A stretch of DNA of 64,000 nt, taken from the NCBI GenBank assembly GCA_018222585.1, contig JAAFAB010000002.1:248001-312000 (forward strand), written 5' to 3'. Of the stretch, positions 1 to 64,000 are shown piece after piece. The translations under genes were made by a program, and so were the position numbers. The stretch is from Paracoccaceae bacterium (GTDB lineage: Bacteria; Pseudomonadota; Alphaproteobacteria; Rhodobacterales; Rhodobacteraceae). Under the pieces are notes generated by a model that was given only the letters and a program-made list of their open reading frames with translations, made no database searches and was not told the origin of the DNA. The stretch's first letter is position 1. Each line of letters opens with the position of its first letter.

Positions 1-1538
1 TGCAAGATGACGATATCGTCCAGTGTGATATCCGTTCCGTCGCTCGCCACCCGGATCGTCTGCACCACGCCGTCCGTTTCCGAGCCATCCAACAGCCTGA
101 TCTCGACATCCACGTAGCCGGGCAGGCCCGAAGTCCCGGGAAGGATCGCGACGCTTGTCTCGGCCAGCGTGTAGCCCTCGGGCAGCTCGACCTGCAACAC
201 GTCTTCGCCGGTGGTGAAATCCTCGATCTGGCCCATTTCGCGGATATAGTCGTCCCCGCTCAGCGCATCATAGGCGGTCTCGGTCTGCAACGAGCTTTCG
301 GGGATGATGAACCTATCCGCGCCTTCGCCGCCAAAGGCTTGCGATCCGCCATAGGCAATGAGTTGATCATCGCCGCTGCCGCCGTGAAGCTCGGCGGTGC
401 CGGCCCCGATCAGCATGTCATCGCCGGAGCCGCCATAGGCGGTACTGCCCTGGTCCGCAATCAACAGGTCCGCGCCTGCTCCGCCGTACCCCTCGGCTCC
501 GTCCTCAAGGCTGATCGTGTCGTCGCCATAGCCGCCGTACATGGAGGCCTGGTCGTCCCCCACGAGCATGTCCTCGTTCAACCCGCCATAGCCGGAGGCC
601 TGGTCGTCCGCGAAGATATTGTCGTTGCCGGCGCCGCCATAGAGAGAGGCATTGCCGCCGCCCTGCTCTCCGCTGACCCCCAGGGTGTCGTTTCCGCTTT
701 CGCCCCGCAGCACCGCCTCGCCGGCGCCGTAGAGCATGTCGTCCCCACTGCCGCCGCGCCCGTCCGAGCTGTCGAAGCCATGGATCTCGTCCGCACCCAC
801 GCCGCCCTTGCCGAAGGCATCGTCGAAGAGCCCAAGCGTATCGCTGCCCTCGCCGCCGTAGAGCGAGGCCTCCTCCCAGCCGGCGAGGGAATCGTCCCCG
901 GAGTCGCCGAAAGCGCGCCCGGTGTCATTCGAGGTCAGGGTGTCGTCGCCCGAGCCGCCATAGGCCGTGGCATCGCCCGCAGGCAGGTATCCTGCGTCGG
1001 TCCCGCTTTCCCCGAACCCGAGGTAGAGCCGGTCGTTGCCCATGTCCCCGTGGGCCTCGGCATAGTCATAGGCTTCTATCGTGTCCTCGCCCGAGCCGCC
1101 GTAGACGGTCGCTTCGCCTGCCGGAGCGGCAAGGTCGTCGCCTGCGCCGCCGTAGGCCACCGACCTGTCGAGCGCCCCGAACCAATCGTTTCCGCTGCCG
1201 CCGAAGAGTGTCACCTCGTCGAAACCGACCATGGCGTCGGCACCCTGCTGCCCGAAGACGATCCCCTTGCCGGTGAACGCCCCGCTGTCGTCCCCTGAAC
1301 CGCCGAAGAGGGGCTCTCCGTCTCCGGTGTCGTAGGTGTCCCACTCCGCGGCTTCGAACTGCTCCATGAAGTAGTCCTGACCCGGGGTGTCCAGCAGGTC
1401 CTCGCCGCTGCCGTCCTCGGTCGAGGGCGGTTCCAGCACGTCATCGCCGCTTTCCTCCTCGGTGTCCGCCGAGTCGTCGTCATCCCAGATCGCGAGCCCG
1501 GCGAGCAGCGGGAGGAGCAAAAGGGCCAGAAGTTCCAT
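1..1538 (-). CDS. RTX-type calcium-binding repeat protein (partial, runs off left edge)
   Basis: The minus-strand frame opens at ATG 1538 and stays open for 512 codons to the window edge. It begins with a hydrophobic stretch (MELLALLLLPLLAGLAIW), then a very acidic linker (residues about 19-60), then many glycine-aspartate turns of the GGSGDD/GGAGDD type spaced roughly 18-20 residues apart. This is the hemolysin-type nonapeptide signature that binds calcium in a beta-roll. The last visible part (EDVLQVELPEGYTL, then DITLDDIVIL) looks like the C-terminal domain that follows RTX repeats in Rhodobacterales proteins. Classical RTX proteins are type I secreted by a C-terminal signal, so the N-terminal hydrophobic segment is unusual and suggests membrane anchoring. 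No clear Shine-Dalgarno precedes the ATG. The function is unknown and the true C-terminus is not visible. Confidence 0.85.
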   Translation of the reverse strand, partial: MELLALLLLPLLAGLAIWDDDDSADTEEESGDDVLEPPSTEDGSGEDLLDTPGQDYFMEQFEAAEWDTYDTGDGEPLFGGSGDDSGAFTGKGIVFGQQGADAMVGFDEVTLFGGSGNDWFGALDRSVAYGGAGDDLAAPAGEATVYGGSGEDTIEAYDYAEAHGDMGNDRLYLGFGESGTDAGYLPAGDATAYGGSGDDTLTSNDTGRAFGDSGDDSLAGWEEASLYGGEGSDTLGLFDDAFGKGGVGADEIHGFDSSDGRGGSGDDMLYGAGEAVLRGESGNDTLGVSGEQGGGNASLYGGAGNDNIFADDQASGYGGLNEDMLVGDDQASMYGGYGDDTISLEDGAEGYGGAGADLLIADQGSTAYGGSGDDMLIGAGTAELHGGSGDDQLIAYGGSQAFGGEGADRFIIPESSLQTETAYDALSGDDYIREMGQIEDFTTGEDVLQVELPEGYTLAETSVAILPGTSGLPGYVDVEIRLLDGSETDGVVQTIRVASDGTDITLDDIVIL

Positions 1539-2066
1539 GGGCGATCTTTCGGAAAATGCGGATGAGGAAGGTTAACTGGACCTCATGATTTAGGATTTGC
1601 GCGTCAGGACAATGGCTTGAACATGGAAACAAAGTGTTTCGCCCCATTTTCGCCACAAAGTGTCGAAATCTGATGCCAACCCGCAACAGCCGGCCGGCCC
1701 ATGCGGTGCCGTAGAGCCCGTCCGGCCAGTCCTCGCCGGGCAAGATGAAAACCTTGCGAAGGGCTTTCCTCCGGCGAATCTTTGACTAAGCATGAGACCC
1801 TCCGCAAGGCGAATCCCAAAAAGGTGAACAAATACTTGTGCTTTGATGCGAGGTGCTGCGGCAAAACGGTTCGAAAAAGCGTCAGCATCCACGGAAGACA
1901 CTGAAAAACAAGGCCCTTGGCCAAGTGCATAGGTGCTTCAAGCGGGTTGATGGGTGGGGAGGGCTCTGCTACACCCCCCCCGATTTTGATGCTCTGCCAT
2001 GACAGGGCTGCAAACCCCCTGCGCCGGTCTCTCGCCCGGCCGGGGCCGAAAATCGGAAGGGTGGAC
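1539..2066. other. Gene-free divergent region between the RTX gene and atpH
   Basis: About 530 bp lie between the divergent RTX and atpH starts. Overlapping minus-strand frames exist (1480-1930) but have no recognisable protein, start context or family. Base composition is lower in GC than the neighbouring genes. The motif ACAAAGTGT occurs twice (1629-1637 and 1655-1663), 26 bp apart, about 90-125 bp upstream of the RTX start. The promoters of both flanking genes must lie here, but I cannot place them with confidence. Confidence 0.5.
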
Positions 2067-2627
2067 GTGTCCGAACCAGCTTCGATCTCCTACGGCATCG
2101 CCTCGCGCTATGCTCAGGCCGTCTTCGACATCGCGCGCGAGAACGGCAAGCTGAAAGAACTTGAAATCAACGTCACGGATCTGGCCGAAGCCCTGGCTTC
2201 CAGCGAAGACCTGAACGAGATGATCTCTTCGCCGATCTATTCGCGCGAAGACCAGGAGAAGGCGATCCTCGCCCTGGCCGACGCCCTCGGGCTGAAGCCG
2301 GTCTCCCGCAATGCCCTGGGCCTGATGGCCCAGAAACGCCGCCTCTTCGTGCTGCCGCAGTACTGCCAGCGCCTGAAGGAGCTGCTGGCCGAAGAAAAGG
2401 GCGAAGTGACCGCAGAGGTGATCTCTGCCAAGCCGCTCTCCGCCGAAGAGCAGGCACAGCTCTCCGCCACCCTCGCCGATACAGTCGGCAAGCAAGTGGT
2501 CCTGAACACCGCCGTCGATGAATCCCTCATCGGTGGTCTCGTCGTCAAGGTTGGGTCCCGGATGATCGACACGTCGATCCGCGCCAAGCTCAACTCTCTC
2601 CAGAATGTCATGAAAGAGGTCGGATAA
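2067..2627 (+). CDS. atpH: ATP synthase F1 subunit delta
   Basis: This 186-residue protein is the stalk subunit that connects F1 alpha/beta to the F0 b subunits on the cytoplasmic side of the membrane. The frame is open further upstream, but GTG 2067 (SEPASISYG after the start) matches the usual N-terminus of rhodobacterial delta subunits and has GGAAGG at 2055-2060 with good spacing. GTG 2061 would leave no spacing. It is first in the atpHAGDC cluster, and atpA starts at the base after its stop. The separate F0 genes are not in the window, as is normal for this order. Confidence 0.95.
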   Translation: MSEPASISYGIASRYAQAVFDIARENGKLKELEINVTDLAEALASSEDLNEMISSPIYSREDQEKAILALADALGLKPVSRNALGLMAQKRRLFVLPQYCQRLKELLAEEKGEVTAEVISAKPLSAEEQAQLSATLADTVGKQVVLNTAVDESLIGGLVVKVGSRMIDTSIRAKLNSLQNVMKEVG

Positions 2628-4166
2628 ATGGGAGTCCAAGCAGCCGAAATTTCTGCTATCCTCAAGGAGCAGATCAAGAACTTTGGCCAGGAGGCCGAAG
2701 TGGCCGAAGTCGGCCGGGTGCTGTCCGTCGGTGACGGTATCGCCCGTGTCCACGGCCTCGACAGCGTCCAGGCGGGCGAGATGGTCGAGTTCCCGGGTGG
2801 CATCATGGGCATGGCGCTGAACCTCGAGGCCGACAACGTCGGTGTCGTGATCTTCGGCTCCGACCGTGACATCAAGGAAGGCGATGTCGTCAAGCGCACC
2901 AACTCCATCGTGGACGTTCCCGCAGGCCCCGCCCTGCTGGGTCGCGTCGTCGACGGTCTGGGCAACCCGCTGGACGGCAAGGGTCCGATCGAAGGCATCG
3001 AGCGTCGCGTTGCCGACGTGAAGGCACCGGGCATCATTCCCCGCAAGTCGGTTCACGAGCCGATGGCCACCGGCCTGAAGTCCGTCGACGCCATGATCCC
3101 GATCGGCCGCGGCCAGCGGGAACTGATCATCGGCGACCGTCAGACCGGCAAGACCGCCGTGGCTCTGGACGCGATCCTGAACCAGGCGTCCTACAACGCC
3201 GCCGCCGGCGACGACGAGAGCAAGAAGCTCTATTGCGTCTACGTCGCCATCGGCCAGAAGCGTTCGACCGTTGCCCAGCTGGTGAAGAAGCTGGAAGAGT
3301 CCGGCGCCATCGAATACTCGATCGTCGTCGCCGCCACCGCGTCCGACCCCGCGCCGATGCAGTACCTCGCGCCCTACACCGCAACCGCGATGGCCGAGTA
3401 CTTCCGCGACAACGGCAAGCACGCGCTGATCATCTACGATGACCTTTCCAAGCAGGCCGTGGCCTACCGCCAGATGTCCCTGCTGCTGCGCCGTCCGCCG
3501 GGCCGTGAAGCCTACCCGGGCGACGTCTTCTACCTGCACTCCCGCCTGCTGGAGCGTTCGGCAAAGCTGAACGAGGACTTCGGTGCTGGCTCGCTGACCG
3601 CGCTGCCGATCATCGAAACCCAGGGCGGCGACGTGTCGGCCTTCATCCCGACCAACGTGATCTCGATCACCGACGGCCAGATCTTCCTGGAAACCGAACT
3701 GTTCTACCAGGGCATCCGCCCCGCCGTGAACACCGGTCTGTCGGTTTCGCGTGTGGGTTCCTCCGCTCAGACCAAGGCCATGTCCTCGGTTGCCGGCCCG
3801 GTTAAACTGTCGCTCGCCCAGTACCGCGAGATGGCCGCCTTCGCCCAATTCGGTTCCGACCTGGACGCCGCAACCCAGCGTCTGCTGAACCGTGGTGCCC
3901 GCCTGACCGAGCTGATGAAGCAGCCCCAGTACGCGCCGCTGACCAACGCGGAAATCGTCTGCGTGATCTTCGCCGGCACCAACGGCTACCTGGACAATGT
4001 CCCGGTCAAGGAAGTTGGTCGCTACGAGGCGGAACTGCTGTCCTTCCTGCGCAACAAGAAGGCGGACGTCCTGGAGTGGATCACCAACGAAGATCCCAAG
4101 ATCAAGGGCGAACCCGCTGACAAGCTGAAGGCCGTGCTGGACGAATTCGCAGCAGACTTCGCCTGA
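2628..4166 (+). CDS. atpA: ATP synthase F1 subunit alpha
   Basis: This 512-residue, full-length alpha subunit forms the non-catalytic nucleotide sites of the alpha3beta3 hexamer. The Walker A motif GDRQTGKT is at residues 169-176, the standard position. The N-terminal amphipathic segment ([15 protein letters not shown]) that contacts delta is present. The start ATG directly abuts the atpH stop, so translation is probably coupled. The C-terminal helical domain is complete and ends DEFAADFA. Confidence 0.98.
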
Positions 4167-4183
4167 GCCAAGGGAGGTAACAC

Positions 4184-5053
4184 ATGCCTTCTCTGAAGGA
4201 CCTCAAGAACAGGATCGCGTCGGTCAAGTCGACCCGCAAGATCACCAAGGCCATGCAGATGGTTGCCGCGGCGAAACTTCGCCGCGCGCAGGAGGCCGCC
4301 GAGATGTCCCGCCCCTACGCGGAACGTTTCAACGCGGTCCTCAGCCAGCTCGCGTCCTCGGTGGGCGGGTCGGATACCGCGCCGCTCCTGCTGAAGGGGA
4401 CCGGCAAGGATGACGTGCATCTGCTGGTCGTCATGACCGCAGAGCGCGGCCTCTGCGGCGGTTTCAACGCCAACATCGTCAAGCTGGCGCGCAACCACGC
4501 CGAGAAGCTCAAGTCCGAAGGCAAGACGGTGAAGATCCTCACCGTCGGCAAGAAGGGCCGCGAGCAGCTCAAGCGTACCTACGGCGATCTCTTCGTCGAC
4601 CACGTCGACCTGAGTGACGTGAAGAACATCGGCTATGCCAACGCCCAGGCCATTGCGGCCAAGCTGCTTTCCTCCTTCGAGGAAGGAGAGTTCGACGTGG
4701 CAACCCTGTTCTACGCCGAGTTCGAGAACGTGGTGACGCAGAAGCCCCGCGCCCAGCAGGTGATCCCGGCCGAGTTCGAAGCGACCGAAGGCCCGGCCAC
4801 CGACTACGACTACGAGCCCGGCGAGGCCGAGATCCTGGAAGAGCTGCTGCCCCGTGGCGTGGCGACCCAGATCTTCGCGGCCCTGCTGGAAAACGCTGCC
4901 TCGGAGCAGGGTGCCCGGATGTCCGCCATGGACAACGCGACCCGCAACGCTGGCGAGATGATCGACAAGCTGTCCATCGAGTACAACCGGACACGTCAGG
5001 CGGTCATCACCAACGAGCTGATCGAAATCATTTCGGGCGCCGAGGCGCTCTAA
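4184..5053 (+). CDS. atpG: ATP synthase F1 subunit gamma
   Basis: This 289-residue central rotor shaft couples proton-driven rotation of the c-ring to catalysis. The conserved N-terminal helix ([20 protein letters not shown]) and C-terminal helix ([22 protein letters not shown]) that form the coiled-coil axle are both intact. The conserved GGFN segment is present near residue 90. A good Shine-Dalgarno (GGGAGGTAA) precedes the ATG. It lies 17 bp downstream of atpA and 18 bp upstream of atpD in the same operon. Confidence 0.98.
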
Positions 5054-6493
<1,440 letters not shown>

Positions 6494-6505
6494 GGGGCTG
6501 ATCTG

Positions 6506-6934
6506 ATGGCAAACACGATGGACTTCTCCCTTGTCTCGCCGGAACGGAGCCTGGTCTCCGGCCCGGTGAGCGAGGCGCAGATTCCGGGAGAGGAAGGGGA
6601 TCTGACGGCCATGCCCGGTCATGCGCCGATGATCACCACCCTGCGCCCCGGCGTGCTGCACCTCAAGGGACCGGACGGAGAGGATGACTACATCGTCTCC
6701 GGCGGTTTCGCCGAGATCTCGGCCGAGGGCGTCACCGTCCTCGCCGAACGTGCCCTGCACCAGAAGGAAATGACCCAGGACGTGCTGAACGACTGGGTCA
6801 AGGAAGCGCACAAGGCCTGGAAGGACGCGACCGACGACAACGCGGTCGCCCGGGCTGGCAAGCTGCTGGCCGACATGGTTGCCATGGGCAGCCACATCGG
6901 CCTCGACCCGGATCACGCGAACCACATCGAGTGA
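6506..6934 (+). CDS. atpC: ATP synthase F1 subunit epsilon
   Basis: This 142-residue protein has the N-terminal beta-sandwich domain (PERSLVSGPVSEAQIPGEEGD, then AMPGHAPMITTLRPGVL) that attaches to gamma and the c-ring. The C-terminal part is the helical region that in this family can inhibit ATP hydrolysis. Its sequence (ADMVAMGSHIGLDPDHANHIE) is not the textbook helical hairpin, as is common in rhodobacterial epsilon subunits. It is the last gene of the atp operon and is followed by a strong terminator at 6961. Confidence 0.96.
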   Translation: MANTMDFSLVSPERSLVSGPVSEAQIPGEEGDLTAMPGHAPMITTLRPGVLHLKGPDGEDDYIVSGGFAEISAEGVTVLAERALHQKEMTQDVLNDWVKEAHKAWKDATDDNAVARAGKLLADMVAMGSHIGLDPDHANHIE

Positions 6935-6960
6935 TCCGACCCGAGCTTCGGTTTCATGCA

Positions 6961-6994
6961 GGGGCCCCGGCAATCGCCGGGGCCCCTTGCTTTT
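6961..6994 (+). terminator. Rho-independent terminator of the atp operon
   Basis: A perfect 11-bp stem pairs 6961-6971 (GGGGCCCCGGC) with 6976-6986 around an AATC loop, followed by TTGCTTTT at 6987-6994. It lies 27 bp after the atpC stop. Confidence 0.93.
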
Positions 6995-7157
6995 GTGCGC
7001 CCGGTCCTGCGATCCACACGATTTCTCAATCCTCGCAGGTCTTCATGCGGTCGGGGTGGTGCGGCAAACCCTACGCATACGAATAAATTTTTCGCGGGGG
7101 CTCCACTTCGGCGACGGGAACGGTCAGGATGCAACCAGAGCCAGAAGATCGGACGAG

Positions 7158-7505
7158 ATGAAGAAACTGACTTCCCATTGCATCGGGGTGGACGACGGCG
7201 AAGTCGTCCTGTTTTCCGATTTCCAGGACGGGGGCGAGATGTGGACCGGCACCGGCCCGCGCGAGCGTCGCCGCCGGGTGACCTTCGCCGAACCCTACCT
7301 GACGCCGCCCACGGTCCATTGCACCCTGTCCATGTGGGACATGGACAACGGGACCAACCTGCGTGGCGACATCCAGGCCGAGAACGTGACCCGAGACGGA
7401 TTCGATGTGGTGTTCAAGACCTGGGGCGACAGCCGCATCGCCCGCGCCCGCGCCCGCTGGATGGCGATCGGAGAACTGCGGGACTCGGACGATTGGGAGG
7501 TCTGA
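7158..7505 (+). CDS. H-type lectin domain protein
   Basis: This 115-residue protein has no signal peptide or membrane segment. The sequence fits the H-type lectin fold known from snail agglutinins and discoidins: a core with SMWDMD, a VVFKTWGDSRIAR strand pair and the closing RWMAIGEL strand. Rhodobacterales carry small cytoplasmic members of this family, whose ligand is not known to me. The start ATG 7158 is chosen because upstream codons of the open frame are unlike any family member and the N-terminus MKKLTSHCIG is family-like. It sits alone between the atp terminator and a repeat element. Confidence 0.8.
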   Translation: MKKLTSHCIGVDDGEVVLFSDFQDGGEMWTGTGPRERRRRVTFAEPYLTPPTVHCTLSMWDMDNGTNLRGDIQAENVTRDGFDVVFKTWGDSRIARARARWMAIGELRDSDDWEV

Positions 7506-7555
7506 AACCGCGCCTGCGTCGCGCCTGAAGGCGCCCGCGTCAGCCACCTGGCCCC

Positions 7556-7647
7556 CTTGATCATCACCAGGCTGGAAATACTCCGGGGGGCCCCTGTCGG
7601 GGATCGTCCGAAGGGCGATCCCCGACAGGGGCGGGGCAGAGCCCCCC
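7556..7647 (+). repeat. Three-hairpin intergenic element, copy 1 (right half only)
   Basis: Only the right arm of the first palindrome is present (subtype B, CATCACCAGGCTGGAAATAC, 7563-7582) with its CTCCGGGGGG tail. The middle hairpin is the largest of all copies: a 17-bp perfect stem pairing 7590-7606 with 7616-7632. The third hairpin is GGGGC-AGA-GCCCC at 7633-7645. It lies between convergent genes (lectin and UPF0173 hydrolase). Confidence 0.8.
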
Positions 7648-7655
7648 GCGACCTC

Positions 7656-8348
7656 TCACAGCTCGATGGCCTCCAGCACCTCGGGCTCGATCACATCGAC
7701 CCCGGGCAGCGCGGCCTTCAGCACATCTGCATTCTGCTCCAGCAGCGGGAAGGTGCGGTAGTGCATCGGAATGACCGTCTTGAAGTCGAAGAAGGTCTTC
7801 GCCGCATAGGCCGCCCGCTTCATGTCCATCGTGTAATGGCCCCCCGCGCAGAGAATGCCGATGTCGGGCTTGTGCAGATCGTGGAAGATCTTCATGTCCG
7901 CCATCACGTCGGTATCGCCCGAGAAGTAGATCACCCGGCCCTCGCCCTCGATGATGAAGCCCGATTCGGTGCCCAGGTAGATCGGCCCATGCGGCCCCTC
8001 GGTGGCGGAAGAGTGGGTGGCATGGACCATGGTCACCTTCACCCCGCCGATATCCACGGTGCCGCCCTTGTTGAAGCCCGTGGTCTCGACCCCGAACGTG
8101 TCGGCGACGTATTTCATCAGCTCGACCATGCCGAAGACCGGGATGCCCAGCTCCTCCGCCACGGGTCCGACATCCGACAGGTGATCGCCATGGCCATGGG
8201 TGCAGAAGATATGCGTCGCGCCGGCGATGGCCTCGGCGCGCTTCTCGTCGGGCAGCATCGGGTTTCCGCCCAGGAAGGGATCGAGCAGCAGAACCTTGTC
8301 CGCGATCTCGAGCCGAAAGGAGCCATGTCCGAGCCAGATCAGTTTCAT
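7656..8348 (-). CDS. UPF0173 metal-dependent hydrolase (beta-lactamase fold)
   Basis: This 230-residue protein has the HxHxDH metal motif (residues 51-56, HGHGDH), a later histidine in THSSATEG, the SGDTD aspartate, and HYRTFPLL near the C-terminus as the last ligand. These are the landmarks of the UPF0173 family of cytoplasmic MBL-fold hydrolases. The substrate is unknown. The gene is convergent with the lectin gene, with repeat copy 1 between them. Confidence 0.92.
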   Translation of the reverse strand: MKLIWLGHGSFRLEIADKVLLLDPFLGGNPMLPDEKRAEAIAGATHIFCTHGHGDHLSDVGPVAEELGIPVFGMVELMKYVADTFGVETTGFNKGGTVDIGGVKVTMVHATHSSATEGPHGPIYLGTESGFIIEGEGRVIYFSGDTDVMADMKIFHDLHKPDIGILCAGGHYTMDMKRAAYAAKTFFDFKTVIPMHYRTFPLLEQNADVLKAALPGVDVIEPEVLEAIEL

Positions 8349-8437
8349 CTTGAACCTCCAGATCTTTGCGCCGAGCCTGCATCGGCCCGGCCATTCAGGG
8401 CCAGAGCGTAGTGCCCCGACCCGCGAAGGAAAGCCCC

Positions 8438-9109
8438 TTGGACTGGACCCGCCCGATAGACGCCTATTGCGAACGCCTCGGCCCCGGCCTCTGGGCCGAG
8501 CCGCTGAATGCGCTGACCAACCTCGCCTTCCTGCTGGCCGCGATCTGGGTCTGGCCCCGGGTGAAGGGGCAGGGCACGGGGCAACTGCTGGCGGCGGTGC
8601 TCTTTGTCATCGGCCTCGGCTCGGGCCTGTTCCACACGCTGGCGAACAGCTGGTCCAGCCTGGCCGACACCCTGCCGATCCTCGCCTTCATCCTGATCTA
8701 CATCTTCGCCGCCACCCGCGACTTCCTCGAACGGCCGGTCTGGCAGTCGACCCTGATCGCCGCCGCCTTCCTGCCCTTCGCCGCGCTGACCACGCCGCTT
8801 TTCGCAAAGCTGCCCCTCTACGGTGTCAGCGCCCCCTACCTGCCGGTGCCGCTGCTGATCGCGCTCTACGGCGGAGTGCTGCGCCACTGGAAGCCGCAGA
8901 CGGCGCGGGGGCTGTTCATCGGGGCGGGGCTGCTGATGCTCTCGCTCACCTTCCGCTCGGCGGATGAGCTGACCTGCGGCGCGACGGCGGGCATCGGGAC
9001 GCATTTCCTGTGGCATGTGCTGAATGCGGTGATGCTGGCCTGGATGATCGAGACCTGGCGCCGCCATCAGGCGCTGCATGTGCTTGCGGGCAAGGCGCGC
9101 GGGCGCTAA
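8438..9109 (+). CDS. Ceramidase-like integral membrane protein (CREST family), TTG start
   Basis: This is a polytopic membrane protein of 223 residues with about seven hydrophobic segments. The motif SGLFHTLANSWSSLADTLPI (about residues 64-83) and the late GIGTHFLWHVLNA histidines fit the ceramidase/CREST superfamily of membrane hydrolases, which use H, S and D residues to hold a metal. TTG 8438 is preferred: it gives MDWTRPIDAYCERLGPG and has GAAGGA at 8425-8430 with 7-nt spacing. GTG 8411 and further upstream codons are in frame but lack such a site. The substrate is unproven; a lipid amide is a family-based guess. Confidence 0.8.
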   Translation: MDWTRPIDAYCERLGPGLWAEPLNALTNLAFLLAAIWVWPRVKGQGTGQLLAAVLFVIGLGSGLFHTLANSWSSLADTLPILAFILIYIFAATRDFLERPVWQSTLIAAAFLPFAALTTPLFAKLPLYGVSAPYLPVPLLIALYGGVLRHWKPQTARGLFIGAGLLMLSLTFRSADELTCGATAGIGTHFLWHVLNAVMLAWMIETWRRHQALHVLAGKARGR

Positions 9110-9140
9110 ACCCGACCCGATCCAGAACCAGGAGCATCCG

Positions 9141-9428
9141 ATGTCGATCGACAAGGCAACCGCCGCGAAAGTGGCGAAACTCGCCCGCATCAAGGTGGAA
9201 GAGGACGCGCTGCCCGCGCTGGCGGAAGAGTTCAACACCATCCTCGGCTTCATCGAGCAGCTGAACGAGGTCGATGTCGAGGGCGTCGAGCCGATGACCT
9301 CGGTCACGCCCATGCGGCTGAAACGGCGCGAGGACGTGGTGACCGAAGGCGGTCAGCAGGACAAGATCCTGGCCAATGCCCCCGATGCCCGCGAAGGCTT
9401 CTTCGCCGTCCCCAAGGTGGTCGAGTAA
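9141..9428 (+). CDS. gatC: Asp-tRNA(Asn)/Glu-tRNA(Gln) amidotransferase subunit C
   Basis: This 95-residue protein of normal length for GatC has the typical helical start (IDKATAAKVAKLARI) and the C-terminal segment with VEPMTSVTPM and DREGFF-like DAREGFFAVPKVVE that wraps around GatA. A Shine-Dalgarno (CCAGGAGC) precedes ATG 9141. gatA follows after 39 bp. GatB is not in the window. Confidence 0.96.
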   Translation: MSIDKATAAKVAKLARIKVEEDALPALAEEFNTILGFIEQLNEVDVEGVEPMTSVTPMRLKRREDVVTEGGQQDKILANAPDAREGFFAVPKVVE

Positions 9429-9467
9429 GACCAGGCCACAACGCCCGTTCAAGAGAGGCGAGACGAC

Positions 9468-10955
9468 ATGACCGAGCTGAACAAACTGACCATCGCCCAG
9501 GCCCGCGACGCGCTGAAGGCCGGCGAGACGACCTCGACCGCGCTGACCGAAAGCTGCCTGGCCGCCATCGACGCCGCCGACGCGCTGAACGCCTTCGTGC
9601 ACAAGACGCCCGAGCTGGCGCTGGAGCAGGCCAAGGTCGCCGATGCCCGCATCGCCGCCGGTGATGCGCCCGCGCTCTGCGGCATCCCGCTGGGCATCAA
9701 GGATCTTTTCTGCACCAAGGGCGTGCCCTCGCAGGCCGCCTCGAACATCCTCGAAGGCTTCAAGCCCGAGTATGAATCGACCGTCAGCCAGAACCTCTTC
9801 GACGCCGGTGCCGTGATGCTGGGCAAGCTGAACATGGACGAATTTGCCATGGGCAGCTCGAACGAGACCTCCTGCTACGGCAATGCCGTGAATCCCTGGC
9901 GCCGCGGCAATGACGACACCGCGCTGACGCCGGGCGGTTCCTCCGGCGGTTCGGCCTCGGCGGTCTCGGCAGACCTCTGCCTTGGCGCCACCGGCACCGA
10001 TACCGGCGGCTCGATCCGCCAGCCTGCGGCCTTCACCGGCATCACCGGCATCAAGCCGACCTATGGCCGCTGCTCCCGCTGGGGGATCATCGCCTTCGCC
10101 AGCTCGCTGGACCAGGCGGGCCCGATGACCAAGGACGTGCGCGATGCGGCGATCATGCTGCAGGCCATGTGCTCTCATGACCCGAAGGATTCGACCTCGG
10201 TCGACTTCCCGGTGCCCGATTTCGAAGCGGCGCTGACCGGCGATATCCGGGGTAAGACCATCGGCATCCCGAAGGAGTATCACCTCGACGGAATGCCCGA
10301 GGAAATCGACCAGCTCTGGACCCGCGGCAAGGAGATGCTGGCGGATGCCGGTGCCAAGGTGGTCGATATCTCTCTGCCCCACACCAAGTACGCCCTGCCG
10401 GCCTACTACGTGATCGCGCCCGCCGAGGCCTCCTCGAACCTGGCCCGCTACGACGGTGTCCGCTATGGCCACCGCGCCCGGCTGGCCCAGGGCGACGGCA
10501 TCACCGAGATGTACGAGAAGACCCGCGCCGAGGGCTTTGGCCACGAGGTGCAGCGCCGCGTCATGGTCGGCACCTACGTGCTGTCGGCGGGCTTCTACGA
10601 CGCCTATTACAACCGCGCCCGGAAGGTCCGTGCCCTGATCAAGAAGGATTTCGACGACGCCTTCGCGGCCGGGGTCGACGCGATTCTGACCCCGGCGACG
10701 CCGTCGGCCGCCTTCGGCCTGGGCGAGATGACCGAGGCCGATCCGGTGCAGATGTACCTCAACGACGTCTTCACCGTGACGGTGAACCTCGCCGGCCTGC
10801 CCGGGATCTCGGTTCCCGCCGGTGTCGACAAGCAGGGCCTGCCCCTCGGACTGCAGCTGATCGGCCGCCCGTGGGAAGAGGGCGATCTGCTGAACACCGC
10901 CTATGTGCTGGAACGTGCGGCAGGGTTTGTTTCCAAGCCGGCGAAATGGTGGTAA
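9468..10955 (+). CDS. gatA: Asp-tRNA(Asn)/Glu-tRNA(Gln) amidotransferase subunit A
   Basis: This 495-residue amidase-signature enzyme releases ammonia from glutamine for transamidation of misacylated tRNA. The Ser-cisSer-Lys triad is visible as K78 (in GIKDLF), S158 (in GGSSGGSAS) and S182 (in [11 protein letters not shown]). The full C-terminal region with [14 protein letters not shown] is present. An AGAGAGG-type ribosome site precedes the ATG. It is co-transcribed with gatC. Confidence 0.98.
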
Positions 10956-10961
10956 TCCGCC

Positions 10962-10983
10962 TGCCGTGGTCCTGGCCACGGCA
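10962..10983 (+). terminator. Weak hairpin downstream of gatA
   Basis: An 8-bp stem TGCCGTGG/CCACGGCA pairs 10962-10969 with 10976-10983, beginning 6 bp after the gatA stop. There is no T-run, so it may be a weak terminator or an RNA-stabilising hairpin. Confidence 0.4.
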
Positions 10984-11048
10984 TATCCCCGCTTGAGGGG
11001 CCAAGCCATGCGCGCCAGTATGGACCTGTCGCAGAGCGAGAGAGTGAC

Positions 11049-11825
11049 ATGCGCGAACTGACCTGGGCCATGGCCCTTCTGGGCCTTGCCTCCTGTGCCC
11101 CTGCCGTGCCCGACAGCGCGGCGGGCGTGGGGTTCGGAGATTACCAATCCTACCAGCAGCAGCGTGAGGCGCAGCTGCAGGCGCAGACCATCGCGCCGCC
11201 GGCTCAGGTTTCTTCCGAGACCCTGCCGGGGGCCGCGGGCACGCCGCTCTCTGCCATCGATGCCTTGCCGCCGGGGGCCCGCACGACGGAACCCGGTGCC
11301 GGTGAGGCCGACAGTGCCGAAGCCCTGGCCGCCGATACCCAGGCGGCGCTGATGGCGGCGCAGAACTCGGGCGAAGCGCCGCTGGACGCCTCGCCGTCCA
11401 ACCCGGCGCCCGAGGCCGTCAATGCGCTTGGCATCTCCGCCGAGAACGATTTCGCCGCCGTGGATGCGCAGCGGTCGATCGCCGAGGACCGCGAGTTCAT
11501 CCAGGAAAACCGCCAGCGGTACGAACAGGTCCAGCCCGAGGCCCTGCCCGAGCGTACCTCGGTGCGGCCCAACCTGGCGGCCTATGCGCTGGAGACCAGC
11601 CACGCGGTCGGCACCCCCCTCTACAATCGCATCGGCCTGCTGAACGCCGAGGCGCGGTATACCCGCAACTGCGGCAAATATCCCTCTCCCGACATGGCGC
11701 AGTCCGATTTCCTGGCCCGGGGCGGGCCGCAGCGCGACCGGTTGGGGATCGACCCCGACGGCGACGGTTTCGCCTGCACCTGGGATCCGGCCCCCTTCCG
11801 CAAGGCGGCGCGGGGCGGAAACTGA
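11049..11825 (+). CDS. Putative lipoprotein with Excalibur-like calcium-binding C-terminus
   Basis: This 258-residue protein begins with a short signal peptide and lipobox (LLGLASC, C16 lipidated). A low-complexity Ala/Gln/Pro-rich stretch of about 150 residues follows, then a compact C-terminal domain. That domain has NCGKYPSPD and a DPDGDGFACTWD loop, the DxDxDGxxC pattern of Excalibur-type extracellular calcium-binding domains. Two cysteines (in NCGK and FACTW) could form a disulfide. It is likely anchored in the inner or outer membrane facing the periplasm. The next gene, an amidase, starts 4 bp after its stop, suggesting a shared envelope role. Function is not established. Confidence 0.75.
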   Translation: MRELTWAMALLGLASCAPAVPDSAAGVGFGDYQSYQQQREAQLQAQTIAPPAQVSSETLPGAAGTPLSAIDALPPGARTTEPGAGEADSAEALAADTQAALMAAQNSGEAPLDASPSNPAPEAVNALGISAENDFAAVDAQRSIAEDREFIQENRQRYEQVQPEALPERTSVRPNLAAYALETSHAVGTPLYNRIGLLNAEARYTRNCGKYPSPDMAQSDFLARGGPQRDRLGIDPDGDGFACTWDPAPFRKAARGGN

Positions 11826-11829
11826 CCGC

Positions 11830-12579
11830 GTGACAAGGCAGGGCCAGGGCGTCGGCGCTCCGGGCGCGCGCTGGCATCCTTCGCCCAATTTCGGCGACCG
11901 GCGTAATGGGTTGGCCCCTGCGCTGGTCGTTCTGCACCACACCGCCATGCAGAGCGCCGAAGCCGCGCTGGAGCGTCTCTGTGACCCGCACTTCGCGGCG
12001 CCGGTCTCTGCCCACTACCTGATCGCCGAGGATGGCCGGCTGTGGCAGCTCGTGGACGAGCGCGCACGGGCCTGGCACGCGGGTGCCGGCTTCTGGGGCG
12101 GTGGCGGCGATGTCAATTCGCGCTCGATCGGGATCGAGCTGGCCAACCCCGCGCCCCATCCCTTCGCCGAGCCGCAGATGGCGCGGCTGGAGACCCTGCT
12201 GGCCGGTATCCTTGTCCGTTGGAATATTCCGCCCGAGGGGGTGATCGCCCACTCCGACATGGCGCCCGGGCGCAAGGCCGACCCCGGGCCGAAGTTCGAC
12301 TGGCGGCGGCTGGCGCGCCAGGGGCTGTCGGTCTGGCCCGATCCGCAGGCAGACACCGAGGGCGACCTGGCACAGGACCTGGCGCGGATCGGCTACCCGA
12401 CCGGGGACCTGGCGCTGGCCCTGCGGGCCTTCCGCCTGCGTTTCCGGCCCTGGGCCACTGGCGATGAAAGCGCTGCGGACCGCATCGCGGCCCGTGACCT
12501 CGCCGCGCGCTGTCCGGCGGGCGTCGCGCAGGGGGCGCTCGCCGGGGCATCGACAGCCGGGGCCGGCCCATGCTCCTGA
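11830..12579 (+). CDS. N-acetylmuramoyl-L-alanine amidase (AmiD/Amidase_2 type)
   Basis: This 249-residue protein has the zinc-amidase landmarks LHHTAM (H36/H37), the SIGIELAN strand and the late HSDMAPGRKADPG motif (H141, D151). It cleaves the amide between muramic acid and the stem peptide, and AmiD relatives act on wall fragments for recycling. There is no obvious signal peptide, so it may be cytoplasmic or exported with the upstream lipoprotein by other means. The start is GTG 11830, almost abutting the preceding stop. The C-terminal 40 residues are low complexity. Confidence 0.88.
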   Translation: MTRQGQGVGAPGARWHPSPNFGDRRNGLAPALVVLHHTAMQSAEAALERLCDPHFAAPVSAHYLIAEDGRLWQLVDERARAWHAGAGFWGGGGDVNSRSIGIELANPAPHPFAEPQMARLETLLAGILVRWNIPPEGVIAHSDMAPGRKADPGPKFDWRRLARQGLSVWPDPQADTEGDLAQDLARIGYPTGDLALALRAFRLRFRPWATGDESAADRIAARDLAARCPAGVAQGALAGASTAGAGPCS

Positions 12580-12589
12580 ACGCGGGGGA

Positions 12590-12702
12590 GGGGGCTTCGC
12601 CCCCCGTCCCTGCGGGCCTCCCCCCAGAGTATTTTCAGCCTGGTGATGGTATAAGAGCCCCCTGCATCTATCCGAGGGCTGAAAATACCCCCGCCGGAGG
12701 CA
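12590..12702 (-). repeat. Three-hairpin intergenic element, copy 2 (reverse orientation, chimeric arms)
   Basis: Reading along the + strand the order is reversed: GGGGGC-TTC-GCCCCC (12590-12604), a small CCC-TGC-GGG hairpin (12608-12616), then the long palindrome. Its arms GTATTTTCAGCC (12629-12640) and GGCTGAAAATAC (12677-12688) pair perfectly over 12 bp. The left interior is subtype B (CTGGTGATGG) while the right interior is subtype A (TCTATCCGAG), so this copy looks chimeric. It lies between the co-directional amidase and ymdB genes. Confidence 0.82.
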
Positions 12703-12823
12703 GCCCGGCCTTGCGATCCGGGACGGCGGGCCGTCCTGTTGCGCTGAACGGGAGGCTGGCGGCGGCCTGCGGGACCCGCGAAACACTTGCCTCCGGCGCG
12801 GTGGCGGCATAGGGCTTGGCGCC

Positions 12824-13645
12824 ATGCGGATGATGTTTCTCGGAGATGTGATGGGGCGCGCCGGGCGGGCCGCCATCGAGGAGTGGCTGCCGAAGCTGCG
12901 TGCGGCATGGCGGCTGGATTTCGTCGTGGTCAATGGCGAGAACGCCAGCCACGGGGCCGGGCTGACCGGCGCCCATGCCAGGCTGATCCTGGACGCGGGC
13001 GCCGATGTGGTGACGCTTGGCGATCATGCCTTCGACCAGAAGGACATGCTGCAGGCCATCGAGGGCGACAAGCGTATCCTGCGGCCGCTGAACTACGCCA
13101 AGGAATGCCCCGGCGTCGGCGCCCGCGTCTTCGAGGCCCCCGGCGGGCGCAAGGTGCTGGTGATGCAGGTGCTGGGCCAGGTCTTCATGAAACGGCCTTT
13201 CGAGGATCCGTTCAGCCATGTCGACGCGGTGCTGCGCAAGTACCCTCTCGGCGGGCTGGTGCAGGCGACCCTCGTCGATGTCCACTGCGAGGCGACCTCC
13301 GAGAAGATGGCCATGGGCCATTTCTGCGACGGGCGGGCGTCGATGGTGGTGGGGACGCATACCCATGTGCCGACGGGCGATGCGCAGATCCTGCCGCGCG
13401 GCACCGCCTTCCAGTCCGACGCGGGCATGACAGGCGATTACGATTCGGTCATCGGCATGGACAAGGCCGAGCCGCTGCGCCGCTTCGTCACCGGCATGGC
13501 CAGGGGGCGGTTCACGCCGGCCGAGGGCGAGGCCACGGTCTCGGGCCTCTATGTCGAGACCGACGACCGCACCGGCAAGGCGACTCGGGTCGAGATGGTG
13601 CGGCAGGGCGGACGCCTGGCGGCTTCCGGGCCCGGACCGGTCTAG
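12824..13645 (+). CDS. ymdB: YmdB-family metallophosphoesterase (TIGR00282)
   Basis: This 273-residue protein has the calcineurin-like dinuclear metal motifs of the YmdB family: GDVMGRAGR at the N-terminus, VVNGENAS, TLGDHAFDQ, VDVHCEATSEK and VGTHTHVPTGD. Characterised relatives are 2',3'- or 3',5'-cyclic nucleotide phosphodiesterases. In Bacillus the protein affects biofilm and motility decisions. All metal-binding segments are intact. It is cytoplasmic, with no signal peptide. The permease gene follows 170 bp downstream. Confidence 0.93.
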   Translation: MRMMFLGDVMGRAGRAAIEEWLPKLRAAWRLDFVVVNGENASHGAGLTGAHARLILDAGADVVTLGDHAFDQKDMLQAIEGDKRILRPLNYAKECPGVGARVFEAPGGRKVLVMQVLGQVFMKRPFEDPFSHVDAVLRKYPLGGLVQATLVDVHCEATSEKMAMGHFCDGRASMVVGTHTHVPTGDAQILPRGTAFQSDAGMTGDYDSVIGMDKAEPLRRFVTGMARGRFTPAEGEATVSGLYVETDDRTGKATRVEMVRQGGRLAASGPGPV

Positions 13646-13815
13646 GCGGCGATCATGTTTCAGGCGCTGGTCGCGATCTGCGGTGCCGGTTTGCCTGTTG
13701 CCCATCCAGCTGCAGCGATCCCGACCGGGCCGCTACAGGCGAGACTTGCGCGGCGCGGACCGGGGCGACTAGATCACGCGAGGCCCATGCGACTAATCCG
13801 GGGGGACAGGACCGA

Positions 13816-15594
13816 ATGCTGGCGCAATACCTGACCGGACCGACGGCGGGGCTGATGGCCCTCGCCGTGGTCCTGGTAATGTTCATCCTCTTCGTCAGGG
13901 AGGACTACCCGACCGAGGTCGTGGCAATCGCCGGGGTCTCGGTGATGCTGCTGACCGGGCTTCTGCCCTACGACCTGGCGCTCGGCGTGCTGTCGAACCC
14001 GGCGCCCTGGACCATCGCGGCGATGTTCCTGGTGATGGGGGCTCTGGTGCGCACGGGCGCCCTGGAAGGCTTTACCCGGGTCGCCACGGCCCAGGCCGGG
14101 CCGAGGCCGGTCCTGGCCCTTGCAGCGCTCTTTGCCTTCGTTATCGGCTCTTCGGCGATCGTGTCGAACACCCCGGTGGTGGTGGTGATGATCCCGGTCT
14201 TCGTGCAGATGGCCAAGACGCTGGACATCCTGCCCTCCAAACTGCTGATCCCGCTGTCCTATGCCGCGATCATGGGCGGCACGCTGACCCTGATCGGGAC
14301 CTCGACCAACCTGCTTGTGGATGGCGTCGCCCGGACGCAGGGGATGGCGCCCTTCGGCATCTTCGAGGTCACCCCCATCGGGCTGGTCGTGGTGGCCTGG
14401 GGCGCGCTCTACTTCTTCGTGGTCGGGCGCTACCTTCTGCCGAAGCGCGAATCCATGGCCTCGATGCTGTCAGACCGGTCGAAGATGAAGTTCTTCACCG
14501 AGGCGGTGATTCCGCCCGACAGCAACCTGGTGGGCCGCGAGGTCACCGGCGTGCAGCTGTTCAAGCGCGAGGGCGTGCGTCTGATCGACGTGATCCGCGG
14601 CGACGACTCGCTGCGGCGCAACCTCAAGGGCGTGGTGCTGGAGGTCGGTGACCGGGTGGTGCTGCGCAGCCAGATCTCGGAACTGCTGAGCCTGCAGCGG
14701 GACCGCAGCCTGAAGCGCATGGACCAGGTCAGCGCGGTCGAGACGACGACGGTCGAGGTGCTGATCACGCCGGGATGCAAGATGGTGGGGCGCTCCCTCG
14801 GCTCGCTGCGCCTGCGCCGGCGCTACGGGGTCTACCCGCTGGCGGCGCATCGGCGGAACCAGAACATCGGGCGCCAGCTGGACCAGCTGGTGGTGCGGGT
14901 CGGCGATACGCTGCTGCTGGAAGGCGCGCCCGAAGACATCAAGCGGCTGGCGCGCGAAATGGACATGGTCGACGTCGCCCAGCCGACCGAACAGGCCTAC
15001 CGGCGGGCGCAGGCGCCGATCGCCATCGCCGCGATCCTCGGCATCGTCGTGCTGGCGGGCTTCGGCGTGGCGCCGATCCTGATGCTCTCGGTGCTGGCGG
15101 TGGCGCTGGTGCTGGTGACGCGCTGTGTCGATGCGGACGAGGCTTTCGCCTTCGTCGACGGGCGGTTGCTGGCGATGATCTTCTCGATGCTGGCCATCGG
15201 CGCGTCGCTGGAACACACCGGCGCGGTCGAGATGATCGTGCGGCTGATCGCGCCGCTGATGTCCGAATTGCCGGGCTTCATGATCATCTGGGCCATCTAC
15301 CTGCTGACGTCGATCCTGACCGAGCTGGTGTCGAACAATGCAGTGGCGGTGGTGATGACCCCGATCGCCATCGGGCTGGCGCAGGCCATGGGCGTGGATG
15401 CGCGGCCCCTGGTGGTGGCGGTGATGATCGCCGCGTCAGCCAGCTTCGCCACGCCCATCGGGTATCAGACCAACATGCTGGTCTATGGTCCCGGCGGCTA
15501 TCGCTTCACCGATTTCATGAAGGTCGGGATCCCGCTGAACCTCTCGATGGGCCTGGTGGTGAGCGCCGTGATCCCGCTCTTCTGGTCGCTCTGA
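13816..15594 (+). CDS. SLC13-family permease with two TrkA_C domains
   Basis: This 592-residue membrane protein has an N-terminal and a C-terminal block of transmembrane helices flanking a cytoplasmic region with two TrkA_C (RCK_C) domains (about residues 205-290 and 300-385). Transport landmarks include IVSNTPVVVVMIP, TLIGTSTNLLVDG and the mirrored ELVSNNAVAVVMTPIA and SFATPIGYQTNMLVYGPGGY. The family exports or imports anions such as sulfate or dicarboxylates with sodium, and the TrkA_C domains may bind a regulatory ligand. The start ATG 13816 has GGGGACAGG just upstream. The frame is open far upstream through ymdB but only by chance. A paralogue lies at 28211. Confidence 0.93.
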   Translation: MLAQYLTGPTAGLMALAVVLVMFILFVREDYPTEVVAIAGVSVMLLTGLLPYDLALGVLSNPAPWTIAAMFLVMGALVRTGALEGFTRVATAQAGPRPVLALAALFAFVIGSSAIVSNTPVVVVMIPVFVQMAKTLDILPSKLLIPLSYAAIMGGTLTLIGTSTNLLVDGVARTQGMAPFGIFEVTPIGLVVVAWGALYFFVVGRYLLPKRESMASMLSDRSKMKFFTEAVIPPDSNLVGREVTGVQLFKREGVRLIDVIRGDDSLRRNLKGVVLEVGDRVVLRSQISELLSLQRDRSLKRMDQVSAVETTTVEVLITPGCKMVGRSLGSLRLRRRYGVYPLAAHRRNQNIGRQLDQLVVRVGDTLLLEGAPEDIKRLAREMDMVDVAQPTEQAYRRAQAPIAIAAILGIVVLAGFGVAPILMLSVLAVALVLVTRCVDADEAFAFVDGRLLAMIFSMLAIGASLEHTGAVEMIVRLIAPLMSELPGFMIIWAIYLLTSILTELVSNNAVAVVMTPIAIGLAQAMGVDARPLVVAVMIAASASFATPIGYQTNMLVYGPGGYRFTDFMKVGIPLNLSMGLVVSAVIPLFWSL

Positions 15595-15651
15595 AGCGCC
15601 GGGCGAACGGGCCCGGCCCAATGGGGCCAGGGATCACGGCCCCTCGTCACA

Positions 15652-16386
15652 TCACGCGCCGCTTGCCATCATGTCGAGAACACGGCGGACCGTGTCCATG
15701 CGCTCCTTGTTGGGCGGATGGGTGCCGAGGAATTCCTGCCCGGGGTCGGGGATGCGGTTGAAGTACTGCGCGCCGCGCAGCGGGTCATAGCCTGCCGTGG
15801 CGGCGATCCGGGTGCCGAGCGCATCTGCCTGCAGCTCGAACTGGCGCGAGTAGCTGCGGGCGGCGAAGGCGGCGCCCATTTCCGAGGCCCGGCGGACGGC
15901 GGCCTGGGAGGCCCCGGAACGCGCGGCGACCTCGGCATATTCGCGGGCGCCCTGTTCGGCATAGCGGCGTTGCTGACCGAGGTGGTCGAGGATGTGGTGG
16001 CTGGCCTCATGCGCCATGACGAAGGCCAGTTCGTCCGGGTTCCGCATGTCGGCGATCAGCGCCAGGGTGAAGATCAGCACCGGCTGGCCCGCGCTGTCGA
16101 GGGTCTGGAAGGCATTGGGCGCGCTGCGGCGGCGGTGGTCGATGGCGATCTGGAAGGCGCAGTGATGATCGGCCCGCCGCGCGCGGCAGGACCGCTCGAT
16201 CACCGGCTCCACCGTCTCGACGACCTGGGCGAACTGCCGGGCCGCGGCCTCGGGACCGAGGCGGGCCGGGGTGTCGGGATCGGCGGGGGTGACGGTGGCG
16301 GGCGGCAGCGCGCAGCCGGACAGGACTAGGGCCGTGACAAGAGCCGCGAGAGGGCGCAGGACGGCGACAAGGGAGACTCGGAACAT
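15652..16386 (-). CDS. M48-family metalloprotease lipoprotein
   Basis: This 244-residue protein has a signal peptide and lipobox (VLSGC, C25). The zinc site HEASH is at residues 126-130, with the downstream ELQAD motif providing the glutamate ligand, as in the BepA/LoiP/OMA1-like M48 peptidases. It probably works in the periplasm in envelope quality control. ATG 16386 is chosen because it places the lipobox correctly; the open frame extends further but upstream residues are unlike any signal. The C-terminus GTHPPNKERMDTVRRVLD is typical. Confidence 0.9.
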   Translation of the reverse strand: MFRVSLVAVLRPLAALVTALVLSGCALPPATVTPADPDTPARLGPEAAARQFAQVVETVEPVIERSCRARRADHHCAFQIAIDHRRRSAPNAFQTLDSAGQPVLIFTLALIADMRNPDELAFVMAHEASHHILDHLGQQRRYAEQGAREYAEVAARSGASQAAVRRASEMGAAFAARSYSRQFELQADALGTRIAATAGYDPLRGAQYFNRIPDPGQEFLGTHPPNKERMDTVRRVLDMMASGA

Positions 16387-16518
16387 GATGGGCGCGGCCG
16401 GATTCGGTTGGATCAGCCCTGCATATAGTACAGGACGCCGCCGAATGCATCTGGCGGCAACCCGATCCTTCATCCTGGCGATTGACGTTCCCTTGCCAGC
16501 GGATAACCTGAGGCCACC

Positions 16519-16758
16519 ATGTTTACAATCGAACACGAATTCGACTGCACCGTGATCACCCTTGTCGATGACGGTGAGACCCCGCTGAGGGAAGATGTCT
16601 CGATCAATGCCTTCGAGGAATGCATCACCGTCGAGCAATATGACGAGCGCACCGACCAGGTGCAGAAGGTCACCCTGTCGATGACGCAGCTGCGCGACCT
16701 GACGGCGGCGCTGAACCTGCCGGAAGGCAGCTACCGGACCGTCCGGCGCGGCGGCTGA
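16519..16758 (+). CDS. Small conserved hypothetical protein
   Basis: This 79-residue acidic protein (MFTIEHEFDCTVITLVDDGE at the start) is predicted all-beta in the first half with a short C-terminal helix (LSMTQLRDLTAALN). I recognise similar proteins in Rhodobacterales but know of no function. It ends 3 bp before the convergent DUF167 gene. The start ATG lies 132 bp from the divergent M48 protease start. Confidence 0.7.
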   Translation: MFTIEHEFDCTVITLVDDGETPLREDVSINAFEECITVEQYDERTDQVQKVTLSMTQLRDLTAALNLPEGSYRTVRRGG

Positions 16759-16761
16759 CGA

Positions 16762-17028
16762 TCACTCCTGCACCCGGAACACCTTGTCCCGCGCCGTCTG
16801 GCCACGGACCAGCTGCAGCCGCGACTTCGCCAGGCCGAGCGCCCGGGCCAGCAGCCGGCGCACCGCCTCGTTGGCCTTGCCGTCTTCGGGCGGGGTGGTG
16901 ACATAGACCCGGATCGCGCCATCGGCCTCCTGCTGGATCCGGTCGCGCGCGGCGCGGGGCGTCACCCGTACCGCGATGTCGGCGCCCGGCAGCGCCAGCG
17001 GGCTGAGATCGGGAATGTCGCGTGCCAT
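16762..17028 (-). CDS. DUF167/YggU family protein
   Basis: This 88-residue protein has the family core IAVRVTPRAARDRI, IRVYVTTPPEDGKANEAVRRLLA and SRLQLVRGQTARDKVFRV. The family is widespread, small and of unknown biochemical role, and is often next to YggT. ATG 17028 is chosen by similarity; the longer frame upstream is GC-driven. It is divergent from the deacetylase gene 90 bp away. Confidence 0.88.
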   Translation of the reverse strand: MARDIPDLSPLALPGADIAVRVTPRAARDRIQQEADGAIRVYVTTPPEDGKANEAVRRLLARALGLAKSRLQLVRGQTARDKVFRVQE

Positions 17029-17117
17029 GGGTCTCCGGCCGTGGGGGTGCGGTGGGGGTTGCGTCCGGGCAGGCGCCGGACCAGTCTGCCCCCGGACAGA
17101 CACCAGGAGGCAAGAGC

Positions 17118-18239
17118 ATGTCAATCGAGGGCACCCCCAAGACCGGGTTCTACTGGGACGAACGCTGCTTCTGGCATTCGGGCGGCAACTACGCGCTGAC
17201 CCTGCCGGTCGGCGGCTTCGTGCAGCCCATGGCCGCCGGTGGCCTGCCCGAAAGCCCCGAGACCAAGCGGCGGCTGAAGAACCTGATGGATGTTTCAGGG
17301 ATCACCGCCGACCTCGCGCTCTCCTCGGCGCCGGAAGCCAGCCGCGAGGATCTGTTGCGGGTGCATCCCGAAAGCTACCTCGATGCCTTCAAGGCGATGT
17401 CGGATGCCGGCGGCGGAGAGCTGGGCCTGCGCACCCCCTTCGGTCAGGGCGGCTACGAGATCGCGGCGCTGTCGGCGGGGCTGGCCAGCACGGCACTGGC
17501 CGACATCATGGCGGGACGGGTGCGCAATGGCTATGCGCTGTCGCGCCCGCCGGGGCACCACTGCCTGCCCGACTGGCCGAACGGCTTCTGCCTGCTGGCC
17601 AATATCGCCATTGCCATCGAGGCCGCCAAGGCGCGTGGCGAGGCGGGCCGTGTCGCGGTCATCGACTGGGATGTCCACCACGGCAACGGCACCGAACATA
17701 TCTTCTACGACCGCGACGACGTGCTGACCATCTCGATCCACCAGGAGAAGAACTATCCGCTGGACACCGGCGACATCGCCGACCGGGGGCGTGGCGCGGG
17801 CGAGGGGTTCAACATGAACATCCCGCTGCCCTCGGGTGCCGGCCATGACACCTACCTCGAGGTGATGGAGCGCATCGTCCTGCCCGCCCTCGACGGCTAC
17901 AGGCCCGACGTGATCATCGTCGCCTGCGGCTTCGACGCCGGCATCTTCGACCCGATCGCCCGGATGCTCTGCACCGCCGAGACGTTCGGTGCCATGACCG
18001 GCCAGCTGATGCAGGCGGCGGAGCGCCTTTGCGAGGGGCGGCTGCTGCTGGTTCACGAGGGTGGATACTCCGAGGTCTACGTGCCCTTCTGTGGCCACCG
18101 GGTGCTAGAGGTGCTCTCGGGCTCGGACCGGGTGGTGCCGGATCCGATGGCGCAGACGGTGGCCATCCGCCAGCCGGGGCAGCCGGCGAGGGCCTTCTTC
18201 TCGGGGCTGGTGGCGGATATGGCCGCGCAGCTTCTGTAG
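17118..18239 (+). CDS. Class II histone deacetylase-like amidohydrolase (HdaH/acetylpolyamine type)
   Basis: This 373-residue zinc amidohydrolase has the catalytic segments RPPGHHCLPDWPNGFC (tandem histidines), IDWDVHHGNGTE (zinc Asp and His), CGFDAGIFDP (zinc Asp) and HEGGYSE (transition-state region). Bacterial members deacetylate small amides such as acetylpolyamines, and true protein substrates are rare. ATG 17118 is supported by CAGGAGG at 17104-17110. It is not clearly in an operon with the nitroreductase 90 bp downstream. Confidence 0.93.
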   Translation: MSIEGTPKTGFYWDERCFWHSGGNYALTLPVGGFVQPMAAGGLPESPETKRRLKNLMDVSGITADLALSSAPEASREDLLRVHPESYLDAFKAMSDAGGGELGLRTPFGQGGYEIAALSAGLASTALADIMAGRVRNGYALSRPPGHHCLPDWPNGFCLLANIAIAIEAAKARGEAGRVAVIDWDVHHGNGTEHIFYDRDDVLTISIHQEKNYPLDTGDIADRGRGAGEGFNMNIPLPSGAGHDTYLEVMERIVLPALDGYRPDVIIVACGFDAGIFDPIARMLCTAETFGAMTGQLMQAAERLCEGRLLLVHEGGYSEVYVPFCGHRVLEVLSGSDRVVPDPMAQTVAIRQPGQPARAFFSGLVADMAAQLL

Positions 18240-18328
18240 AAACGATGAAGGCTTCGTAGGACAGGGTTTTCGGCTTGAAACCCGCGTCTTCAGGGCCGAC
18301 ATGTCTTGCGACCTGACAGGAGAACGAC

Positions 18329-18907
18329 ATGCCCGACCGCAACCAGGCCGCCCTGGACTTCCTGCTGAGCCGCCGCTCGCGTCCCGCCAAGACCCTTGCG
18401 GCCCCCGGCCCCTCGCGCGAGGAGCTAGAGGTGATCCTGACCGCCGGCGCCCGCACGCCCGACCACGGCAAGCTGGAGCCCTGGCGCTTCATCGTGCTCG
18501 AAGGCGCGGCCTTCGACCGTCTGGCCAGACTGGCCCAGAGCCGTGGCGCGGCACTGGAGAAAAGCGAACAGGACATCGCCAAGGCGGTGAAGCAGTTCGA
18601 GGATGGCGTGACCTGCATCGCCGTGGTCGAGAGCCCGAAGGCCTCCGAGAAGATCCCGCCCATCGAACAGACCTACTCGGTCGGCGCCGTCTGCCTGGCA
18701 CTGGTCAACGCGGGCCTGGCCTCGGGCTGGGGCGCCAACTGGCTGACCGGCTGGCATTGCTTCGACCGGAGCTTCCTGGAGGAGGGGCTGGGCCTCGCCG
18801 GGCACGAAAGCCTCGCCGGGCTGATCTACCTGGGCACCGAGCAGGTCGCCCCGGCCGACCGTCCCCGCCCCGATCTGGAGGAGATCACGACGTGGATCTC
18901 GGCCTGA
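18329..18907 (+). CDS. Nitroreductase-family FMN protein (YdjA-like)
   Basis: This 192-residue protein is of the compact nitroreductase type. It has RRSRPAKTL (FMN phosphate-binding arginines) near residue 15, RTPDHGKLEPWRFIVL, and the late GWGANWLTGW and GLIYLGTE segments. This matches YdjA/TdsD-like enzymes that work as FMN dimers with NAD(P)H. The natural substrate is unknown. A clear ribosome site (ACAGGAGAACG) precedes the ATG. The next gene overlaps its 3' end by 16 bp. Confidence 0.92.
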   Translation: MPDRNQAALDFLLSRRSRPAKTLAAPGPSREELEVILTAGARTPDHGKLEPWRFIVLEGAAFDRLARLAQSRGAALEKSEQDIAKAVKQFEDGVTCIAVVESPKASEKIPPIEQTYSVGAVCLALVNAGLASGWGANWLTGWHCFDRSFLEEGLGLAGHESLAGLIYLGTEQVAPADRPRPDLEEITTWISA

Positions 18908-19599
18908 TCCTTTCCGGCTTCCTGCGCGCCCTCGGCCAGACCGGGGACCCGCGCTTTCGCCGGGTGCTGTTCATCGGGGTCGGCCTGACCCTGGCGCTGC
19001 TGATCGGCGCCTGCTGGATCACCTGGGCGGGCATCGGCTGGGTCATCGGCGACGATGCCAGCCTGCCCTGGATCGGAGAGGTCTCCTGGCTGAACGATCT
19101 GGCGGCGGCGGGCGGGCTGCTGGCGATGATGCTGGCCTCGGTCTTCCTGATGGTCCCGGTGGCCTCGGCGATCACCTCGATGTACCTCGACCAGGTGGCC
19201 GAGGCGGTCGAGGACCGGCACTACCCGGGCCTGCCCCATGTCGAGGGCGTGGGCTTTGTCGAGGGGCTGGCCGATACCGTCAGCTTCCTCGGGGTGATCC
19301 TGCTTGCCAACATGGTGGCGCTGGTCTTCTACATCTTCCTTGCCCCCTTCGCGCCCTTCATCTTCTGGGGTCTGAATGGCTACCTGCTGGGGCGGGAATA
19401 CTTCACACTGGCCGCCATGCGCCGGCTGGGCCGCGAGGGCGCCAACCAGCTGCGCAAGCGCCACATGCTGACGATCTGGGCCGGGGGTATCCTGATGGCG
19501 ATCCCGCTGACGGTGCCGATCCTGAACCTGGTGGTTCCGATCCTCGGGGCTGCGACCTTCACCCACATCTTCCACGGGCTCGCCGCGAAGCGTCGCTGA
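18892..19599 (+). CDS. EI24/CysZ-like integral membrane protein
   Basis: This 235-residue protein has about five hydrophobic segments in the EI24 (PF07264) arrangement, to which CysZ sulfate permeases also belong. Landmarks are LLANMVALVFYIF, APFIFWGLNGYLLGREYF and the end segment FTHIFHGL. The start is GTG 18892 inside the end of the nitroreductase gene, with GGAGGAG at 18877-18883 and good spacing; the overlap implies translational coupling. The longer open frame upstream (to 18301) is a shadow of the nitroreductase. Confidence 0.88.
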   Translation: MDLGLILSGFLRALGQTGDPRFRRVLFIGVGLTLALLIGACWITWAGIGWVIGDDASLPWIGEVSWLNDLAAAGGLLAMMLASVFLMVPVASAITSMYLDQVAEAVEDRHYPGLPHVEGVGFVEGLADTVSFLGVILLANMVALVFYIFLAPFAPFIFWGLNGYLLGREYFTLAAMRRLGREGANQLRKRHMLTIWAGGILMAIPLTVPILNLVVPILGAATFTHIFHGLAAKRR

Positions 19600-19612
19600 T
19601 CACAGGCATCCC

Positions 19613-19660
19613 GAAACGATTGACCCCGCCGGGCCTGGCCGCGGCGGGGTCAATCGTTTC
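19613..19660. terminator. Long perfect hairpin between convergent genes (bidirectional terminator)
   Basis: A 19-bp perfect stem pairs 19613-19631 (starting GAAACGATTGACCCC) with 19642-19660 around a 10-nt loop. It starts 13 bp after the EI24 gene stop and faces the DUF1467 gene end from the other side. There is no long T-run, but the arms end in AAA/TTT. Confidence 0.7.
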
Positions 19661-19758
19661 AGGGCCCTGGTGTTCCGCACCGGATGTCAGGGCTTGCTTG
19701 CAGAGCCGGGCTCAGTGCCCAAGACCGCGGGGGGCTCGTCCGGGGCCGGCTTGCGCGC

Positions 19759-20040
19759 TCAGCGCGGGACGGTCGAGTCCATGCGGCCCCACCAGTCCAT
19801 ATCCTCGATGGTGATCCAGCCGGACAGGATGATCGTCGCGGCGATGGCGAAGATCACCGTGGCGATCCCGGTGGTGATCCACATCTTCGGCTTGAGATTG
19901 TGCACCTCCAGCGAACCCGACTGCGTGCCCGGCACGACCTTGCCGACATCGGCCTGGGTCTTCAGGCGCAGCGGCGCGATGCACAGCAGGGTCATCCACC
20001 AGATGACCGCGTAGAGGACGAGCCCCGAGGTAATGCCCAT
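19759..20040 (-). CDS. DUF1467 family membrane protein
   Basis: This 93-residue protein has two transmembrane segments (residues about 3-21 and 53-73) and the family motif PLRLKTQADVG in the loop between them. DUF1467 genes commonly follow the methylmalonyl-CoA epimerase gene in Rhodobacterales, as here. The start codon overlaps the mce stop by 1 bp (TGATG), so translation is coupled. Function is unknown. Confidence 0.92.
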   Translation of the reverse strand: MGITSGLVLYAVIWWMTLLCIAPLRLKTQADVGKVVPGTQSGSLEVHNLKPKMWITTGIATVIFAIAATIILSGWITIEDMDWWGRMDSTVPR

Positions 20041-20444
20041 CAGACCTGCTCCAGTTCGATCAGGGTGCCGTTGAAGTCCTTGGGATGCAGGAACAGCACC
20101 GGTTTGCCATGGGCGCCGATCTTCGGCTCTCCGCCGCCCAGCACCCGTGCGCCCTCGGCCAGCAGGTGATCGCGGGCGGCGAGGATGTCCTCGACCTCGT
20201 AGCAGATGTGGTGAATGCCGCCAGAGGGGTTCTTGTCCAGGAAGCCCGCGATCGGCGAGCCCTCGCCCAGAGGGTAGAGCAGTTCGATCTTGGTGTTGGG
20301 CAGCGTGATGAAGACCACGGTGACGCCGTGATCGGGTTCGTCCTGCGGCGCGCCGACCTCGGCGCCGAGGGTCGTGCGGTACTGCGCGGCGGCGGCCTCG
20401 AGATCCGGGACGGCGATGGCGACGTGGTTCAGGCGTCCGATCAT
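20040..20444 (-). CDS. mce: Methylmalonyl-CoA epimerase
   Basis: This 134-residue vicinal-oxygen-chelate fold protein has metal ligands in NHVAIAVPDL (His), GGIHHICYEV (His) and TLIELEQV (Glu). The segment LLYPLGEGSPIAGFL is diagnostic of the epimerase against other glyoxalase-fold proteins. It interconverts (2S)- and (2R)-methylmalonyl-CoA in propionyl-CoA assimilation. The mutase-associated GTPase meaB is at 39877 in the same window. Confidence 0.95.
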   Translation of the reverse strand: MIGRLNHVAIAVPDLEAAAAQYRTTLGAEVGAPQDEPDHGVTVVFITLPNTKIELLYPLGEGSPIAGFLDKNPSGGIHHICYEVEDILAARDHLLAEGARVLGGGEPKIGAHGKPVLFLHPKDFNGTLIELEQV

Positions 20445-20651
20445 GGGGTCATCTCCTCTGTTTCCGGCTTATCGCCCGGGGAGGTCCCGTGGCGCAAGGC
20501 GCTGCGCGGTCGCAGGGGCGGGGGACGATGGGATTAACGTGGCGTTCATCCTGACGCGCCTAGCCTGAGGGGGCGCCCGAATGGCGCAGGCCCGGGGGGG
20601 CGAGCCCCGCAGGGCCTTGGCCCGAACGGCACAGGAATGTCAGGGAACATC

Positions 20652-21359
20652 ATGGAACCGCTCGACACATTCGCCTCTCCGACTGCCAACCGGCCCATGT
20701 TGGGCCTGACCGTGCTGGTGGTCGAGGACAGCCTATACGCCTCGGAGGCCCTGCGCCTGCTCTGCCTGCGCTCCGGCGCGCGGATCCGTCGGGCCGACTG
20801 CCTGAAGTCGGCGCGACGACACCTGCAGGTCTATCGGCCCTCGGTGGCGGTGATTGACCTCGGCCTGCCTGACGGCTCGGGGGCCGAACTGATCGGTGAA
20901 CTGACCCGGGGCGGAGCGAAGCTGGGGGTGGTCGCGGCGATGTCCGGTGATCCCGGCGCCGAGGAAGAGGCGCGCGAGGCGGGCGCCCAGTGCTTTTTCG
21001 CCAAGCCCCTGACCAGCCTCGCCGCCTTCCAGGCTGAGATCCTGTCGCACCTGCCGAGGGAATACCGGGTGTCGGGGCCGCGTCCGGTGGCCTCGGATCC
21101 GATCGAGCCGGATCCGGTCGCCTACAAGGATGACATGGCCCATGCCGCCGAACTGCTGCAGGAGGCCGTGGACGAGGACATGCTGGCCTATCTCGGCCAG
21201 TTCCTGCGCGGCGTGGCCCATTGCGCCGGCGATGACGAGTTGTTCAGCGCCGCCGAGGCCCTGGACGAGCGACGCGGCAAGGGGGCACCCCTGCGTTCGG
21301 AACTCGCCGCCCTGGCCGGGCTGCTTCAGGAACGTGTCGGTCAGCGCATGGCGATCTGA
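20652..21359 (+). CDS. Single-domain response regulator with a helical C-terminal extension
   Basis: This 235-residue protein has a receiver domain at residues about 18-140: acidic pair E25/D26, phospho-acceptor D69 (VIDLGLPDG) and the lysine in FFAKPL. The C-terminal 90 residues are helical and not a known DNA-binding or output domain. ATG 20652 has AGGGAA at 20642-20647 with good spacing. ATG 20637 is in frame 15 bp earlier but has no spaced site. No histidine kinase is adjacent, so the partner must be elsewhere. Confidence 0.87.
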   Translation: MEPLDTFASPTANRPMLGLTVLVVEDSLYASEALRLLCLRSGARIRRADCLKSARRHLQVYRPSVAVIDLGLPDGSGAELIGELTRGGAKLGVVAAMSGDPGAEEEAREAGAQCFFAKPLTSLAAFQAEILSHLPREYRVSGPRPVASDPIEPDPVAYKDDMAHAAELLQEAVDEDMLAYLGQFLRGVAHCAGDDELFSAAEALDERRGKGAPLRSELAALAGLLQERVGQRMAI

Positions 21360-21475
21360 GGCGTCGCTCTGCTCCGTTGGCCGCAAAACGGGATCCGGCG
21401 CAGGCCGCCTGTCCGAGGACGCCAAGGTTTGAAAGCGAGAGATTGAGAGCGAGGGACTGAGTGCCAGTGCCCGAA

Positions 21476-21602
21476 AGCCGGGATCACCCGGCTCGAAACG
21501 CGGGAAGGCGAGGGATCCTTCCCGCGTTCCGGGGACCGTCCGGAGGGACGGACCGGGGTTGAACCGGTCAGCGGGGACAGCCCGGCGCCACGCAGGCGCC
21601 GG
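21476..21602. other. Run of four perfect stem-loops downstream of the response regulator
   Basis: Four consecutive hairpins occur. They are AGCCGGG/CCCGGCT (21476-21493), CGCGGGAAGG/CCTTCCCGCG (21499-21526), CCGTCC/GGACGG (21536-21551) and CCGGCGCC/GGCGCCGG (21582-21602). The 285-bp gap between the convergent response regulator and wrbA genes holds no credible coding frame. A structured 3' UTR or small RNA is possible. None has a T-run. Confidence 0.5.
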
Positions 21603-21644
21603 AGGTTCGGTCAGGGGAGACGATGACCGCCGCCCCGGTCCGGC

Positions 21645-22238
21645 TCAGCCGACCAGCTTGCCGGTGACTTCGACCAGGCGCTTGGCCTGGTGGGCCACGG
21701 CGGCCTTGCCCTTCTCGTCGAAGGCGCCGGGGGTGGCCGAATAGCCGTAGGGGTTGCCGCCGGCGGCACCGATCGAGTCATCGGTGTAACCGGGGGTGAC
21801 GATGATCGCGCCCCAGTGCATGACGGTCGGGTAGAAGCCGAGCAGCGCGCCTTCCTGGCCGCCGTGGACATTGCCGGCCGAGGTGGTGGCGGTCACGGTC
21901 TTGTTGATCAGGCCGCCTTGCGACCAGACACCGCCCAGGGTGTCGACGAAGGCGCGCAGCTGCGAGGGCGCGGCGCCGAAACGGGTCGGGAAGGAGAAGA
22001 AGAATCCGTCGGCCCAGCCCAGGTCATCGCCCGTGGCGTGGGGCACGTCGCTGGTGGCTTCCAAGTGTGCCTTCCAGGCGTCCTGGGTGTCGATCACGGC
22101 CTGGGGCGCGGTTTCGGGAACGCGCAGCAACCGCACCTCGGCGCCGGCTTCGCGGGCCGCACGGGCGGCCTCTTCGGCGACAGCATGGTTGGTGCCATAG
22201 GTGGAATAGTAGACGACTGCGATCTTGGGGGTGGTCAT
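21645..22238 (-). CDS. wrbA: NAD(P)H:quinone oxidoreductase, WrbA type
   Basis: This 197-residue flavodoxin-like protein has the FMN phosphate loop [10 protein letters not shown], the family insertion region, [22 protein letters not shown], and the later [12 protein letters not shown] and [11 protein letters not shown] segments. These are diagnostic of WrbA. It performs two-electron quinone reduction as a tetramer, protecting against redox cycling. ATG 22238 has an AGGAGC ribosome site. The slightly longer open frame upstream is not needed. Confidence 0.95.
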
Positions 22239-22351
22239 GGGAGGGGCTCCTGATGTGAGGTTTGCATACAGGTATCCCTCGCTCTGACGCACGAATAGCC
22301 CGATAGGCGCATAATGGCTGTGTTTTGATGCACAGCTTGGCCGGCAGGCTG

Positions 22352-22903
22352 TCAGCGGAAGGCCGGCCCGTGCGCCCAGACGGTCAGCGAGAATCGCTCT
22401 CCCTCGGTCACCGGTTGCACCCGGTGCAGCGCGAAGGAGGGGAACAGGACCGCCGTGCCCTGCTTCAGGGGCGCGGTGGCGACATTGGCATTCATCCAGA
22501 CCTCAAGCGTGCCGCCCGCATAGGCGCCCTCCTCGGACAGCTGGGTGACCAGCGTCAGCTTGCGCCGGGCAGCCAGGGGGCTGTCGCCGATGTCGGAATG
22601 CCAGCCGAAGTGACCCTCGCGCTCGGCCCCGTAGCGGGCGATCTGCGGCGATTCGGAGAAGTCCTGGAGGTCGAAGTCGAAGACGGCGCGATTGGCCTGG
22701 CGCACCAGGTCGATCAGCCGGTCCATGACCCAGGCGGTTTCGGGCAGGTCGTCGACCCAGGTCAGGTCGGCACGGCGCAGGTTGTGATCGCGCCCGGCAC
22801 GCACCAGCCCGGCGTCCTGCGAGGGCGCCGCGCGGGCGATCTCGACAAGCTGGGCGCATTCGGTGGCGGAAAAGGCGGCGTCGATCTGGTGAAAGGCGAT
22901 CAT
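22352..22903 (-). CDS. 2-oxoglutarate/Fe(II)-dependent oxygenase (prolyl-4-hydroxylase fold)
   Basis: This 183-residue protein has the iron triad H102/D104 (GWHSDIGD) and H160 (FALHRV), with the 2-oxoglutarate arginine R170 ([10 protein letters not shown]). The fold class matches P4Hc/PiuC-like hydroxylases. PiuC homologues sit near siderophore receptors, but no such gene is adjacent here, so the substrate is not predictable. A ribosome site (AGGATC) precedes ATG 22903. Confidence 0.87.
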
Positions 22904-23016
22904 GTGGGGATCCTCGGAAAGAAGATCCTCCTATGGCCGGCGCGCGCCCGGCGCTGCGCCGCAAGCGACAGGCCAAGTGTCGCATTTCACCCCTGGCCTG
23001 CGGCGTCGGCCCGGCA

Positions 23017-24675
23017 TTACCCCTTGTCGCGCCAGTGGTTCGCGATCGGGTAGCGGCGGTCCAGCCAGAAGGCGCGGTCGGTCAGCCGGGCGCCGGGCGC
23101 GGACTGGAAGCGCTTGTATTCCGACAGGTAGATCAGCCGCTCGACCTTCTTCACGTCGTCATGGGCAAAGCCTGCCTCGACGCAATCGGCGACCGAGGCA
23201 TCCTGGTCGACCAGCAGGTCGAGGATGGCATCCAGCACCGGATAATCGGGCAGCGAATCGCTGTCCTTCTGATCCGGGCGCAGTTCGGCCGAGGGCGGCT
23301 TGGAGATGATGCGCGGCGGCACGACCTCTCCGCGCGGCGCCAGCATCCAATCGCGGTGATGGCGGTTGCGCCAGCGGCAGGTCTCGAAGACTCGGGTCTT
23401 GTAGAGATCCTTGATCGGGTTGTAGCCGCCCGCCATGTCGCCGTAGATCGTTGCATAGCCGACCGCGACCTCGGACTTGTTGCCGGTGGTCAGCAGCATT
23501 TCCCCGAACTTGTTCGACAGCGCCATCAGCAGCACGCCGCGCAGGCGGGACTGGATGTTTTCCTCGGTCAGATCGGCGGCGAGGCCGTCGAACAGCGGTG
23601 CCAGCGCCTCGGTCACGGCGGCGCGGGGGCCGGAGATCGGGACATAGTCGTAGTGGCAGCCGAGCGCCTTGGCGCAGGCCTCGGCATCCTCCAGCGAATG
23701 CTCCGAGGTATATTCCGAGGGCAGCATCACGCAGCGCACATTCTCGGGCCCGAGGGCATCGGCGGCCACGGTGGCGACCAGCGCCGAATCGATGCCGCCG
23801 GACATGCCCAGCAGGACCTTGCCGAATCCGGTCTTGCGGCAGTAGCCGCGCAGGGCCTCGACCATGCAGCGGTAATCCTGTTCCCATTCGTCGGGCACAT
23901 GGGCCTTGTCTGCGGTGGCGATGCGCCAGCCCTCGGCACCGCGCTCCAACTCGATGTGAGAGATCGCCTCGTCGAACACCGGCATCTGGAAAGCCAGGGC
24001 GCCGCCGGGGTTCAGCCCGAAGCTGCCGCCGTCGAAGACCTGGTCGTCCTGACCGCCGACGAGGTTGAGGTAGATCAGCGGCAGGCCGGTCTCGATCACC
24101 CGGCCGACCATGTGGTTCTGGCGGGTTTCCATCTTGTGCCGCGCGTAGGGCGAGCCATTGGGTACGATGAGGAACTCGGCCCCGGTCTCGGCCAGGGTGT
24201 CGGCGACATCCGGGTGCCAGGCGTCTTCGCAGACCGGGAAGCCGATGCGGGTCTCGCCGACCGAAAGCGGCCCGCGCAGGGGGCCGCTGTCATAGAGGCG
24301 CACCTCGTCGAAGACGGTGTCGTTGGGCCGGTCGTGCTTCAGCGCCCGCCCGGTGACGCGGCCGCCCTGGCAGAGGTGGTAGGCGTTGTAGAGGCCGGTG
24401 CCCTCGACCCAGGGGCCACCGATCGCCAGCGCCGGGCCCTCGGCGCATTGCGCGGCCAGGGCCTCGATCGCGGCCATGGCGGCCTGGTGGAACACCGGCT
24501 TCAGGATCAGGTCCTGGGTCTGGTAGCCGGTGATGAACATCTCGGGCAGGCAGACCAGGTCGGCGCCGGCCTCGCGGCCCTTTTGCCAGGCGGCGAAGGC
24601 TTTCGCGGCATTGCCGTCGATGTCGCCGACGGTGGCGTCGAGCTGCGCCAGGGTGATCCGGAACCTGTCTGCCAT
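23017..24675 (-). CDS. nadE: Glutamine-dependent NAD+ synthetase
   Basis: This 552-residue two-domain enzyme performs the last step of NAD synthesis. The N-terminal nitrilase-like glutaminase domain (about 1-260) carries Glu in CLPEMFITGYQ, Lys in ALKHDRPNDTVFDE and Cys in FPVCEDAWHPD. The C-terminal synthetase domain has the pyrophosphatase loop GMSGGIDSALVATV and later KSEVAVGYATIYGDMAGGYN. ATG 24675 has a perfect AAGGAGG site; the frame is open further upstream only by chance. Confidence 0.98.
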   Translation of the reverse strand: MADRFRITLAQLDATVGDIDGNAAKAFAAWQKGREAGADLVCLPEMFITGYQTQDLILKPVFHQAAMAAIEALAAQCAEGPALAIGGPWVEGTGLYNAYHLCQGGRVTGRALKHDRPNDTVFDEVRLYDSGPLRGPLSVGETRIGFPVCEDAWHPDVADTLAETGAEFLIVPNGSPYARHKMETRQNHMVGRVIETGLPLIYLNLVGGQDDQVFDGGSFGLNPGGALAFQMPVFDEAISHIELERGAEGWRIATADKAHVPDEWEQDYRCMVEALRGYCRKTGFGKVLLGMSGGIDSALVATVAADALGPENVRCVMLPSEYTSEHSLEDAEACAKALGCHYDYVPISGPRAAVTEALAPLFDGLAADLTEENIQSRLRGVLLMALSNKFGEMLLTTGNKSEVAVGYATIYGDMAGGYNPIKDLYKTRVFETCRWRNRHHRDWMLAPRGEVVPPRIISKPPSAELRPDQKDSDSLPDYPVLDAILDLLVDQDASVADCVEAGFAHDDVKKVERLIYLSEYKRFQSAPGARLTDRAFWLDRRYPIANHWRDKG

Positions 24676-24875
24676 GGCTGCCTCCTTGCTGGCCGCGCTG
24701 CCTGACGGCCCCGCAGGGCCTTTGCGCCTGCTTAGCCGCCAGACCTGCCGAGGAAAAGGCGATTTGGTGAAAGGCGTTGCCCCTGAGGTATCCCTCGCAT
24801 AGGTTTTGCCCAAACCAGCAAGGCCGCCCGACCGCAGTGTCGGCGCCCCAGCGAAGGCGGGTTCAGGGAGAAACC

Positions 24876-26321
24876 ATGGTTCAGGTTCTGAGAAGCTTTC
24901 TGGTTGCCGGGACGGTCGGTCTGGCATCCGTGGCAGGTGTGTCGCTGGCGCAGGACGCCACCGTGCAGACCAAGCAGTACGAGGATGGCGGGGTCTACGA
25001 AGGCACCTTCAAGGACGGCCTCCAGGACGGGTTCGGCACCTACCGGCTGCCCAATGGCTACGAGTACACCGGCGACTGGGTGGCGGGCGAGATCCGCGGC
25101 CAGGGCCGTGCCGCTTTCCCCAATGGCTCGGTCTACGAGGGCGAATTCGCCAAGGGCAAGCCGGAGGGATTCGGCAAGATCACCTTCTCGGACGGCGGCA
25201 CCTACGAGGGCGCCTGGGTCGACGGCAAGATCACCGGCCAGGGGATCGCGGACTATGCCAACGGCGTCCGCTACGAAGGGGATTTCCGCAACGCCATGCA
25301 CCATGGACGGGGCCGGATGGAGAACCCGGACGGCTATGTCTATGAGGGCGACTGGGTCAACGGCGTCAAGGAGGGGCAGGGGCGCATCACCTATCCCGAC
25401 GGCACCACCTACGAGGGCGGCATCAGCAGCGGCCAGCGTGACGGCGAGGGTACGCTGGTCATGGCCGACGGGCTGACCTACGAGGGCGACTGGGTCGAGG
25501 GCCAGATCGAGGGGCAGGGGAAGCTGACCCAGCCCAATGGCGATATCTACGAAGGCACCCTGGTCGCCGGCCAGCGCGAGGGCGAAGGCCGTGTCACCTA
25601 TGCCAATGGTGATGTTTACCAAGGCAGCTTCCTGGCCGACCAGCGCGAGGGGCAGGGCACGTTTACCGGCGCCGACGGCTACCGCTACGAAGGCCAGTGG
25701 CAGGGCGGCAAGATCTCTGGCGACGGCCAGGTCACCTATCCCGACGGTTCGGTCTACGAGGGCCAGTTCGCCGGCGACCTTGCCGATGGTCGCGGCAGGA
25801 TCACCTATCCCGACGGCGCCACCTACGAAGGGGACTGGGTCGGCGGCGTGATCGAGGGACAGGGCGTTGCGACCTTCCCCTCTGGCCTCACCTACGAGGG
25901 CAGTTTCAAGGCGGCACAGAATCACGGCTATGGCGTGATGCGCGACGGCGAAGGCTATGTCTACGAGGGCACCTGGGCCGAGGGCCAGCGCGAGGGCGAG
26001 GGCAAGGCTACCTATCCCGACGGCATGGTCTACGAGGGCGGCTTCAAGGCCGGCCTGCGGGACGGCACCGGCAAGATCACCATGCCCGACGGTTTCGTCT
26101 ACGAAGGTGACTGGGCCGCGGGCGAGATGACCGGCAAGGGTGTCGCGACCTACAAGAACGGTGATGTCTACGAGGGCGATTTCGTCGAAGGCCGCCGCGA
26201 GGGCCAGGGCACCCTGACCTATGCCAGCGGCGAGGTGCTTACGGGCACCTGGGTCGGCGGCGTGCTGGAAGAGGGCGCCGCCAGCCAGGGACAGCCCACA
26301 GAGGACACCGAGACCCAGTGA
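24876..26321 (+). CDS. Exported MORN-repeat protein
   Basis: This 481-residue protein has a signal peptide (VLRSFLVAGTVGLASVAG, cleavage expected after SLA). From residue 39 there are 18 consecutive MORN units of exactly 23 residues with no insertion or deletion, and a 19th partial unit at 453. The consensus is xxYEGDWxxGxxxGxGxxTYPDG. Position 7 of the unit alternates F and W over most of the array, which implies a 46-residue duplication unit. MORN arrays in eukaryotes bind membranes or proteins; in bacteria the role is unclear. The acidic tail GQPTEDTETQ ends the protein. A ribosome site (CAGGGAG) precedes ATG 24876. Confidence 0.92.
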   Translation: MVQVLRSFLVAGTVGLASVAGVSLAQDATVQTKQYEDGGVYEGTFKDGLQDGFGTYRLPNGYEYTGDWVAGEIRGQGRAAFPNGSVYEGEFAKGKPEGFGKITFSDGGTYEGAWVDGKITGQGIADYANGVRYEGDFRNAMHHGRGRMENPDGYVYEGDWVNGVKEGQGRITYPDGTTYEGGISSGQRDGEGTLVMADGLTYEGDWVEGQIEGQGKLTQPNGDIYEGTLVAGQREGEGRVTYANGDVYQGSFLADQREGQGTFTGADGYRYEGQWQGGKISGDGQVTYPDGSVYEGQFAGDLADGRGRITYPDGATYEGDWVGGVIEGQGVATFPSGLTYEGSFKAAQNHGYGVMRDGEGYVYEGTWAEGQREGEGKATYPDGMVYEGGFKAGLRDGTGKITMPDGFVYEGDWAAGEMTGKGVATYKNGDVYEGDFVEGRREGQGTLTYASGEVLTGTWVGGVLEEGAASQGQPTEDTETQ

Positions 26322-26492
26322 CCCCGGGGGGGGGGCGGACGGCGGCGGGCCGGCATCCTTGTCGGGAACCGACGCCAGGGGCGCGATGCCTGCCGGGGCC
26401 CCATGACGTCACGGTCGATGGCGAGCTGCCGGGTTTCCTCCAGAGGGACCTTGCCCCGGCATCCTTCGCGCTGACGCCGGACTGCCGACATG

Positions 26493-26527
26493 AAAACGCC
26501 CCGTGCCTTGCGGCGCCGGGGCGTTTC
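26493..26527 (-). terminator. Terminator-like hairpin downstream of yebC
   Basis: Arms AAACGCCCCG (26494-26503) and CGGGGCGTTT (26517-26526) pair over 10 bp around a 13-nt loop. Read on the minus strand the stem is followed by a TTTT run. It lies 24 bp after the yebC stop. Confidence 0.7.
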
Positions 26528-26550
26528 AGATCTGCCGGGCGGGAGCGTGC

Positions 26551-27291
26551 TCAGAGCTGCTCCATCACCTCGTCGGAGGCTTCGAAGTTGGCGGTGACGC
26601 GCTGCACGTCATCGTCGTCTTCCAGGGCGTCGATCAGCTTCATCAGCTTCTGCATCCCCTCGAGATCCATCTCGGTCGTGGTGGTGGGCTTCCAGATCAG
26701 CTTGGTCGATTCACTTTCGCCCAGCTGGGCTTCCAGCGCCGTCGAAACCTCGTTCAGGTCGGTGTCCAGGCAGTAGATCACATGCCCGTCTTCCGAGCTC
26801 TCCACATCCTCTGCACCGGCCTCGATGGCCGCCATCATGACGTCATCTGCATCGCCGACGGAGGCCGGGTAGACCACTTCGCCCTTGCGTTCGAACATGA
26901 AGCCGACCGAGCCGGTCTCGCCCAGATTGCCGCCGTTCTTGGAGAAGGTCGAGCGCACGGTCGAGGCCGTCCGGTTGCGGTTGTCGGTCATCGCCTCGAC
27001 GATCACCGCCACGCCGTTGGGGCCGTAGCCCTCGTAGCGGATTTCCTCGTAGTCGTCGCCGTCACCGGCCTGCGACTTCTTGATCGCGCGGTCGATCACG
27101 TCCTTGGGGACGGAGCTCGACTTGGCTTCCTTGACCGCCATGCGCAGGCGGGGGTTCTTCTCGGGATCGGGGTCGCCCATCTTGGCGGCCACGGTGATCT
27201 CTTTCGAGAGTTTCGAAAAAAGCTTCGAACGGGCGGCGTCCTGCCGACCCTTGCGATGCTGGATGTTCGCCCATTTTGAGTGGCCGGCCAT
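26551..27291 (-). CDS. YebC/PmpR-family transcription or translation regulator
   Basis: This 246-residue protein is full length for the family. It has the conserved start [20 protein letters not shown], the [21 protein letters not shown] segment, and the acidic third domain. YebC proteins bind DNA as regulators (PmpR) and, in more recent work, relieve ribosome stalling at polyproline stretches. The gene is monocistronic, divergent from marC. Confidence 0.96.
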
Positions 27292-27490
27292 CGGTGCCTC
27301 CAGTCTCGTCTGAATTCGGTCGCGTCTCTATAGTGCACAGGCCCCCATGGCCGCAAGATGCTGGCGCATTGCGCACAGCCCGGCGGAATTTGCGCCCGGC
27401 CTTGCCGCGAGGGGGGCGAGAGGGCAGATAGGACAGGTCCCCTGCCTTTCCCGCATGTCCCACCCCCAGCCGATCGGAGCCCCGCCCCGG

Positions 27491-28114
27491 ATGACCGTCA
27501 CCCTGTTCGAGCAATTCGTCGTCCTCTGGGTCGTGATCGACTCCATCGGCACGATTCCGGTCTTTGTCGCCGTCACCGCGAAATACGGCCCCAAGGCGCG
27601 TCGCAAGATCGCCATCGAGGCGGCGCTGACCGCCACCGCAGTGCTGCTGTTCTTCCTCGTCGTCGGGCAGTTCCTGATCAATGCCCTCGGTATCTCGCTG
27701 CCGGCCTTCCAGATCGCCGGCGGGCTGATCCTGTTCCTCTTCGCGCTGACCATGATCTTCGGATCGGGCGATACCTCGGCCGAGCTGGCGGACGGGCAGA
27801 GCCCGGCGATCTTCCCGCTCGGTGTGCCCTCTCTAGCCTCGCCCGGAGCGATGCTGGCCATCGTGCTGCTGACCGACAACAGCCGGTTTTCGGTGCCGGA
27901 ACAGGCGGTCACGGGCGCGGTGATGCTGGTGGTGCTGCTCTGCGCCCTGGGGCTGATGCTGGCGGCGGGGCCGATCCTGCGGGTGATCCGGCCCAGTGGC
28001 GCCGCCATCGTCAGCCGGGTGATGGGGATGATCCTGGCCGCCGTGGCCACCGACAACGTGATCGAGGCGATCTTCCAACTGGTCGCCCAGGGTCCGGGCG
28101 GCGGCCCGCTCTAG
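27491..28114 (+). CDS. MarC-family integral membrane protein
   Basis: This 207-residue protein has six hydrophobic segments, with the family motif WVVIDSIGTIPVFVAVTAKYGP near the N-terminus and the mirrored VPSLASPGAMLAIVLL. MarC proteins are inner-membrane proteins of unknown substrate, once wrongly linked to multiple antibiotic resistance. ATG 27491 fits family N-termini; ATG 27455 is in frame but no clear ribosome site favours it. Confidence 0.9.
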   Translation: MTVTLFEQFVVLWVVIDSIGTIPVFVAVTAKYGPKARRKIAIEAALTATAVLLFFLVVGQFLINALGISLPAFQIAGGLILFLFALTMIFGSGDTSAELADGQSPAIFPLGVPSLASPGAMLAIVLLTDNSRFSVPEQAVTGAVMLVVLLCALGLMLAAGPILRVIRPSGAAIVSRVMGMILAAVATDNVIEAIFQLVAQGPGGGPL

Positions 28115-28210
28115 GGGCAATACGGTCCCGTCGGCGGAGTGGCGCGCAGGCGGGACATACGGTAGCGTCATTTCCCGTGACCTTGCTTCGGCGCGCGCTA
28201 TTCTCGCCTC

Positions 28211-29983
28211 ATGACCGCTGATCAGATCATCCTGTTTTCGCTCTTCTTCGCCGTCTTCGCCCTGCTGCTCTGGGGGCGCTTCCGCTATGATGCGGTGGCC
28301 TTCGCGGCGCTCATGGTCGGCGCGGCGACCGGCGTGGTGCCCTACGAGGATGTCTTCTCGGGCTTCGGCCACGAGGCGACGCTGATCGTGGCGCTGGTGC
28401 TGGTGGTCTCGGCGGGGCTGGTGCGCTCGGGGGCGGTCTACCTGATCACCCGCACGCTGGTGAACTCGGCGCGTCCGCTGTTCGGGCATATCGCCCTGAT
28501 GGGCGGCATCGGCGGCGTCCTGTCGGCCTTCATGAACAACGTCGCTGCGCTGGCGCTGCTGATGCCGGTCGATATCCAGACCGCGCGCAAGGCGGGGCGG
28601 GCGCCGGGGCTTTCACTGATGCCATTGTCCTTCGCCACCATACTGGGCGGCATGGCGACCCTGATCGGCACTCCGCCCAACATCATCATCTCCTCGATTC
28701 GCGCGCAGAGCCTGGGCGAGGGCTACCGGATGTTCGACTTCGCCCCGGTCGGCGGGCTGACCGCCATCGCCGGGCTGGCCTTCGTTGCCCTGATCGGCTG
28801 GCGGCTGATCCCGCGCCCCGACCAGGGCACGCTGTCCGAGGGCGAGCTGGCGCAATACGTGGCCGAGCTGACGGTGCCCGAGGACAGCAAGTGGATCGGC
28901 CGCCGGCTCTACGAGACCTACGAGGAGGCCGAGAAATGCGATGTCGCCGTGATCGGCCTGATCCGCGACGGGGAACGGCTCTATGGCCAGGCCCGCAACG
29001 CCGAGATGCGCGCCGGCGACGCGCTGGTGCTGGAAGCCGTGCCCGAGGCGCTGGACGAGTTCCGCGCCGCCCTGAACCTGGCCTTCTCGGACAACAGCCG
29101 GGAAGAGAAGCTGAAGGCGGCGGGCGAGGGGCTGGACGTGCTGGAGGTCGTGGTGCCGGGCGATGCGCGCATCGCCGGCAAGACGGCGCAGGCGGTCGGG
29201 GTCTCCTGGCGGCACCGGGCGGTGCTGCTCGGGATCTCGCGCCAGGGGCGGCGGATCACCAAGCAGGTGCGGCGCACCCAGATCCAGCCGGGCGACCTGC
29301 TGCTGCTGCTGGTGCCCAAGGACACCGGCGCCCAGGTGGCTGAATGGCTGGGTTGCCTGACCCTGGCCGACCGGGGTCTCGCGGTGACCGAGAACACGAA
29401 GACCTGGGCCGCCATCGGCCTCTTCGGCGGCGCCGTCGTGGCCGCCAGCTTCGGGCTGCTGCACCTGCCGATCGCGCTCGGGCTGGTGGTGATCGCCTAC
29501 CTGCTGCTGCGTATCGTGCCGCTGGACGAGCTTTACGGCCATATCGAGTGGCCCGTGGTGGTGCTGCTCGGCTCGATGATCCCGCTCGGGGCCGCGCTGG
29601 AAACCTCAGGCGGGACGGAGCTGATCGCCAACGGCCTCGTCACCCTGACCGGCGGCTGGCCGGCCTGGGCGGTGCTGACGGCGCTGATGGTGGTCACGAT
29701 GACCCTTTCGGACGTGCTGAACAACACGGCGACCGCCATCGTCGCCGCGCCCATCGGGATCTCCATGGCGCAGAGTTACGATGTCTCGCCCGATCCCTTC
29801 CTGATGGCGGTCGCCGTGGCGGCCTCGGCAGCCTTCCTCACCCCCATCGGGCACAAGAACAACACGCTGGTGCTTGGTCCGGGCGGCTACAAGTTCGGTG
29901 ACTACTGGCGCATGGGCCTGCCGCTGGAACTTCTGGTGGTCGCCGTCTCGATTCCCCTCATCCTGCTGTTCTGGCCGCTCTGA
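28211..29983 (+). CDS. SLC13-family permease with TrkA_C domains (second paralogue)
   Basis: This 590-residue protein has the same plan as the gene at 13816: membrane block, two TrkA_C domains (about residues 215-300 and 305-385), membrane block. Landmarks are SAFMNNVAALALLMP, TLIGTPPNIIISS, DVLNNTATAIVAAPI and AFLTPIGHKNNTLVLGPGGY. The substrate is an anion, not further predictable. It is clearly diverged from the first copy, so the two are not a recent duplication. It follows marC by 96 bp on the same strand. Confidence 0.93.
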   Translation: MTADQIILFSLFFAVFALLLWGRFRYDAVAFAALMVGAATGVVPYEDVFSGFGHEATLIVALVLVVSAGLVRSGAVYLITRTLVNSARPLFGHIALMGGIGGVLSAFMNNVAALALLMPVDIQTARKAGRAPGLSLMPLSFATILGGMATLIGTPPNIIISSIRAQSLGEGYRMFDFAPVGGLTAIAGLAFVALIGWRLIPRPDQGTLSEGELAQYVAELTVPEDSKWIGRRLYETYEEAEKCDVAVIGLIRDGERLYGQARNAEMRAGDALVLEAVPEALDEFRAALNLAFSDNSREEKLKAAGEGLDVLEVVVPGDARIAGKTAQAVGVSWRHRAVLLGISRQGRRITKQVRRTQIQPGDLLLLLVPKDTGAQVAEWLGCLTLADRGLAVTENTKTWAAIGLFGGAVVAASFGLLHLPIALGLVVIAYLLLRIVPLDELYGHIEWPVVVLLGSMIPLGAALETSGGTELIANGLVTLTGGWPAWAVLTALMVVTMTLSDVLNNTATAIVAAPIGISMAQSYDVSPDPFLMAVAVAASAAFLTPIGHKNNTLVLGPGGYKFGDYWRMGLPLELLVVAVSIPLILLFWPL

Positions 29984-30043
29984 GCGCCTCGCGCCGCGTG
30001 CTGCGGCGCAAGGGTGCGGCAGACTCGGAAGCGCCTCGCAAGC

Positions 30044-30057
30044 TTGATTCAGATCAA
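30044..30057 (+). promoter_or_regulatory. FNR/FnrL-type box upstream of the DUF6455 genes
   Basis: TTGATTCAGATCAA is a perfect TTGAT-N4-ATCAA FNR consensus dyad. Its centre lies about 104 bp before GTG 30154. A TAGGGT hexamer at 30080-30085 would place a start site near 30092, giving the -41.5 position typical of FNR activation. Confidence 0.75.
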
Positions 30058-30153
30058 GGCAAGGCCCCGGGTGCGGGGCTAGGGTCCGCGTCAGCCCGGG
30101 GCACACCCGGGTGCGGTTCGGAGAGCGGCGGAATGGTACCGAAAGGCGATCAG

Positions 30154-30390
30154 GTGACGCACTACTGGCTGATGCAGCGGATGGCGAAGAGCCTCGGCTG
30201 TGACATGGCGGCTGCCATGGCCGAAGGGCGTCTGGAGACCCGGGACTGGGCGGCCATGGTCGACCGCTGCCGGGGCTGCGAGGCGATCTGTGCCTGCCAG
30301 CGCTGGCTGCGCGCCGCCGAACTGGACGAGATACCACGCGACCGGGCCATGCCCGGCTGCCGCAACGCAATGATCTTCGCCACGGTCTGA
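30154..30390 (+). CDS. DUF6455-family small cysteine-rich protein, copy A
   Basis: This 78-residue protein has a helical N-terminus (THYWLMQRMAKSLGCDM) and a C-terminal cysteine cluster RCRGCEAICACQRWL followed by a lone Cys in MPGCRN. The pattern matches DUF6455, a small rhodobacterial family of unknown function whose cysteines suggest metal or redox chemistry. GTG 30154 is preferred with GAAAGG at 30141-30146; ATG 30133 is a possible alternative adding 7 residues. It follows a perfect FNR box and precedes a paralogue. Confidence 0.75.
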   Translation: MTHYWLMQRMAKSLGCDMAAAMAEGRLETRDWAAMVDRCRGCEAICACQRWLRAAELDEIPRDRAMPGCRNAMIFATV

Positions 30391-30422
30391 GGACCGGGCC
30401 GGACCCGAGAGGGAGAGGACCG

Positions 30423-30677
30423 ATGGGACTGTTCAGCAAGCTCGACAAGCACATGGACCTGATGAGCGGCATGGCCGAGCGCATCGGCGTCGATCTCGAC
30501 GAGGCCCTGCAGGGTGAGGTCTCGGCGAACGGCTACCGCGCGGCGGTGCTGCGCTGTGCCTCCTGCCGCGAGGCCGGGGCCTGCGCCCAGTGGCAGGAGG
30601 CCCATGCGACCGCCCATGTCACCCCGGGATACTGCCGCAACACGCAGTGGTTCGGCGCGTTCCCGCACCGCAAGTGA
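30423..30677 (+). CDS. DUF6455-family small cysteine-rich protein, copy B
   Basis: This 84-residue paralogue of the preceding gene has MGLFSKLDKHMDLMSGMAER at the start, the RCASCREAGACAQWQ cluster and a final GYCRN cysteine. The four-cysteine skeleton C-x2-C-x5-C...C is shared with copy A. It has a strong GAGAGGGAGAGG leader and lies 32 bp downstream of copy A, so the two form an operon, probably under the FNR box. Confidence 0.8.
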   Translation: MGLFSKLDKHMDLMSGMAERIGVDLDEALQGEVSANGYRAAVLRCASCREAGACAQWQEAHATAHVTPGYCRNTQWFGAFPHRK

Positions 30678-30909
30678 CGGCGGTCCCAGACCGTCAGCAG
30701 ACATAGGCTTCCGGGTGTCCTTTGGGGAAGGGGCGCCGGGACTCGCCGGCAGGCAGGGGTGACTGCCCAACCGCAGGAGGGCGCGGTCGGACAGGATCAT
30801 GGCCCCCGGCCTGCAAGGCGCAGGCGCCGGCGTGGGAGCGATCCCGTGCCGGCGTCTCGGTTTCCGCCGTCGGTGTGAACCGCGCCGCAGGCTGGCGCGT
30901 ATCCCCTCC

Positions 30910-32460
30910 ATGACAGCCAGACAGCCCTCCCGCCTCGTCCTTGTCCTCGGGGACCAGCTTTCGCCCGACCTTTCCGCCCTGCGTGCCGCCGATCCCGCCC
31001 GCGACCGGGTGGTGATGGCCGAGGTCGCCTCGGAAACCGGCTATGTGCCGCATCACCCGAAGAAGATCGCGCTGGTGCTCTCGGCCATGCGCCACTTTGC
31101 CGAAGAGTTGCGCGCCGGGGGCTGGGACGTGGTCTATACCCGCCTCGATGATCCGGACAACGCCGGCTCGATCCCCGCCGAACTGCTGCGCCGCGCCGAA
31201 GAGGCAGGCACCACCCGGGTGCTGGCCACAGAGCCCGGCGAATGGCGCCTGATCGAGGCCCTGCGCGACCTGCCGCTGGATCTCGAGATGCACGAGGACG
31301 ACCGCTTTCTCGCTTCCCATGCCCGGTTCGAGAGCTGGGCCAAGGGCCGCAGGTCACTGCGGATGGAGTATTTCTATCGCGAGATGCGTCGCGAGACCGG
31401 TTACCTGATGCGGGGCCGCGCCCCTGCGGGCGGCCAGTGGAACTTCGATCACGACAACCGCGAGGCACCCCCCAAGGGCGGCGCCGACCTCTTCCGCTCC
31501 GGCCCGATGTCCTTCACGCCCGATGCGACCACCGAAGAGGTGCTGGCACTGGTCGGCGACCGCTTCGTAGAGAACTTCGGTGACCTGCATCCCTTCGACC
31601 TGCCGGTCACGCGCACCCAGGCACGCCGGGCGCTGAGCCATTTCGTCGCCACCCGGCTGGCTGATTTCGGACCCTTCCAGGATGCCATGCTGCGCGATGA
31701 TGCCTACCTGAACCATGCGCTGATCTCGCCGGCCCTCAACCTCGGGCTGCTCGACCCGCGAGAGGTCTGCGATGCGGTGCAAGCCGCCTGGGAGGCGGGC
31801 GAGGTGCCGCTCAACTCGGCCGAGGGCTTCATCCGCCAGGTCATCGGCTGGCGTGAATACGTGCGCGGGATCTACTTTCTCGAAGGGCCGGACTATCCGC
31901 GCCGCAATGCGCTGAACCACCAGCGCGCCCTGCCGCCGCTCTACTGGGGCGCGCCGACTCGGATGGCCTGCCTGTCGGCGGCCATCGGCCAGACGCGACG
32001 CCTGGGCTACGCGCATCACATCCAGCGCCTGATGGTGACGGGCAACTTCGCCCTGCTGGCGGGGATCAACCCGGCCGAGGTGCACGACTGGTATCTCTCG
32101 GTCTATGTCGACGCCTTCGAATGGGTCGAGGCCCCGAACACGGTAGGCATGAGCCAGTTTGCCGACGGCGGCGTGATCGCCTCCAAGCCCTATGTCTCCA
32201 GCGCCAACTACATCGCGAAGATGTCCGACTACTGCCAGGGCTGCGCCTATTCGGCGACCCGGAAGACCGGCGAGGGCGCCTGTCCCTTCAACCTGCTTTA
32301 CTGGCACTTCCTGACCCGCCACCGCGAGAGGTTCGAGCAGAACCACCGCATGGGCCGGATCTACAGCACCTGGGACCGCATGGCGGAAGACAAGCGCGCC
32401 ACGATCCTGTCCGAGGCCGACAGCTTCCTGACCCGCCTCTCCGCCGGCGATCCGGTCTGA
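30910..32460 (+). CDS. Iron-sulfur photolyase/cryptochrome (FeS-BCP; PhrB/CryB type)
   Basis: This 516-residue protein belongs to the prokaryotic (6-4) photolyase/cryptochrome group, which carries FAD, a ribolumazine antenna and a 4Fe-4S cluster. The four cluster cysteines are at C354, C442, C445 and C458; Agrobacterium PhrB has 350/438/441/454, the same spacing. The N-terminal antenna domain starts RLVLVLGDQLSPDL. The late NTVGMSQFADGG and SKPYVSSANYI segments are typical. It repairs (6-4) photoproducts or signals light. ATG 30910 gives the usual family length. It lies downstream of the DUF6455 pair. Confidence 0.94.
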   Translation: MTARQPSRLVLVLGDQLSPDLSALRAADPARDRVVMAEVASETGYVPHHPKKIALVLSAMRHFAEELRAGGWDVVYTRLDDPDNAGSIPAELLRRAEEAGTTRVLATEPGEWRLIEALRDLPLDLEMHEDDRFLASHARFESWAKGRRSLRMEYFYREMRRETGYLMRGRAPAGGQWNFDHDNREAPPKGGADLFRSGPMSFTPDATTEEVLALVGDRFVENFGDLHPFDLPVTRTQARRALSHFVATRLADFGPFQDAMLRDDAYLNHALISPALNLGLLDPREVCDAVQAAWEAGEVPLNSAEGFIRQVIGWREYVRGIYFLEGPDYPRRNALNHQRALPPLYWGAPTRMACLSAAIGQTRRLGYAHHIQRLMVTGNFALLAGINPAEVHDWYLSVYVDAFEWVEAPNTVGMSQFADGGVIASKPYVSSANYIAKMSDYCQGCAYSATRKTGEGACPFNLLYWHFLTRHRERFEQNHRMGRIYSTWDRMAEDKRATILSEADSFLTRLSAGDPV

Positions 32461-32486
32461 CGAAACGCAGAACGGCGGCCGGGGGC

Positions 32487-32561
32487 ACCCCTTGCCCCTA
32501 TCCGATGGCTGAAAAGACTGCGGGGGAGTCTCCGGTACGGAGACGGGGGGCAGCGCCCCCC
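32487..32561 (+). repeat. Three-hairpin intergenic element, copy 3 (right half only)
   Basis: Only the right arm remains (CTATCCGATGGCTGAAAAG, from 32498, then CTGCGGGGG). The middle hairpin is GTCTCCG-GTA-CGGAGAC (32528-32544) and the third is GGGGGGC-AGC-GCCCCCC (32545-32561). It lies between the convergent photolyase and rimO genes. Confidence 0.82.
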
Positions 32562-32643
32562 TTGCCCGGATCGACCGGCGTGCGCCCGGCCCGGGCATCG
32601 AGCCCGGCCCGCTCGCGCTGCCGCGTCCGTTCTGAACCCGCGC

Positions 32644-34047
32644 TCAGTCGCGCAGGCGTTTGCCCCAGAGATCGTATTCGCTGGCCTCGTCCACCTCGAC
32701 GGTCAGGATATCGCCGGGCTTCAGATCCTCGAAATCCTCGTCGATGAAGAGATTGCCGTCGATCTCGGGCGCATCGGCCCAGGTGCGGCAGGTGGCGCCG
32801 TCGCCGTCCAGCTCATCCACGATGACCTGCAACCGCTTGCCCACCTTGGCCGCCAACTTCGCCTCGGAAATCGCCTGGGCCTTCTCCATGAAGCGCTCCC
32901 AGCGGTCTTGCTTCACCTCGCCCGGAACATGGTCCGGCAGATCGGCCGAGCGCGCCCCGGCGACATTCTCGTACTGGAAGCAACCGACACGATCCAGCTG
33001 CGCCTCGTCCAGCCAGTCCAGCAGGTACTGGAACTCGGCCTCGGTCTCTCCGGGATAGCCGACGATGAAGGTCGAGCGCAGGGTGATGTCGGGGCAATCG
33101 GCGCGCCAGGCAGCGATCTCGTCCAGCGTCTTCGCGCTGGCGGCAGGGCGGGCCATGCGCTTCAGCACATCCGGGTGGCCGTGCTGGAAGGGGATGTCCA
33201 GGTAGGGCAGCAGACCGTTCGCGGGATCCGCCATCAGCGGGATCAGGTTGCGCACATGGGGGTAGGGGTAGACGTAATGCAGCCGCACCCAGGCGCCAAG
33301 CTGGGCCATCTCGCGGCTGAGGTCCAGGATATGGCTGCGCACTTCGCCGCCCTTCCAGGGGTGCAGGTCATGCTTGCGGTCCACCCCGTAGGCCGAGGTG
33401 TCCTGGCTGATCACCAGCAGTTCCTTCACGCCGGCCTCGACCAGCTTCTCGGCCTCGCGCAGCACCGCATGGGCGGGGCGGCTGACCAGCCTGCCGCGCA
33501 TGTCCGGGATGATGCAGAACTTGCACTTGTGGTTACAGCCCTCGGAGATCTTCAGGTAGCTGTAATGGCGCGGGGTCAGGCTGACGCCGCTCGCGGGCAG
33601 CAGATCGACGAAGGGATCGGGATCGGGCGGCACGGCGGCATGGACGGCGTCCAGCACCTGCTCGTATTGATGCGGGCCGGTGACGGCCAGCACCTTGGGA
33701 TGCACGCCGGTGATATACTCGGGCTCGGCGCCCAGGCAGCCGGTGACGATCACCCGGCCGTTCTCCTTCAGCGCCTCGCCGATGGCCTCGAGGCTTTCCG
33801 CCTTGGCACTGTCGAGAAACCCGCAGGTGTTGACGATCACCGCATCGGCGCCGGTGTAGTCGGGGCTGATCGCATAGCCCTCGGCGCGCAGCCGGGTCAG
33901 AATCCGCTCGCTGTCCACCAGCGCCTTCGGGCAGCCGAGAGAGACCATGCCCAGCGAGGGCTGGCCGGGACGTGCGGGACCGTCGCCCAGGCGGGCGGCA
34001 GGGGCTAGATCGGGGCGAAGATCGGGCGGATTCTGCATGGGCGGCAT
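32644..34047 (-). CDS. rimO: Ribosomal protein uS12 methylthiotransferase
   Basis: This 467-residue radical-SAM enzyme adds a methylthio group to Asp88 of S12. The N-terminal UPF0004 cluster cysteines are C39, C75 and C104. The radical-SAM motif CNHKCKFC has C171, C175 and C178. The C-terminal TRAM domain ends [18 protein letters not shown] 34038 is an equally possible start three codons later; neither has a clear ribosome site. It is divergent from the AsmA-like gene. Confidence 0.96.
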
Positions 34048-34166
34048 ATAATGCAGGCCCCGGGGCAGGGGAAGCCCCCGCGCAGCCGGCGCTTGCCGTG
34101 CAGCCTGCGCTTGCCGCGCCCGGCGGGGCTGCTATCCTTGCCGCAGAAGGCAGAGGGAGGCAGGCA

Positions 34167-36086
34167 ATGCGTTGGATCATGAGGATAATCGGGGCGCTGG
34201 TCGTCGCCGTCCTGCTGCTGGTCGCGGCGCTGTTTGCGCTGCCGGGCGAAAAGATCGCCCGCCTTGCCGCCGACCAGCTGACCGCCCGCACCGGCCGCCA
34301 TCTGGAGATTTCGGGCGAGACCCGCATCAGCTACTATCCCACGCTCGGGGTGCAGACCGGTCCGGTCAGCCTGTCCAACGCCCCCTGGTCCGACAAGGGG
34401 CCGATGTTCCGGGCCGAGGCGCTGACCATCGGCGTCGACCTGATGGCGCTGCTCGGGGGCGACATCCGCATCACCGAGCTTGACGCCGAGGCGCCGCAGA
34501 TCGTGCTGGAGCGCAACGCGCAAGGCGAGGTCAATTGGCAGTTCTCCACCCCCTCCGGCGGAACCGCCCCCCAAACCTCGGCCCAGACCAATGCGCTGGT
34601 GCTGGAAACCCTCTTCGTGCGCAACGCCCAGATCCGCTATGTTGACGCCCGCGCGGGCAGCGATCAGCGCCTCACTGGGCTGGAGCTGACCCTGTCGCTG
34701 CCCGAGGCCACCGGCCCCGCCGACATGACGCTGAAGCTGGCACTGCCCGGCGGTACGGTCACCGGCGAGGGACAGGTGGGGCAGGCGGCCCGCTTCCTCG
34801 ATGGCGAGGTCTCGCCTGTTTCGGTGCGCTTCGAGGCGCCCGGCGGCACGGCCTCTTTCGAGGGGCGTGCCGGGATCGCGCCCGAGGCCACGGGGCGGCT
34901 GTCGCTCTCGGTCAGCGATGCGGGCAAGCTGCTGGCGGTGCTGGGCGAGGCGGCGGACCTGCCCGGCGCCCTGTCGCGCGACCTCGGCTTCGACGGGCAG
35001 GTGACGCTGACGCCCGATGGCCGCCTCGCCCTGCGCGAGGGCGCTCTGCGCGGCGCGGGCAACCAGGCGGCCATCGAGGCCGACCTTCTGCCCGGCGCGG
35101 TGACCCAGGTCACGGCCCGGATCACGGCGCAAAGCCTTGACCTGGCGCCCTTCACCGGCGGCGGATCGGGGGGCGGGGGCGGCAGCGCCGCGACGGGCTG
35201 GTCCCGGGCGCCCATCGACGCCTCGGCCCTCGGGCTGATCGAGGGCGATATCGCCCTGAACGCGGGCTCGGTGGCGCTTGGCGTGACGCAATTGCAGGAC
35301 CTGCAGACCACCATCAGCATCGAGCGCGCCCGTGCCGTGGCGCAGATCCGGCGGCTGTCGGTCTTCGGCGGCGCGCTTACCGGGCAACTGGTGGCCAACA
35401 ATCGCGCCGGGCTGTCCATCGGTGGCGACCTGACCGCCGAAGGAGTCGACCTCAGCCGCCTGCTGGGCGAACTGGCCGGGATCGACCGTTTCACCGGCAG
35501 CGCCGGGGCACGGCTGAACTTCCTCGCCTCGGGGCAGTCGGTGGCGGCCTGGATGAATTCCCTCTCCGGCTCCGGCAACCTTGAAACCGGGCGCGGCACG
35601 ATCACCGGCATCGACCTCGACCGGCTGTTCCGCTCCGGCGATGTCTCTGGCGGGACGACGATCTTCGACGCCACCATGGCCAGTTTCACGATCTCCGAAG
35701 GGGTGTTGCGCAACGACGACCTGCGCATGCAACTGGCCTCGATCACCGCGACCGGCGAAGGGCAGGTGAACCTCGGCGCGCAGAGCCTGAACTACCTCTT
35801 CACCCCGGTGGCGCTGAAGGACGACCAGGGGCGCGGCCTGGCGATCCCGGTGCGCATCCGCGGCCCCTGGGCCAGCCCGCAGATCCTGCCCGACCTCGAA
35901 CGCGCCCTCCAGCTCAACGCCGATATCGACCGCGAAGAGGTCGAGCAGCGCGCCAAGGACCGGGTGCAGTCGGAACTGCAGGAACGGCTCGGCGTCTCGC
36001 AGGAAGAGGACGAAAGCGGCGAGGACGCGATCCGCCGGGGCCTTGAGGACAAGCTGAAGAACGAACTGCAAAATCTTTTCAAGTGA
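34167..36086 (+). CDS. AsmA-family protein
   Basis: This 639-residue protein has one N-terminal transmembrane segment (about residues 5-25), then a long beta-rich body of the AsmA/TamB-like (VPS13-related) type. Landmarks are RTGRHLEISGETRISYYPTLGVQ and the C-terminal LNYLFTPVALKDDQGRGLAIPVRIRGPWASPQILPDLERAL. A glycine-rich linker lies near residue 330. AsmA proteins are linked to outer-membrane lipid homeostasis. The C-terminal 60 residues are highly charged and helical. A GAGGGAGG ribosome site precedes ATG 34167. Confidence 0.92.
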   Translation: MRWIMRIIGALVVAVLLLVAALFALPGEKIARLAADQLTARTGRHLEISGETRISYYPTLGVQTGPVSLSNAPWSDKGPMFRAEALTIGVDLMALLGGDIRITELDAEAPQIVLERNAQGEVNWQFSTPSGGTAPQTSAQTNALVLETLFVRNAQIRYVDARAGSDQRLTGLELTLSLPEATGPADMTLKLALPGGTVTGEGQVGQAARFLDGEVSPVSVRFEAPGGTASFEGRAGIAPEATGRLSLSVSDAGKLLAVLGEAADLPGALSRDLGFDGQVTLTPDGRLALREGALRGAGNQAAIEADLLPGAVTQVTARITAQSLDLAPFTGGGSGGGGGSAATGWSRAPIDASALGLIEGDIALNAGSVALGVTQLQDLQTTISIERARAVAQIRRLSVFGGALTGQLVANNRAGLSIGGDLTAEGVDLSRLLGELAGIDRFTGSAGARLNFLASGQSVAAWMNSLSGSGNLETGRGTITGIDLDRLFRSGDVSGGTTIFDATMASFTISEGVLRNDDLRMQLASITATGEGQVNLGAQSLNYLFTPVALKDDQGRGLAIPVRIRGPWASPQILPDLERALQLNADIDREEVEQRAKDRVQSELQERLGVSQEEDESGEDAIRRGLEDKLKNELQNLFK

Positions 36087-36088
36087 GC

Positions 36089-36236
36089 GACGTCCCGGAA
36101 ACGGTCCGGGGGACCGTTTCAGTCGCGAACGGGCGGAGCCCAGACGTCCCGGAAACGGTCCGGGGGACCGTTTCAGTCGCGAACGGGCGGGAGCCCAGAT
36201 GTCCGGGAAGCGATCCGGGCAAGTTTCGCCGGCGGC
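36089..36236. repeat. Tandem 54-bp hairpin repeat at the 3' end of the AsmA-like gene
   Basis: Two near-identical copies (36089-36142 and 36143-36197, the second with one extra G) are followed by a degenerate third (36198 to about 36236). Each of the first two contains a perfect hairpin GAAACGGTCC-GGG-GGACCGTTTC (36098-36120 and 36152-36174). The array begins 3 bp after the stop codon. Confidence 0.9.
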
Positions 36237-36305
36237 CAGGCAGAACCTCCGAGGTCTCATGCCTCGTCGCCCTCGATCCGGCACCTGCGCCAAGGCCAGA
36301 TGCAG

Positions 36306-36424
36306 GACGCCTCCGGCGGGAGTATTTCCAGCCATCGAATGGATGCAGGGGCCCCTTCCATCTATTCGACGGCTGGAAATACTCCGGGGGAGTCCGCCTC
36401 GGGCGGACGGGGGCAGAGCCCCCC
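36306..36424 (+). repeat. Three-hairpin intergenic element, copy 4 (complete)
   Basis: This is the fullest forward copy. GCCTCCGGCGGG leads into arm 36319-36340, which pairs with 36364-36385 over 22 bp with one mismatch, and the palindrome continues almost to its centre at GGGGCCCC. The middle hairpin GTCCGCC-TCG-GGCGGAC is at 36392-36408. The third, GGGGGC-AGA-GCCCCC, follows at 36409-36423. It lies between the convergent AsmA-like and gcrA genes. Confidence 0.9.
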
Positions 36425-36433
36425 AGCCCACCA

Positions 36434-36462
36434 ATGAAAAAGAGCTCCGGCGGGGGCTCTTC
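36434..36462 (-). terminator. Rho-independent terminator of gcrA
   Basis: On the minus strand an 8-bp stem (AGAGCCCC with GGAGCTCT, one G-U pair; 36441-36460) with a CGCC loop is followed by TTTTT. It lies 23 bp after the gcrA stop. Confidence 0.88.
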
Positions 36463-36483
36463 TCATCACGATAACCGATCAGC

Positions 36484-37056
36484 TCAGCGTTTGCGGTCGC
36501 GGCGCGAGGACATCGGCTGGAAGGCGACGCCGACATGGGCTTCGCAATAGGGCTTGCCGTTGTGCGAAGGCAGGCCGCAGAACCAGAAGTCATCTGTCGC
36601 TGGGTCGCCCACGGGCCACTTGCAGGTCCGCTCGGTCAGCTCCATGAGGGTCAGCTTCTTCGACTTCTTCTCGACTTCGCTGACCTTGGCCAGGGCCTCG
36701 GGGCTGATCTCGTTCGCCGAAGGCTGCGGCGGCAGCGGCTGGCCGGCCGGAATGATCGCCTTGCGGGCCGGGCTGGGGGCCGGGGCCGCGGCCTGGGGGG
36801 CGGGTTCGGGCTTGGGTTCGGGCGCCGGAGCTGCCTCGCGCTTGGGCGCGGGCTTGGCCTTGGCTTCCGCCTTGGGCGCCGCCGCCGCCGGCTGCTGCGC
36901 GCCCCCGCCCGAGCGGTTGGACAACCCGAGGCGGTGCACCTTGCCGATCACCGCGTTGCGGGTCACCCCGCCCAGTTCCTTGGCGATCTGGCTCGCCGAC
37001 TGGCCTTCCGACCACATCTTCTTCAAGAGCTCGACGCGTTCGTCGGTCCAGGACAT
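36484..37056 (-). CDS. gcrA: GcrA cell-cycle regulator
   Basis: This 190-residue protein has the diagnostic N-terminal domain MSWTDERVELLKKMWSEGQS, then ASQIAKELGGVTRNAVIGKVHRLGLSNR. A Pro/Ala/Lys-rich linker (about 55-125) follows, then the C-terminal CKWPVGDPATDDFWFCG and KPYCEAHVGVAFQP. GcrA binds sigma-70 RNA polymerase and methylated GANTC sites (made by CcrM) to drive cell-cycle genes in alphaproteobacteria. ATG 37056 gives the canonical N-terminus; an ATG four codons upstream is in frame. It has its own terminator. Confidence 0.97.
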   Translation of the reverse strand: MSWTDERVELLKKMWSEGQSASQIAKELGGVTRNAVIGKVHRLGLSNRSGGGAQQPAAAAPKAEAKAKPAPKREAAPAPEPKPEPAPQAAAPAPSPARKAIIPAGQPLPPQPSANEISPEALAKVSEVEKKSKKLTLMELTERTCKWPVGDPATDDFWFCGLPSHNGKPYCEAHVGVAFQPMSSRRDRKR

Positions 37057-37228
37057 TGCGCTCTCCAATCCTTGTTCCGGCCGCGGCCCGCGGTCACGGG
37101 GGGCGGGGCCGCCCGCGTTTCCGCAGGGGCCCCGCCCTGAATTCAGTCCCCTATACTAGTCATGGGGCGCGGAGTTACAAGGTATCATTGCCCTCGGACC
37201 CCGCGTCCGGTGACCTACTGCCGGAGGG

Positions 37229-38155
37229 TTAGAGCCCGAGGCACCAGCGCATCACGGCCTTCTGGGCGTGCAGGCGGTTCTCGGCCTCGTCGAAGATCAC
37301 CGACTGCGGTCCGTCCATCACCTCGGATGTCACTTCCTCGCCGCGGTGCGCGGGCAGGCAGTGCATGAAGACGGCCTGGTCTCCGGCAGCCTGCATCAGC
37401 GGCGTGTTCACCTGGTAGGGGCGCAGCATGTTGTGGCGCCGCTCGCGGGTGCTCTGGGCGTCATGCATCGACACCCAGGTATCGGCGACGACGATATCGG
37501 CCCCCTCTACGGCGCGCGCCGGGTCACGTTCGATCACCACGTTGCTGCCCTTGTCGCGGGCAAAGCCGATGGCCTTGGGATCGGGATCCAGCTGCATCGG
37601 CCCCGAGAAGGTCACGTCGAAGCCCAACTGGCCCGCCGCGTGCAGCATCGAGGCGCAGACATTGTTGCCATCGCCGACCCAGACCACCTTCTTGCCCCGG
37701 ATCGGGCCGCGATGCTCTTCATAGGTCATCACGTCGGCCATGATCTGACAGGGGTGGCTTTCATTGGTCAGCCCGTTGATCACCGGCACCGAGGCATGTT
37801 CGGCCAGCTCGTGCAGGATGGATTCCTCGTTGGTGCGGATCATGATCATGTCCACGTAGCGGCTGAGCACGCGGGCCGTATCGGCGATGCTCTCGCCATG
37901 ACCCAGTTGCATCTCGCCGCCCGAAAGCACCATGGTCTGCCCGCCCATCTGGCGCACGCCCACGTCGAAGGACACCCGGGTCCGGGTCGAGGGCTTTTCG
38001 AAGATCAGCGCCACCATGCGACCGGCAAGCGGCTGGATGTCGTCGGGCATCCCCTTGGGCTGACCCTCGCGCGCCACCTTCATGGCGCGGGCCTCGTCCA
38101 GCATGTGCCGCAGGTCGTCGGGATCGGTGGTGTGGATATCCAGGAAGTGTTTCAT
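37229..38155 (-). CDS. argF: Ornithine carbamoyltransferase
   Basis: This 308-residue enzyme forms citrulline from ornithine and carbamoyl phosphate. The carbamoyl-phosphate loop STRTR is near residue 57. The downstream landmarks are [17 protein letters not shown] and the catalytic [10 protein letters not shown]. It lies 51 bp downstream of argD on the same strand, so the two probably form an argDF operon. Confidence 0.98.
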
Positions 38156-38206
38156 CTCGTCTCTCGCGGGCCGCGCGCGGCGACCCGCCCTCTGATTGGC
38201 GCGGGC

Positions 38207-39394
38207 TCAGCCGGCTTTCGTCGTTTCAAGAGCGGCCTTGGCGGCCCGGTCCAGCCGCGCGACGGCCTCGCCGATCTCGTCATCGCTGATGGTCAGCGGC
38301 GGCAGCAGGCGCACCACGTTGTCGGCGGCGGGCACGGTGATCAGCTCGACCCCGTAACCGGCCTGCACGACCTCGCCACAGGGCAGCTTGCACTTCAGCC
38401 CGATCATCAGGCCCTGGCCGCGCACCGCCTCGAAAACCTCGGGGTTCCCGGCCACGAGGCCCTCCAGCTTCTGCCGCAGCAGTGCGCCCTTGCGACTGAC
38501 CTCTTCGAGGAAGGCCGCATCGGCCACCTTGCGGATCACCGCGTTGCCGATGGCGCAACCCAGCGGGTTGCCGCCATAGGTCGAGCCATGGGTGCCCGCC
38601 ACCATGCCCTTGGCGGCCTCCTCGGTGGCCAGCACGGCGCCCAGCGGGAAGCCGCCGCCGATGCCCTTGGCGACCATCATGATATCCGGGGTGATTGAGG
38701 ACCACTGGTAGGCAAACAGCTTGCCGGTCCGGCCCACGCCGCATTGCACCTCGTCGAGGATCAGCAGGCAGCCCTTCTCGTCGCAGAGGGCGCGCAGGGC
38801 CTTCAGGTCGGCGGGATCCAGCGGCCGGATGCCGCCCTCGCCCTGCACCGGCTCGATGATCACGGCGGCGGTCTCATCGGTGACCAGGGCGGCCAGAGCC
38901 TCCCAGTCGCCCCATTTGGCCTGCTTGAAACCGGGCAGCAGCGGTCCGAAGCCCTTGACCATCTTCTCGGTGTTCACCGCGGCGATGGCGGCGGAAGAGC
39001 GGCCATGGAAGGCGCCATCGAAGGCGATGATCTCGACCTTCTCGGGCTTGCCCGACTCGTACCAGTATTTGCGCGCCATCTTGACGGCCAGCTCCATGGC
39101 CTCGGTGCCCGAGTTGGTGAAGAAGACGGTATCGGCGAAGGTCGCCTCGACCAGCCGCAGGGCCAGCTCTTCCTGCTGCGGGATCTCGTAGAGGTTGCTG
39201 AGGTGCCAGAGCTTCTGGCCCTGCTCGGTCAGCGCCGCCACAAGGTCCGGGTCGCCATGGCCAAGCGCATTCACCGCAATGCCCGCCCCCATGTCGAGGA
39301 ATCGGCGCCCGTCCTCCTCGATCAGCCACGAGCCTTCGCCCTTCACGAAATGAAGCGGCGCACGATTGTAGGTCGGCAGAACAGGAGGGATCAT
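38207..39394 (-). CDS. argD: Acetylornithine/succinyldiaminopimelate aminotransferase
   Basis: This 395-residue class III PLP aminotransferase has NSGTEAMELAVKMAR (phosphate contact), GAFHGRS, the LILDEVQCGVGRTGKLFAYQ aspartate segment and the PLP lysine in MMVAKGIGGGFPLGA. It makes N-acetylornithine in arginine synthesis and can also serve lysine synthesis. It is paired with argF. About 270 bp of gene-free sequence and repeat copy 5 lie upstream. Confidence 0.96.
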   Translation of the reverse strand: MIPPVLPTYNRAPLHFVKGEGSWLIEEDGRRFLDMGAGIAVNALGHGDPDLVAALTEQGQKLWHLSNLYEIPQQEELALRLVEATFADTVFFTNSGTEAMELAVKMARKYWYESGKPEKVEIIAFDGAFHGRSSAAIAAVNTEKMVKGFGPLLPGFKQAKWGDWEALAALVTDETAAVIIEPVQGEGGIRPLDPADLKALRALCDEKGCLLILDEVQCGVGRTGKLFAYQWSSITPDIMMVAKGIGGGFPLGAVLATEEAAKGMVAGTHGSTYGGNPLGCAIGNAVIRKVADAAFLEEVSRKGALLRQKLEGLVAGNPEVFEAVRGQGLMIGLKCKLPCGEVVQAGYGVELITVPAADNVVRLLPPLTISDDEIGEAVARLDRAAKAALETTKAG

Positions 39395-39667
39395 CTGATG
39401 TCCTTCAGGTACAGGAGGCCCTGAATGAGCACGCGCTCTCGGGCCAAGTCAAGTTTTCGAGGGTGGGAAATGCGCGCCCTTTGGAAGCAGGCGCAGGATC
39501 GGCAGCAGCCGCGCTCCCTGCGGGAGGCGGGTCTCAGAGGCTTCGGCGTCGAAGGATATCTGCGATACGTGCGATCATGGGGCGATGCTTAGACCAGCTG
39601 GCAGGGCTTGCCCAGCGGAAATGCTGCGCCCTTGATTGCGCCGCGCCGCGTGTGGCGCGGTTGCACC
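39395..39667. other. Gene-free stretch upstream of argD
   Basis: Together with the following repeat element this makes a 482-bp gap between argD and meaB. Short plus-strand frames cross it but have no recognisable content. The argD promoter must lie near 39395-39450, where AAGTCAAGTTTTCG gives a local AT-rich patch. I see no operator dyad. Confidence 0.4.
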
Positions 39668-39870
39668 GCCTCCGGCGGGAGTATTTCCGGCCTCAGAATG
39701 GAACAGGTCACACCCGAACTGGCTGCGGCCTTTCGCAATGGAGGGCTCGGGCCCTCACAATGGCAGAAGGAGGCCGCCTCTCCGGGCCCTGTCCCGCTTC
39801 ATCACCAGGCTGAAAGTACTCCGGGGGTGAATTGAGACCATAAGGGCTCAAGAGGGGGCAGCGCCCCCTT
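39668..39870 (+). repeat. Three-hairpin intergenic element, copy 5 (arms separated, mixed subtypes)
   Basis: A left arm (GCCTCCGGCGGGAGTATTT, 39668-39686) is separated by about 110 bp from a subtype B right arm (CATCACCAGGCTGAAAGTAC, 39800-39819, then CCGGGGG). The middle hairpin is TTGAG/CTCAA (39832-39836 with 39847-39851), AT-rich unlike other copies. The third is GGGGGC-AGC-GCCCCC (39854-39868). The arms do not belong to the same subtype, so this may be two half elements. It lies between argD and meaB. Confidence 0.75.
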
Positions 39871-39876
39871 GCCCGC

Positions 39877-40854
39877 TTACCGCCTGCGCAGGCTTTCCAG
39901 CATCTGCTCCGCCGCCAGCGAAGGCGTCAGCGCCCCCGCCGCCACCTTCCCGGCCAGATCCGCCATCTTCTCCTTCGCCGTGCCGCGCTCCAGCTCGGCC
40001 AGCAGGGCCTGGCGGACCTCCTCGGCGAACCAGTAGCGCGCCTGGGCGGCGCGGGCGCGGTCGAAATGGCCCTCGGCCCGGCGCCACTCCGCCAGTGCCG
40101 ACATCTCCTGCCAGGCTGTTTCCAGGCCGCGCTCCTCGAGCGCCGAAACCATCATCGCCTTCGGAAAGCCCTCCGGGTCCTGTGGCCGCTTGCGCAACAG
40201 GCGCAGGGCGCCGGCGTAGTCGGCACAGGTGCGCGTGGCCGTCGCCTTCAGATCGCCATCGGCCTTGTTGACGAGGATGATGTCGGCCATTTCCATGATG
40301 CCGCGCTTGACCCCCTGCAGCTCGTCCCCGCCCGCAGGTGCCAGCAACAGGAGGAAGAGGTCGCAGATCTCCGCCACCACGGTTTCCGACTGTCCCACGC
40401 CCACGGTCTCGACCAGCACCACGTCGAAGCCCGCCGCCTCGCAGAGCGCCACCGCCTCGCGGGAGCGGCGCGCGATGCCGCCGAGGTGGGTCTGGCTGGG
40501 CGAGGGGCGGATATAGGCTCCGGGCGCGCGGGCCAGGCGCGGCATCCGGGTCTTGTCGCCCAGGATCGAGCCCCCGGTGCGCGCCGAGGAGGGATCGACC
40601 GCCAGGACGGCCACCTTGAGCCCGCTCCCGGTCAGCATCATGCCGAAACTTTCGATGAAGGTGGATTTGCCGACCCCCGGCGTGCCGGAAAGCCCGATGC
40701 GCAGGGCCTGCCGGCCGGTCGCGGCCAGCACCTGCAACAGCTCCGCCGCCTGCGCCCGGTGATCGGTCCGTCCGCTTTCCACCAGGGTGATGCCCCGTGC
40801 CAGCGCGCGGCGATCGCCTGCGCGGATCTGTTCCGCAAGCTGGGTGATGTCCAT
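39877..40854 (-). CDS. meaB: Methylmalonyl-CoA mutase-associated GTPase MeaB
   Basis: This 325-residue G3E-type GTPase protects and reactivates methylmalonyl-CoA mutase. The Walker A GTPGVGKS is at residues 57-64. Further motifs are AVDPSSARTGGSILGDKTRM, VETVGVGQSET and the base-specificity motif NKADG. The C-terminal helical dimerisation arm is present. The mutase itself is not in the window, but methylmalonyl-CoA epimerase is at 20040. Confidence 0.96.
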   Translation of the reverse strand: MDITQLAEQIRAGDRRALARGITLVESGRTDHRAQAAELLQVLAATGRQALRIGLSGTPGVGKSTFIESFGMMLTGSGLKVAVLAVDPSSARTGGSILGDKTRMPRLARAPGAYIRPSPSQTHLGGIARRSREAVALCEAAGFDVVLVETVGVGQSETVVAEICDLFLLLLAPAGGDELQGVKRGIMEMADIILVNKADGDLKATATRTCADYAGALRLLRKRPQDPEGFPKAMMVSALEERGLETAWQEMSALAEWRRAEGHFDRARAAQARYWFAEEVRQALLAELERGTAKEKMADLAGKVAAGALTPSLAAEQMLESLRRR

Positions 40855-40992
40855 GCAGCCCCTCCGTTTGCCCCGGGTCTAGCCGCTGCGGGGGCGCCGC
40901 GTCCAGAGGCGGCTCTCCTGCCGCCCCAGGGGACAGTCAGGGCTACCCACGTGGCCGGTGGGCGACATGGATAGGATGGAGAGGGCGCAGAA

Positions 40993-41046
40993 GGGCTCTG
41001 CCCCCGTCGCCCCTGGCGACTCCCGCCGGGGAGACTTCGAAACAGG
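40993..41046 (-). repeat. Three-hairpin intergenic element, copy 8 (reverse, degenerate half)
   Basis: Reading the + strand: GGGC-TCT-GCCC (40993-41003, inside a longer C-run), then the middle hairpin GTCGCC-CCT-GGCGAC (41006-41020), then TCCCGCCGGGGAGACTTC, a degenerate version of the GTCCCCCGCAGTATTTTC arm. It is the only copy between divergent genes (meaB and hrpB). Confidence 0.6.
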
Positions 41047-41095
41047 GACGATGCAGGAGGTGGACCTTGGCCGTGCCCGCGGCGCATAAGGCGGC

Positions 41096-43519
41096 ATGAG
41101 TGCATCAGACTTCCGCCTGCCCATCGAGGATGCCCTGCCAGAGCTGATCGCAGCCCTGCGCGCGCGGGGCCGTGCCGTGCTGCAGGCCCCTCCCGGTGCG
41201 GGCAAGACGACGCGGGTGCCGCTGGCGATGCTCGACGCCAGCCTCACCCCGGGGCGCATCCTGATGCTGGAACCCCGCCGCCTGGCCGCCCGCGCCGCCG
41301 CCGAGCGCATGGCGCAGTCGCTGGGGGAGCGGGCGGGAGAGACCGTCGGCTACCGGGTGCGGGGCGAGGCGAAGGTCGGCAAGGCCACCCGCATCGAAGT
41401 GGTGACAGAGGGCATCCTGACCCGGATGATCCAGTCCGACCCCGAGTTGACCGGCGTGGGCGCGGTGATCTTCGACGAATTCCACGAACGCTCTCTGAAT
41501 GCGGATCTGGGCCTGGCGCTCTGCCTGGAGATCGCGGGCGCGCTGCGCGAGGACCTGATCCTTGTCGCCATGTCCGCCACCCTGGACGCTGCCCCGGTTG
41601 CGGATCTGATGGGCGGTGCGCCGGTGATCACCTCCGAGGGCCGCGCCTTCCCGGTCGAGCTGGTCCATGCCGGGACGCCGCTGCGCAAGGGGCGCGACCT
41701 CTGGCCCGACCTCGCCGCGCTGGTCATCCGTGCGGTCGAGGAGACCGAGGCCGGGGTCCTGGTCTTCCTGCCCGGCGCCGGAGAGATCAACCGCCTTGCC
41801 GGGCTTCTGGAAAGCCGCGTGCCTGGGCACTGCCATCTCCGACCCCTCTATGGAGCGATGAAATTCGCCGATCAGCGCGCCGCGCTGGAGCCTGCCGCCG
41901 AGGGGCGCAACATCGTGCTGGCGACCTCCATCGCCGAGACCTCTCTGACCATCCCCGACGTGCGGGCGGTGGTCGACGCGGGGCTGTCGCGCCGGGCACG
42001 CTTCGATCCCGGCGCGGGCATGTCGCGGCTGGTGACCGAGAAGGTCAGCCGGGCCGAGGCCGATCAGCGCGCCGGTCGCGCCGGTCGCGTCGCGCCGGGC
42101 CGCTGCTACCGCGCCTGGACCAAGGGCGAGGAGGGCGCGCTGCCTGCCTATCCTCCGGCCGAGATCGAGGCGGCGGATCTCTCGGGCCTGGTGCTGGAGC
42201 TGGCGCTCTGGGGCGCCGGGCCGGATCAGCTTGCCTTCCTCACGCAGCCGCCCGAAGGCGCCTATGGCGAAGCGCAGGCCCTGCTGCGGCTGCTGGGTGC
42301 GCTGGATGCCCATGGGATCACCGAACATGGCCGCACATTGGCCGGGTTGCCGCTGCATCCCCGGCTGGCGCATATGCTGGCGCTGGCCGGACCTTCCGCC
42401 GCGCCGCTGGCCGCCCTGCTGGCCGACCGCGATCCGATGGCGCGCGGCGTGCCGGTGGATCTGACCCTGCGCCTCAAGGCGTTGGCGGGCGAGCGGGAGA
42501 CCCGCGCCGACCCCGGCGCCCTGGCCCGCATCCGCACCGAGGCCAAGCGGCTGGCGCGGCAGGCCGGACCGGAGGCGAGGCTCTCGCCGGCCGAGATGGC
42601 CGCACTGGCCTATCCGGACCGCATCGGGCTGCGCCGCGCGGGCGATGCGCCGCGCTACCTTCTGTCGGGCGGCAAGGGGGCGGTCCTGCCCGCTGAGGAC
42701 CCTCTGGCGGGGGCCCGGCTGATCGTGGCCACCGACCTCGACGGCGACCCGCGCGAGGCGAAGATCCGGCAGGCGGTACAGATCGGCGAGGGTGAGTTGC
42801 GTGCGCTCTTCCCGGATCGGATCGAGACCTGTCACATCTGCGAATGGTCCCGCCGCGACCGCCGCGTGCTGGCCCGCGAGCAGGAGCGGCTCGGGGCCAT
42901 CGCGCTCAGCGACCGCGCCTGGAAGGATGTCGATCCGCAGATGCAGGCCGAGGCGATGCTGGACGGGGTGCGCGAGCAGGGGCTGTTCCCGTCGAAAGCG
43001 GCGGAGCTTTTCCTGGCGCGGGCGCGGATGTTGGGCGACGACTTCCCGGACTTTTCCGAGGCCGCCCTGATGAAGAGCCTGGAGGACTGGCTGCTGCCCC
43101 ATCTCTCCGGTGTGCGCAGCCTTGAGGACTGGAAGCGATTCGATCTGCTGCCCGCGCTGCGGGGGCGGCTCAGCTGGGACGAGGGGCAGAGGCTGGACCG
43201 CGAGGTGCCGGCGCAGTTCACCACGCCGCTTGGTCGCAAGATCGCCATCGACTATTCCGGCGAGGATCCCGGCATCGCCCTGCGCCTGCAGGAGATGTTC
43301 GGCCAGACCCGCCACCCCACCGTGGCCGGCCGTCCGCTGGTGGTGACGCTGCTCTCTCCGGCGGGCCGTCCGGTGCAGGTGACCCGCGATATCCCCGGAT
43401 TCTGGACGAATTCCTACCCGGATGTGCGCAAGGACATGCGCGGACGCTACCCGAGGCACCCCTGGCCCGAGGATCCGCGCGAAGCGGATCCGACCCTTCG
43501 CGTCAAGCGAAGACAATGA
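41096..43519 (+). CDS. hrpB: ATP-dependent helicase HrpB
   Basis: This 807-residue DExH/RHA-type helicase has motif I PPGAGKTT (residues 32-39), motif II FDEFHER, motif III SATLD and motif VI QRAGRAGRVAPGRCYR. The HA2 domain and C-terminal HrpB domain with NSYPDVRKDMRGRYPRHPWP follow. Its role is presumed in RNA metabolism; many bacteria lack a clear phenotype. The final codons lie inside a 32-bp repeat that recurs just downstream. Confidence 0.96.
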   Translation: MSASDFRLPIEDALPELIAALRARGRAVLQAPPGAGKTTRVPLAMLDASLTPGRILMLEPRRLAARAAAERMAQSLGERAGETVGYRVRGEAKVGKATRIEVVTEGILTRMIQSDPELTGVGAVIFDEFHERSLNADLGLALCLEIAGALREDLILVAMSATLDAAPVADLMGGAPVITSEGRAFPVELVHAGTPLRKGRDLWPDLAALVIRAVEETEAGVLVFLPGAGEINRLAGLLESRVPGHCHLRPLYGAMKFADQRAALEPAAEGRNIVLATSIAETSLTIPDVRAVVDAGLSRRARFDPGAGMSRLVTEKVSRAEADQRAGRAGRVAPGRCYRAWTKGEEGALPAYPPAEIEAADLSGLVLELALWGAGPDQLAFLTQPPEGAYGEAQALLRLLGALDAHGITEHGRTLAGLPLHPRLAHMLALAGPSAAPLAALLADRDPMARGVPVDLTLRLKALAGERETRADPGALARIRTEAKRLARQAGPEARLSPAEMAALAYPDRIGLRRAGDAPRYLLSGGKGAVLPAEDPLAGARLIVATDLDGDPREAKIRQAVQIGEGELRALFPDRIETCHICEWSRRDRRVLAREQERLGAIALSDRAWKDVDPQMQAEAMLDGVREQGLFPSKAAELFLARARMLGDDFPDFSEAALMKSLEDWLLPHLSGVRSLEDWKRFDLLPALRGRLSWDEGQRLDREVPAQFTTPLGRKIAIDYSGEDPGIALRLQEMFGQTRHPTVAGRPLVVTLLSPAGRPVQVTRDIPGFWTNSYPDVRKDMRGRYPRHPWPEDPREADPTLRVKRRQ

Positions 43520-43555
43520 TGGTGGATCCGCGCGAAGCGGATCCGACCCTTCGCG
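43471..43555. repeat. Duplicated 32-bp hairpin repeat at the hrpB 3' end
   Basis: Two identical 32-bp copies lie at 43471-43502 (inside the last codons of hrpB) and 43524-43555 (after the stop), 53 bp apart. Each contains a perfect dyad GGATCCGC...GCGGATCC. Confidence 0.9.
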
Positions 43556-43654
43556 GGAAGCGACGGCAGCAAGGCCAGAGCGGGTTTCAGGGGGGAGTGC
43601 GGCTGTCCCGGGTGACCTCCCGTCGCGGGGTGGATTGTCATCTCCGCGAAACAC

Positions 43655-43683
43655 TTGACCTCCCCCCCGGCAGGGCGTAATGA
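43655..43683 (+). promoter_or_regulatory. rpmB: Possible sigma-70 promoter of rpmB
   Basis: TTGACC (43655-43660) and TAATGA (43678-43683) are separated by 17 bp and lie about 90 bp upstream of rpmB. The -35 is good, but the -10 matches poorly, so this is tentative. Confidence 0.3.
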
Positions 43684-43775
43684 CGCGCAACGAGATTCAG
43701 GGCGCCGCCCATAGCGGTGCCCGTTTGTATTGTACGGGGCGCGAACTGCCCTTCAGACCAGACGAGGATAGACCC

Positions 43776-44063
43776 ATGTCGCGCCGCTGCGAACTGACCG
43801 GTAAAGGCCCGATGACTGGCAACAACGTCAGCCACGCCAACAACAAGACCCGCCGCCGTTTCCTGCCCAACCTGAACGACGTTTCGTTGCGTTCGGAAGC
43901 CCTGGGCCGCAACATCAAGCTGCGGATCTCGGCTTCGGCCCTGCGCTCGGTCGACCACCGCGGTGGCCTCGACAAGTTCCTGGAAAAGGCCAAGGACGCA
44001 GAGCTGTCCGAGACCGCGCTGAAGGTCAAGAAAGAGATCGCCAAGGCACAGGCTTCGGCCTGA
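43776..44063 (+). CDS. rpmB: 50S ribosomal protein L28
   Basis: This 95-residue alphaproteobacterial L28 begins [20 protein letters not shown] and continues [17 protein letters not shown]. The usual single CxxT/G region is present without a zinc ribbon. ATG 43776 is chosen over the longer open frame because the family begins SRRCELTGK. It is monocistronic with its own terminator. Confidence 0.98.
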
Positions 44064-44090
44064 TCCCTTCGATCCTTCGAAGATTTCGAC

Positions 44091-44122
44091 AGCCCTGCCA
44101 TCCGGCGGGGCTGTTTGCTTTT
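44091..44122 (+). terminator. Rho-independent terminator of rpmB
   Basis: A 9-bp stem (AGCCCTGCC with GGCGGGGCT, one G-U pair; 44091-44112) with an ATCC loop is followed by GTTTGCTTTT. It lies 27 bp after the rpmB stop. Confidence 0.9.
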
Positions 44123-44137
44123 GGGGCGGTGGCCAAA

Positions 44138-44255
44138 GGGGGGCTCTGCCCCCCTCTCCGTGCCGGAGAGTCCCCCGCAGTATTTTCAGCCATCGGATAG
44201 GAACAAGGGCACCTTTGCTCTAACCGATGGCTGAAAATACTGCCGCCGGAGGCCC
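44138..44255 (-). repeat. Three-hairpin intergenic element, copy 6 (reverse, complete)
   Basis: The order on the + strand is: third hairpin GGGGGGC-TCT-GCCCCCC (44138-44154), middle hairpin TCTCCG-TGC-CGGAGA (44155-44169), then the long palindrome with perfect 20-bp arms (44177-44196 with 44224-44243), ending TGCCGCCGGAGGC. It lies between the convergent rpmB terminator and the sirtuin gene. Confidence 0.9.
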
Positions 44256-44289
44256 CCGGTGCAGGCCGCGCGACGCCGGGATGGCGTGC

Positions 44290-44985
44290 TCAGCCCTCTG
44301 CCAGCATCTCCTCGACCCAGATCGGCACGATTTCCGAGGCCCTGCCTTCGCGGGCTTCACCGAAATCGCCGCGGACCGAGGAGGCTTCCAGGTTCAGCTC
44401 GACGCAATGGGCGCCTGCGGCATCGGCGATCTGCACGAATCCGGCGGCCGGGTAGACGTTGCCCGAGGTGCCGATGGCGGCGAAGCAGGTGCAGGTCTCG
44501 AGGTGCTCCAGAATCTCGTCCATGTGGTAGGGCATCTCTCCGAACCAGACGATATCGGGGCGGCCCGAAGGGGCGGCGCAGGCGGGGCAGGGTTCGCCGA
44601 CGCGCAGTTCGGCGGGGGCGGGCCAGCGGTGGCCGCAGGCGGCGCAGAGGGCCTGTGCCAGCTCGCCGTGCATGTGCAGCACACCGGTGGCGCCGGCCGC
44701 CTCGTGCAGGGCATCGACGTTCTGGGTCACCAGCACCACCTCGCCCGGGTACTCCCTTTGCAGCCTTGCCAGCGCCAGGTGGGCCGGGTTCGGCCTGGCC
44801 CGGGCGCTCGCGGCGCGGCGGGCGTTGTAGAACCGCTGCACCAGCCCCGGGTCGCGGGCGAATCCCTCGGGAGAGGCCACGTCCTCGATCCGGTGCCGCT
44901 CCCACAGCCCGCCCGCATCGCGGAAGGTCCCCAGACCGCTTTCCGCGGAAATCCCCGCGCCGGTGAGTATCACGATTTTCTCCAT
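44290..44985 (-). CDS. NAD-dependent protein deacylase (sirtuin, CobB type)
   Basis: This 231-residue sirtuin has GAGISAESGLGTFRD at residues about 9-23, VTQNVDALHEAAG, and the HMHGEL catalytic His. A four-cysteine zinc module (CAACGHRW...EPCPAC) and IGTSGNVYPAAGF complete it. It lacks the N-terminal extension seen in some CobB isoforms. ATG 44985 has a purine-rich AAGGAAAAGGG site; the longer frame upstream is a shadow of the divergent phosphatase gene. It removes acetyl or succinyl groups from lysines. Confidence 0.95.
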   Translation of the reverse strand: MEKIVILTGAGISAESGLGTFRDAGGLWERHRIEDVASPEGFARDPGLVQRFYNARRAASARARPNPAHLALARLQREYPGEVVLVTQNVDALHEAAGATGVLHMHGELAQALCAACGHRWPAPAELRVGEPCPACAAPSGRPDIVWFGEMPYHMDEILEHLETCTCFAAIGTSGNVYPAAGFVQIADAAGAHCVELNLEASSVRGDFGEAREGRASEIVPIWVEEMLAEG

Positions 44986-45050
44986 CCGCCCTTTTCCTTC
45001 CGCGCCCCGGCCCCTAGCTTGCCGCCCGAGACTGCCGCAGGAGTGCCCGC

Positions 45051-45503
45051 ATGACCACCTCGATCCTCTTCGTCTGCCTCGGAAACATCTGCCGATCACC
45101 GGCAGCGGAGGCGGTGATGCGGGCCCGTGCGCCGCAGCTGTCCCTGGACAGCGCGGGCACCGGCGGCTGGCATGTGGGACAGCCCCCCTACGGCCCGATG
45201 CAGGAGGCCGCCCGGGGCCGGGGCTACGACATGTCCGCCCTGCGGGCACGCCAGTTCTCTGCCGGGGATTTCCTGGCCTTCGACCTGATCCTGGCGATGG
45301 ATCCCCAGAACCTCGCCGATATCGAGGTACAGCGGCCCGGCGGCACCCTGACGCCGGTGAAGCTGTTCACCGATTACCTGCCCGGGGACAGCGCCTTTGC
45401 CGGCGCGACCGAGGTGCCCGACCCCTATTATACCCGCGACTTCGATGGCGCCCTGGCGCTGATCGAGGACTGCGCCGGGGGACTTGTCGCCAGCCTGCGC
45501 TAG
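45051..45503 (+). CDS. Low-molecular-weight protein-tyrosine phosphatase
   Basis: This 150-residue protein has the P-loop VCLGNICRSP (nucleophile C9, R15) and the general acid in the late VPDPYY motif, both canonical. It lies 65 bp from the divergent sirtuin start, so the two share a promoter region. Bacterial members often regulate polysaccharide export, but no such genes are adjacent. Confidence 0.95.
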   Translation: MTTSILFVCLGNICRSPAAEAVMRARAPQLSLDSAGTGGWHVGQPPYGPMQEAARGRGYDMSALRARQFSAGDFLAFDLILAMDPQNLADIEVQRPGGTLTPVKLFTDYLPGDSAFAGATEVPDPYYTRDFDGALALIEDCAGGLVASLR

Positions 45504-45683
45504 GCGCTTGCCGGGGCAGCGGCGCGACGCTATCCTTTTCGTACGGTCGGCAGAACCGAGGCGCGCTGCCCCGCGAGGGGAGGCTAAACCCTGCCATTCA
45601 GACCAGGCCAGCGGATCCATCTTCCCTCGTGCCCCGCGTCCAGGCAGCGACCGACGATTTCCCGGGCACGCCACGAGGACAAG

Positions 45684-46235
45684 ATGCCCCGACAGCTCAT
45701 TCCCCTGACCCATCCCGATGTCTCGACCTTCGCCCGCAGCCTCTCGCGCCAGCTGGCGGCAGGGGGCGAGGCGCCCTCGCACCTGGCGCTGATGAACATG
45801 CTGGCGCGCGCGGCGGGCTATCGCAATTTCCAGCAGATGCGCGCCTCTTCCGCTGCCGGGACACGGCTGGAGAGGGTCGCCGCCGCCCCCGCCGACCTGC
45901 GCGCGGTCGAGCGGGCGCTGCACCAGTTCGACGCCACCGGGCGGCTGCGCCACTGGCCCGCGAAGCGGCAGGTCAGGGCGCTCTGCCTGGCGGCGCTCTG
46001 GGCCCGCCTGCCCGCCGGGACGCTGATGCGCGAGGCCGAGGTCAATGCCCTGCTGAATGCCGCCCATCTGTTCGCCGATCCGGCGCAGTTGCGGCGCGAG
46101 CTGGTGTCGGAGGGGCTGGTGCGGCGCAACCGCGACGGATCGGACTACCGCCGGGTCGAAGTCGCGCCCTCGGCAGAGGCCCGGGCGCTCATCGGCCAGC
46201 TGGCCAAACGCCGGAAGGAAGCCGCGGATGCCTGA
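45684..46235 (+). CDS. DUF2087 domain protein
   Basis: This 183-residue protein has an N-terminal helical region (about 1-75) and a C-terminal DUF2087 domain, recognisable by WPAKRQVRALCLAALW, LLNAAHLFADPAQLRRELV and GLVRRNRDGSDYRRVE. DUF2087 is winged-helix-like and often fused to regulators. A DNA- or RNA-binding role is possible but unproven. Its last 8 bp overlap the next gene. Confidence 0.85.
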   Translation: MPRQLIPLTHPDVSTFARSLSRQLAAGGEAPSHLALMNMLARAAGYRNFQQMRASSAAGTRLERVAAAPADLRAVERALHQFDATGRLRHWPAKRQVRALCLAALWARLPAGTLMREAEVNALLNAAHLFADPAQLRRELVSEGLVRRNRDGSDYRRVEVAPSAEARALIGQLAKRRKEAADA

Positions 46236-46617
46236 GATCCACCACGGAAGCTGTCTGTGCGGGGCGGTGCGCTTCACCGCGCCCGGTCCGCTGGGAGAGG
46301 TCACCGCCTGTCATTGTACGCTCTGCCGCAAGCACTCGGGGCATTTCGATGCCAGCTGCGAGGTGAAGCGTGCGGATCTGGTGATCGAGGGGGCTGAGGC
46401 GCTGACCTGGTATGCCGCCACGGCGAAGGCGCGGCGCGGCTTTTGCGCCACCTGCGGCGCCTCGCTGTTCTTCGATCCGCCGCACCTGGACTGGATCGGC
46501 GTTTCGATGGGGGCCTTCGACGGCCCCACGGGAACGGCCCTGGCGCTGCACATCTTCTGCGCCGACAAGGGCGATTACTACGAGATCACAGACGGGTTGC
46601 CGCAGAACGCCCAGTGA
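46228..46617 (+). CDS. GFA-family (glutathione-dependent formaldehyde-activating-like) zinc protein
   Basis: This 129-residue protein has the family's cysteine set: GSCLCGAVRF, CHCTLCRKHSG and FCATCGASLF, which bind two zinc ions in the CENP-V/GFA fold. Few members are true formaldehyde-activating enzymes, so the substrate is open. ATG 46228 lies inside the 3' end of the DUF2087 gene with GGAAGG upstream, indicating translational coupling. Confidence 0.9.
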   Translation: MPEIHHGSCLCGAVRFTAPGPLGEVTACHCTLCRKHSGHFDASCEVKRADLVIEGAEALTWYAATAKARRGFCATCGASLFFDPPHLDWIGVSMGAFDGPTGTALALHIFCADKGDYYEITDGLPQNAQ

Positions 46618-46672
46618 GGGGCGGGCCGGGTCTGAGCCCGTCAGCGCGGCAACCGTCAGCGGTGGCGCGGCC

Positions 46673-46993
46673 TCAGGAGGCCGCGCATTGCTCCTGCGCG
46701 ACGGCGCCAAAGTAGCTGTATTTTTCCCAGAACCGGGCGTCCGAGCGCGAGGAGGACATCTTCATTTCCTGCGCCTTGTCGGGGCTGCGGAAGAACTTGG
46801 CGGCCGTGCGCTGATCGCGCGACGACAGCACCAGGTCGGCGACCCCCTGGATGCAGCCGCAAAGCTGTATCGAGGCCCCGCCATTGGGCGAGGTCAGGCA
46901 GGCCCGGCGGATGGTGTCCGCCTGGGCGCCGCCCGGGATCGAGAGAAATGCGATTGCCGCGGCGGCCAGCGCCACCCGGGAAGAATTGATCAT
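46673..46993 (-). CDS. Small exported protein of unknown function
   Basis: This 106-residue protein has a signal peptide (VALAAAAIAFLSIPGGAQA, cleaved before DTIRR). The mature part has four cysteines (RACLTS, LCGCIQ and final EQCAAS) and the segment LSSRDQRTAAKFFRSPDKAQEM. I recall rhodobacterial homologues carrying misleading transporter names; nothing in it supports transport. It is probably periplasmic with disulfides. ATG 46993 follows a weak ribosome site. Confidence 0.75.
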   Translation of the reverse strand: MINSSRVALAAAAIAFLSIPGGAQADTIRRACLTSPNGGASIQLCGCIQGVADLVLSSRDQRTAAKFFRSPDKAQEMKMSSSRSDARFWEKYSYFGAVAQEQCAAS

Positions 46994-47238
46994 GTCGTCA
47001 CTGCCTTGTCCCCGCCGGTCCGAAGGTTGATCCCCCGTGATCCGGCACCATTCACCAGCCGAACCCTGCCTTGGGTCCGGAAACTGGTCGCAGAATGCCA
47101 GATTTTCACCGAGTCTCAACAGTTCCGCGTTACGTCGCGCGGCGATCGGCAAGGCTTGGCCCGTGGCAGCGGGCGGCGCGGCGCCATGTCAAGCGGATTG
47201 CCTTTCCTTCGGCGGGAGGCAGAGACAACGCGGACGGG

Positions 47239-47258
47239 ACGGCCCCGTCCGGGGCCGT
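47239..47258 (-). terminator. Hairpin downstream of the MBL-fold gene
   Basis: A perfect 8-bp stem ACGGCCCC/GGGGCCGT with a GTCC loop lies 33 bp after the stop of the minus-strand MBL gene. There is no T-run. The rest of the 297-bp gap back to 46994 shows no credible coding frame. Confidence 0.5.
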
Positions 47259-47290
47259 TCGAAGCGCGTCAGCGGGGGCGCGGACCCGGC

Positions 47291-48067
47291 TCAGGCGGTG
47301 TACCAGTCCCCGCGCATGACCTCGGTCGCGGCGCCCGATTCGGCCAGCAGGCTTTCGAACAGGTCGAGGTCCGATCCCCGGTAGTGATAGGGGTAGACCA
47401 CCTTCGGCGCGAAGGCGGTGACACCCGCCGCGGCTTGTTCCTCGGTCATCGTATACGGCAGGTTGAAGGGCACGAAGGCCAGGTCGATGCCCTCCAGGGC
47501 GCGCATCTCGGGGGTGTCCTCGGTATCGCCGGCGACATAGACGGTCAGCCCGTCGACCGAGATCACATAGCCGTTGTCCCGGCCCTCGGGGTGATAGCCC
47601 TGCCGGTCCTCTGTGTAGTTGTAAGCGGGCACGGCGCGGATGTCGTAACCCAGCAGGGTGGCGCTGTCACCGTTGGCCATCACGGTATTGCTGCCCTGAA
47701 GTTCGGCGGGCAGGCTCTCGGCCACCGTCGGGTTGGTGATCATCGGCACCGACCCGGCGCGCTCGACCAGCCCGGCCAGGGTCTCGGGGTCGAAGTGGTC
47801 ACCGTGGTGGTGGGTGATCAGGATCGCATCGGCGGCCGGCAGCGCCTCGTAGGCGGCGGCTCCGCCAACCGGGTCGACGTAGATGCGTCCGGCGGGCGTA
47901 TCCATCACGAAACTGGCATGGGAGACGGGGTGGATCGAGACCTGACCCGAGTCAGTGTCATAACTGTCGCCGGTCAGGTTCTGGGCCATGGCGGCGAAGG
48001 GGCGGATCAGCATCGCGCCCGAGGTGGCGGCGATCCCGGTGGCCATAAGCTTTCTGCGTGTCAGCAT
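47291..48067 (-). CDS. Exported MBL-fold metallohydrolase (Tat signal)
   Basis: This 258-residue protein begins with a twin-arginine signal (LTRRKLMATGIAATSG, cleavage near AMAQ). The metal motif THHHGDH is at residues 85-91, with later VYVAGDTEDT and YPYHYRG. This is the UlaG-like/UPF0173-related branch of the MBL fold, placed in the periplasm. The substrate is unknown. ATG 48067 has GGGAG at a good distance. Confidence 0.88.
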   Translation of the reverse strand: MLTRRKLMATGIAATSGAMLIRPFAAMAQNLTGDSYDTDSGQVSIHPVSHASFVMDTPAGRIYVDPVGGAAAYEALPAADAILITHHHGDHFDPETLAGLVERAGSVPMITNPTVAESLPAELQGSNTVMANGDSATLLGYDIRAVPAYNYTEDRQGYHPEGRDNGYVISVDGLTVYVAGDTEDTPEMRALEGIDLAFVPFNLPYTMTEEQAAAGVTAFAPKVVYPYHYRGSDLDLFESLLAESGAATEVMRGDWYTA

Positions 48068-48173
48068 TTGTTTCTCCCTGGTTGCTGGAGGCATGTCGCT
48101 TCACTTGGGGCACAGGATAGCGCGCGGCAGGGCCGCGTCCGCTCACGTTACCGTCAGCGTGAAGGCCGCACGG

Positions 48174-48208
48174 CTTAGGGGCAGGCGTCGCGACGCCTGC
48201 CCCCTAAG
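48174..48208 (-). terminator. Long hairpin downstream of the cytochrome c peroxidase gene
   Basis: CTTAGGGGCAGGCGTCG (48174-48190) pairs with 48191-48208 over 17 bp with one bulged C and almost no loop. It lies 53 bp after the minus-strand peroxidase stop. It may be a terminator or a cruciform-forming palindrome. Confidence 0.6.
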
Positions 48209-48260
48209 CCCATGCTTGTTTCCAGGCTTCGCTGGTCGGTCCGGTCCCCGAGCCGGGGCC

Positions 48261-49301
48261 TCAGGGCAGCAATCCCTGCTCGGGGCGCGGGCTTCCCGCG
48301 GTTTCCGTCGGCAGCACCGGCAGGGTCACCTCGGGCAGCTCGCCCGTCAGGCTGTCGAGGAAGGCGACGATCCGGCCCGCGTCCGTGTCCGACAGCGCCT
48401 CGCCCAGCTGGCTCTCGGCCATGATCTGCACTGCGACCTTCAGGTCCCAGACCTTGCCCGAGTGAAAATAGGGCGCGGTCAGCGCGACGTTGCGCAGCGG
48501 CGCGGCGCGGAAGACATATTCATCGTCCACCGTCTCGGTCACCGCGAACCGGCCCTTGTCACCCTCGGGCAGGACATCGGCGCCGGGCTTCTCGATCAGG
48601 CCGAAAGGATAGTAGCCATGACCGCCGACATTGACCCCCGAGTGGCAGGAGACACAGCCCAGGTCCATGAACAGCTCCAGCCCGGCGCTGGCCTCGGCGC
48701 TCAGCGCCGCATCGTCGCCGTTCAGCCAGGCGTCGAAGGGCGCCGGGGTCAGCAGTGTCGCCTCGAAGGCCTCGATGGCGCGGGCCATGTTGTCGAAGTT
48801 GGCCCCGCCGCCCTCGGGGAAGGCGGTTTCGAACAGCCCCATGTAGCCGGGCATCGAGTTCAGCATCTCCTCGACGTTGTCGGGGGTATTGGCCATCTCG
48901 ACCCCGGCCTGGACCGGCCCCTTGGCCTGGGCCTTCAGGTCCTCGGCCCGCCCGTCCCAGAACTGGGCCTCGTTGAGCACCGCGTTCAGCACCGTGGGCG
49001 CGTTGCGCGGCCCCTTCTGCCAGCCGTGGCCGACGGAGGTTTCCAGATTGTCATCCCCGCCCGTTGTCAGGTTGTGGCAGGAGTAGCAGGAAAAGACCCC
49101 TGACAGCGACAGGCGCGGGTCGAAGAACAGCATCTTGCCGAGGTCGATCTTCTCGCCGGTGACCGGGTTGTCGGCCACCGCCGGGATGGTCGAGGGCAGC
49201 GGCCGGAACATCCCGGCGGCATCATCGCGCAGGTCATCCGCCGCGGCGGAGCCTGCCAGGGCCGTACCGGCCAGCAGGAGTAAACTCAGGGTACGCATCA
49301 T
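48261..49301 (-). CDS. Di-haem cytochrome c peroxidase
   Basis: This 346-residue protein has a signal peptide (RTLSLLLLAGTALAGSAAA) and two haem-binding motifs, CYSCH (72-76) and CVSCH (216-220). GKMLFFDPRLS and the EAQFWDGRAEDLKAQAKGP segment are typical of MauG/CcpA-type bacterial peroxidases. It reduces hydrogen peroxide in the periplasm with electrons from cytochrome c. The start may be ATG 49301 or 49298, and a GTG at 49310 is in frame. An FNR-type box lies about 60 bp upstream. Confidence 0.94.
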   Translation of the reverse strand: MMRTLSLLLLAGTALAGSAAADDLRDDAAGMFRPLPSTIPAVADNPVTGEKIDLGKMLFFDPRLSLSGVFSCYSCHNLTTGGDDNLETSVGHGWQKGPRNAPTVLNAVLNEAQFWDGRAEDLKAQAKGPVQAGVEMANTPDNVEEMLNSMPGYMGLFETAFPEGGGANFDNMARAIEAFEATLLTPAPFDAWLNGDDAALSAEASAGLELFMDLGCVSCHSGVNVGGHGYYPFGLIEKPGADVLPEGDKGRFAVTETVDDEYVFRAAPLRNVALTAPYFHSGKVWDLKVAVQIMAESQLGEALSDTDAGRIVAFLDSLTGELPEVTLPVLPTETAGSPRPEQGLLP

Positions 49302-49355
49302 CGTCTCCACTTTCGGGGCAGGAGTTCGCGCCCCGCCAGCCCGCGCAGAGGCGAC

Positions 49356-49369
49356 TTGATCTGCGTCAA
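49356..49369 (-). promoter_or_regulatory. FNR/FnrL-type box upstream of cytochrome c peroxidase
   Basis: Read on the minus strand it is TTGACGCAGATCAA, one mismatch from TTGAT-N4-ATCAA. It is centred about 61 bp before ATG 49301, beside an AT-rich stretch (49369-49395). Peroxidase genes of Paracoccus and relatives are known FNR targets. Confidence 0.65.
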
Positions 49370-49505
49370 TATCCTTGAATTATTCTAATTTGAATCTATG
49401 CGGTATCTATGTCCGTCGCGCGGCGGTGGCGGGCACCCCGGGCCCCGATTGACATCCGGGCACGGGCGGTCAAGCTGCCCGTCGCATGACAAAGGGCCTC
49501 ATCCC

Positions 49506-50144
49506 ATGGAAATACTTCATGACTTCAGCCGCGGGCCCTACCCGGCGCGCGTCCGTATCGCCCTGGCGGAACTTGGCCTGCAGTACCGTGTCCGTTTCGT
49601 GGAGGTCGATCTGCGCACCGGCGCCCACAAGACGCCGGCCTTTCGGGCCAAGAACTACTCCGGCACCCTGCCGGTGCTTGAGCTTGAGGATGGGACCTTT
49701 CTGGCCGAGTGCACCGCGATCACCGAGTACCTCGATCATCTCGGCCCGCAGCCGCGTCTGACCGGCCTCACGGCCCGCGAACGCGGCGTGATTCACATGA
49801 TGAACAAGCGCGCCGAGATCGAATTCCTCGACCCGATCAGCGTCTATTTCCATCATGCGACGCCTGGTCTCGGCCCCGAGGTCGAGCTCTACCAGAATCG
49901 GGAGTGGGGCCTGCAGATGCGCGACAAGGCTCTGCGGGGCGCGGCCTATTTCGATCATGTGCTCGCCACCCGGCCCCATGTGGCGGGAGAGGTCTTCTCG
50001 ATGGCCGATATCACCGTCGTTGCCGGCTTCATCTTTGCCCGGCTGCTGCGGTTGGAGATCCCCGCCGAGCTGCACCACCTCCATGCCTGGCACGACAGGA
50101 TGCGCACCCGGCCCAGCGTCCGGGGCTGGCGCGAGATGGGGTGA
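49506..50144 (+). CDS. Glutathione S-transferase family protein
   Basis: This 212-residue protein has a thioredoxin-fold N-domain (MEILHDFSRGPYPARVRIAL, then the cis-Pro segment YSGTLPVLELEDG and AECTAITEYLDHL). The all-helical C-domain follows with FSMADITVVAGFIFA. The active residue is probably S9 or a nearby residue. The substrate is unknown. ATG 49506 is chosen because it begins the fold exactly. It is divergent from the peroxidase. Confidence 0.92.
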   Translation: MEILHDFSRGPYPARVRIALAELGLQYRVRFVEVDLRTGAHKTPAFRAKNYSGTLPVLELEDGTFLAECTAITEYLDHLGPQPRLTGLTARERGVIHMMNKRAEIEFLDPISVYFHHATPGLGPEVELYQNREWGLQMRDKALRGAAYFDHVLATRPHVAGEVFSMADITVVAGFIFARLLRLEIPAELHHLHAWHDRMRTRPSVRGWREMG

Positions 50145-50254
50145 ACCGGAGACACGCAAGCAGATGAGGCCAGCCCCGGATGAGGCCAGCGCCGGCAGGG
50201 GCGAATGCGGAGGGCTCCTGTTCCGCGAGGCCCGGACCTGCTGCCCCTTGCGGG

Positions 50255-51253
50255 TCACGCGGCCTTCGCCGCCGTCCCCTGGGACCGGGCGCGCAGGTCC
50301 TCCAGCCCCTCTTCCCAGCCGATGATCGGGGCATAGCCCAGGTCCCGCTCTGCCCGGGAGGTATCCAGAGAGATCTCCACCGCGCTGGTGGCATATTCCT
50401 GGAAGCTGAGAGGTCCCCGCAGGCGACCACCGCTGAGCCGGAAAAGCGCGTCGCCGAGCCGCGCCATCCCGCGCAGCAGGGGCCGGGGCACGGATTTATC
50501 CGGCGGTGTCAGCCTCTGGGTTGCCAGCAGACCGGTGACGGTTTCGCGGAACGGTCGGGCAGGGCCGTCGGCGATGTGATAGACCGCGCCCGAGATCCTG
50601 CTGCCGAGGGCGAGGTCGACCGCGTGACAGAGGTTCGCGACATGGGTCGTCGAACAGGGGTAGCTCCCGCCCGAGATCCAGGCAAAGCGGCCCTCGCGCA
50701 CCATTCGTGCCAGGGTCGGCAGGGCGGTGGTATCGTCCCGGCCCCAGACCATGCGGGGGCGCAAGATGACCAGGCCCAGCCCGTCGCGGGCTGCGGCCAG
50801 CGCGATGGCTTCGGCCTCGGCCTTGCCGGCGGAGTAGGCGCCGGCGGGGCGGCGGGGCAGGGGGTGGTCTTCCGTCACCTGGCGCAGCGGGCGGCCGTCC
50901 TGCAGCACCGAGTCCGAACTGATGTGCACGGCGCGCCGCAGGCCGGCCCGCAGCGCGGCCGTCATCACGTTGCGGGTCCCCTCGCGGTTCGCCGCCTGCG
51001 CCGCCGCCCCCGGTCCGTGATCGAGGCAGGCCGCGGCATGGACCAGCGCGTCGCATCCGGTCATCCGGTCGGCCAGGTCCGCGTCCATCATGTCGCCTAG
51101 CATGGGCCGGGCCCCCAGGGCGGCGATCTGCCGGGCCGCCTCCTCGTGACGGACCAGTCCGGTGACCGCGCAGCCGGCGGCGACGAAATGCTGGACCAGG
51201 TTGCGCCCGACATAGCCGTTGGCGCCGGTGATGAAGACATGCCGATCACTCAT
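50255..51253 (-). CDS. NAD-dependent epimerase/dehydratase (SDR family)
   Basis: This 332-residue extended SDR has the NAD loop TGANGYVGRNL at residues about 9-19, the HAAACLDHG segment and the YSAGK catalytic pair near residue 140. Later parts resemble 3-beta-HSD/dihydroflavonol reductase-like members. Its start overlaps the end of the TetR gene by 8 bp (ATGAGTGA), so the two are translationally coupled. The substrate is unknown, possibly the inducer-linked compound. Confidence 0.9.
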   Translation of the reverse strand: MSDRHVFITGANGYVGRNLVQHFVAAGCAVTGLVRHEEAARQIAALGARPMLGDMMDADLADRMTGCDALVHAAACLDHGPGAAAQAANREGTRNVMTAALRAGLRRAVHISSDSVLQDGRPLRQVTEDHPLPRRPAGAYSAGKAEAEAIALAAARDGLGLVILRPRMVWGRDDTTALPTLARMVREGRFAWISGGSYPCSTTHVANLCHAVDLALGSRISGAVYHIADGPARPFRETVTGLLATQRLTPPDKSVPRPLLRGMARLGDALFRLSGGRLRGPLSFQEYATSAVEISLDTSRAERDLGYAPIIGWEEGLEDLRARSQGTAAKAA

Positions 51254-51848
51254 CCGAGGTCTCCTGTGCGGACTGTCCGGGGGCGACCGCGGCGGGATGC
51301 ACCTGCCCGGTACGGGCGAGGGTTTCGATATCGTCGAGGATCTGCAGACGCTCTGCCTCGCTGCGGGACACCAGCGCCATGTGCTGCTGGTACTTCAGCC
51401 CTTCCAGCGCCAGCCAGGCCAGCCGCGTCGCCGCCGGGTTGGCCGCTTCCGCCATCAGCCCGGAGAGGATCTGCGCCTGGCTGTCGCGGAAGTCGGCGCG
51501 CAGGTCCGCCTCCTGCATCAGCGCCATGATCAGCCCCAGCACGGCAGGGTTGCCCTCTTCGCTGACCGGCACGCGACGCGCCGCCTCGATCCGGCCGCGC
51601 AGCGGCGCATCGGGGCCGGGGGCGACCCCGGAGGCGCATTCGGCGTTGAAGGCATTGTCGGCCGCGATGGTGCGCTGCACCAGCGCACGCAGCAGGTCGC
51701 GCTTGCTGGCATGATCATAGAGCACCGTGGCCTTGGCCACGCCGGCCTCTGCGGCCACGGCGCCAAGGCTCAGCGTGCCGTCGCGGGCGATGACGCGGGC
51801 GACCGCGTCCAGAATCGCCTCCTGATCGTGTTTGCGGGGGCGCCCCAT
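51246..51848 (-). CDS. TetR/AcrR-family transcriptional regulator
   Basis: This 200-residue protein has an N-terminal HTH of the TetR type (GRPRKHDQEAILDAVARVIA, then VAAEAGVAKATVLYDHASKRDLLRALV). A helical ligand domain follows. ATG 51848 has a GGAGC ribosome site. A perfect 26-bp palindrome lies 12 bp upstream (51861-51886), so autoregulation together with the downstream epimerase is likely. The longer open frame upstream is a shadow of lepA. Confidence 0.93.
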   Translation of the reverse strand: MGRPRKHDQEAILDAVARVIARDGTLSLGAVAAEAGVAKATVLYDHASKRDLLRALVQRTIAADNAFNAECASGVAPGPDAPLRGRIEAARRVPVSEEGNPAVLGLIMALMQEADLRADFRDSQAQILSGLMAEAANPAATRLAWLALEGLKYQQHMALVSRSEAERLQILDDIETLARTGQVHPAAVAPGQSAQETSDE

Positions 51849-51860
51849 GGCTGGCTCCTT

Positions 51861-51886
51861 TTTATTTCCGACCGTTCGGAAATAAA
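51861..51886 (-). promoter_or_regulatory. Probable TetR operator
   Basis: Arms TTTATTTCCGA (51861-51871) and TCGGAAATAAA (51876-51886) are perfect 11-bp inverted repeats around CCGT. The AT-rich dyad stands out in a GC-rich region and overlaps the leader of the TetR gene. Confidence 0.82.
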
Positions 51887-52050
51887 GTGACCCGCAGCAT
51901 GCTGTCAAGCCATCTGCCGCCGCCGGGCCCGCGATGTCACGGCGAAAAGCCGCCCCGCGTGTCCCGGGCCGACAGGGTTGGCGGATCTCGCGGCCCTCCC
52001 CCGTCACAGCCCTTGCCAAACGCCTTTTTCCCCCGCATATGCTGCCGATC

Positions 52051-53850
52051 ATGACCGATCTCGCGCATATCCGTAACTTCTCCATCGTTGCCCATATCGA
52101 CCACGGGAAATCCACCCTGGCCGACCGGCTGATCCAGTCCACCAACACCGTCTCGGAACGCGAGATGAAGGAGCAGCTGCTCGACGCGATGGATATCGAG
52201 CGGGAACGCGGGATCACCATCAAGGCGAACACCGTGCGGATCGAGTACATCGCCGACAATGGCGAGCTCTACGTGCTGAACCTGATCGACACCCCCGGTC
52301 ACGTGGACTTTGCCTACGAGGTCTCCCGCTCGATGCACGCGGTCGAGGGCTCGCTGCTGGTGGTCGACAGCACGCAAGGGGTCGAGGCGCAGACGCTGGC
52401 GAACGTCTACCAGGCCATCGACGCCAACCACGAGATCATTCCGGTCCTCAACAAGATCGACCTGCCCGCCAGCGAACCCGAGCGGGTGAAGGAGCAGATC
52501 GAGGACGTGATCGGTATCGACGCCTCCGAGGCGCTGCTGGTCTCGGCGAAATCCGGCCTCGGCATCCACGAGACGCTGGAGGCGATCTGCCACCGCCTGC
52601 CCGCACCCCAGGGCGACCGCGATGCTCCGCTGAAGGCGATGCTGGTGGACAGCTGGTACGACAGCTACCTCGGCGTCGTCGTGCTGGTGCGCGTCATGGA
52701 CGGCGTGATGAAGAAGAACGACCGCGTGAAGTTCATGCGCAACGGCACGGTGCACCAGGTCGACCGGATCGGCGTCTTCCGCCCGGCGATGCAGAACGTG
52801 GACGAACTGGGCCCCGGCGAGATCGGCTTCATCACCGCCTCGATCAAGCAGGTGCGCGACACCAAGGTCGGCGACACGATCACCCATGACAAGAAGGGCA
52901 CCGACAAGGCGCTGCCGGGCTTCAAGCCCTCGATCCCCGTCGTCTTCTGCGGCCTCTTCCCGGTGGACTCCGCCGAATTCGAGGACCTGCGCGACGCGAT
53001 CGAGAAACTGGCCCTCAACGACGCCTCCTTCAGCTATGAAATGGAAACCTCGGCGGCGCTGGGCTTCGGCTTCCGCTGCGGCTTCCTGGGCCTGCTGCAC
53101 CTCGAGGTGGTCCGCGACCGGCTGGAGCGCGAATACAACATCGAGCTGATTACCACGGCGCCCTCGGTGGTCTACCATGTCCACATGAAGGACGGGACGA
53201 TGCAGGAGCTGCACAACCCCGCCGACATGCCTGACCTGACCTATGTGGATCACATCGAGGAACCGCGCATCAAGGCCACCATCATGGTGCCGGACGAGTA
53301 CCTCGGCGACGTGCTGAAGCTCTGCCAGGAGCGCCGTGGCATCCAGCTGGAGCTGACCTATGCCGGCACCCGCCCGCTGGTCGAATACGACCTGCCGCTG
53401 AACGAGGTGGTGTTCGATTTCTACGACCGGCTGAAGTCGGTCACCAAGGGCTATGCCTCCTTCGACTACCAGATGATCGGTTACCGCCAGGACAACCTGG
53501 TGAAGATGCAGGTGCTGGTGAACGACGAGCCGGTGGATGCGCTATCCATGATGGTGCACCGCGACCGCGCCGAGATGCGCGGCCGTGCCATGTGCGAGAA
53601 GCTGAAGGAGCTGATCCCGCGCCACATGTTCAAGATCCCGATCCAGGCGGCCATCGGCGGCAAGGTGATCGCGCGCGAGACGCTTTCGGCGATGCGCAAG
53701 GACGTGACGGCCAAGTGCTACGGCGGCGACGCCACCCGAAAGCGCAAGCTGCTGGACAAGCAGAAGGCCGGCAAGAAGAAGATGCGCCAGTTCGGGAAGG
53801 TGGATATCCCGCAGGAGGCGTTCATCTCGGCGCTGAAGATGGATAGTTGA
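52051..53850 (+). CDS. lepA: Elongation factor 4
   Basis: This 599-residue translational GTPase back-translocates stalled ribosomes. G1 is AHIDHGKS (residues 14-21), and the later G motifs DTPGHVDF and NKIDLP are intact. The C-terminal LepA-specific domain with [18 protein letters not shown], then [18 protein letters not shown] is complete. ATG 52051 gives the standard length; ATG 52039 is in frame. A terminator follows. Confidence 0.98.
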
Positions 53851-53855
53851 GGGGG

Positions 53856-53880
53856 ACCCGGGCGAGAGCCCGGGTTTTTC
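53856..53880 (+). terminator. Rho-independent terminator of lepA
   Basis: An 8-bp perfect stem ACCCGGGC/GCCCGGGT (53856-53875) with a GAGA loop is followed by TTTTTC. It begins 6 bp after the lepA stop. Confidence 0.93.
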
Positions 53881-53908
53881 TTTGGGGATGGGCCCTCGGC
53901 GGGGCAGT

Positions 53909-53930
53909 GGTGGATTTCATCCACCCTACA
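53909..53930 (-). repeat. REP-like hairpin abutting the RAYT stop codon
   Basis: GGTGGAT-TTC-ATCCACC (53909-53925) is a perfect 7-bp hairpin directly followed on the + strand by CTA, the RAYT stop (TAG) in reverse. The combined GTAGGGTGGAT...ATCCACC pattern is the kind of REP associated with these transposases. It is unrelated in sequence to the three-hairpin elements. Confidence 0.75.
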
Positions 53931-54477
53931 CCAACAGCCCCGGCCTCGCCTCCCGCTCTCCAAAGCACCCCTCCGGCACCGCCCCGCTCCAATCCGCCTC
54001 CACCCGTCCTTCACGGATATCCCGGTGGATCGAAGAGAACTCCCAGTCTACCGCCCGGCGAACCAGCCCGTGTTTCACCGGATTGCCCCAGCAATAGCGC
54101 AGGTGCAGATCCATATCCCGATCCCCCCGGATATGCTGCTCCCAGTAGCGCCGCTGCCAGATGCCGACCTCTCCCTTGCGCCGCTTGCCCGGGCTCACTG
54201 CCACCCGATGCTTTACCCGTTTGCTGAACTCCGCCTTGATCGCCTGCCAGCGCACCGGATAGTCGGCGTCGCCCGGCGGCAGGGTCCAGAGGCAGTGCAT
54301 GTGATCGGGCAGGACCACCCAGGCGTCGATGGCGAAGGGACGGCGCAGGCGCTCGACCATGACCGCCTCGCGCAGGGCGCAGACCTCGCGCACCAGCAGG
54401 TCCGAGCTGCGGTCGCGCAGGCAGACCGTGAAGAAGATCGAGGCGCCGGGCAGGCGGGGGCGGATATAGCTGGCCAT
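53926..54477 (-). CDS. REP-associated tyrosine transposase (RAYT)
   Basis: This 183-residue Y1/HUH-type transposase-like protein has the HUH motif in VVLPDHMHCLWTL and a region GIWQRRYWEQHIR, then YCWGNPVKHGLV, both diagnostic of the RAYT group. RAYTs are single-copy genes thought to process REP hairpins rather than move themselves. It is convergent with lepA. A hairpin is fused to its stop codon, but no clear copy is seen on the 5' side. The C-terminal tail is unconserved. Confidence 0.92.
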   Translation of the reverse strand: MASYIRPRLPGASIFFTVCLRDRSSDLLVREVCALREAVMVERLRRPFAIDAWVVLPDHMHCLWTLPPGDADYPVRWQAIKAEFSKRVKHRVAVSPGKRRKGEVGIWQRRYWEQHIRGDRDMDLHLRYCWGNPVKHGLVRRAVDWEFSSIHRDIREGRVEADWSGAVPEGCFGEREARPGLLV

Positions 54478-54690
54478 GCGGCCATGGTGGCGCAGGGGTG
54501 GTTAACAAAGCGTGGGCAGGCGCCATGCGCCGCCGGTGGCCCACATCGCGCGGACCGTGCCGCATCCTGGGGTGGGAGACATCCCTTCAGGCCCGCACCG
54601 GTCGGCGCCGGGTCGCGGATGGGGCCATGAACACCGAAAGGCTGCGCCGTGGTGCGCGTCGGGGTGCATCCGTCGAAGATTCCCCGCACG

Positions 54691-54722
54691 AAAAAGGCCG
54701 GCGACCCTGGGGGCGCCGGCCT
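54691..54722 (-). terminator. Terminator of the first entericidin-like gene
   Basis: A 9-bp stem AGGCCGGCG/CGCCGGCCT (54695-54722), read on the minus strand, is followed by TTTTT (54695-54691). It lies 24 bp after the small gene's stop. Confidence 0.88.
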
Positions 54723-54746
54723 GATACTGATGCCGTAAGCGGGGGC

Positions 54747-54884
54747 TTACATGCCTGCCTGGGTCTGCCTGGCTTCACCCTCGATGATGGTGCCGGCCTT
54801 CTGAATGTCCCGGCCCGCGCCTTCGATTGTTTCGCAGGCCGCAAGCCCGGAAAGGGCCAGCAGGCAGATGGCGATTCTGATCAT
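54747..54884 (-). CDS. Entericidin-like small lipoprotein, copy A
   Basis: This 45-residue protein has a signal peptide and lipobox (LALSGLAAC, C17). The mature part ETIEGAGRDIQKAGTIIEGE is the entericidin A/B pattern. The frame was read directly codon by codon. Entericidins in enterobacteria form a toxin-antidote lipoprotein pair linked to stationary-phase lysis; in alphaproteobacteria the role is unproven. GAGGGA precedes ATG 54884, and a terminator follows. Confidence 0.88.
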   Translation of the reverse strand: MIRIAICLLALSGLAACETIEGAGRDIQKAGTIIEGEARQTQAGM

Positions 54885-54970
54885 TCCAATCCCTCGACAT
54901 GATGTTGATCCGGGCGAAATCCTAGGCGCAGGCCCGGGGGCCGTCCAGCCTCAAGCGAGGGCAGTCGGGA

Positions 54971-55120
54971 TTACATTTCGGCCTGGGTTTCCTGAGCCTC
55001 GCCCTCGATGGTCTGGCCTGCGCTCTGGATGTCCTGGCCGGCACCCTCGATGGTCTCGCAAGCGGACAGCGCCAGCAAGGCGGCGAAAAGGGCGGCGGTG
55101 CGGGTCGTGATACGGGTCAT
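54971..55120 (-). CDS. Entericidin-like small lipoprotein, copy B
   Basis: This 49-residue paralogue of the gene at 54747 has lipobox LALSAC and mature part ETIEGAGQDIQSAGQTIEGE. ATG 55120 has a good GGAGACAG site and gives the usual length; an in-frame ATG 11 codons upstream adds charged residues before the signal and is unlikely. The two genes lie 86 bp apart on the same strand. Confidence 0.88.
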   Translation of the reverse strand: MTRITTRTAALFAALLALSACETIEGAGQDIQSAGQTIEGEAQETQAEM

Positions 55121-55337
55121 TTCTGTCTCCTGTTTCGGTTTCCGCAAACCCAACCCGCGAGCGGGGGCAGAGGTTCCGCTGCCCGCCTCGGCGGGGCCTC
55201 GTCCCGACGCGTTGGAGCTGTCCGTGACGACAGGCCCGAGAACTCGCCTGACGACCCACCGGAGGGGATTTTCGATTGGCGCCCCGGCATGGGCGGCCCG
55301 GAGTGCGCCGCGCGCCGTGGCCGGGCCCGGCCCTGTC

Positions 55338-56096
55338 CTAACCCAGGAAGGCGGCCACGGTGGCCTCGAACTCGCGCGGCTTCTCGGCGTGCAGCCAGTG
55401 GCCGGCGCCCGGGATCCGGGCGAAACGGGCCTTGGGGAACAGCGCCTTGATGCGCGGGCGGTACTCGGACTTGACGTAGTGGCTTTCGGCCCCGGAAAGG
55501 AAAAGCGTCCTGCCTTCGAAGGGTCCTTCCAGATCCTCGGGGAAGGAGAGGATCTTGCCCATCTCCGCCTCCAGTACGTCGAGGTTCAGCCGCCAGCGCC
55601 TGCCGGGCAGATCGAGGCTCTGGGTGAAAAAGCTCTGCAGCGCCTTTTCGACCCCGACCTCGGCCAGCTGCGCCTCGGCGTCAGAGCGGCGGCTGACGGT
55701 GTCCAGGTCGACGGAGCGCATGGCGTCGATGTACTGCTGCTGGCTATGGCCATAGGCGACAGGGGCGATGTCGGCGACGACCAGCCGCGCCACCCGTTCG
55801 GGGTGGCTGAGGGCCAGTGTCATCGCCGCCTTGCCGCCCATCGAATGCCCCAGGACGTGACAGGGCCGTCCCTCGGCGGCAATGACCTCGGCCAGGTCGG
55901 CGGCCATGGCCGGATAGCTGTGCTCGGTGGCACGGAAGGACTCGCCGTGGTTGCGCATGTCGACCGCGATCACCTGCCGGTCTGCCGAGAGGCGCTTGGC
56001 GATCACGCCCCAGTTGCGCCCCGAGCCGAACAGCCCATGGGCGATGACGAGCGGAGTGGCGTCGGCGGGGCCGTCCTGGCGGATCACGTTCAGCAT
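55338..56096 (-). CDS. Alpha/beta hydrolase (YbfF-like esterase)
   Basis: This 252-residue protein has HGLFGSGRNWG (oxyanion region), the nucleophile elbow GHSMGGKAA (S85), VADIAPVAYGH and the final catalytic His in GAGHWLHAEKP. This matches the YbfF/ABHD11-like esterases of soluble acyl-CoA or ester substrates. It is divergent from the next small gene. Confidence 0.92.
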   Translation of the reverse strand: MLNVIRQDGPADATPLVIAHGLFGSGRNWGVIAKRLSADRQVIAVDMRNHGESFRATEHSYPAMAADLAEVIAAEGRPCHVLGHSMGGKAAMTLALSHPERVARLVVADIAPVAYGHSQQQYIDAMRSVDLDTVSRRSDAEAQLAEVGVEKALQSFFTQSLDLPGRRWRLNLDVLEAEMGKILSFPEDLEGPFEGRTLFLSGAESHYVKSEYRPRIKALFPKARFARIPGAGHWLHAEKPREFEATVAAFLG

Positions 56097-56251
56097 GGGG
56101 CAGGGATAGCCCGCCCCGGCGCGCGGCGCCAGAGGGCACAGGACCCCGCGGTGCGCCCTGCCGGCCCGAGCTCTGTGCCGGGCAAGCGCAATGGCTTGCC
56201 CTTCCGCCCTGCGCGGCGGTATCCTGCCCCATCACCGCGAGGGAGGACGCC

Positions 56252-56629
56252 ATGGGCTCTGACAAACTGGACAGGAGCATGGGGCGCAGCGAGAAGGGGC
56301 TGCGTCGCAAGATGGGCGGCCGCCGTCCGCTGCGCGGCGGCAGTTTCGACAGCCTCGTGGCACGGGCCGGACGAGAGTTGCCGGGCCGCGCGCGGCGCGA
56401 GGCGAAGCAGATCCAGGCGGTGAAGGCCCAGATGCAGCATCCGCGGCTGGCGGCCCGGATGGACCCGGGGCAGCTCTCGGGCGCGTTCCGCCGTCTGGAC
56501 CGCGCGGTGGCGCAGTGGAACCCGCGCAGGCGGCGACGCAACATGTGGCTGGATGCCCTGGCCGGGTACGCCTTCAACATGCTGCTGTTCCTCGGCCTCG
56601 GGCTGGCCTTCCTCAGCACCCTGGGCTGA
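56252..56629 (+). CDS. Small basic protein with a C-terminal membrane segment
   Basis: This 125-residue protein is arginine-rich over residues 1-95 and ends with one hydrophobic segment (YAFNMLLFLGLGLAFLSTLG) that could be a tail anchor. I do not recognise the family. Its 3' end overlaps the convergent DUF817 gene by 17 bp. A GGGAGG ribosome site precedes the ATG. Confidence 0.65.
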   Translation: MGSDKLDRSMGRSEKGLRRKMGGRRPLRGGSFDSLVARAGRELPGRARREAKQIQAVKAQMQHPRLAARMDPGQLSGAFRRLDRAVAQWNPRRRRRNMWLDALAGYAFNMLLFLGLGLAFLSTLG

Positions 56630-57458
56630 AGGGCGCCCGGCGCAGGCTGTCACGCATGACAAGCGTCACCGTGGTGAAGCTGACGAAGAACAGCAGGTAC
56701 CAGGATCCCATCTTCGACAGCGGTACCAGTTCGAAACTGCCCTGGCCGTGGTAGATCCAGGTCCCCGAGGCGGTGCCGATGTTCTCGGCCACCCAGAGCG
56801 CGAAGGCGATCAGCAGGGCAGCCAGCGGAAAGGGCATCCAGTGCCAGCGGCGCAGGCTGAACCACATCCGGCTGCGCCAGAACAGCAGCAGCGTTGCGGC
56901 AAAGAGCGCCAGCCGGATGTCGGGCAGCCAGTGGTGGGCGAAGAAGTTGACGTAGATCGCCACGGCAAGCACCACCGAGGCCCAGAACGGCGGATAGGGC
57001 GCGATGACGGCACCGAACAGCCGGAAGGCCCGCGCGATGTAGGAGCCGACAGAGGCATACATGAAGCCGGTGAACAGCGGCACGTCGAAGAGCTTCAGGA
57101 CCCCCGGCTCGGGATAGGCCCAGGATCCGGCATGAACCTTGAACCACTCCATCACCGTGCCGGTGAGATGAAACAGCAGGATCACCTTTGCCTCGTCCCA
57201 GGTCTCCAGCTTGGTGGCGATCAGCAGCACCTGGACGGATACCGCCAGCAGCACCAGGAAGTCATAGCGCGCCAGGGCCCAGCCATCTTGCCACAGCGCC
57301 GAGGTTATCAGCAGCGCCGTCAGGATAATCCCGGCGAAAAGCCCCGCCCAGACCTGCCGCAACAGGAACAGCAGGGCGGACTGCAGCCAGCCTGGCAGAG
57401 GGCTCCGCGCCAGCAGCGCGGCATCGGGTCGAAGGGAGGAGGCATTCATGGCCGCCAT
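56613..57458 (-). CDS. DUF817 integral membrane protein
   Basis: This 281-residue protein has about eight hydrophobic segments. The family landmarks TKLETWDEAKVILLFHLTGTVMEWFK and SYIARAFRLF plus NFFAHHWLPDIR are present. DUF817 is a bacterial membrane family of unknown role. ATG 57458 may be replaced by ATG three codons downstream (MNASSL). Confidence 0.88.
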   Translation of the reverse strand: MAAMNASSLRPDAALLARSPLPGWLQSALLFLLRQVWAGLFAGIILTALLITSALWQDGWALARYDFLVLLAVSVQVLLIATKLETWDEAKVILLFHLTGTVMEWFKVHAGSWAYPEPGVLKLFDVPLFTGFMYASVGSYIARAFRLFGAVIAPYPPFWASVVLAVAIYVNFFAHHWLPDIRLALFAATLLLFWRSRMWFSLRRWHWMPFPLAALLIAFALWVAENIGTASGTWIYHGQGSFELVPLSKMGSWYLLFFVSFTTVTLVMRDSLRRAPFSPGC

Positions 57459-57504
57459 GTTGCGTGAAAGGCAGGCGCTGTCCAGTCGGCAGCGATGGGT
57501 TGGC

Positions 57505-57617
57505 TCCGGCGGCAGTATTTTCGGCCGTCGGATAGATGTAGCGGGCTCTTCCCCCTATCCGATGGCCACAAGTACTGCGGGGGGCGGCGCAGCCGACGGG
57601 GGCAGAGCCCCCCCTTT
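57505..57617 (+). repeat. Three-hairpin intergenic element, copy 7 (complete, imperfect arms)
   Basis: Arms 57512-57535 and 57555-57578 pair over 24 positions with a few mismatches (subtype A, GTCGGATAG with CTATCCGATGG). The middle hairpin is CGGC-GCA-GCCG (57585-57595) and the third is GGGGGC-AGA-GCCCCC (57598-57612), followed by CCTTTT. It lies between DUF817 and the MaoC gene, both on the minus strand. Confidence 0.85.
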
Positions 57618-57638
57618 TGCCGCTTCGATCCGGGTGCC

Positions 57639-58082
57639 TCAGTCGAACTTTTTCGACGGCGCCAGCACCATGGCCTCGCCGGCCAGCACCTTGGTCTCGC
57701 CGACCATGCAGCGGCAATCCAGCTTCACCCGGCGCTTCGCGTAGTCTATGTCGATCACCTCGACCTCGGCCAGCACCACGTCGCCGGGACGCACGGGCGC
57801 GAGGAATTTCAGGCTCTGGCCCATGTAGACCGTGCCGTGGCCCGGCAGTTGCTCGCCGATCACCGCCGAGATCAGCCCTGCCGTCAGCATCCCGTGGGCG
57901 ATCCGCCCCTCGAAGATGGTGTCGCGGGCATAGGCGTCATCCAGGTGCACCGGGTTGCGATCGGTCGAGACCTCGGCGAACATCTCGATATCCGCATCCG
58001 TTACCTCTTTTCTCAGGTGACGGGTCATGCCTATCTCGAGATCCTCGATCGGCACCGTACCGCGTGGAAAATTGTCCAACAT
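57639..58082 (-). CDS. MaoC-family (R)-specific enoyl-CoA hydratase-like protein
   Basis: This 147-residue hot-dog protein has the hydratase-2 motif STDRNPVHLDDAYA (D41, H46 catalytic) and FEGRIAHGMLTAGLIS. It resembles PhaJ-type hydratases that supply (R)-3-hydroxyacyl-CoA. No pha or fad genes are adjacent, so the pathway is open. A GGAGGAGAA site lies just upstream. Confidence 0.93.
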   Translation of the reverse strand: MLDNFPRGTVPIEDLEIGMTRHLRKEVTDADIEMFAEVSTDRNPVHLDDAYARDTIFEGRIAHGMLTAGLISAVIGEQLPGHGTVYMGQSLKFLAPVRPGDVVLAEVEVIDIDYAKRRVKLDCRCMVGETKVLAGEAMVLAPSKKFD

Positions 58083-58197
58083 GCTTCTCCTCCCGGCCAG
58101 CGGACCGTCCGACAGGGGCGAATCCGTCGCGTAATATCCATGGCGAAACTGGCGCCTTGAGGGAAATAATATTACGCTGCGGGTGCGAAATCAAGCC

Positions 58198-59070
58198 TCA
58201 CCGCAGGAAGCCGATCGCATAGGTCGGGGTCATCTGCTGCGCCTCGATATAGGCCTCCAGCGCCGCCGGATCGGGCTGGTCGGTGGTCTTCGTCTCCTCC
58301 AGCGCCAGGCCGCCGGTGATGAACAGCGTGTCGATGCCCTCGCCCATGCCGCCCCTGACATCGGTGTGGATCCCGTCGCCGATGGCGAGGATGCGCCCGT
58401 CCGAGGGCACCGGGCCAAGCTGGGCCAGCCGCATCCGGGCCAGATCGTAGATCGGCGGATGGGGCTTGCCGAAATAGAGGCTCTCGCCGCCCATCTCGGT
58501 GTAGAGTTCGGCCACCGCGCCGGCGCACCACTCGCGCACGGCGCCGCGATCGACAACGATATCCGGGTTGGCACAGAGCAGCTTCAGGCCCTTGGTCTTG
58601 GCCAGCAGCAGGTCGGGCCGCAGCACGGCGGGGTCCGCCATCGGGTCGAAGGGGCCGGTGCAGACGATGCCCTCGGCCTCGTCCAGGGGTACGCGGGTGA
58701 TCTCGACCGGGTTCTCCTGGATCTCGAGCGGATGGAAGAACGGATCGTCGTGCGCCTCGCCGATGTGATAGACCTTGTTGCCCACGGTGCCGTTGTACAT
58801 CGCCGCCCGCGCCGAGTCGCCCGAGGTGGCGATGATGTCCCAGGCGTCGCGCGCCACGCCGAAGCCATCCAGCTGGATCTCGACCTGGGCCCGGGGGCGC
58901 GGCGAATTGGTCACCAGCACCACGGTCTTGCCCGCCCGGCGCACCTCCTGCAGGGCCGCCACGGCCTCGGGCAGGGCGGTGACCCCGTTGTGCACGCAGC
59001 CCCAGAGATCGACGAAGAAGGCGTCGTAATCGGCGGCGATATCGGCAAGGGAAGGGACGATCCGGGTCAT
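58198..59070 (-). CDS. HAD-superfamily hydrolase, TIGR01459 type
   Basis: This 290-residue NagD-like HAD protein has motif I FFVDLWGCVHNG (nucleophile D21, with Trp where most HADs have Asp, as usual in this subfamily). Motif II is VLVTNSPRP, and the late KPHPPIYDLA and GDGIHTDVRGG segments are present. Function is unknown. ATG 59070 faces the liv operon leader. Confidence 0.93.
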   Translation of the reverse strand: MTRIVPSLADIAADYDAFFVDLWGCVHNGVTALPEAVAALQEVRRAGKTVVLVTNSPRPRAQVEIQLDGFGVARDAWDIIATSGDSARAAMYNGTVGNKVYHIGEAHDDPFFHPLEIQENPVEITRVPLDEAEGIVCTGPFDPMADPAVLRPDLLLAKTKGLKLLCANPDIVVDRGAVREWCAGAVAELYTEMGGESLYFGKPHPPIYDLARMRLAQLGPVPSDGRILAIGDGIHTDVRGGMGEGIDTLFITGGLALEETKTTDQPDPAALEAYIEAQQMTPTYAIGFLR

Positions 59071-59425
59071 GGGGGCTCCGCGTCAGTCAGAAGGGCAGGT
59101 CTGGCCCCGATATGACGCAAAGCGCCCGCCGGGACCAGCGATTGTTGCCTGGTTGCCGCGTCGCTGTCCCATGCCCGGGGCCGCCCCGCCGCCGCGGCGC
59201 AGCATCGGCAGGGGGTGTCGGCAGGGGGATCGGCGGGGCATCCCCGGTCCGCGCCACAGGCCCGCAGGTCCTGGCCCGAAAGTGCAAAAAATTTGTTCAA
59301 AAGGCATGGCGCCCCTCTTGACCTTCGGGTCGGCTTCCGTCCCTCTCTCTGGCAGACAAGAGCAAGCCTCTCGTTGTGAAGACTAACAAGCGGGGACCCC
59401 TGGCGGGTCCCGGAGGGAGATTGAA
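59071..59425. other. Gene-free leader region upstream of the liv operon
   Basis: 355 bp lie between the divergent HAD and livK genes. Three imperfect copies of TCGGCAGGGGG occur at 59205-59238, an AT-rich patch at 59286-59306, and a hairpin GGGACCC-CTGGC-GGGTCCC at 59393-59411 just before the ribosome site. No convincing -35/-10 pair or coding frame is seen. Confidence 0.4.
59393..59411 (+). promoter_or_regulatory. Hairpin immediately upstream of the livK ribosome-binding site
   Basis: A perfect 7-bp stem GGGACCC/GGGTCCC ends directly at GGAGGGAGA, 14 bp before the livK ATG. It could modulate ribosome access or protect the 5' end of the mRNA. Confidence 0.4.
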
Positions 59426-60610
59426 ATGAAGAAGATTCTCATGGCTTCTGCCGCGGTCGCGCTCTGCGCCTCTGCCGCCACCGCCGAAGACATCAAGCTG
59501 GGCGTCCTGCTGGGCTTCACCGGCCCGCTGGAATCCCTGGCCGGCCCGATGGCCCTGGGCGCCGAGATGGCGATGAAGGAAGTCTCCGACTCCGGCGCGC
59601 TGCTGGATGGCTCGACCGTGACCCCGGTCCGCGGCGACAGTACCTGCGTCGATTCCGCCGCCGCCACCGCCGCCGCCGAAACCCTGGTCACCTCGGACGG
59701 GGTGAAGGGCATCATGGGCGCCATGTGCTCGGGCGCCACCACCGCCGTGCTGCAGAACGTCGGGATGCCGAACGGCGTCGTGATGATCTCGCCCTCGGCC
59801 ACCTCGCCGGCGCTGTCGACGCTGGATGACGGCGGCTTCTTCTTCCGCACCGCCCCCTCCGACGCCCGCCAGGGCGAGGTGATGGCGGATGAGATCATGG
59901 AGAAGGGCATTTCCTCGGTCGCCGTGACCTACACCAACAACGACTACGGCAAGGGCCTGGCCGACAGCTTCCAGTCCGCCTTCGAGGCAGCCGGCGGCAC
60001 CGTGACCATCTCGGCCTCGCATGAGGACGGCAAGGGTGACTACTCGGCCGAAGTCGGCGCGCTGGCCTCGGCCGGTGGCGATGCGCTGGTGCTGGTCGGC
60101 TATGTCGACCAGGGCGGCTCGGGCGTGCTGCGCGGCGCGCTGGACAGCGGGGCCTTCTACACCTTCGTCTTCCCCGACGGCATGGTCAGCCAGGCCCTGG
60201 AAGACAACTTCGGCTCGGAACTGGACGGCTCCTTCGGCCAGCTGCCCGACTCCGAAGGTGAAGGCATGGCCACCTACCTCGGCATGGCCGAAGAAGGCGG
60301 CTTCGACGGGTCTTCGGCCTACTCGGGCGGTGCCTACGACAGCGCGGCTCTGATGATGCTGGCGATGCAGGCGGCGGGCTCCACCGATCCCAAGGTCTAC
60401 AAGGACAAGATCATGGAGATCGCCAACGGTCCCGGCGAAAAGATCTACCCCGGCGAACTGGCCAAGGGCCTGGAACTGCTGCAGGCCGGCACCGCGATCG
60501 ACTATGACGGCGCCACCGCGATCGAGCTGATTGGTGAAGGCGAAGCCGCCGGCACCTTCCGCGAGATCGAGTTCGTGGACGGCGAGATCACCACGGTCCG
60601 CTACCGCTGA
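59426..60610 (+). CDS. livK: Branched-chain amino acid ABC transporter substrate-binding protein
   Basis: This 394-residue periplasmic protein has a signal peptide (KKILMASAAVALCASAATA). The Peripla_BP_6 body starts DIKLGVLLGFTGPLESLAGP, with YTNNDYGKGLADSF and SAYSGGAYDSAALM further on. Two cysteines (STCVDS and AMCSGA) may form the usual disulfide. The substrate may be a branched-chain amino acid or another amide; the family is broad. It is first in the operon. Confidence 0.93.
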   Translation: MKKILMASAAVALCASAATAEDIKLGVLLGFTGPLESLAGPMALGAEMAMKEVSDSGALLDGSTVTPVRGDSTCVDSAAATAAAETLVTSDGVKGIMGAMCSGATTAVLQNVGMPNGVVMISPSATSPALSTLDDGGFFFRTAPSDARQGEVMADEIMEKGISSVAVTYTNNDYGKGLADSFQSAFEAAGGTVTISASHEDGKGDYSAEVGALASAGGDALVLVGYVDQGGSGVLRGALDSGAFYTFVFPDGMVSQALEDNFGSELDGSFGQLPDSEGEGMATYLGMAEEGGFDGSSAYSGGAYDSAALMMLAMQAAGSTDPKVYKDKIMEIANGPGEKIYPGELAKGLELLQAGTAIDYDGATAIELIGEGEAAGTFREIEFVDGEITTVRYR

Positions 60611-60630
60611 TCCTACGCCACGGCGTGACA

Positions 60631-60696
60631 TCGGCCCGGGCATCGTCCCGGGCCGAAGTGCATGTCGCAAGCAGAACCTGCCGGCAGTCCTGCCGG
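60631..60696 (+). other. Two intercistronic hairpins between livK and livG
   Basis: A 10-bp stem TCGGCCCGGG/CCCGGGCCGA (60631-60656) and a 6-bp stem CCGGCA/TGCCGG (60681-60696) lie between the genes without T-runs. Such hairpins often protect the upstream mRNA and let the binding protein be made in excess over the membrane components. Confidence 0.6.
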
Positions 60697-60713
60697 TACA
60701 GAGAGGGGACCCC

Positions 60714-61574
60714 ATGATCCGGGTCGAGAACCTAGTCAAATCCTTCGGCGGCTTCCGCGCCGTCGACAATGCCAGCATCGAGATCGCCACCGGCTCGATC
60801 ACCGGCCTCGTGGGGCCGAACGGTGCGGGCAAATCGACACTTTTCAACGTCATCGCCGGTGTCCACGCGCCCACCTCGGGCCGTGTCACCATGGACGGTG
60901 AGGACATCACCGGGCTGACTCCGCACCAGCTGTTCCACAAGGGCCTGCTGCGCACCTTCCAGATCGCCCATGAGTTCCCCACCCTCTCGGTGCGCGAGAA
61001 CCTGATGATGGTCCCCGAGGGCCAGGCCGGCGAGACGCTGTGGAACACATGGTTCGCCCGTGGCCGTATCCGCGCCGAGGAGGCCGCGCTGCGGGCCAAG
61101 GCCGACGAGGTGCTGGACTTCCTCACCATCAGCCACCTGGCTGAGGAGAAGGCAGGCAACCTCTCGGGCGGGCAGAAGAAGCTGCTCGAGCTGGGCCGCA
61201 CGATGATGGTCGAGGCCAAGATCGTCTTCCTGGACGAGGTCGGCGCCGGGGTGAACCGCACCCTGCTGAACACCATCGGCGATGCCATCGTGCGCCTGAA
61301 CAAGGAACGCGGCTACACCTTCTGCGTCATCGAGCATGACATGGACTTCATCGGCCGCCTCTGCGACCCGGTCATCGTCATGGCCGAGGGGCGCGTACTG
61401 GCCGAGGGTCCCGCGGATCACATCATGGAGAACGAAGCGGTGATCGAGGCCTACCTGGGCACCGGGCTGAAGAACAAGGTGCTGGCCGAAGAGCGCGCCG
61501 AGGCCGCCGCGGGCGAGGACCTGGGCGCGCAGCCCGGTCTGGGCGACCGTGCCGGCGAAGGGGGTGACGCATGA
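60714..61574 (+). CDS. livG: Branched-chain amino acid ABC transporter ATP-binding protein LivG
   Basis: This 286-residue ABC ATPase has Walker A GPNGAGKS near residues 38-45, signature NLSGGQKKLLELGR and the switch histidine in VIEHDMDFI. Walker B reads IVFLDEVGAG, with Val where most LivG proteins have Pro. The C-terminal 35 residues are an acidic, Ala/Glu-rich tail, which may be lineage-specific. Its end overlaps the livF start by 4 bp (ATGA). Confidence 0.95.
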   Translation: MIRVENLVKSFGGFRAVDNASIEIATGSITGLVGPNGAGKSTLFNVIAGVHAPTSGRVTMDGEDITGLTPHQLFHKGLLRTFQIAHEFPTLSVRENLMMVPEGQAGETLWNTWFARGRIRAEEAALRAKADEVLDFLTISHLAEEKAGNLSGGQKKLLELGRTMMVEAKIVFLDEVGAGVNRTLLNTIGDAIVRLNKERGYTFCVIEHDMDFIGRLCDPVIVMAEGRVLAEGPADHIMENEAVIEAYLGTGLKNKVLAEERAEAAAGEDLGAQPGLGDRAGEGGDA

Positions 61575-62275
61575 GTTTCCTCGACGCTTCCGAGATGACC
61601 GGCGGATACGGCAAGGCCGATATCCTGCATGGCTGCACGCTGACCGTGGACAAGGGCCAGATCGCCGTGATCGTCGGCCCCAATGGCGCGGGCAAGTCCA
61701 CCGCGATGAAGGCCGTCTTCGGGATGCTGCCCCTGCGCGGCGGCTCGGTGACGCTGGACGGCGCCGACATCACTGCGCTGTCGCCGCAGGACCGGGTGAA
61801 GAAGGGCATGGGCTTCGTGCCGCAGGTCAACAACGTCTTCCCCACCATGTCGGTGGAGGAGAACCTGGAGATGGGCGCCTTCATCCGCGACGACGACTTC
61901 CGCGACACGATGGAGCAGGTCTACACGCTGTTCCCGATCCTGAAGGACAAGCGCCGCCAGAACGCGGGCGAGCTCTCGGGCGGGCAGCGTCAGCAGGTGG
62001 CCGTGGGCCGTGCGCTGATGACGAAACCCAAGCTGCTGATGCTGGACGAGCCGACGGCCGGGGTCAGCCCCATCGTCATGGACGAACTGTTTGACCGCAT
62101 CATCGAGGTGGCCCGCACCGGGATCTCGATCCTGATGGTTGAACAGAACGCCCGCCAGGCGCTCGAGATCGCCGACCGGGGCTATGTCCTGGTGCAGGGC
62201 GCCAACCGCTACACCGACACCGGCAAGGCCCTTCTGGCCGACCCGGAGGTCCGCCGCACCTTCCTGGGAGGCTGA
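61571..62275 (+). CDS. livF: Branched-chain amino acid ABC transporter ATP-binding protein LivF
   Basis: This 234-residue ABC ATPase has Walker A GPNGAGKST, signature ELSGGQRQQVAVGRALM, Walker B LLMLDEPTAGVSP and the H-loop replaced by MVEQNARQAL, as is normal for LivF. The start overlaps livG (ATGA). It forms the heterodimer with LivG. Confidence 0.96.
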   Translation: MSFLDASEMTGGYGKADILHGCTLTVDKGQIAVIVGPNGAGKSTAMKAVFGMLPLRGGSVTLDGADITALSPQDRVKKGMGFVPQVNNVFPTMSVEENLEMGAFIRDDDFRDTMEQVYTLFPILKDKRRQNAGELSGGQRQQVAVGRALMTKPKLLMLDEPTAGVSPIVMDELFDRIIEVARTGISILMVEQNARQALEIADRGYVLVQGANRYTDTGKALLADPEVRRTFLGG

Positions 62276-62277
62276 CG

Positions 62278-63285
62278 ATGGAACTTCTCAACGCATTGGT
62301 GGCGCTCACCAATTACGTGATCATCCCGGCCACCTCCTATGGCGCGCAGCTGGCGCTCGGGGCGCTCGGGGTGACGCTGATCTACGCCGTGCTGCGGTTC
62401 TCGAACTTCGCCCATGGCGACACGATGGCCTTCGGCACCGGGGTGGTGATCCTCGTCACCTGGGGCCTTCAGGCGCTTGGCGTCAGTCTGGGGCCGCTGC
62501 CGGTCGCGCTGCTGGCGCTGCCGGTCGGCATCGCCGCGACGGCGCTGCTGCTTCTGGGCACCGACCGCGTGGTCTATCGCTATTACCGGGGCATCCGCGC
62601 GGCGCCGGTGGTGCTGGTCATGGTGTCGGTCGGGGTGATGTTCATCATGAACGCCCTGACCCGCTTCCTGATCGGCGTCGACCAGATCGACTTTGCCGAC
62701 GGCGAGCGCTTCATCATCTCGGCCCGCACCTGGAACCAGATGACGGGCATGAGAGAGCCGCTGACCTTGCGCACCACGCAGGTAATCACCGTGGTGACCG
62801 CCGCGCTGGTGGTGGTGGCGCTGTTCTGGTTCCTCAACCGCACCCGCACCGGCAAGTCCATGCGCGCCTTCTCGGACAACGAGGACCTGGCCCTGCTCTC
62901 GGGCATCGACCCGGACCGGGTGGTGCGCGTGACCTGGATCATCACGGCGGCCCTGGCCACCGTGGCCGGCACGCTCTACGGCCTCGACAAGAGCTTCAAG
63001 GCCTTCACCTACTTCCAGATCGTGCTGCCGATCTTCGCCTCGGCCATCGTCGGCGGCATCGGCAACCCTGTGGGCGCCATCGCCGGTGGCTTCATCATCT
63101 CGTTCTCCGAGGTCGGGCTGACCTACGCCTGGAAGAAGGTGGCGGGCTACCTGATCCCGGGCTGGCAGCCGGACGGGCTGCTGCAACTGCTGTCGACCGA
63201 CTACAAGTTCGCCGTCAGCTTCGTCATCCTGCTGCTGGTGCTGATCTTCCGGCCCACGGGTATCTTCAGGGGGAAAGTGGTATGA
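62278..63285 (+). CDS. livH: Branched-chain amino acid ABC transporter permease LivH
   Basis: This 335-residue permease has about eight hydrophobic segments and the family motifs ALGVTLIYAVLRFSNFAHGD and GIDPDRVVRVTWIITAALA. The late PIFASAIVGGIGNPVGAIAGGF matches LivH. The start lies 2 bp after the livF stop, and the end overlaps livM by 4 bp (ATGA). Confidence 0.95.
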   Translation: MELLNALVALTNYVIIPATSYGAQLALGALGVTLIYAVLRFSNFAHGDTMAFGTGVVILVTWGLQALGVSLGPLPVALLALPVGIAATALLLLGTDRVVYRYYRGIRAAPVVLVMVSVGVMFIMNALTRFLIGVDQIDFADGERFIISARTWNQMTGMREPLTLRTTQVITVVTAALVVVALFWFLNRTRTGKSMRAFSDNEDLALLSGIDPDRVVRVTWIITAALATVAGTLYGLDKSFKAFTYFQIVLPIFASAIVGGIGNPVGAIAGGFIISFSEVGLTYAWKKVAGYLIPGWQPDGLLQLLSTDYKFAVSFVILLLVLIFRPTGIFRGKVV

Positions 63286-64000
63286 GCACCTCTCGTCAAC
63301 CGGGCGAGACCAGCCCGCTGCGCGCGCCGCTGTTCTTCGCCATCCTCGCCGCACTGATCCTGCTGGAAGGGCTGACGACCGGCTGGAACTCGGCCCTCGG
63401 GATCCTCAACATGGGGCTGATCTCGGCCATCATGGCGCTTGGCATCAACCTGCAATGGGGCACCGCCGGGCTGTTCAACGCCGGGGCCATGGGGTTCCTC
63501 GCGCTTGGCGGCCTGGCGCCGGTGCTGATCGCCATGCCGCCGACGCCCGGGGCCTTCGCCGCCGGGGGCTGGGGCATCCTGCTGGCCTTCGCCCTGGCCG
63601 CCGCCGCGCTGGTTGGCGCTGTCCTGGCCTGGCGCCGCATGTCGCGGTTCCGGGGCCTTGCGGTCGTGGCCATCCTGCTTCTGGGCTTCGCGCTCTACCG
63701 GCTGGCCTTCGACCCGGCGGTGGCGGCGATCGAGGCGATCAACCCCTCGGCGGCGGGCAACCTCGGCGGCCTCGGCCTGCCGACGCTGGTCTCCTGGCCG
63801 GTCGGCGCGCTGCTGGCTGCGGGCGCGGCCTGGGTGGTCGGCAAGACCGCCCTCGGCCTGCGCTCGGACTACCTGGCCATCGCCACGCTGGGCATTGCCG
63901 AGATCATCGTGGCGGTGCTGAAGAACGAGCAATGGCTGGATCGCGGCGTGCTGAACGTCAACGGCATCCCGCGTCCCTGGCCGGTCCCCTACGAGATCGA
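63282..64000 (+). CDS. livM: Branched-chain amino acid ABC transporter permease LivM (partial, runs off right edge)
   Basis: 239 codons of a polytopic permease are visible. The segment SAIMALGINLQWGTAGLFNAGAMGF and the later RSDYLAIATLGIAEIIVAVLKNE are typical of LivM. The frame is open to the window end, so the C-terminus and any following gene are unseen. Confidence 0.93.
   Translation, partial: MSTSRQPGETSPLRAPLFFAILAALILLEGLTTGWNSALGILNMGLISAIMALGINLQWGTAGLFNAGAMGFLALGGLAPVLIAMPPTPGAFAAGGWGILLAFALAAAALVGAVLAWRRMSRFRGLAVVAILLLGFALYRLAFDPAVAAIEAINPSAAGNLGGLGLPTLVSWPVGALLAAGAAWVVGKTALGLRSDYLAIATLGIAEIIVAVLKNEQWLDRGVLNVNGIPRPWPVPYEI

Follow-up and report, generated by a model that had tools for sequence, protein, structure and literature searches.

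A family of paired hairpin repeats behind genes in Rhodobacteraceae and its likeness to REPINs

Repeat copies in a 64-kb window

The window analysed here is a 64-kb stretch of a 5.15-Mb genome that probably belongs to the genus Pseudooceanicola and, judging from the names of its relatives, to the family Rhodobacteraceae. Genes were called with a caller seeded on the atp genes, and family searches named 9/10 and 10/10 proteins in two sets of called proteins that had two proteins in common. A sequence-only reading had described a repeated, intergenic sequence lying in both orientations and devoid of coding content, all of which was borne out. By our own gene calls, and in agreement with that reading, the copies at 7556, 32487, 36306 and 44138 lie between convergent genes, those at 12590, 39668 and 57505 between tandem genes, and the one at 40993 between divergent genes; direct and inverted repeat families connect named positions among these. 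The module that recurs is a half-unit, in which one or two stem-loops are followed by the near-invariant GGAGTATTT and then by a lineage-specific tail of 12 nt. Half-units of the A type begin with GCCTCCGGCGGGAGTATTT, and those of the B type run from GGGGGCTCTGCCCCC through a second hairpin of free sequence to CTCCCCCGGAGTATTT. In this genome an A and a B half-unit frequently lie together as an inverted pair, whose tails pair with each other to give one long hairpin, mostly with one of two loop sizes. The features of the window are as follows.

7570..7648 (-): B unit only; unit at 7570-7591 (-), unusually long second hairpin, GGGGCAGAGCCCC hairpin; fold z -5.3
12589..12701 (-): complete, with a short core; hairpin-bearing B unit 12589-12648 (+) and A unit 12677-12701 (-); fold z only -1.8
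32499..32561 (-): lone B unit that has both hairpins; fold z only -1.4
36309..36425 (+): complete A-B pair around a short core; A unit 36309-36333 (+) and B unit with its two hairpins 36363-36424 (-); fold z -7.9
36437..36463 (-): gcrA terminator, a separate canonical hairpin with T-run that stands between this gene and the element; identified by eye
39668..39869 (+): complete, with a long core, behind meaB; A unit 39668-39692 (+) and hairpin-bearing B unit 39800-39869 (-)
40990..41040 (+): decayed B unit between the divergent genes meaB and hrpB, unmatched by the unit patterns; fold z -0.8
44089..44122 (+): rpmB terminator, a separate canonical hairpin with T-run lying upstream of the element; identified by eye
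44138..44253 (-): complete, with a short core; hairpin-bearing B unit 44138-44199 (+) and A unit 44229-44253 (-); fold z -7.6
57502..57617 (+): complete, with a short core; A unit 57502-57526 (+) and a B half to about 57617 (-) that has diverged and is missed by the B pattern; fold z -3.2

The single layout formerly ascribed to all eight copies (a long palindrome, a second hairpin and a GGGGGC hairpin) is found at 12590, 36306, 39668, 44138 and 57505 and breaks down at the other three, 7556 and 32487 being right halves only with two short hairpins and 40993 a decayed right half. Unit patterns allowing up to 3 mismatches missed 40993 and the right half of 57505. Folding covered seven window copies, 39668 being left out; four of the seven (36306, 44138, 7556 and 57505) folded clearly better than dinucleotide shuffles, and 12590, 32487 and 40993 did so weakly or not at all. 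Among the four complete A-B pairs folded, z thus ran through -7.9, -7.6, -3.2 and -1.8.

Half-units, pairs and tails across genomes

Pattern searches of the whole genome returned 86 A-type half-units, kept from 91 places after 5 were dropped for overlap with B, and 103 B-type half-units, 100 of which were listed and 3 left out; the same patterns read backwards returned 0. The left motif with at most 1 mismatch occurred 71 times, again with 0 for the pattern read backwards. The 186 half-units read (86 A and 100 B) occupy 132 sites, or about one site per 39 kb, and the density of one copy per 8 kb proposed earlier holds within the window only. The window has a G+C content of 67.7% and three of its seven folded copies were indistinct from shuffles, as would be expected if the hairpins reflected nothing but a generic GC-rich, terminator-like composition. 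That reading is extremely improbable: the backward-pattern controls were all 0, a covariance model of the B unit (below) matched 0/40 genomes outside the family, and chance composition is ruled out by these controls. The further copies, together with the covariation of their hairpins, uphold the original description of a dispersed intergenic multi-hairpin element.

Inverted pairs numbered 52 in this genome, including two with one B unit in common (C20:269614), and comprised 43 A-B, 6 B-B and 3 A-A pairs (p 2e-6 against random pairing). The gap between unit ends fell into two size classes, 34-39 nt in 30/52 pairs and 112-122 nt in 18/52, and the arms within a pair were 0.867 identical, compared to 0.770 upon permutation (permuted maximum 0.811). 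Changes on both sides were seen in 6/6 base pairs of the second hairpin, with a covariation score of 0.350 vs 0.102 (0/500 shuffles), counts that relatedness among the copies may inflate; the long palindrome of A-B pairs covaries likewise. The stem adjoining TATTT (CTCC/GGAG) showed no covariation, 15% of its cells being unpaired. Identity was 0.922 in doublet vs 0.894 in singlet A units and 0.876 vs 0.855 in B units, values that are bounded by the search pattern. No GTAG/GTRG-type head preceded the palindrome, whether the consensus was drawn from 86 A plus 97 B units or from 56 B units, and the repeat units had no long U-run after the hairpin. A small-ORF reading of the tail (GGAG, then ATGAAG) was rejected, the spacing being long and several genera having AAGAAG.

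To survey relatives, 56 right-half copies of this genome were aligned into the B-unit model, in place of the eight window copies from which a model had been proposed; among the 100 B copies listed, 86 fit a strict outer-hairpin pattern, and of these 86 the 56 were modelled and 30 omitted for length or by choice. The model matched 22/22 genomes of the genus, this one included, and 28/38 other genera of Rhodobacteraceae, the family for which the sequence-only reading had mentioned similar strings. Matches thus amounted to 50/60 genomes in the family, and 9/38 other genera had neither an A-pattern nor a B-model match. Many members of the family carry dozens to about 100 or more copies, just behind genes. 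Four plasmid records had matches (Salipiger, Marinibacterium and two Paracoccus; another query gave 2), and phage records had none. In Rfam, no window copy rose above the gathering score, and a permissive search of 6 loci gave only sub-threshold matches at the elements. No earlier description of the hairpin repeat appeared among the literature matches listed, and the repeat is not described in the available portions of PMC5107571, PMC2873474, PMC3116915, PMC2817692 and PMC8355165.

New in this analysis is the behavior of the 12-nt tail following GGAGTATTT, which is alike within one genome and different between genera: identity was 0.79 within genomes vs 0.48 between genera, and the largest within-between difference obtained upon permutation was 0.046. 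Such uniformity within a genome and divergence between genera point to a putative factor that reads, spreads or uses the repeats.

Position of the repeats behind genes

The repeats all but avoid coding sequence, with 0/86 A and 1/100 B units inside genes in this genome and 0/70 copies in eight other genera. Among the 132 sites, 129 were classified, 54 as convergent, 69 as tandem and 6 as divergent; these 6/129 compare with 38% predicted for divergent spacers from the intergenic bases of the window (p 4e-19). Where a same-strand gene lies upstream, 47/60 A units start within 60 nt of its stop codon, and in other genera the CCCCC run of the B unit falls 30-65 nt past the stop in 35/49 cases, the intervening stretch consisting mostly of the two hairpins. 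An ordinary one-way terminator was our working idea and was given up after orientation had been counted: tandem units of other genera (70 copies from eight genera, own-genus copies excluded) were sense in 15 cases and antisense in 15, which argues against it. In this genome the counts were 56 vs 43 (p 0.23), and tandem single units leaned to sense, at 27/41 (p 0.06), which speaks against the REPIN-like reading given below.

A possible but less favored explanation is that of a resident 3′-end element, the stem-loops of which, as units or pairs in RNA, would act in both directions, ending transcription or protecting mRNA against 3′ exonucleases. The closeness to stop codons, the covarying second hairpin, the 54 convergent sites among 132 and the presence, read by eye, of some unit behind meaB in 7/8 alignable genomes of the genus (this one included) despite its varying type are all consistent with it, as is the proposal, in the accessible part of PMC8355165, that hairpin clusters act as terminators. 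It is harder to reconcile with the lack of strand preference in tandem spacers and with the absence of covariation in the partly unpaired stem next to TATTT. Furthermore, an ordinary T-run terminator stands ahead of the element at both rpmB and gcrA, similar features being found in relatives, and a T-run terminator preceded the unit at 24/124 3′ ends with a sense unit vs 21/83 without a unit, no clear difference, although the scanned lengths differ. It also leaves the tails, uniform within and divergent between genomes of different genera, unexplained. The repeats resemble intrinsic terminators, including hairpin clusters (PMC8355165, in the part available), in placing stem-loops close behind stop codons, and differ from them in having no long U-run, no strand preference and a tail that is uniform genome-wide.

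DNA uptake sequences of Neisseriaceae form genus dialects around a conserved core and often lie as inverted pairs behind genes; they occur in coding DNA too. The present repeats share the dialects, the conserved core and the inverted pairs behind genes, but are far fewer, almost absent from genes, and built around covarying hairpins of free sequence. An unlikely alternative has them as DNA binding sites of a putative chromosome-wide protein (a gyrase/BIME-like, uptake or chromosome-organizing signal) the specificity of which drifted between genera. Near-invariance of GGAGTATTT, the tail dialects, the preference for convergent spacers and the lack of strand preference all suit it; a double-stranded site, however, needs neither a covarying hairpin of free sequence nor two loop sizes, and an uptake signal in particular is at odds with the avoidance of genes.

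REPIN-like architecture and the same sites in relatives

REPs and REPINs, which are associated with RAYT transposases, are described in the available parts of PMC3116915 and PMC2817692 as short, extragenic, lineage-specific units occurring as singlets and inverted doublets with preferred spacers and compensatory changes. The repeats studied here match them in forming hairpins from inverted doublets of a conserved unit (52 pairs), in their preferred spacer lengths and compensatory changes, and in their extragenic position and lineage-specific sequence. They differ in that the Y1 (RAYT) transposase (PF01797) was found in 0/22 genomes of the genus, this one included, in a search for which the E. 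coli control was positive; that they lack a GTAG/GTRG-type head; that two distinct unit types pair as A-B; that the conserved hairpins stand outside and the pairing tails inside; that they are strongly biased to gene ends; and that one core serves most tested genera of a whole family. A Y1 transposase was present in 1/14 other genera searched. A Y2 transposase was rejected as the mover, being present in 1/22 genomes of the genus, the one with the fewest B-model matches. As regards MITEs of DDE transposons, the inverted tails sit inside the element and not at its termini. An autonomous copy was not seen: four facing pairs of units 2.5-3.5 kb apart enclosed ordinary genes with no transposase among those named, two cut frames falling outside the scan. 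RIME and ABC elements are intergenic mosaic elements of the alphaproteobacteria Rhizobium and Sinorhizobium. They are likewise palindromic intergenic repeats of obscure function; the B-unit model matched 0/40 genomes outside the family of the window.

The explanation that we rank first, and to which we give about an even chance, is that the repeats are palindromic elements of a REPIN-like, non-autonomous kind, peculiar to Rhodobacteraceae and without a RAYT transposase. An inverted pair would be, or would have been, copied as a hairpin by a putative trans-acting enzyme that reads the tail, single units presumably being remnants or half-copies of pairs. Copies would be kept behind genes because promoters are unharmed there, and may double as two-way 3′-end structures. 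A bolder and more tentative idea is that a putative trans-acting factor, neither Y1 nor Y2, reads these family-wide repeats with genus-specific dialects; they would be either structure-guided mobile elements of a new class that come to rest at gene 3′ ends, or a recognition system of a new kind that spans the chromosome. If such a factor, reading the 12-nt tail, moves or uses the copies, a REP-like system without RAYT that has yet to be described exists in many Rhodobacteraceae; the gene of the factor should then track tail type and be absent from the 9/38 match-free genera, so that the dialect pattern makes a search for it testable. Should the elements work at RNA 3′ ends instead, they would constitute a major unannotated 3′-UTR feature of the family.

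Besides the lack of a Y1 transposase and of an autonomous copy, several observations speak against the REPIN-like reading. No recent copies were seen, nearest-neighbor identity being at most 91% apart from one double-counted pair, and six printed alignments held no clean empty site and no target duplication. Each of two congeners had 6/7 comparable window sites in common with this genome, at 83-92% identity, and unit cores were more strongly conserved than the remaining spacer (0.92 vs 0.85 and 0.86 vs 0.68). Shared sites and better-kept cores are explained no less well by an element that is resident and useful than by the REPIN-like reading. Behind rpmB, G003 and G016 likewise carry the element, as does P. 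marinus (L168, which is probably G021). Occupancy nonetheless varies between species, which favors the REPIN-like reading, and the decayed unit 40990..41040 has no counterpart at its spot in G003 and G016. At the spot of 12589..12701, G017 and G021 carry an element in the opposite orientation, so that one spot in two congeners holds the opposite orientation and another tail.

Two half-units and their inverted pairing

The genome holding the window (5.15 Mb in 63 contigs) contains two kinds of half-unit of the dispersed intergenic hairpin repeat, A and B. The left motif gave 71 matches in this genome, 54 of them exact, and none when the pattern was read backward. Unit A, GCCTCCGGCGGGAGTATTTYCRGCC, was found at 91 places at up to three mismatches, or 86 after five places were dropped as B, and unit B, CTCCCCCGGAGTATTTYCRGCC, at 103 places, 100 of which are listed; the control for each unit yielded zero. 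Using a strict pattern, a GGGGGC-GCCCCC hairpin was present no more than 60 nt upstream of B in 86 of the 100 listed copies. In 28 of 86 units, versus 4.4 in shuffles, the 32 nt before A included a perfect hairpin with 6 bp or more, and most A units are thus devoid of one that strong. The A pattern also retrieved a sub-type, GCCTTCGGCGAGAGTATTT, with two changes that would preserve one pairing register, examples of which (G000, own genome; C, contig) are:

G000:C20:642487-642511, A sub-type
G000:C39:24662-24686, A sub-type
G000:C46:498585-498609, A sub-type
G000:C30:87975-87999, A sub-type
G000:C46:182659-182683, A sub-type

Fifty-two inverted facing pairs were identified in the own genome (43 A-B, 6 B-B and 3 A-A; two of the 52 have one B unit in common), A-B pairs being commoner than under random pairing (p 2e-6). 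The gap between paired unit ends was 34-39 nt in 30 pairs, 112-122 nt in 18 and of another size in four. Arm identity was 0.867 inside pairs versus 0.770 across pairs (maximum of 2000 permutations, 0.811), and the base preceding AGTATTT carried the same substitution on both arms in four pairs. Pattern matching left 37 A and 46 B units single, some of them with a diverged partner; 24 A and 38 B had no partner at up to three mismatches. Fifty-six B copies, 54 of them distinct, were aligned; the outer hairpin was almost invariant, and the second hairpin displayed two-sided changes in six of six pairs, with a covariation score of 0.350 versus 0.102 that was matched by none of 500 shuffles and that kinship of the copies may inflate. 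This signal was lost when partners were slid, and no covariation was detected in the small stem adjoining TATTT.

Position relative to genes and spread across the family

Based on our own codon-usage gene calls, none of the 86 A and one of the 100 listed B units of the own genome lay inside a gene. Its 132 sites comprised 54 convergent, 69 tandem, 6 divergent and 3 unclassified spacers. Compared to the window's intergenic bases without units (13% convergent, 38% divergent), divergent spacers were thus avoided (p 4e-19) and convergent ones preferred (p 2e-16), the expectation in both cases coming from this single window. This position, together with the hairpins, favors the main rival of a mobile element, namely a two-way element of gene 3′ ends. 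Separate terminators at rpmB and gcrA weaken that explanation, as does the lack of a strand preference in tandem spacers, where the own genome had 56 units sense versus 43 antisense (p 0.23); its single units leaned to sense, at 27 versus 14 (p 0.06).

The A pattern, at no more than one mismatch, was present in all 22 congeneric genomes (the own one among them), in 26 of the 38 other genera searched within the family and, with one match each, in 3 of 40 genomes outside it, the latter close to the control level (five matches over the 100 genomes). A covariance model built from B copies of the own genome, searched with stricter filters and with counts limited to 53 candidates per genome, matched 22 of 22, 28 of 38 and 0 of 40 genomes, respectively. 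Nine of the 38 other genera had neither match. Within the genus, the fewest B-model matches (eight) were in G010, also the sole congener with a Y2 transposase match. A deeper search of eight other genera (E up to 1e-5) returned 25 to 124 copies each. Seventy loci from these genera were read in detail; they are a non-random sample, 30 being top-scoring copies and the other 40 chosen among the listed copies of that ranking. None of the seventy lay inside a gene: 33 were in convergent and 5 in divergent spacers, 2 had a neighbour missing, and the 30 tandem ones were split evenly between sense and antisense (15 each). Eighty named argD loci (1.6 Mb), whose titles are mostly of Rhodobacteraceae genera and some only of Rhodobacterales or Alphaproteobacteria MAGs, held 10 A and 11 B units (control, 0), none inside genes.

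Conservation, turnover and tail dialects

Alignments and reading of the sequences revealed six of seven comparable window sites to be occupied in each of the congeners G003 (87-92% DNA identity) and G016 (83-85%). The decayed copy at 40993, between divergent genes, was absent from both, and G016 carried an additional element at 15595. In two further congeners (G017 and G021), position 12580 was occupied by an A-B element of reversed orientation with the tail GACAAGGTGAAG. On the 3′ side of meaB, inspection by eye found a unit in seven of eight alignable genomes, its type varying between B, A and A-B. Unit cores were more alike than the remainder of the spacers around them (0.92 versus 0.85 in G003; 0.86 versus 0.68 in G016), a conservation that also speaks for the 3′-end element. 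One double-counted pair set aside, no two copies within the genome exceeded 91% identity across 80% of their length, and they thus gave no sign of recent copying; over longer times, the comparisons point to turnover of elements. Five element-free rpmB-cobB spacers (L253, L255, L256, L262 and L264) measured 0.7-0.9 kb and, by eye, apparently hold a small extra ORF.

The 12-nt tail lies 3′ of GGAGTATTT plus two free bases. Among 64 copies from six other genera and 14 drawn at random from the own genome, tail identity was 0.79 within genomes versus 0.48 between them (500 label shuffles reached a difference of 0.046 at most), and that of the hairpin region 0.49 versus 0.45. The commonest tails in three other genera were AGCGAAATGAAG (G052, 9 of 14), GGCCAGAAGAAG (G048, 7 of 14) and GGCTCGATGAAA (G037, 3 of 12). 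Tails of no fewer than two kinds, CCTGGTGATG and CC(A/G)TCGAATG, occur in the own genome. The least expected finding of the analysis is that dispersed copies have a common tail that differs from one genus to the next, and this further weakens the case for a 3′-end element.

Resemblance to REPINs and other features of the window

REPINs, as described in PMC3116915, occur as inverted doublets and as singlets, have preferred loop sizes and compensatory arms, and are lineage-specific in sequence, all of which the present repeat shares. REPINs are moved by a Y1 transposase, in contrast, and no Y1 match was found in any of the 22 genomes of the genus. A Y2 match occurred in just one of the 22, and no transposase was among the named genes enclosed by four facing pairs 2.5-3.5 kb apart. 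Given REPIN-like traits without Y1, we propose a REPIN-like element, and infer a putative tail-reading factor that would move it at present or would have done so in the past, with copies surviving behind genes. The data are also compatible with a mixed history, in which an element of mobile origin was later put to use at gene ends.

No Rfam family matched the repeat copies, and no description of the repeat was found in the portion of the literature covered by our searches, where an older report may yet exist. Rfam did place RF02940 in the window, upstream of a DUF2087 protein gene (45684-46235), and two reading frames with internal repeats were noted:

45544-45596, + strand, RF02940 (COG3860 RNA, cis-regulatory), Rfam match above the gathering score
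24939-26321, + strand, MORN-repeat protein gene, DNA period 69 nt
3-1538, - strand, ORF with ~51-nt repeats, weak, sub-threshold match to RTX calcium-binding repeats
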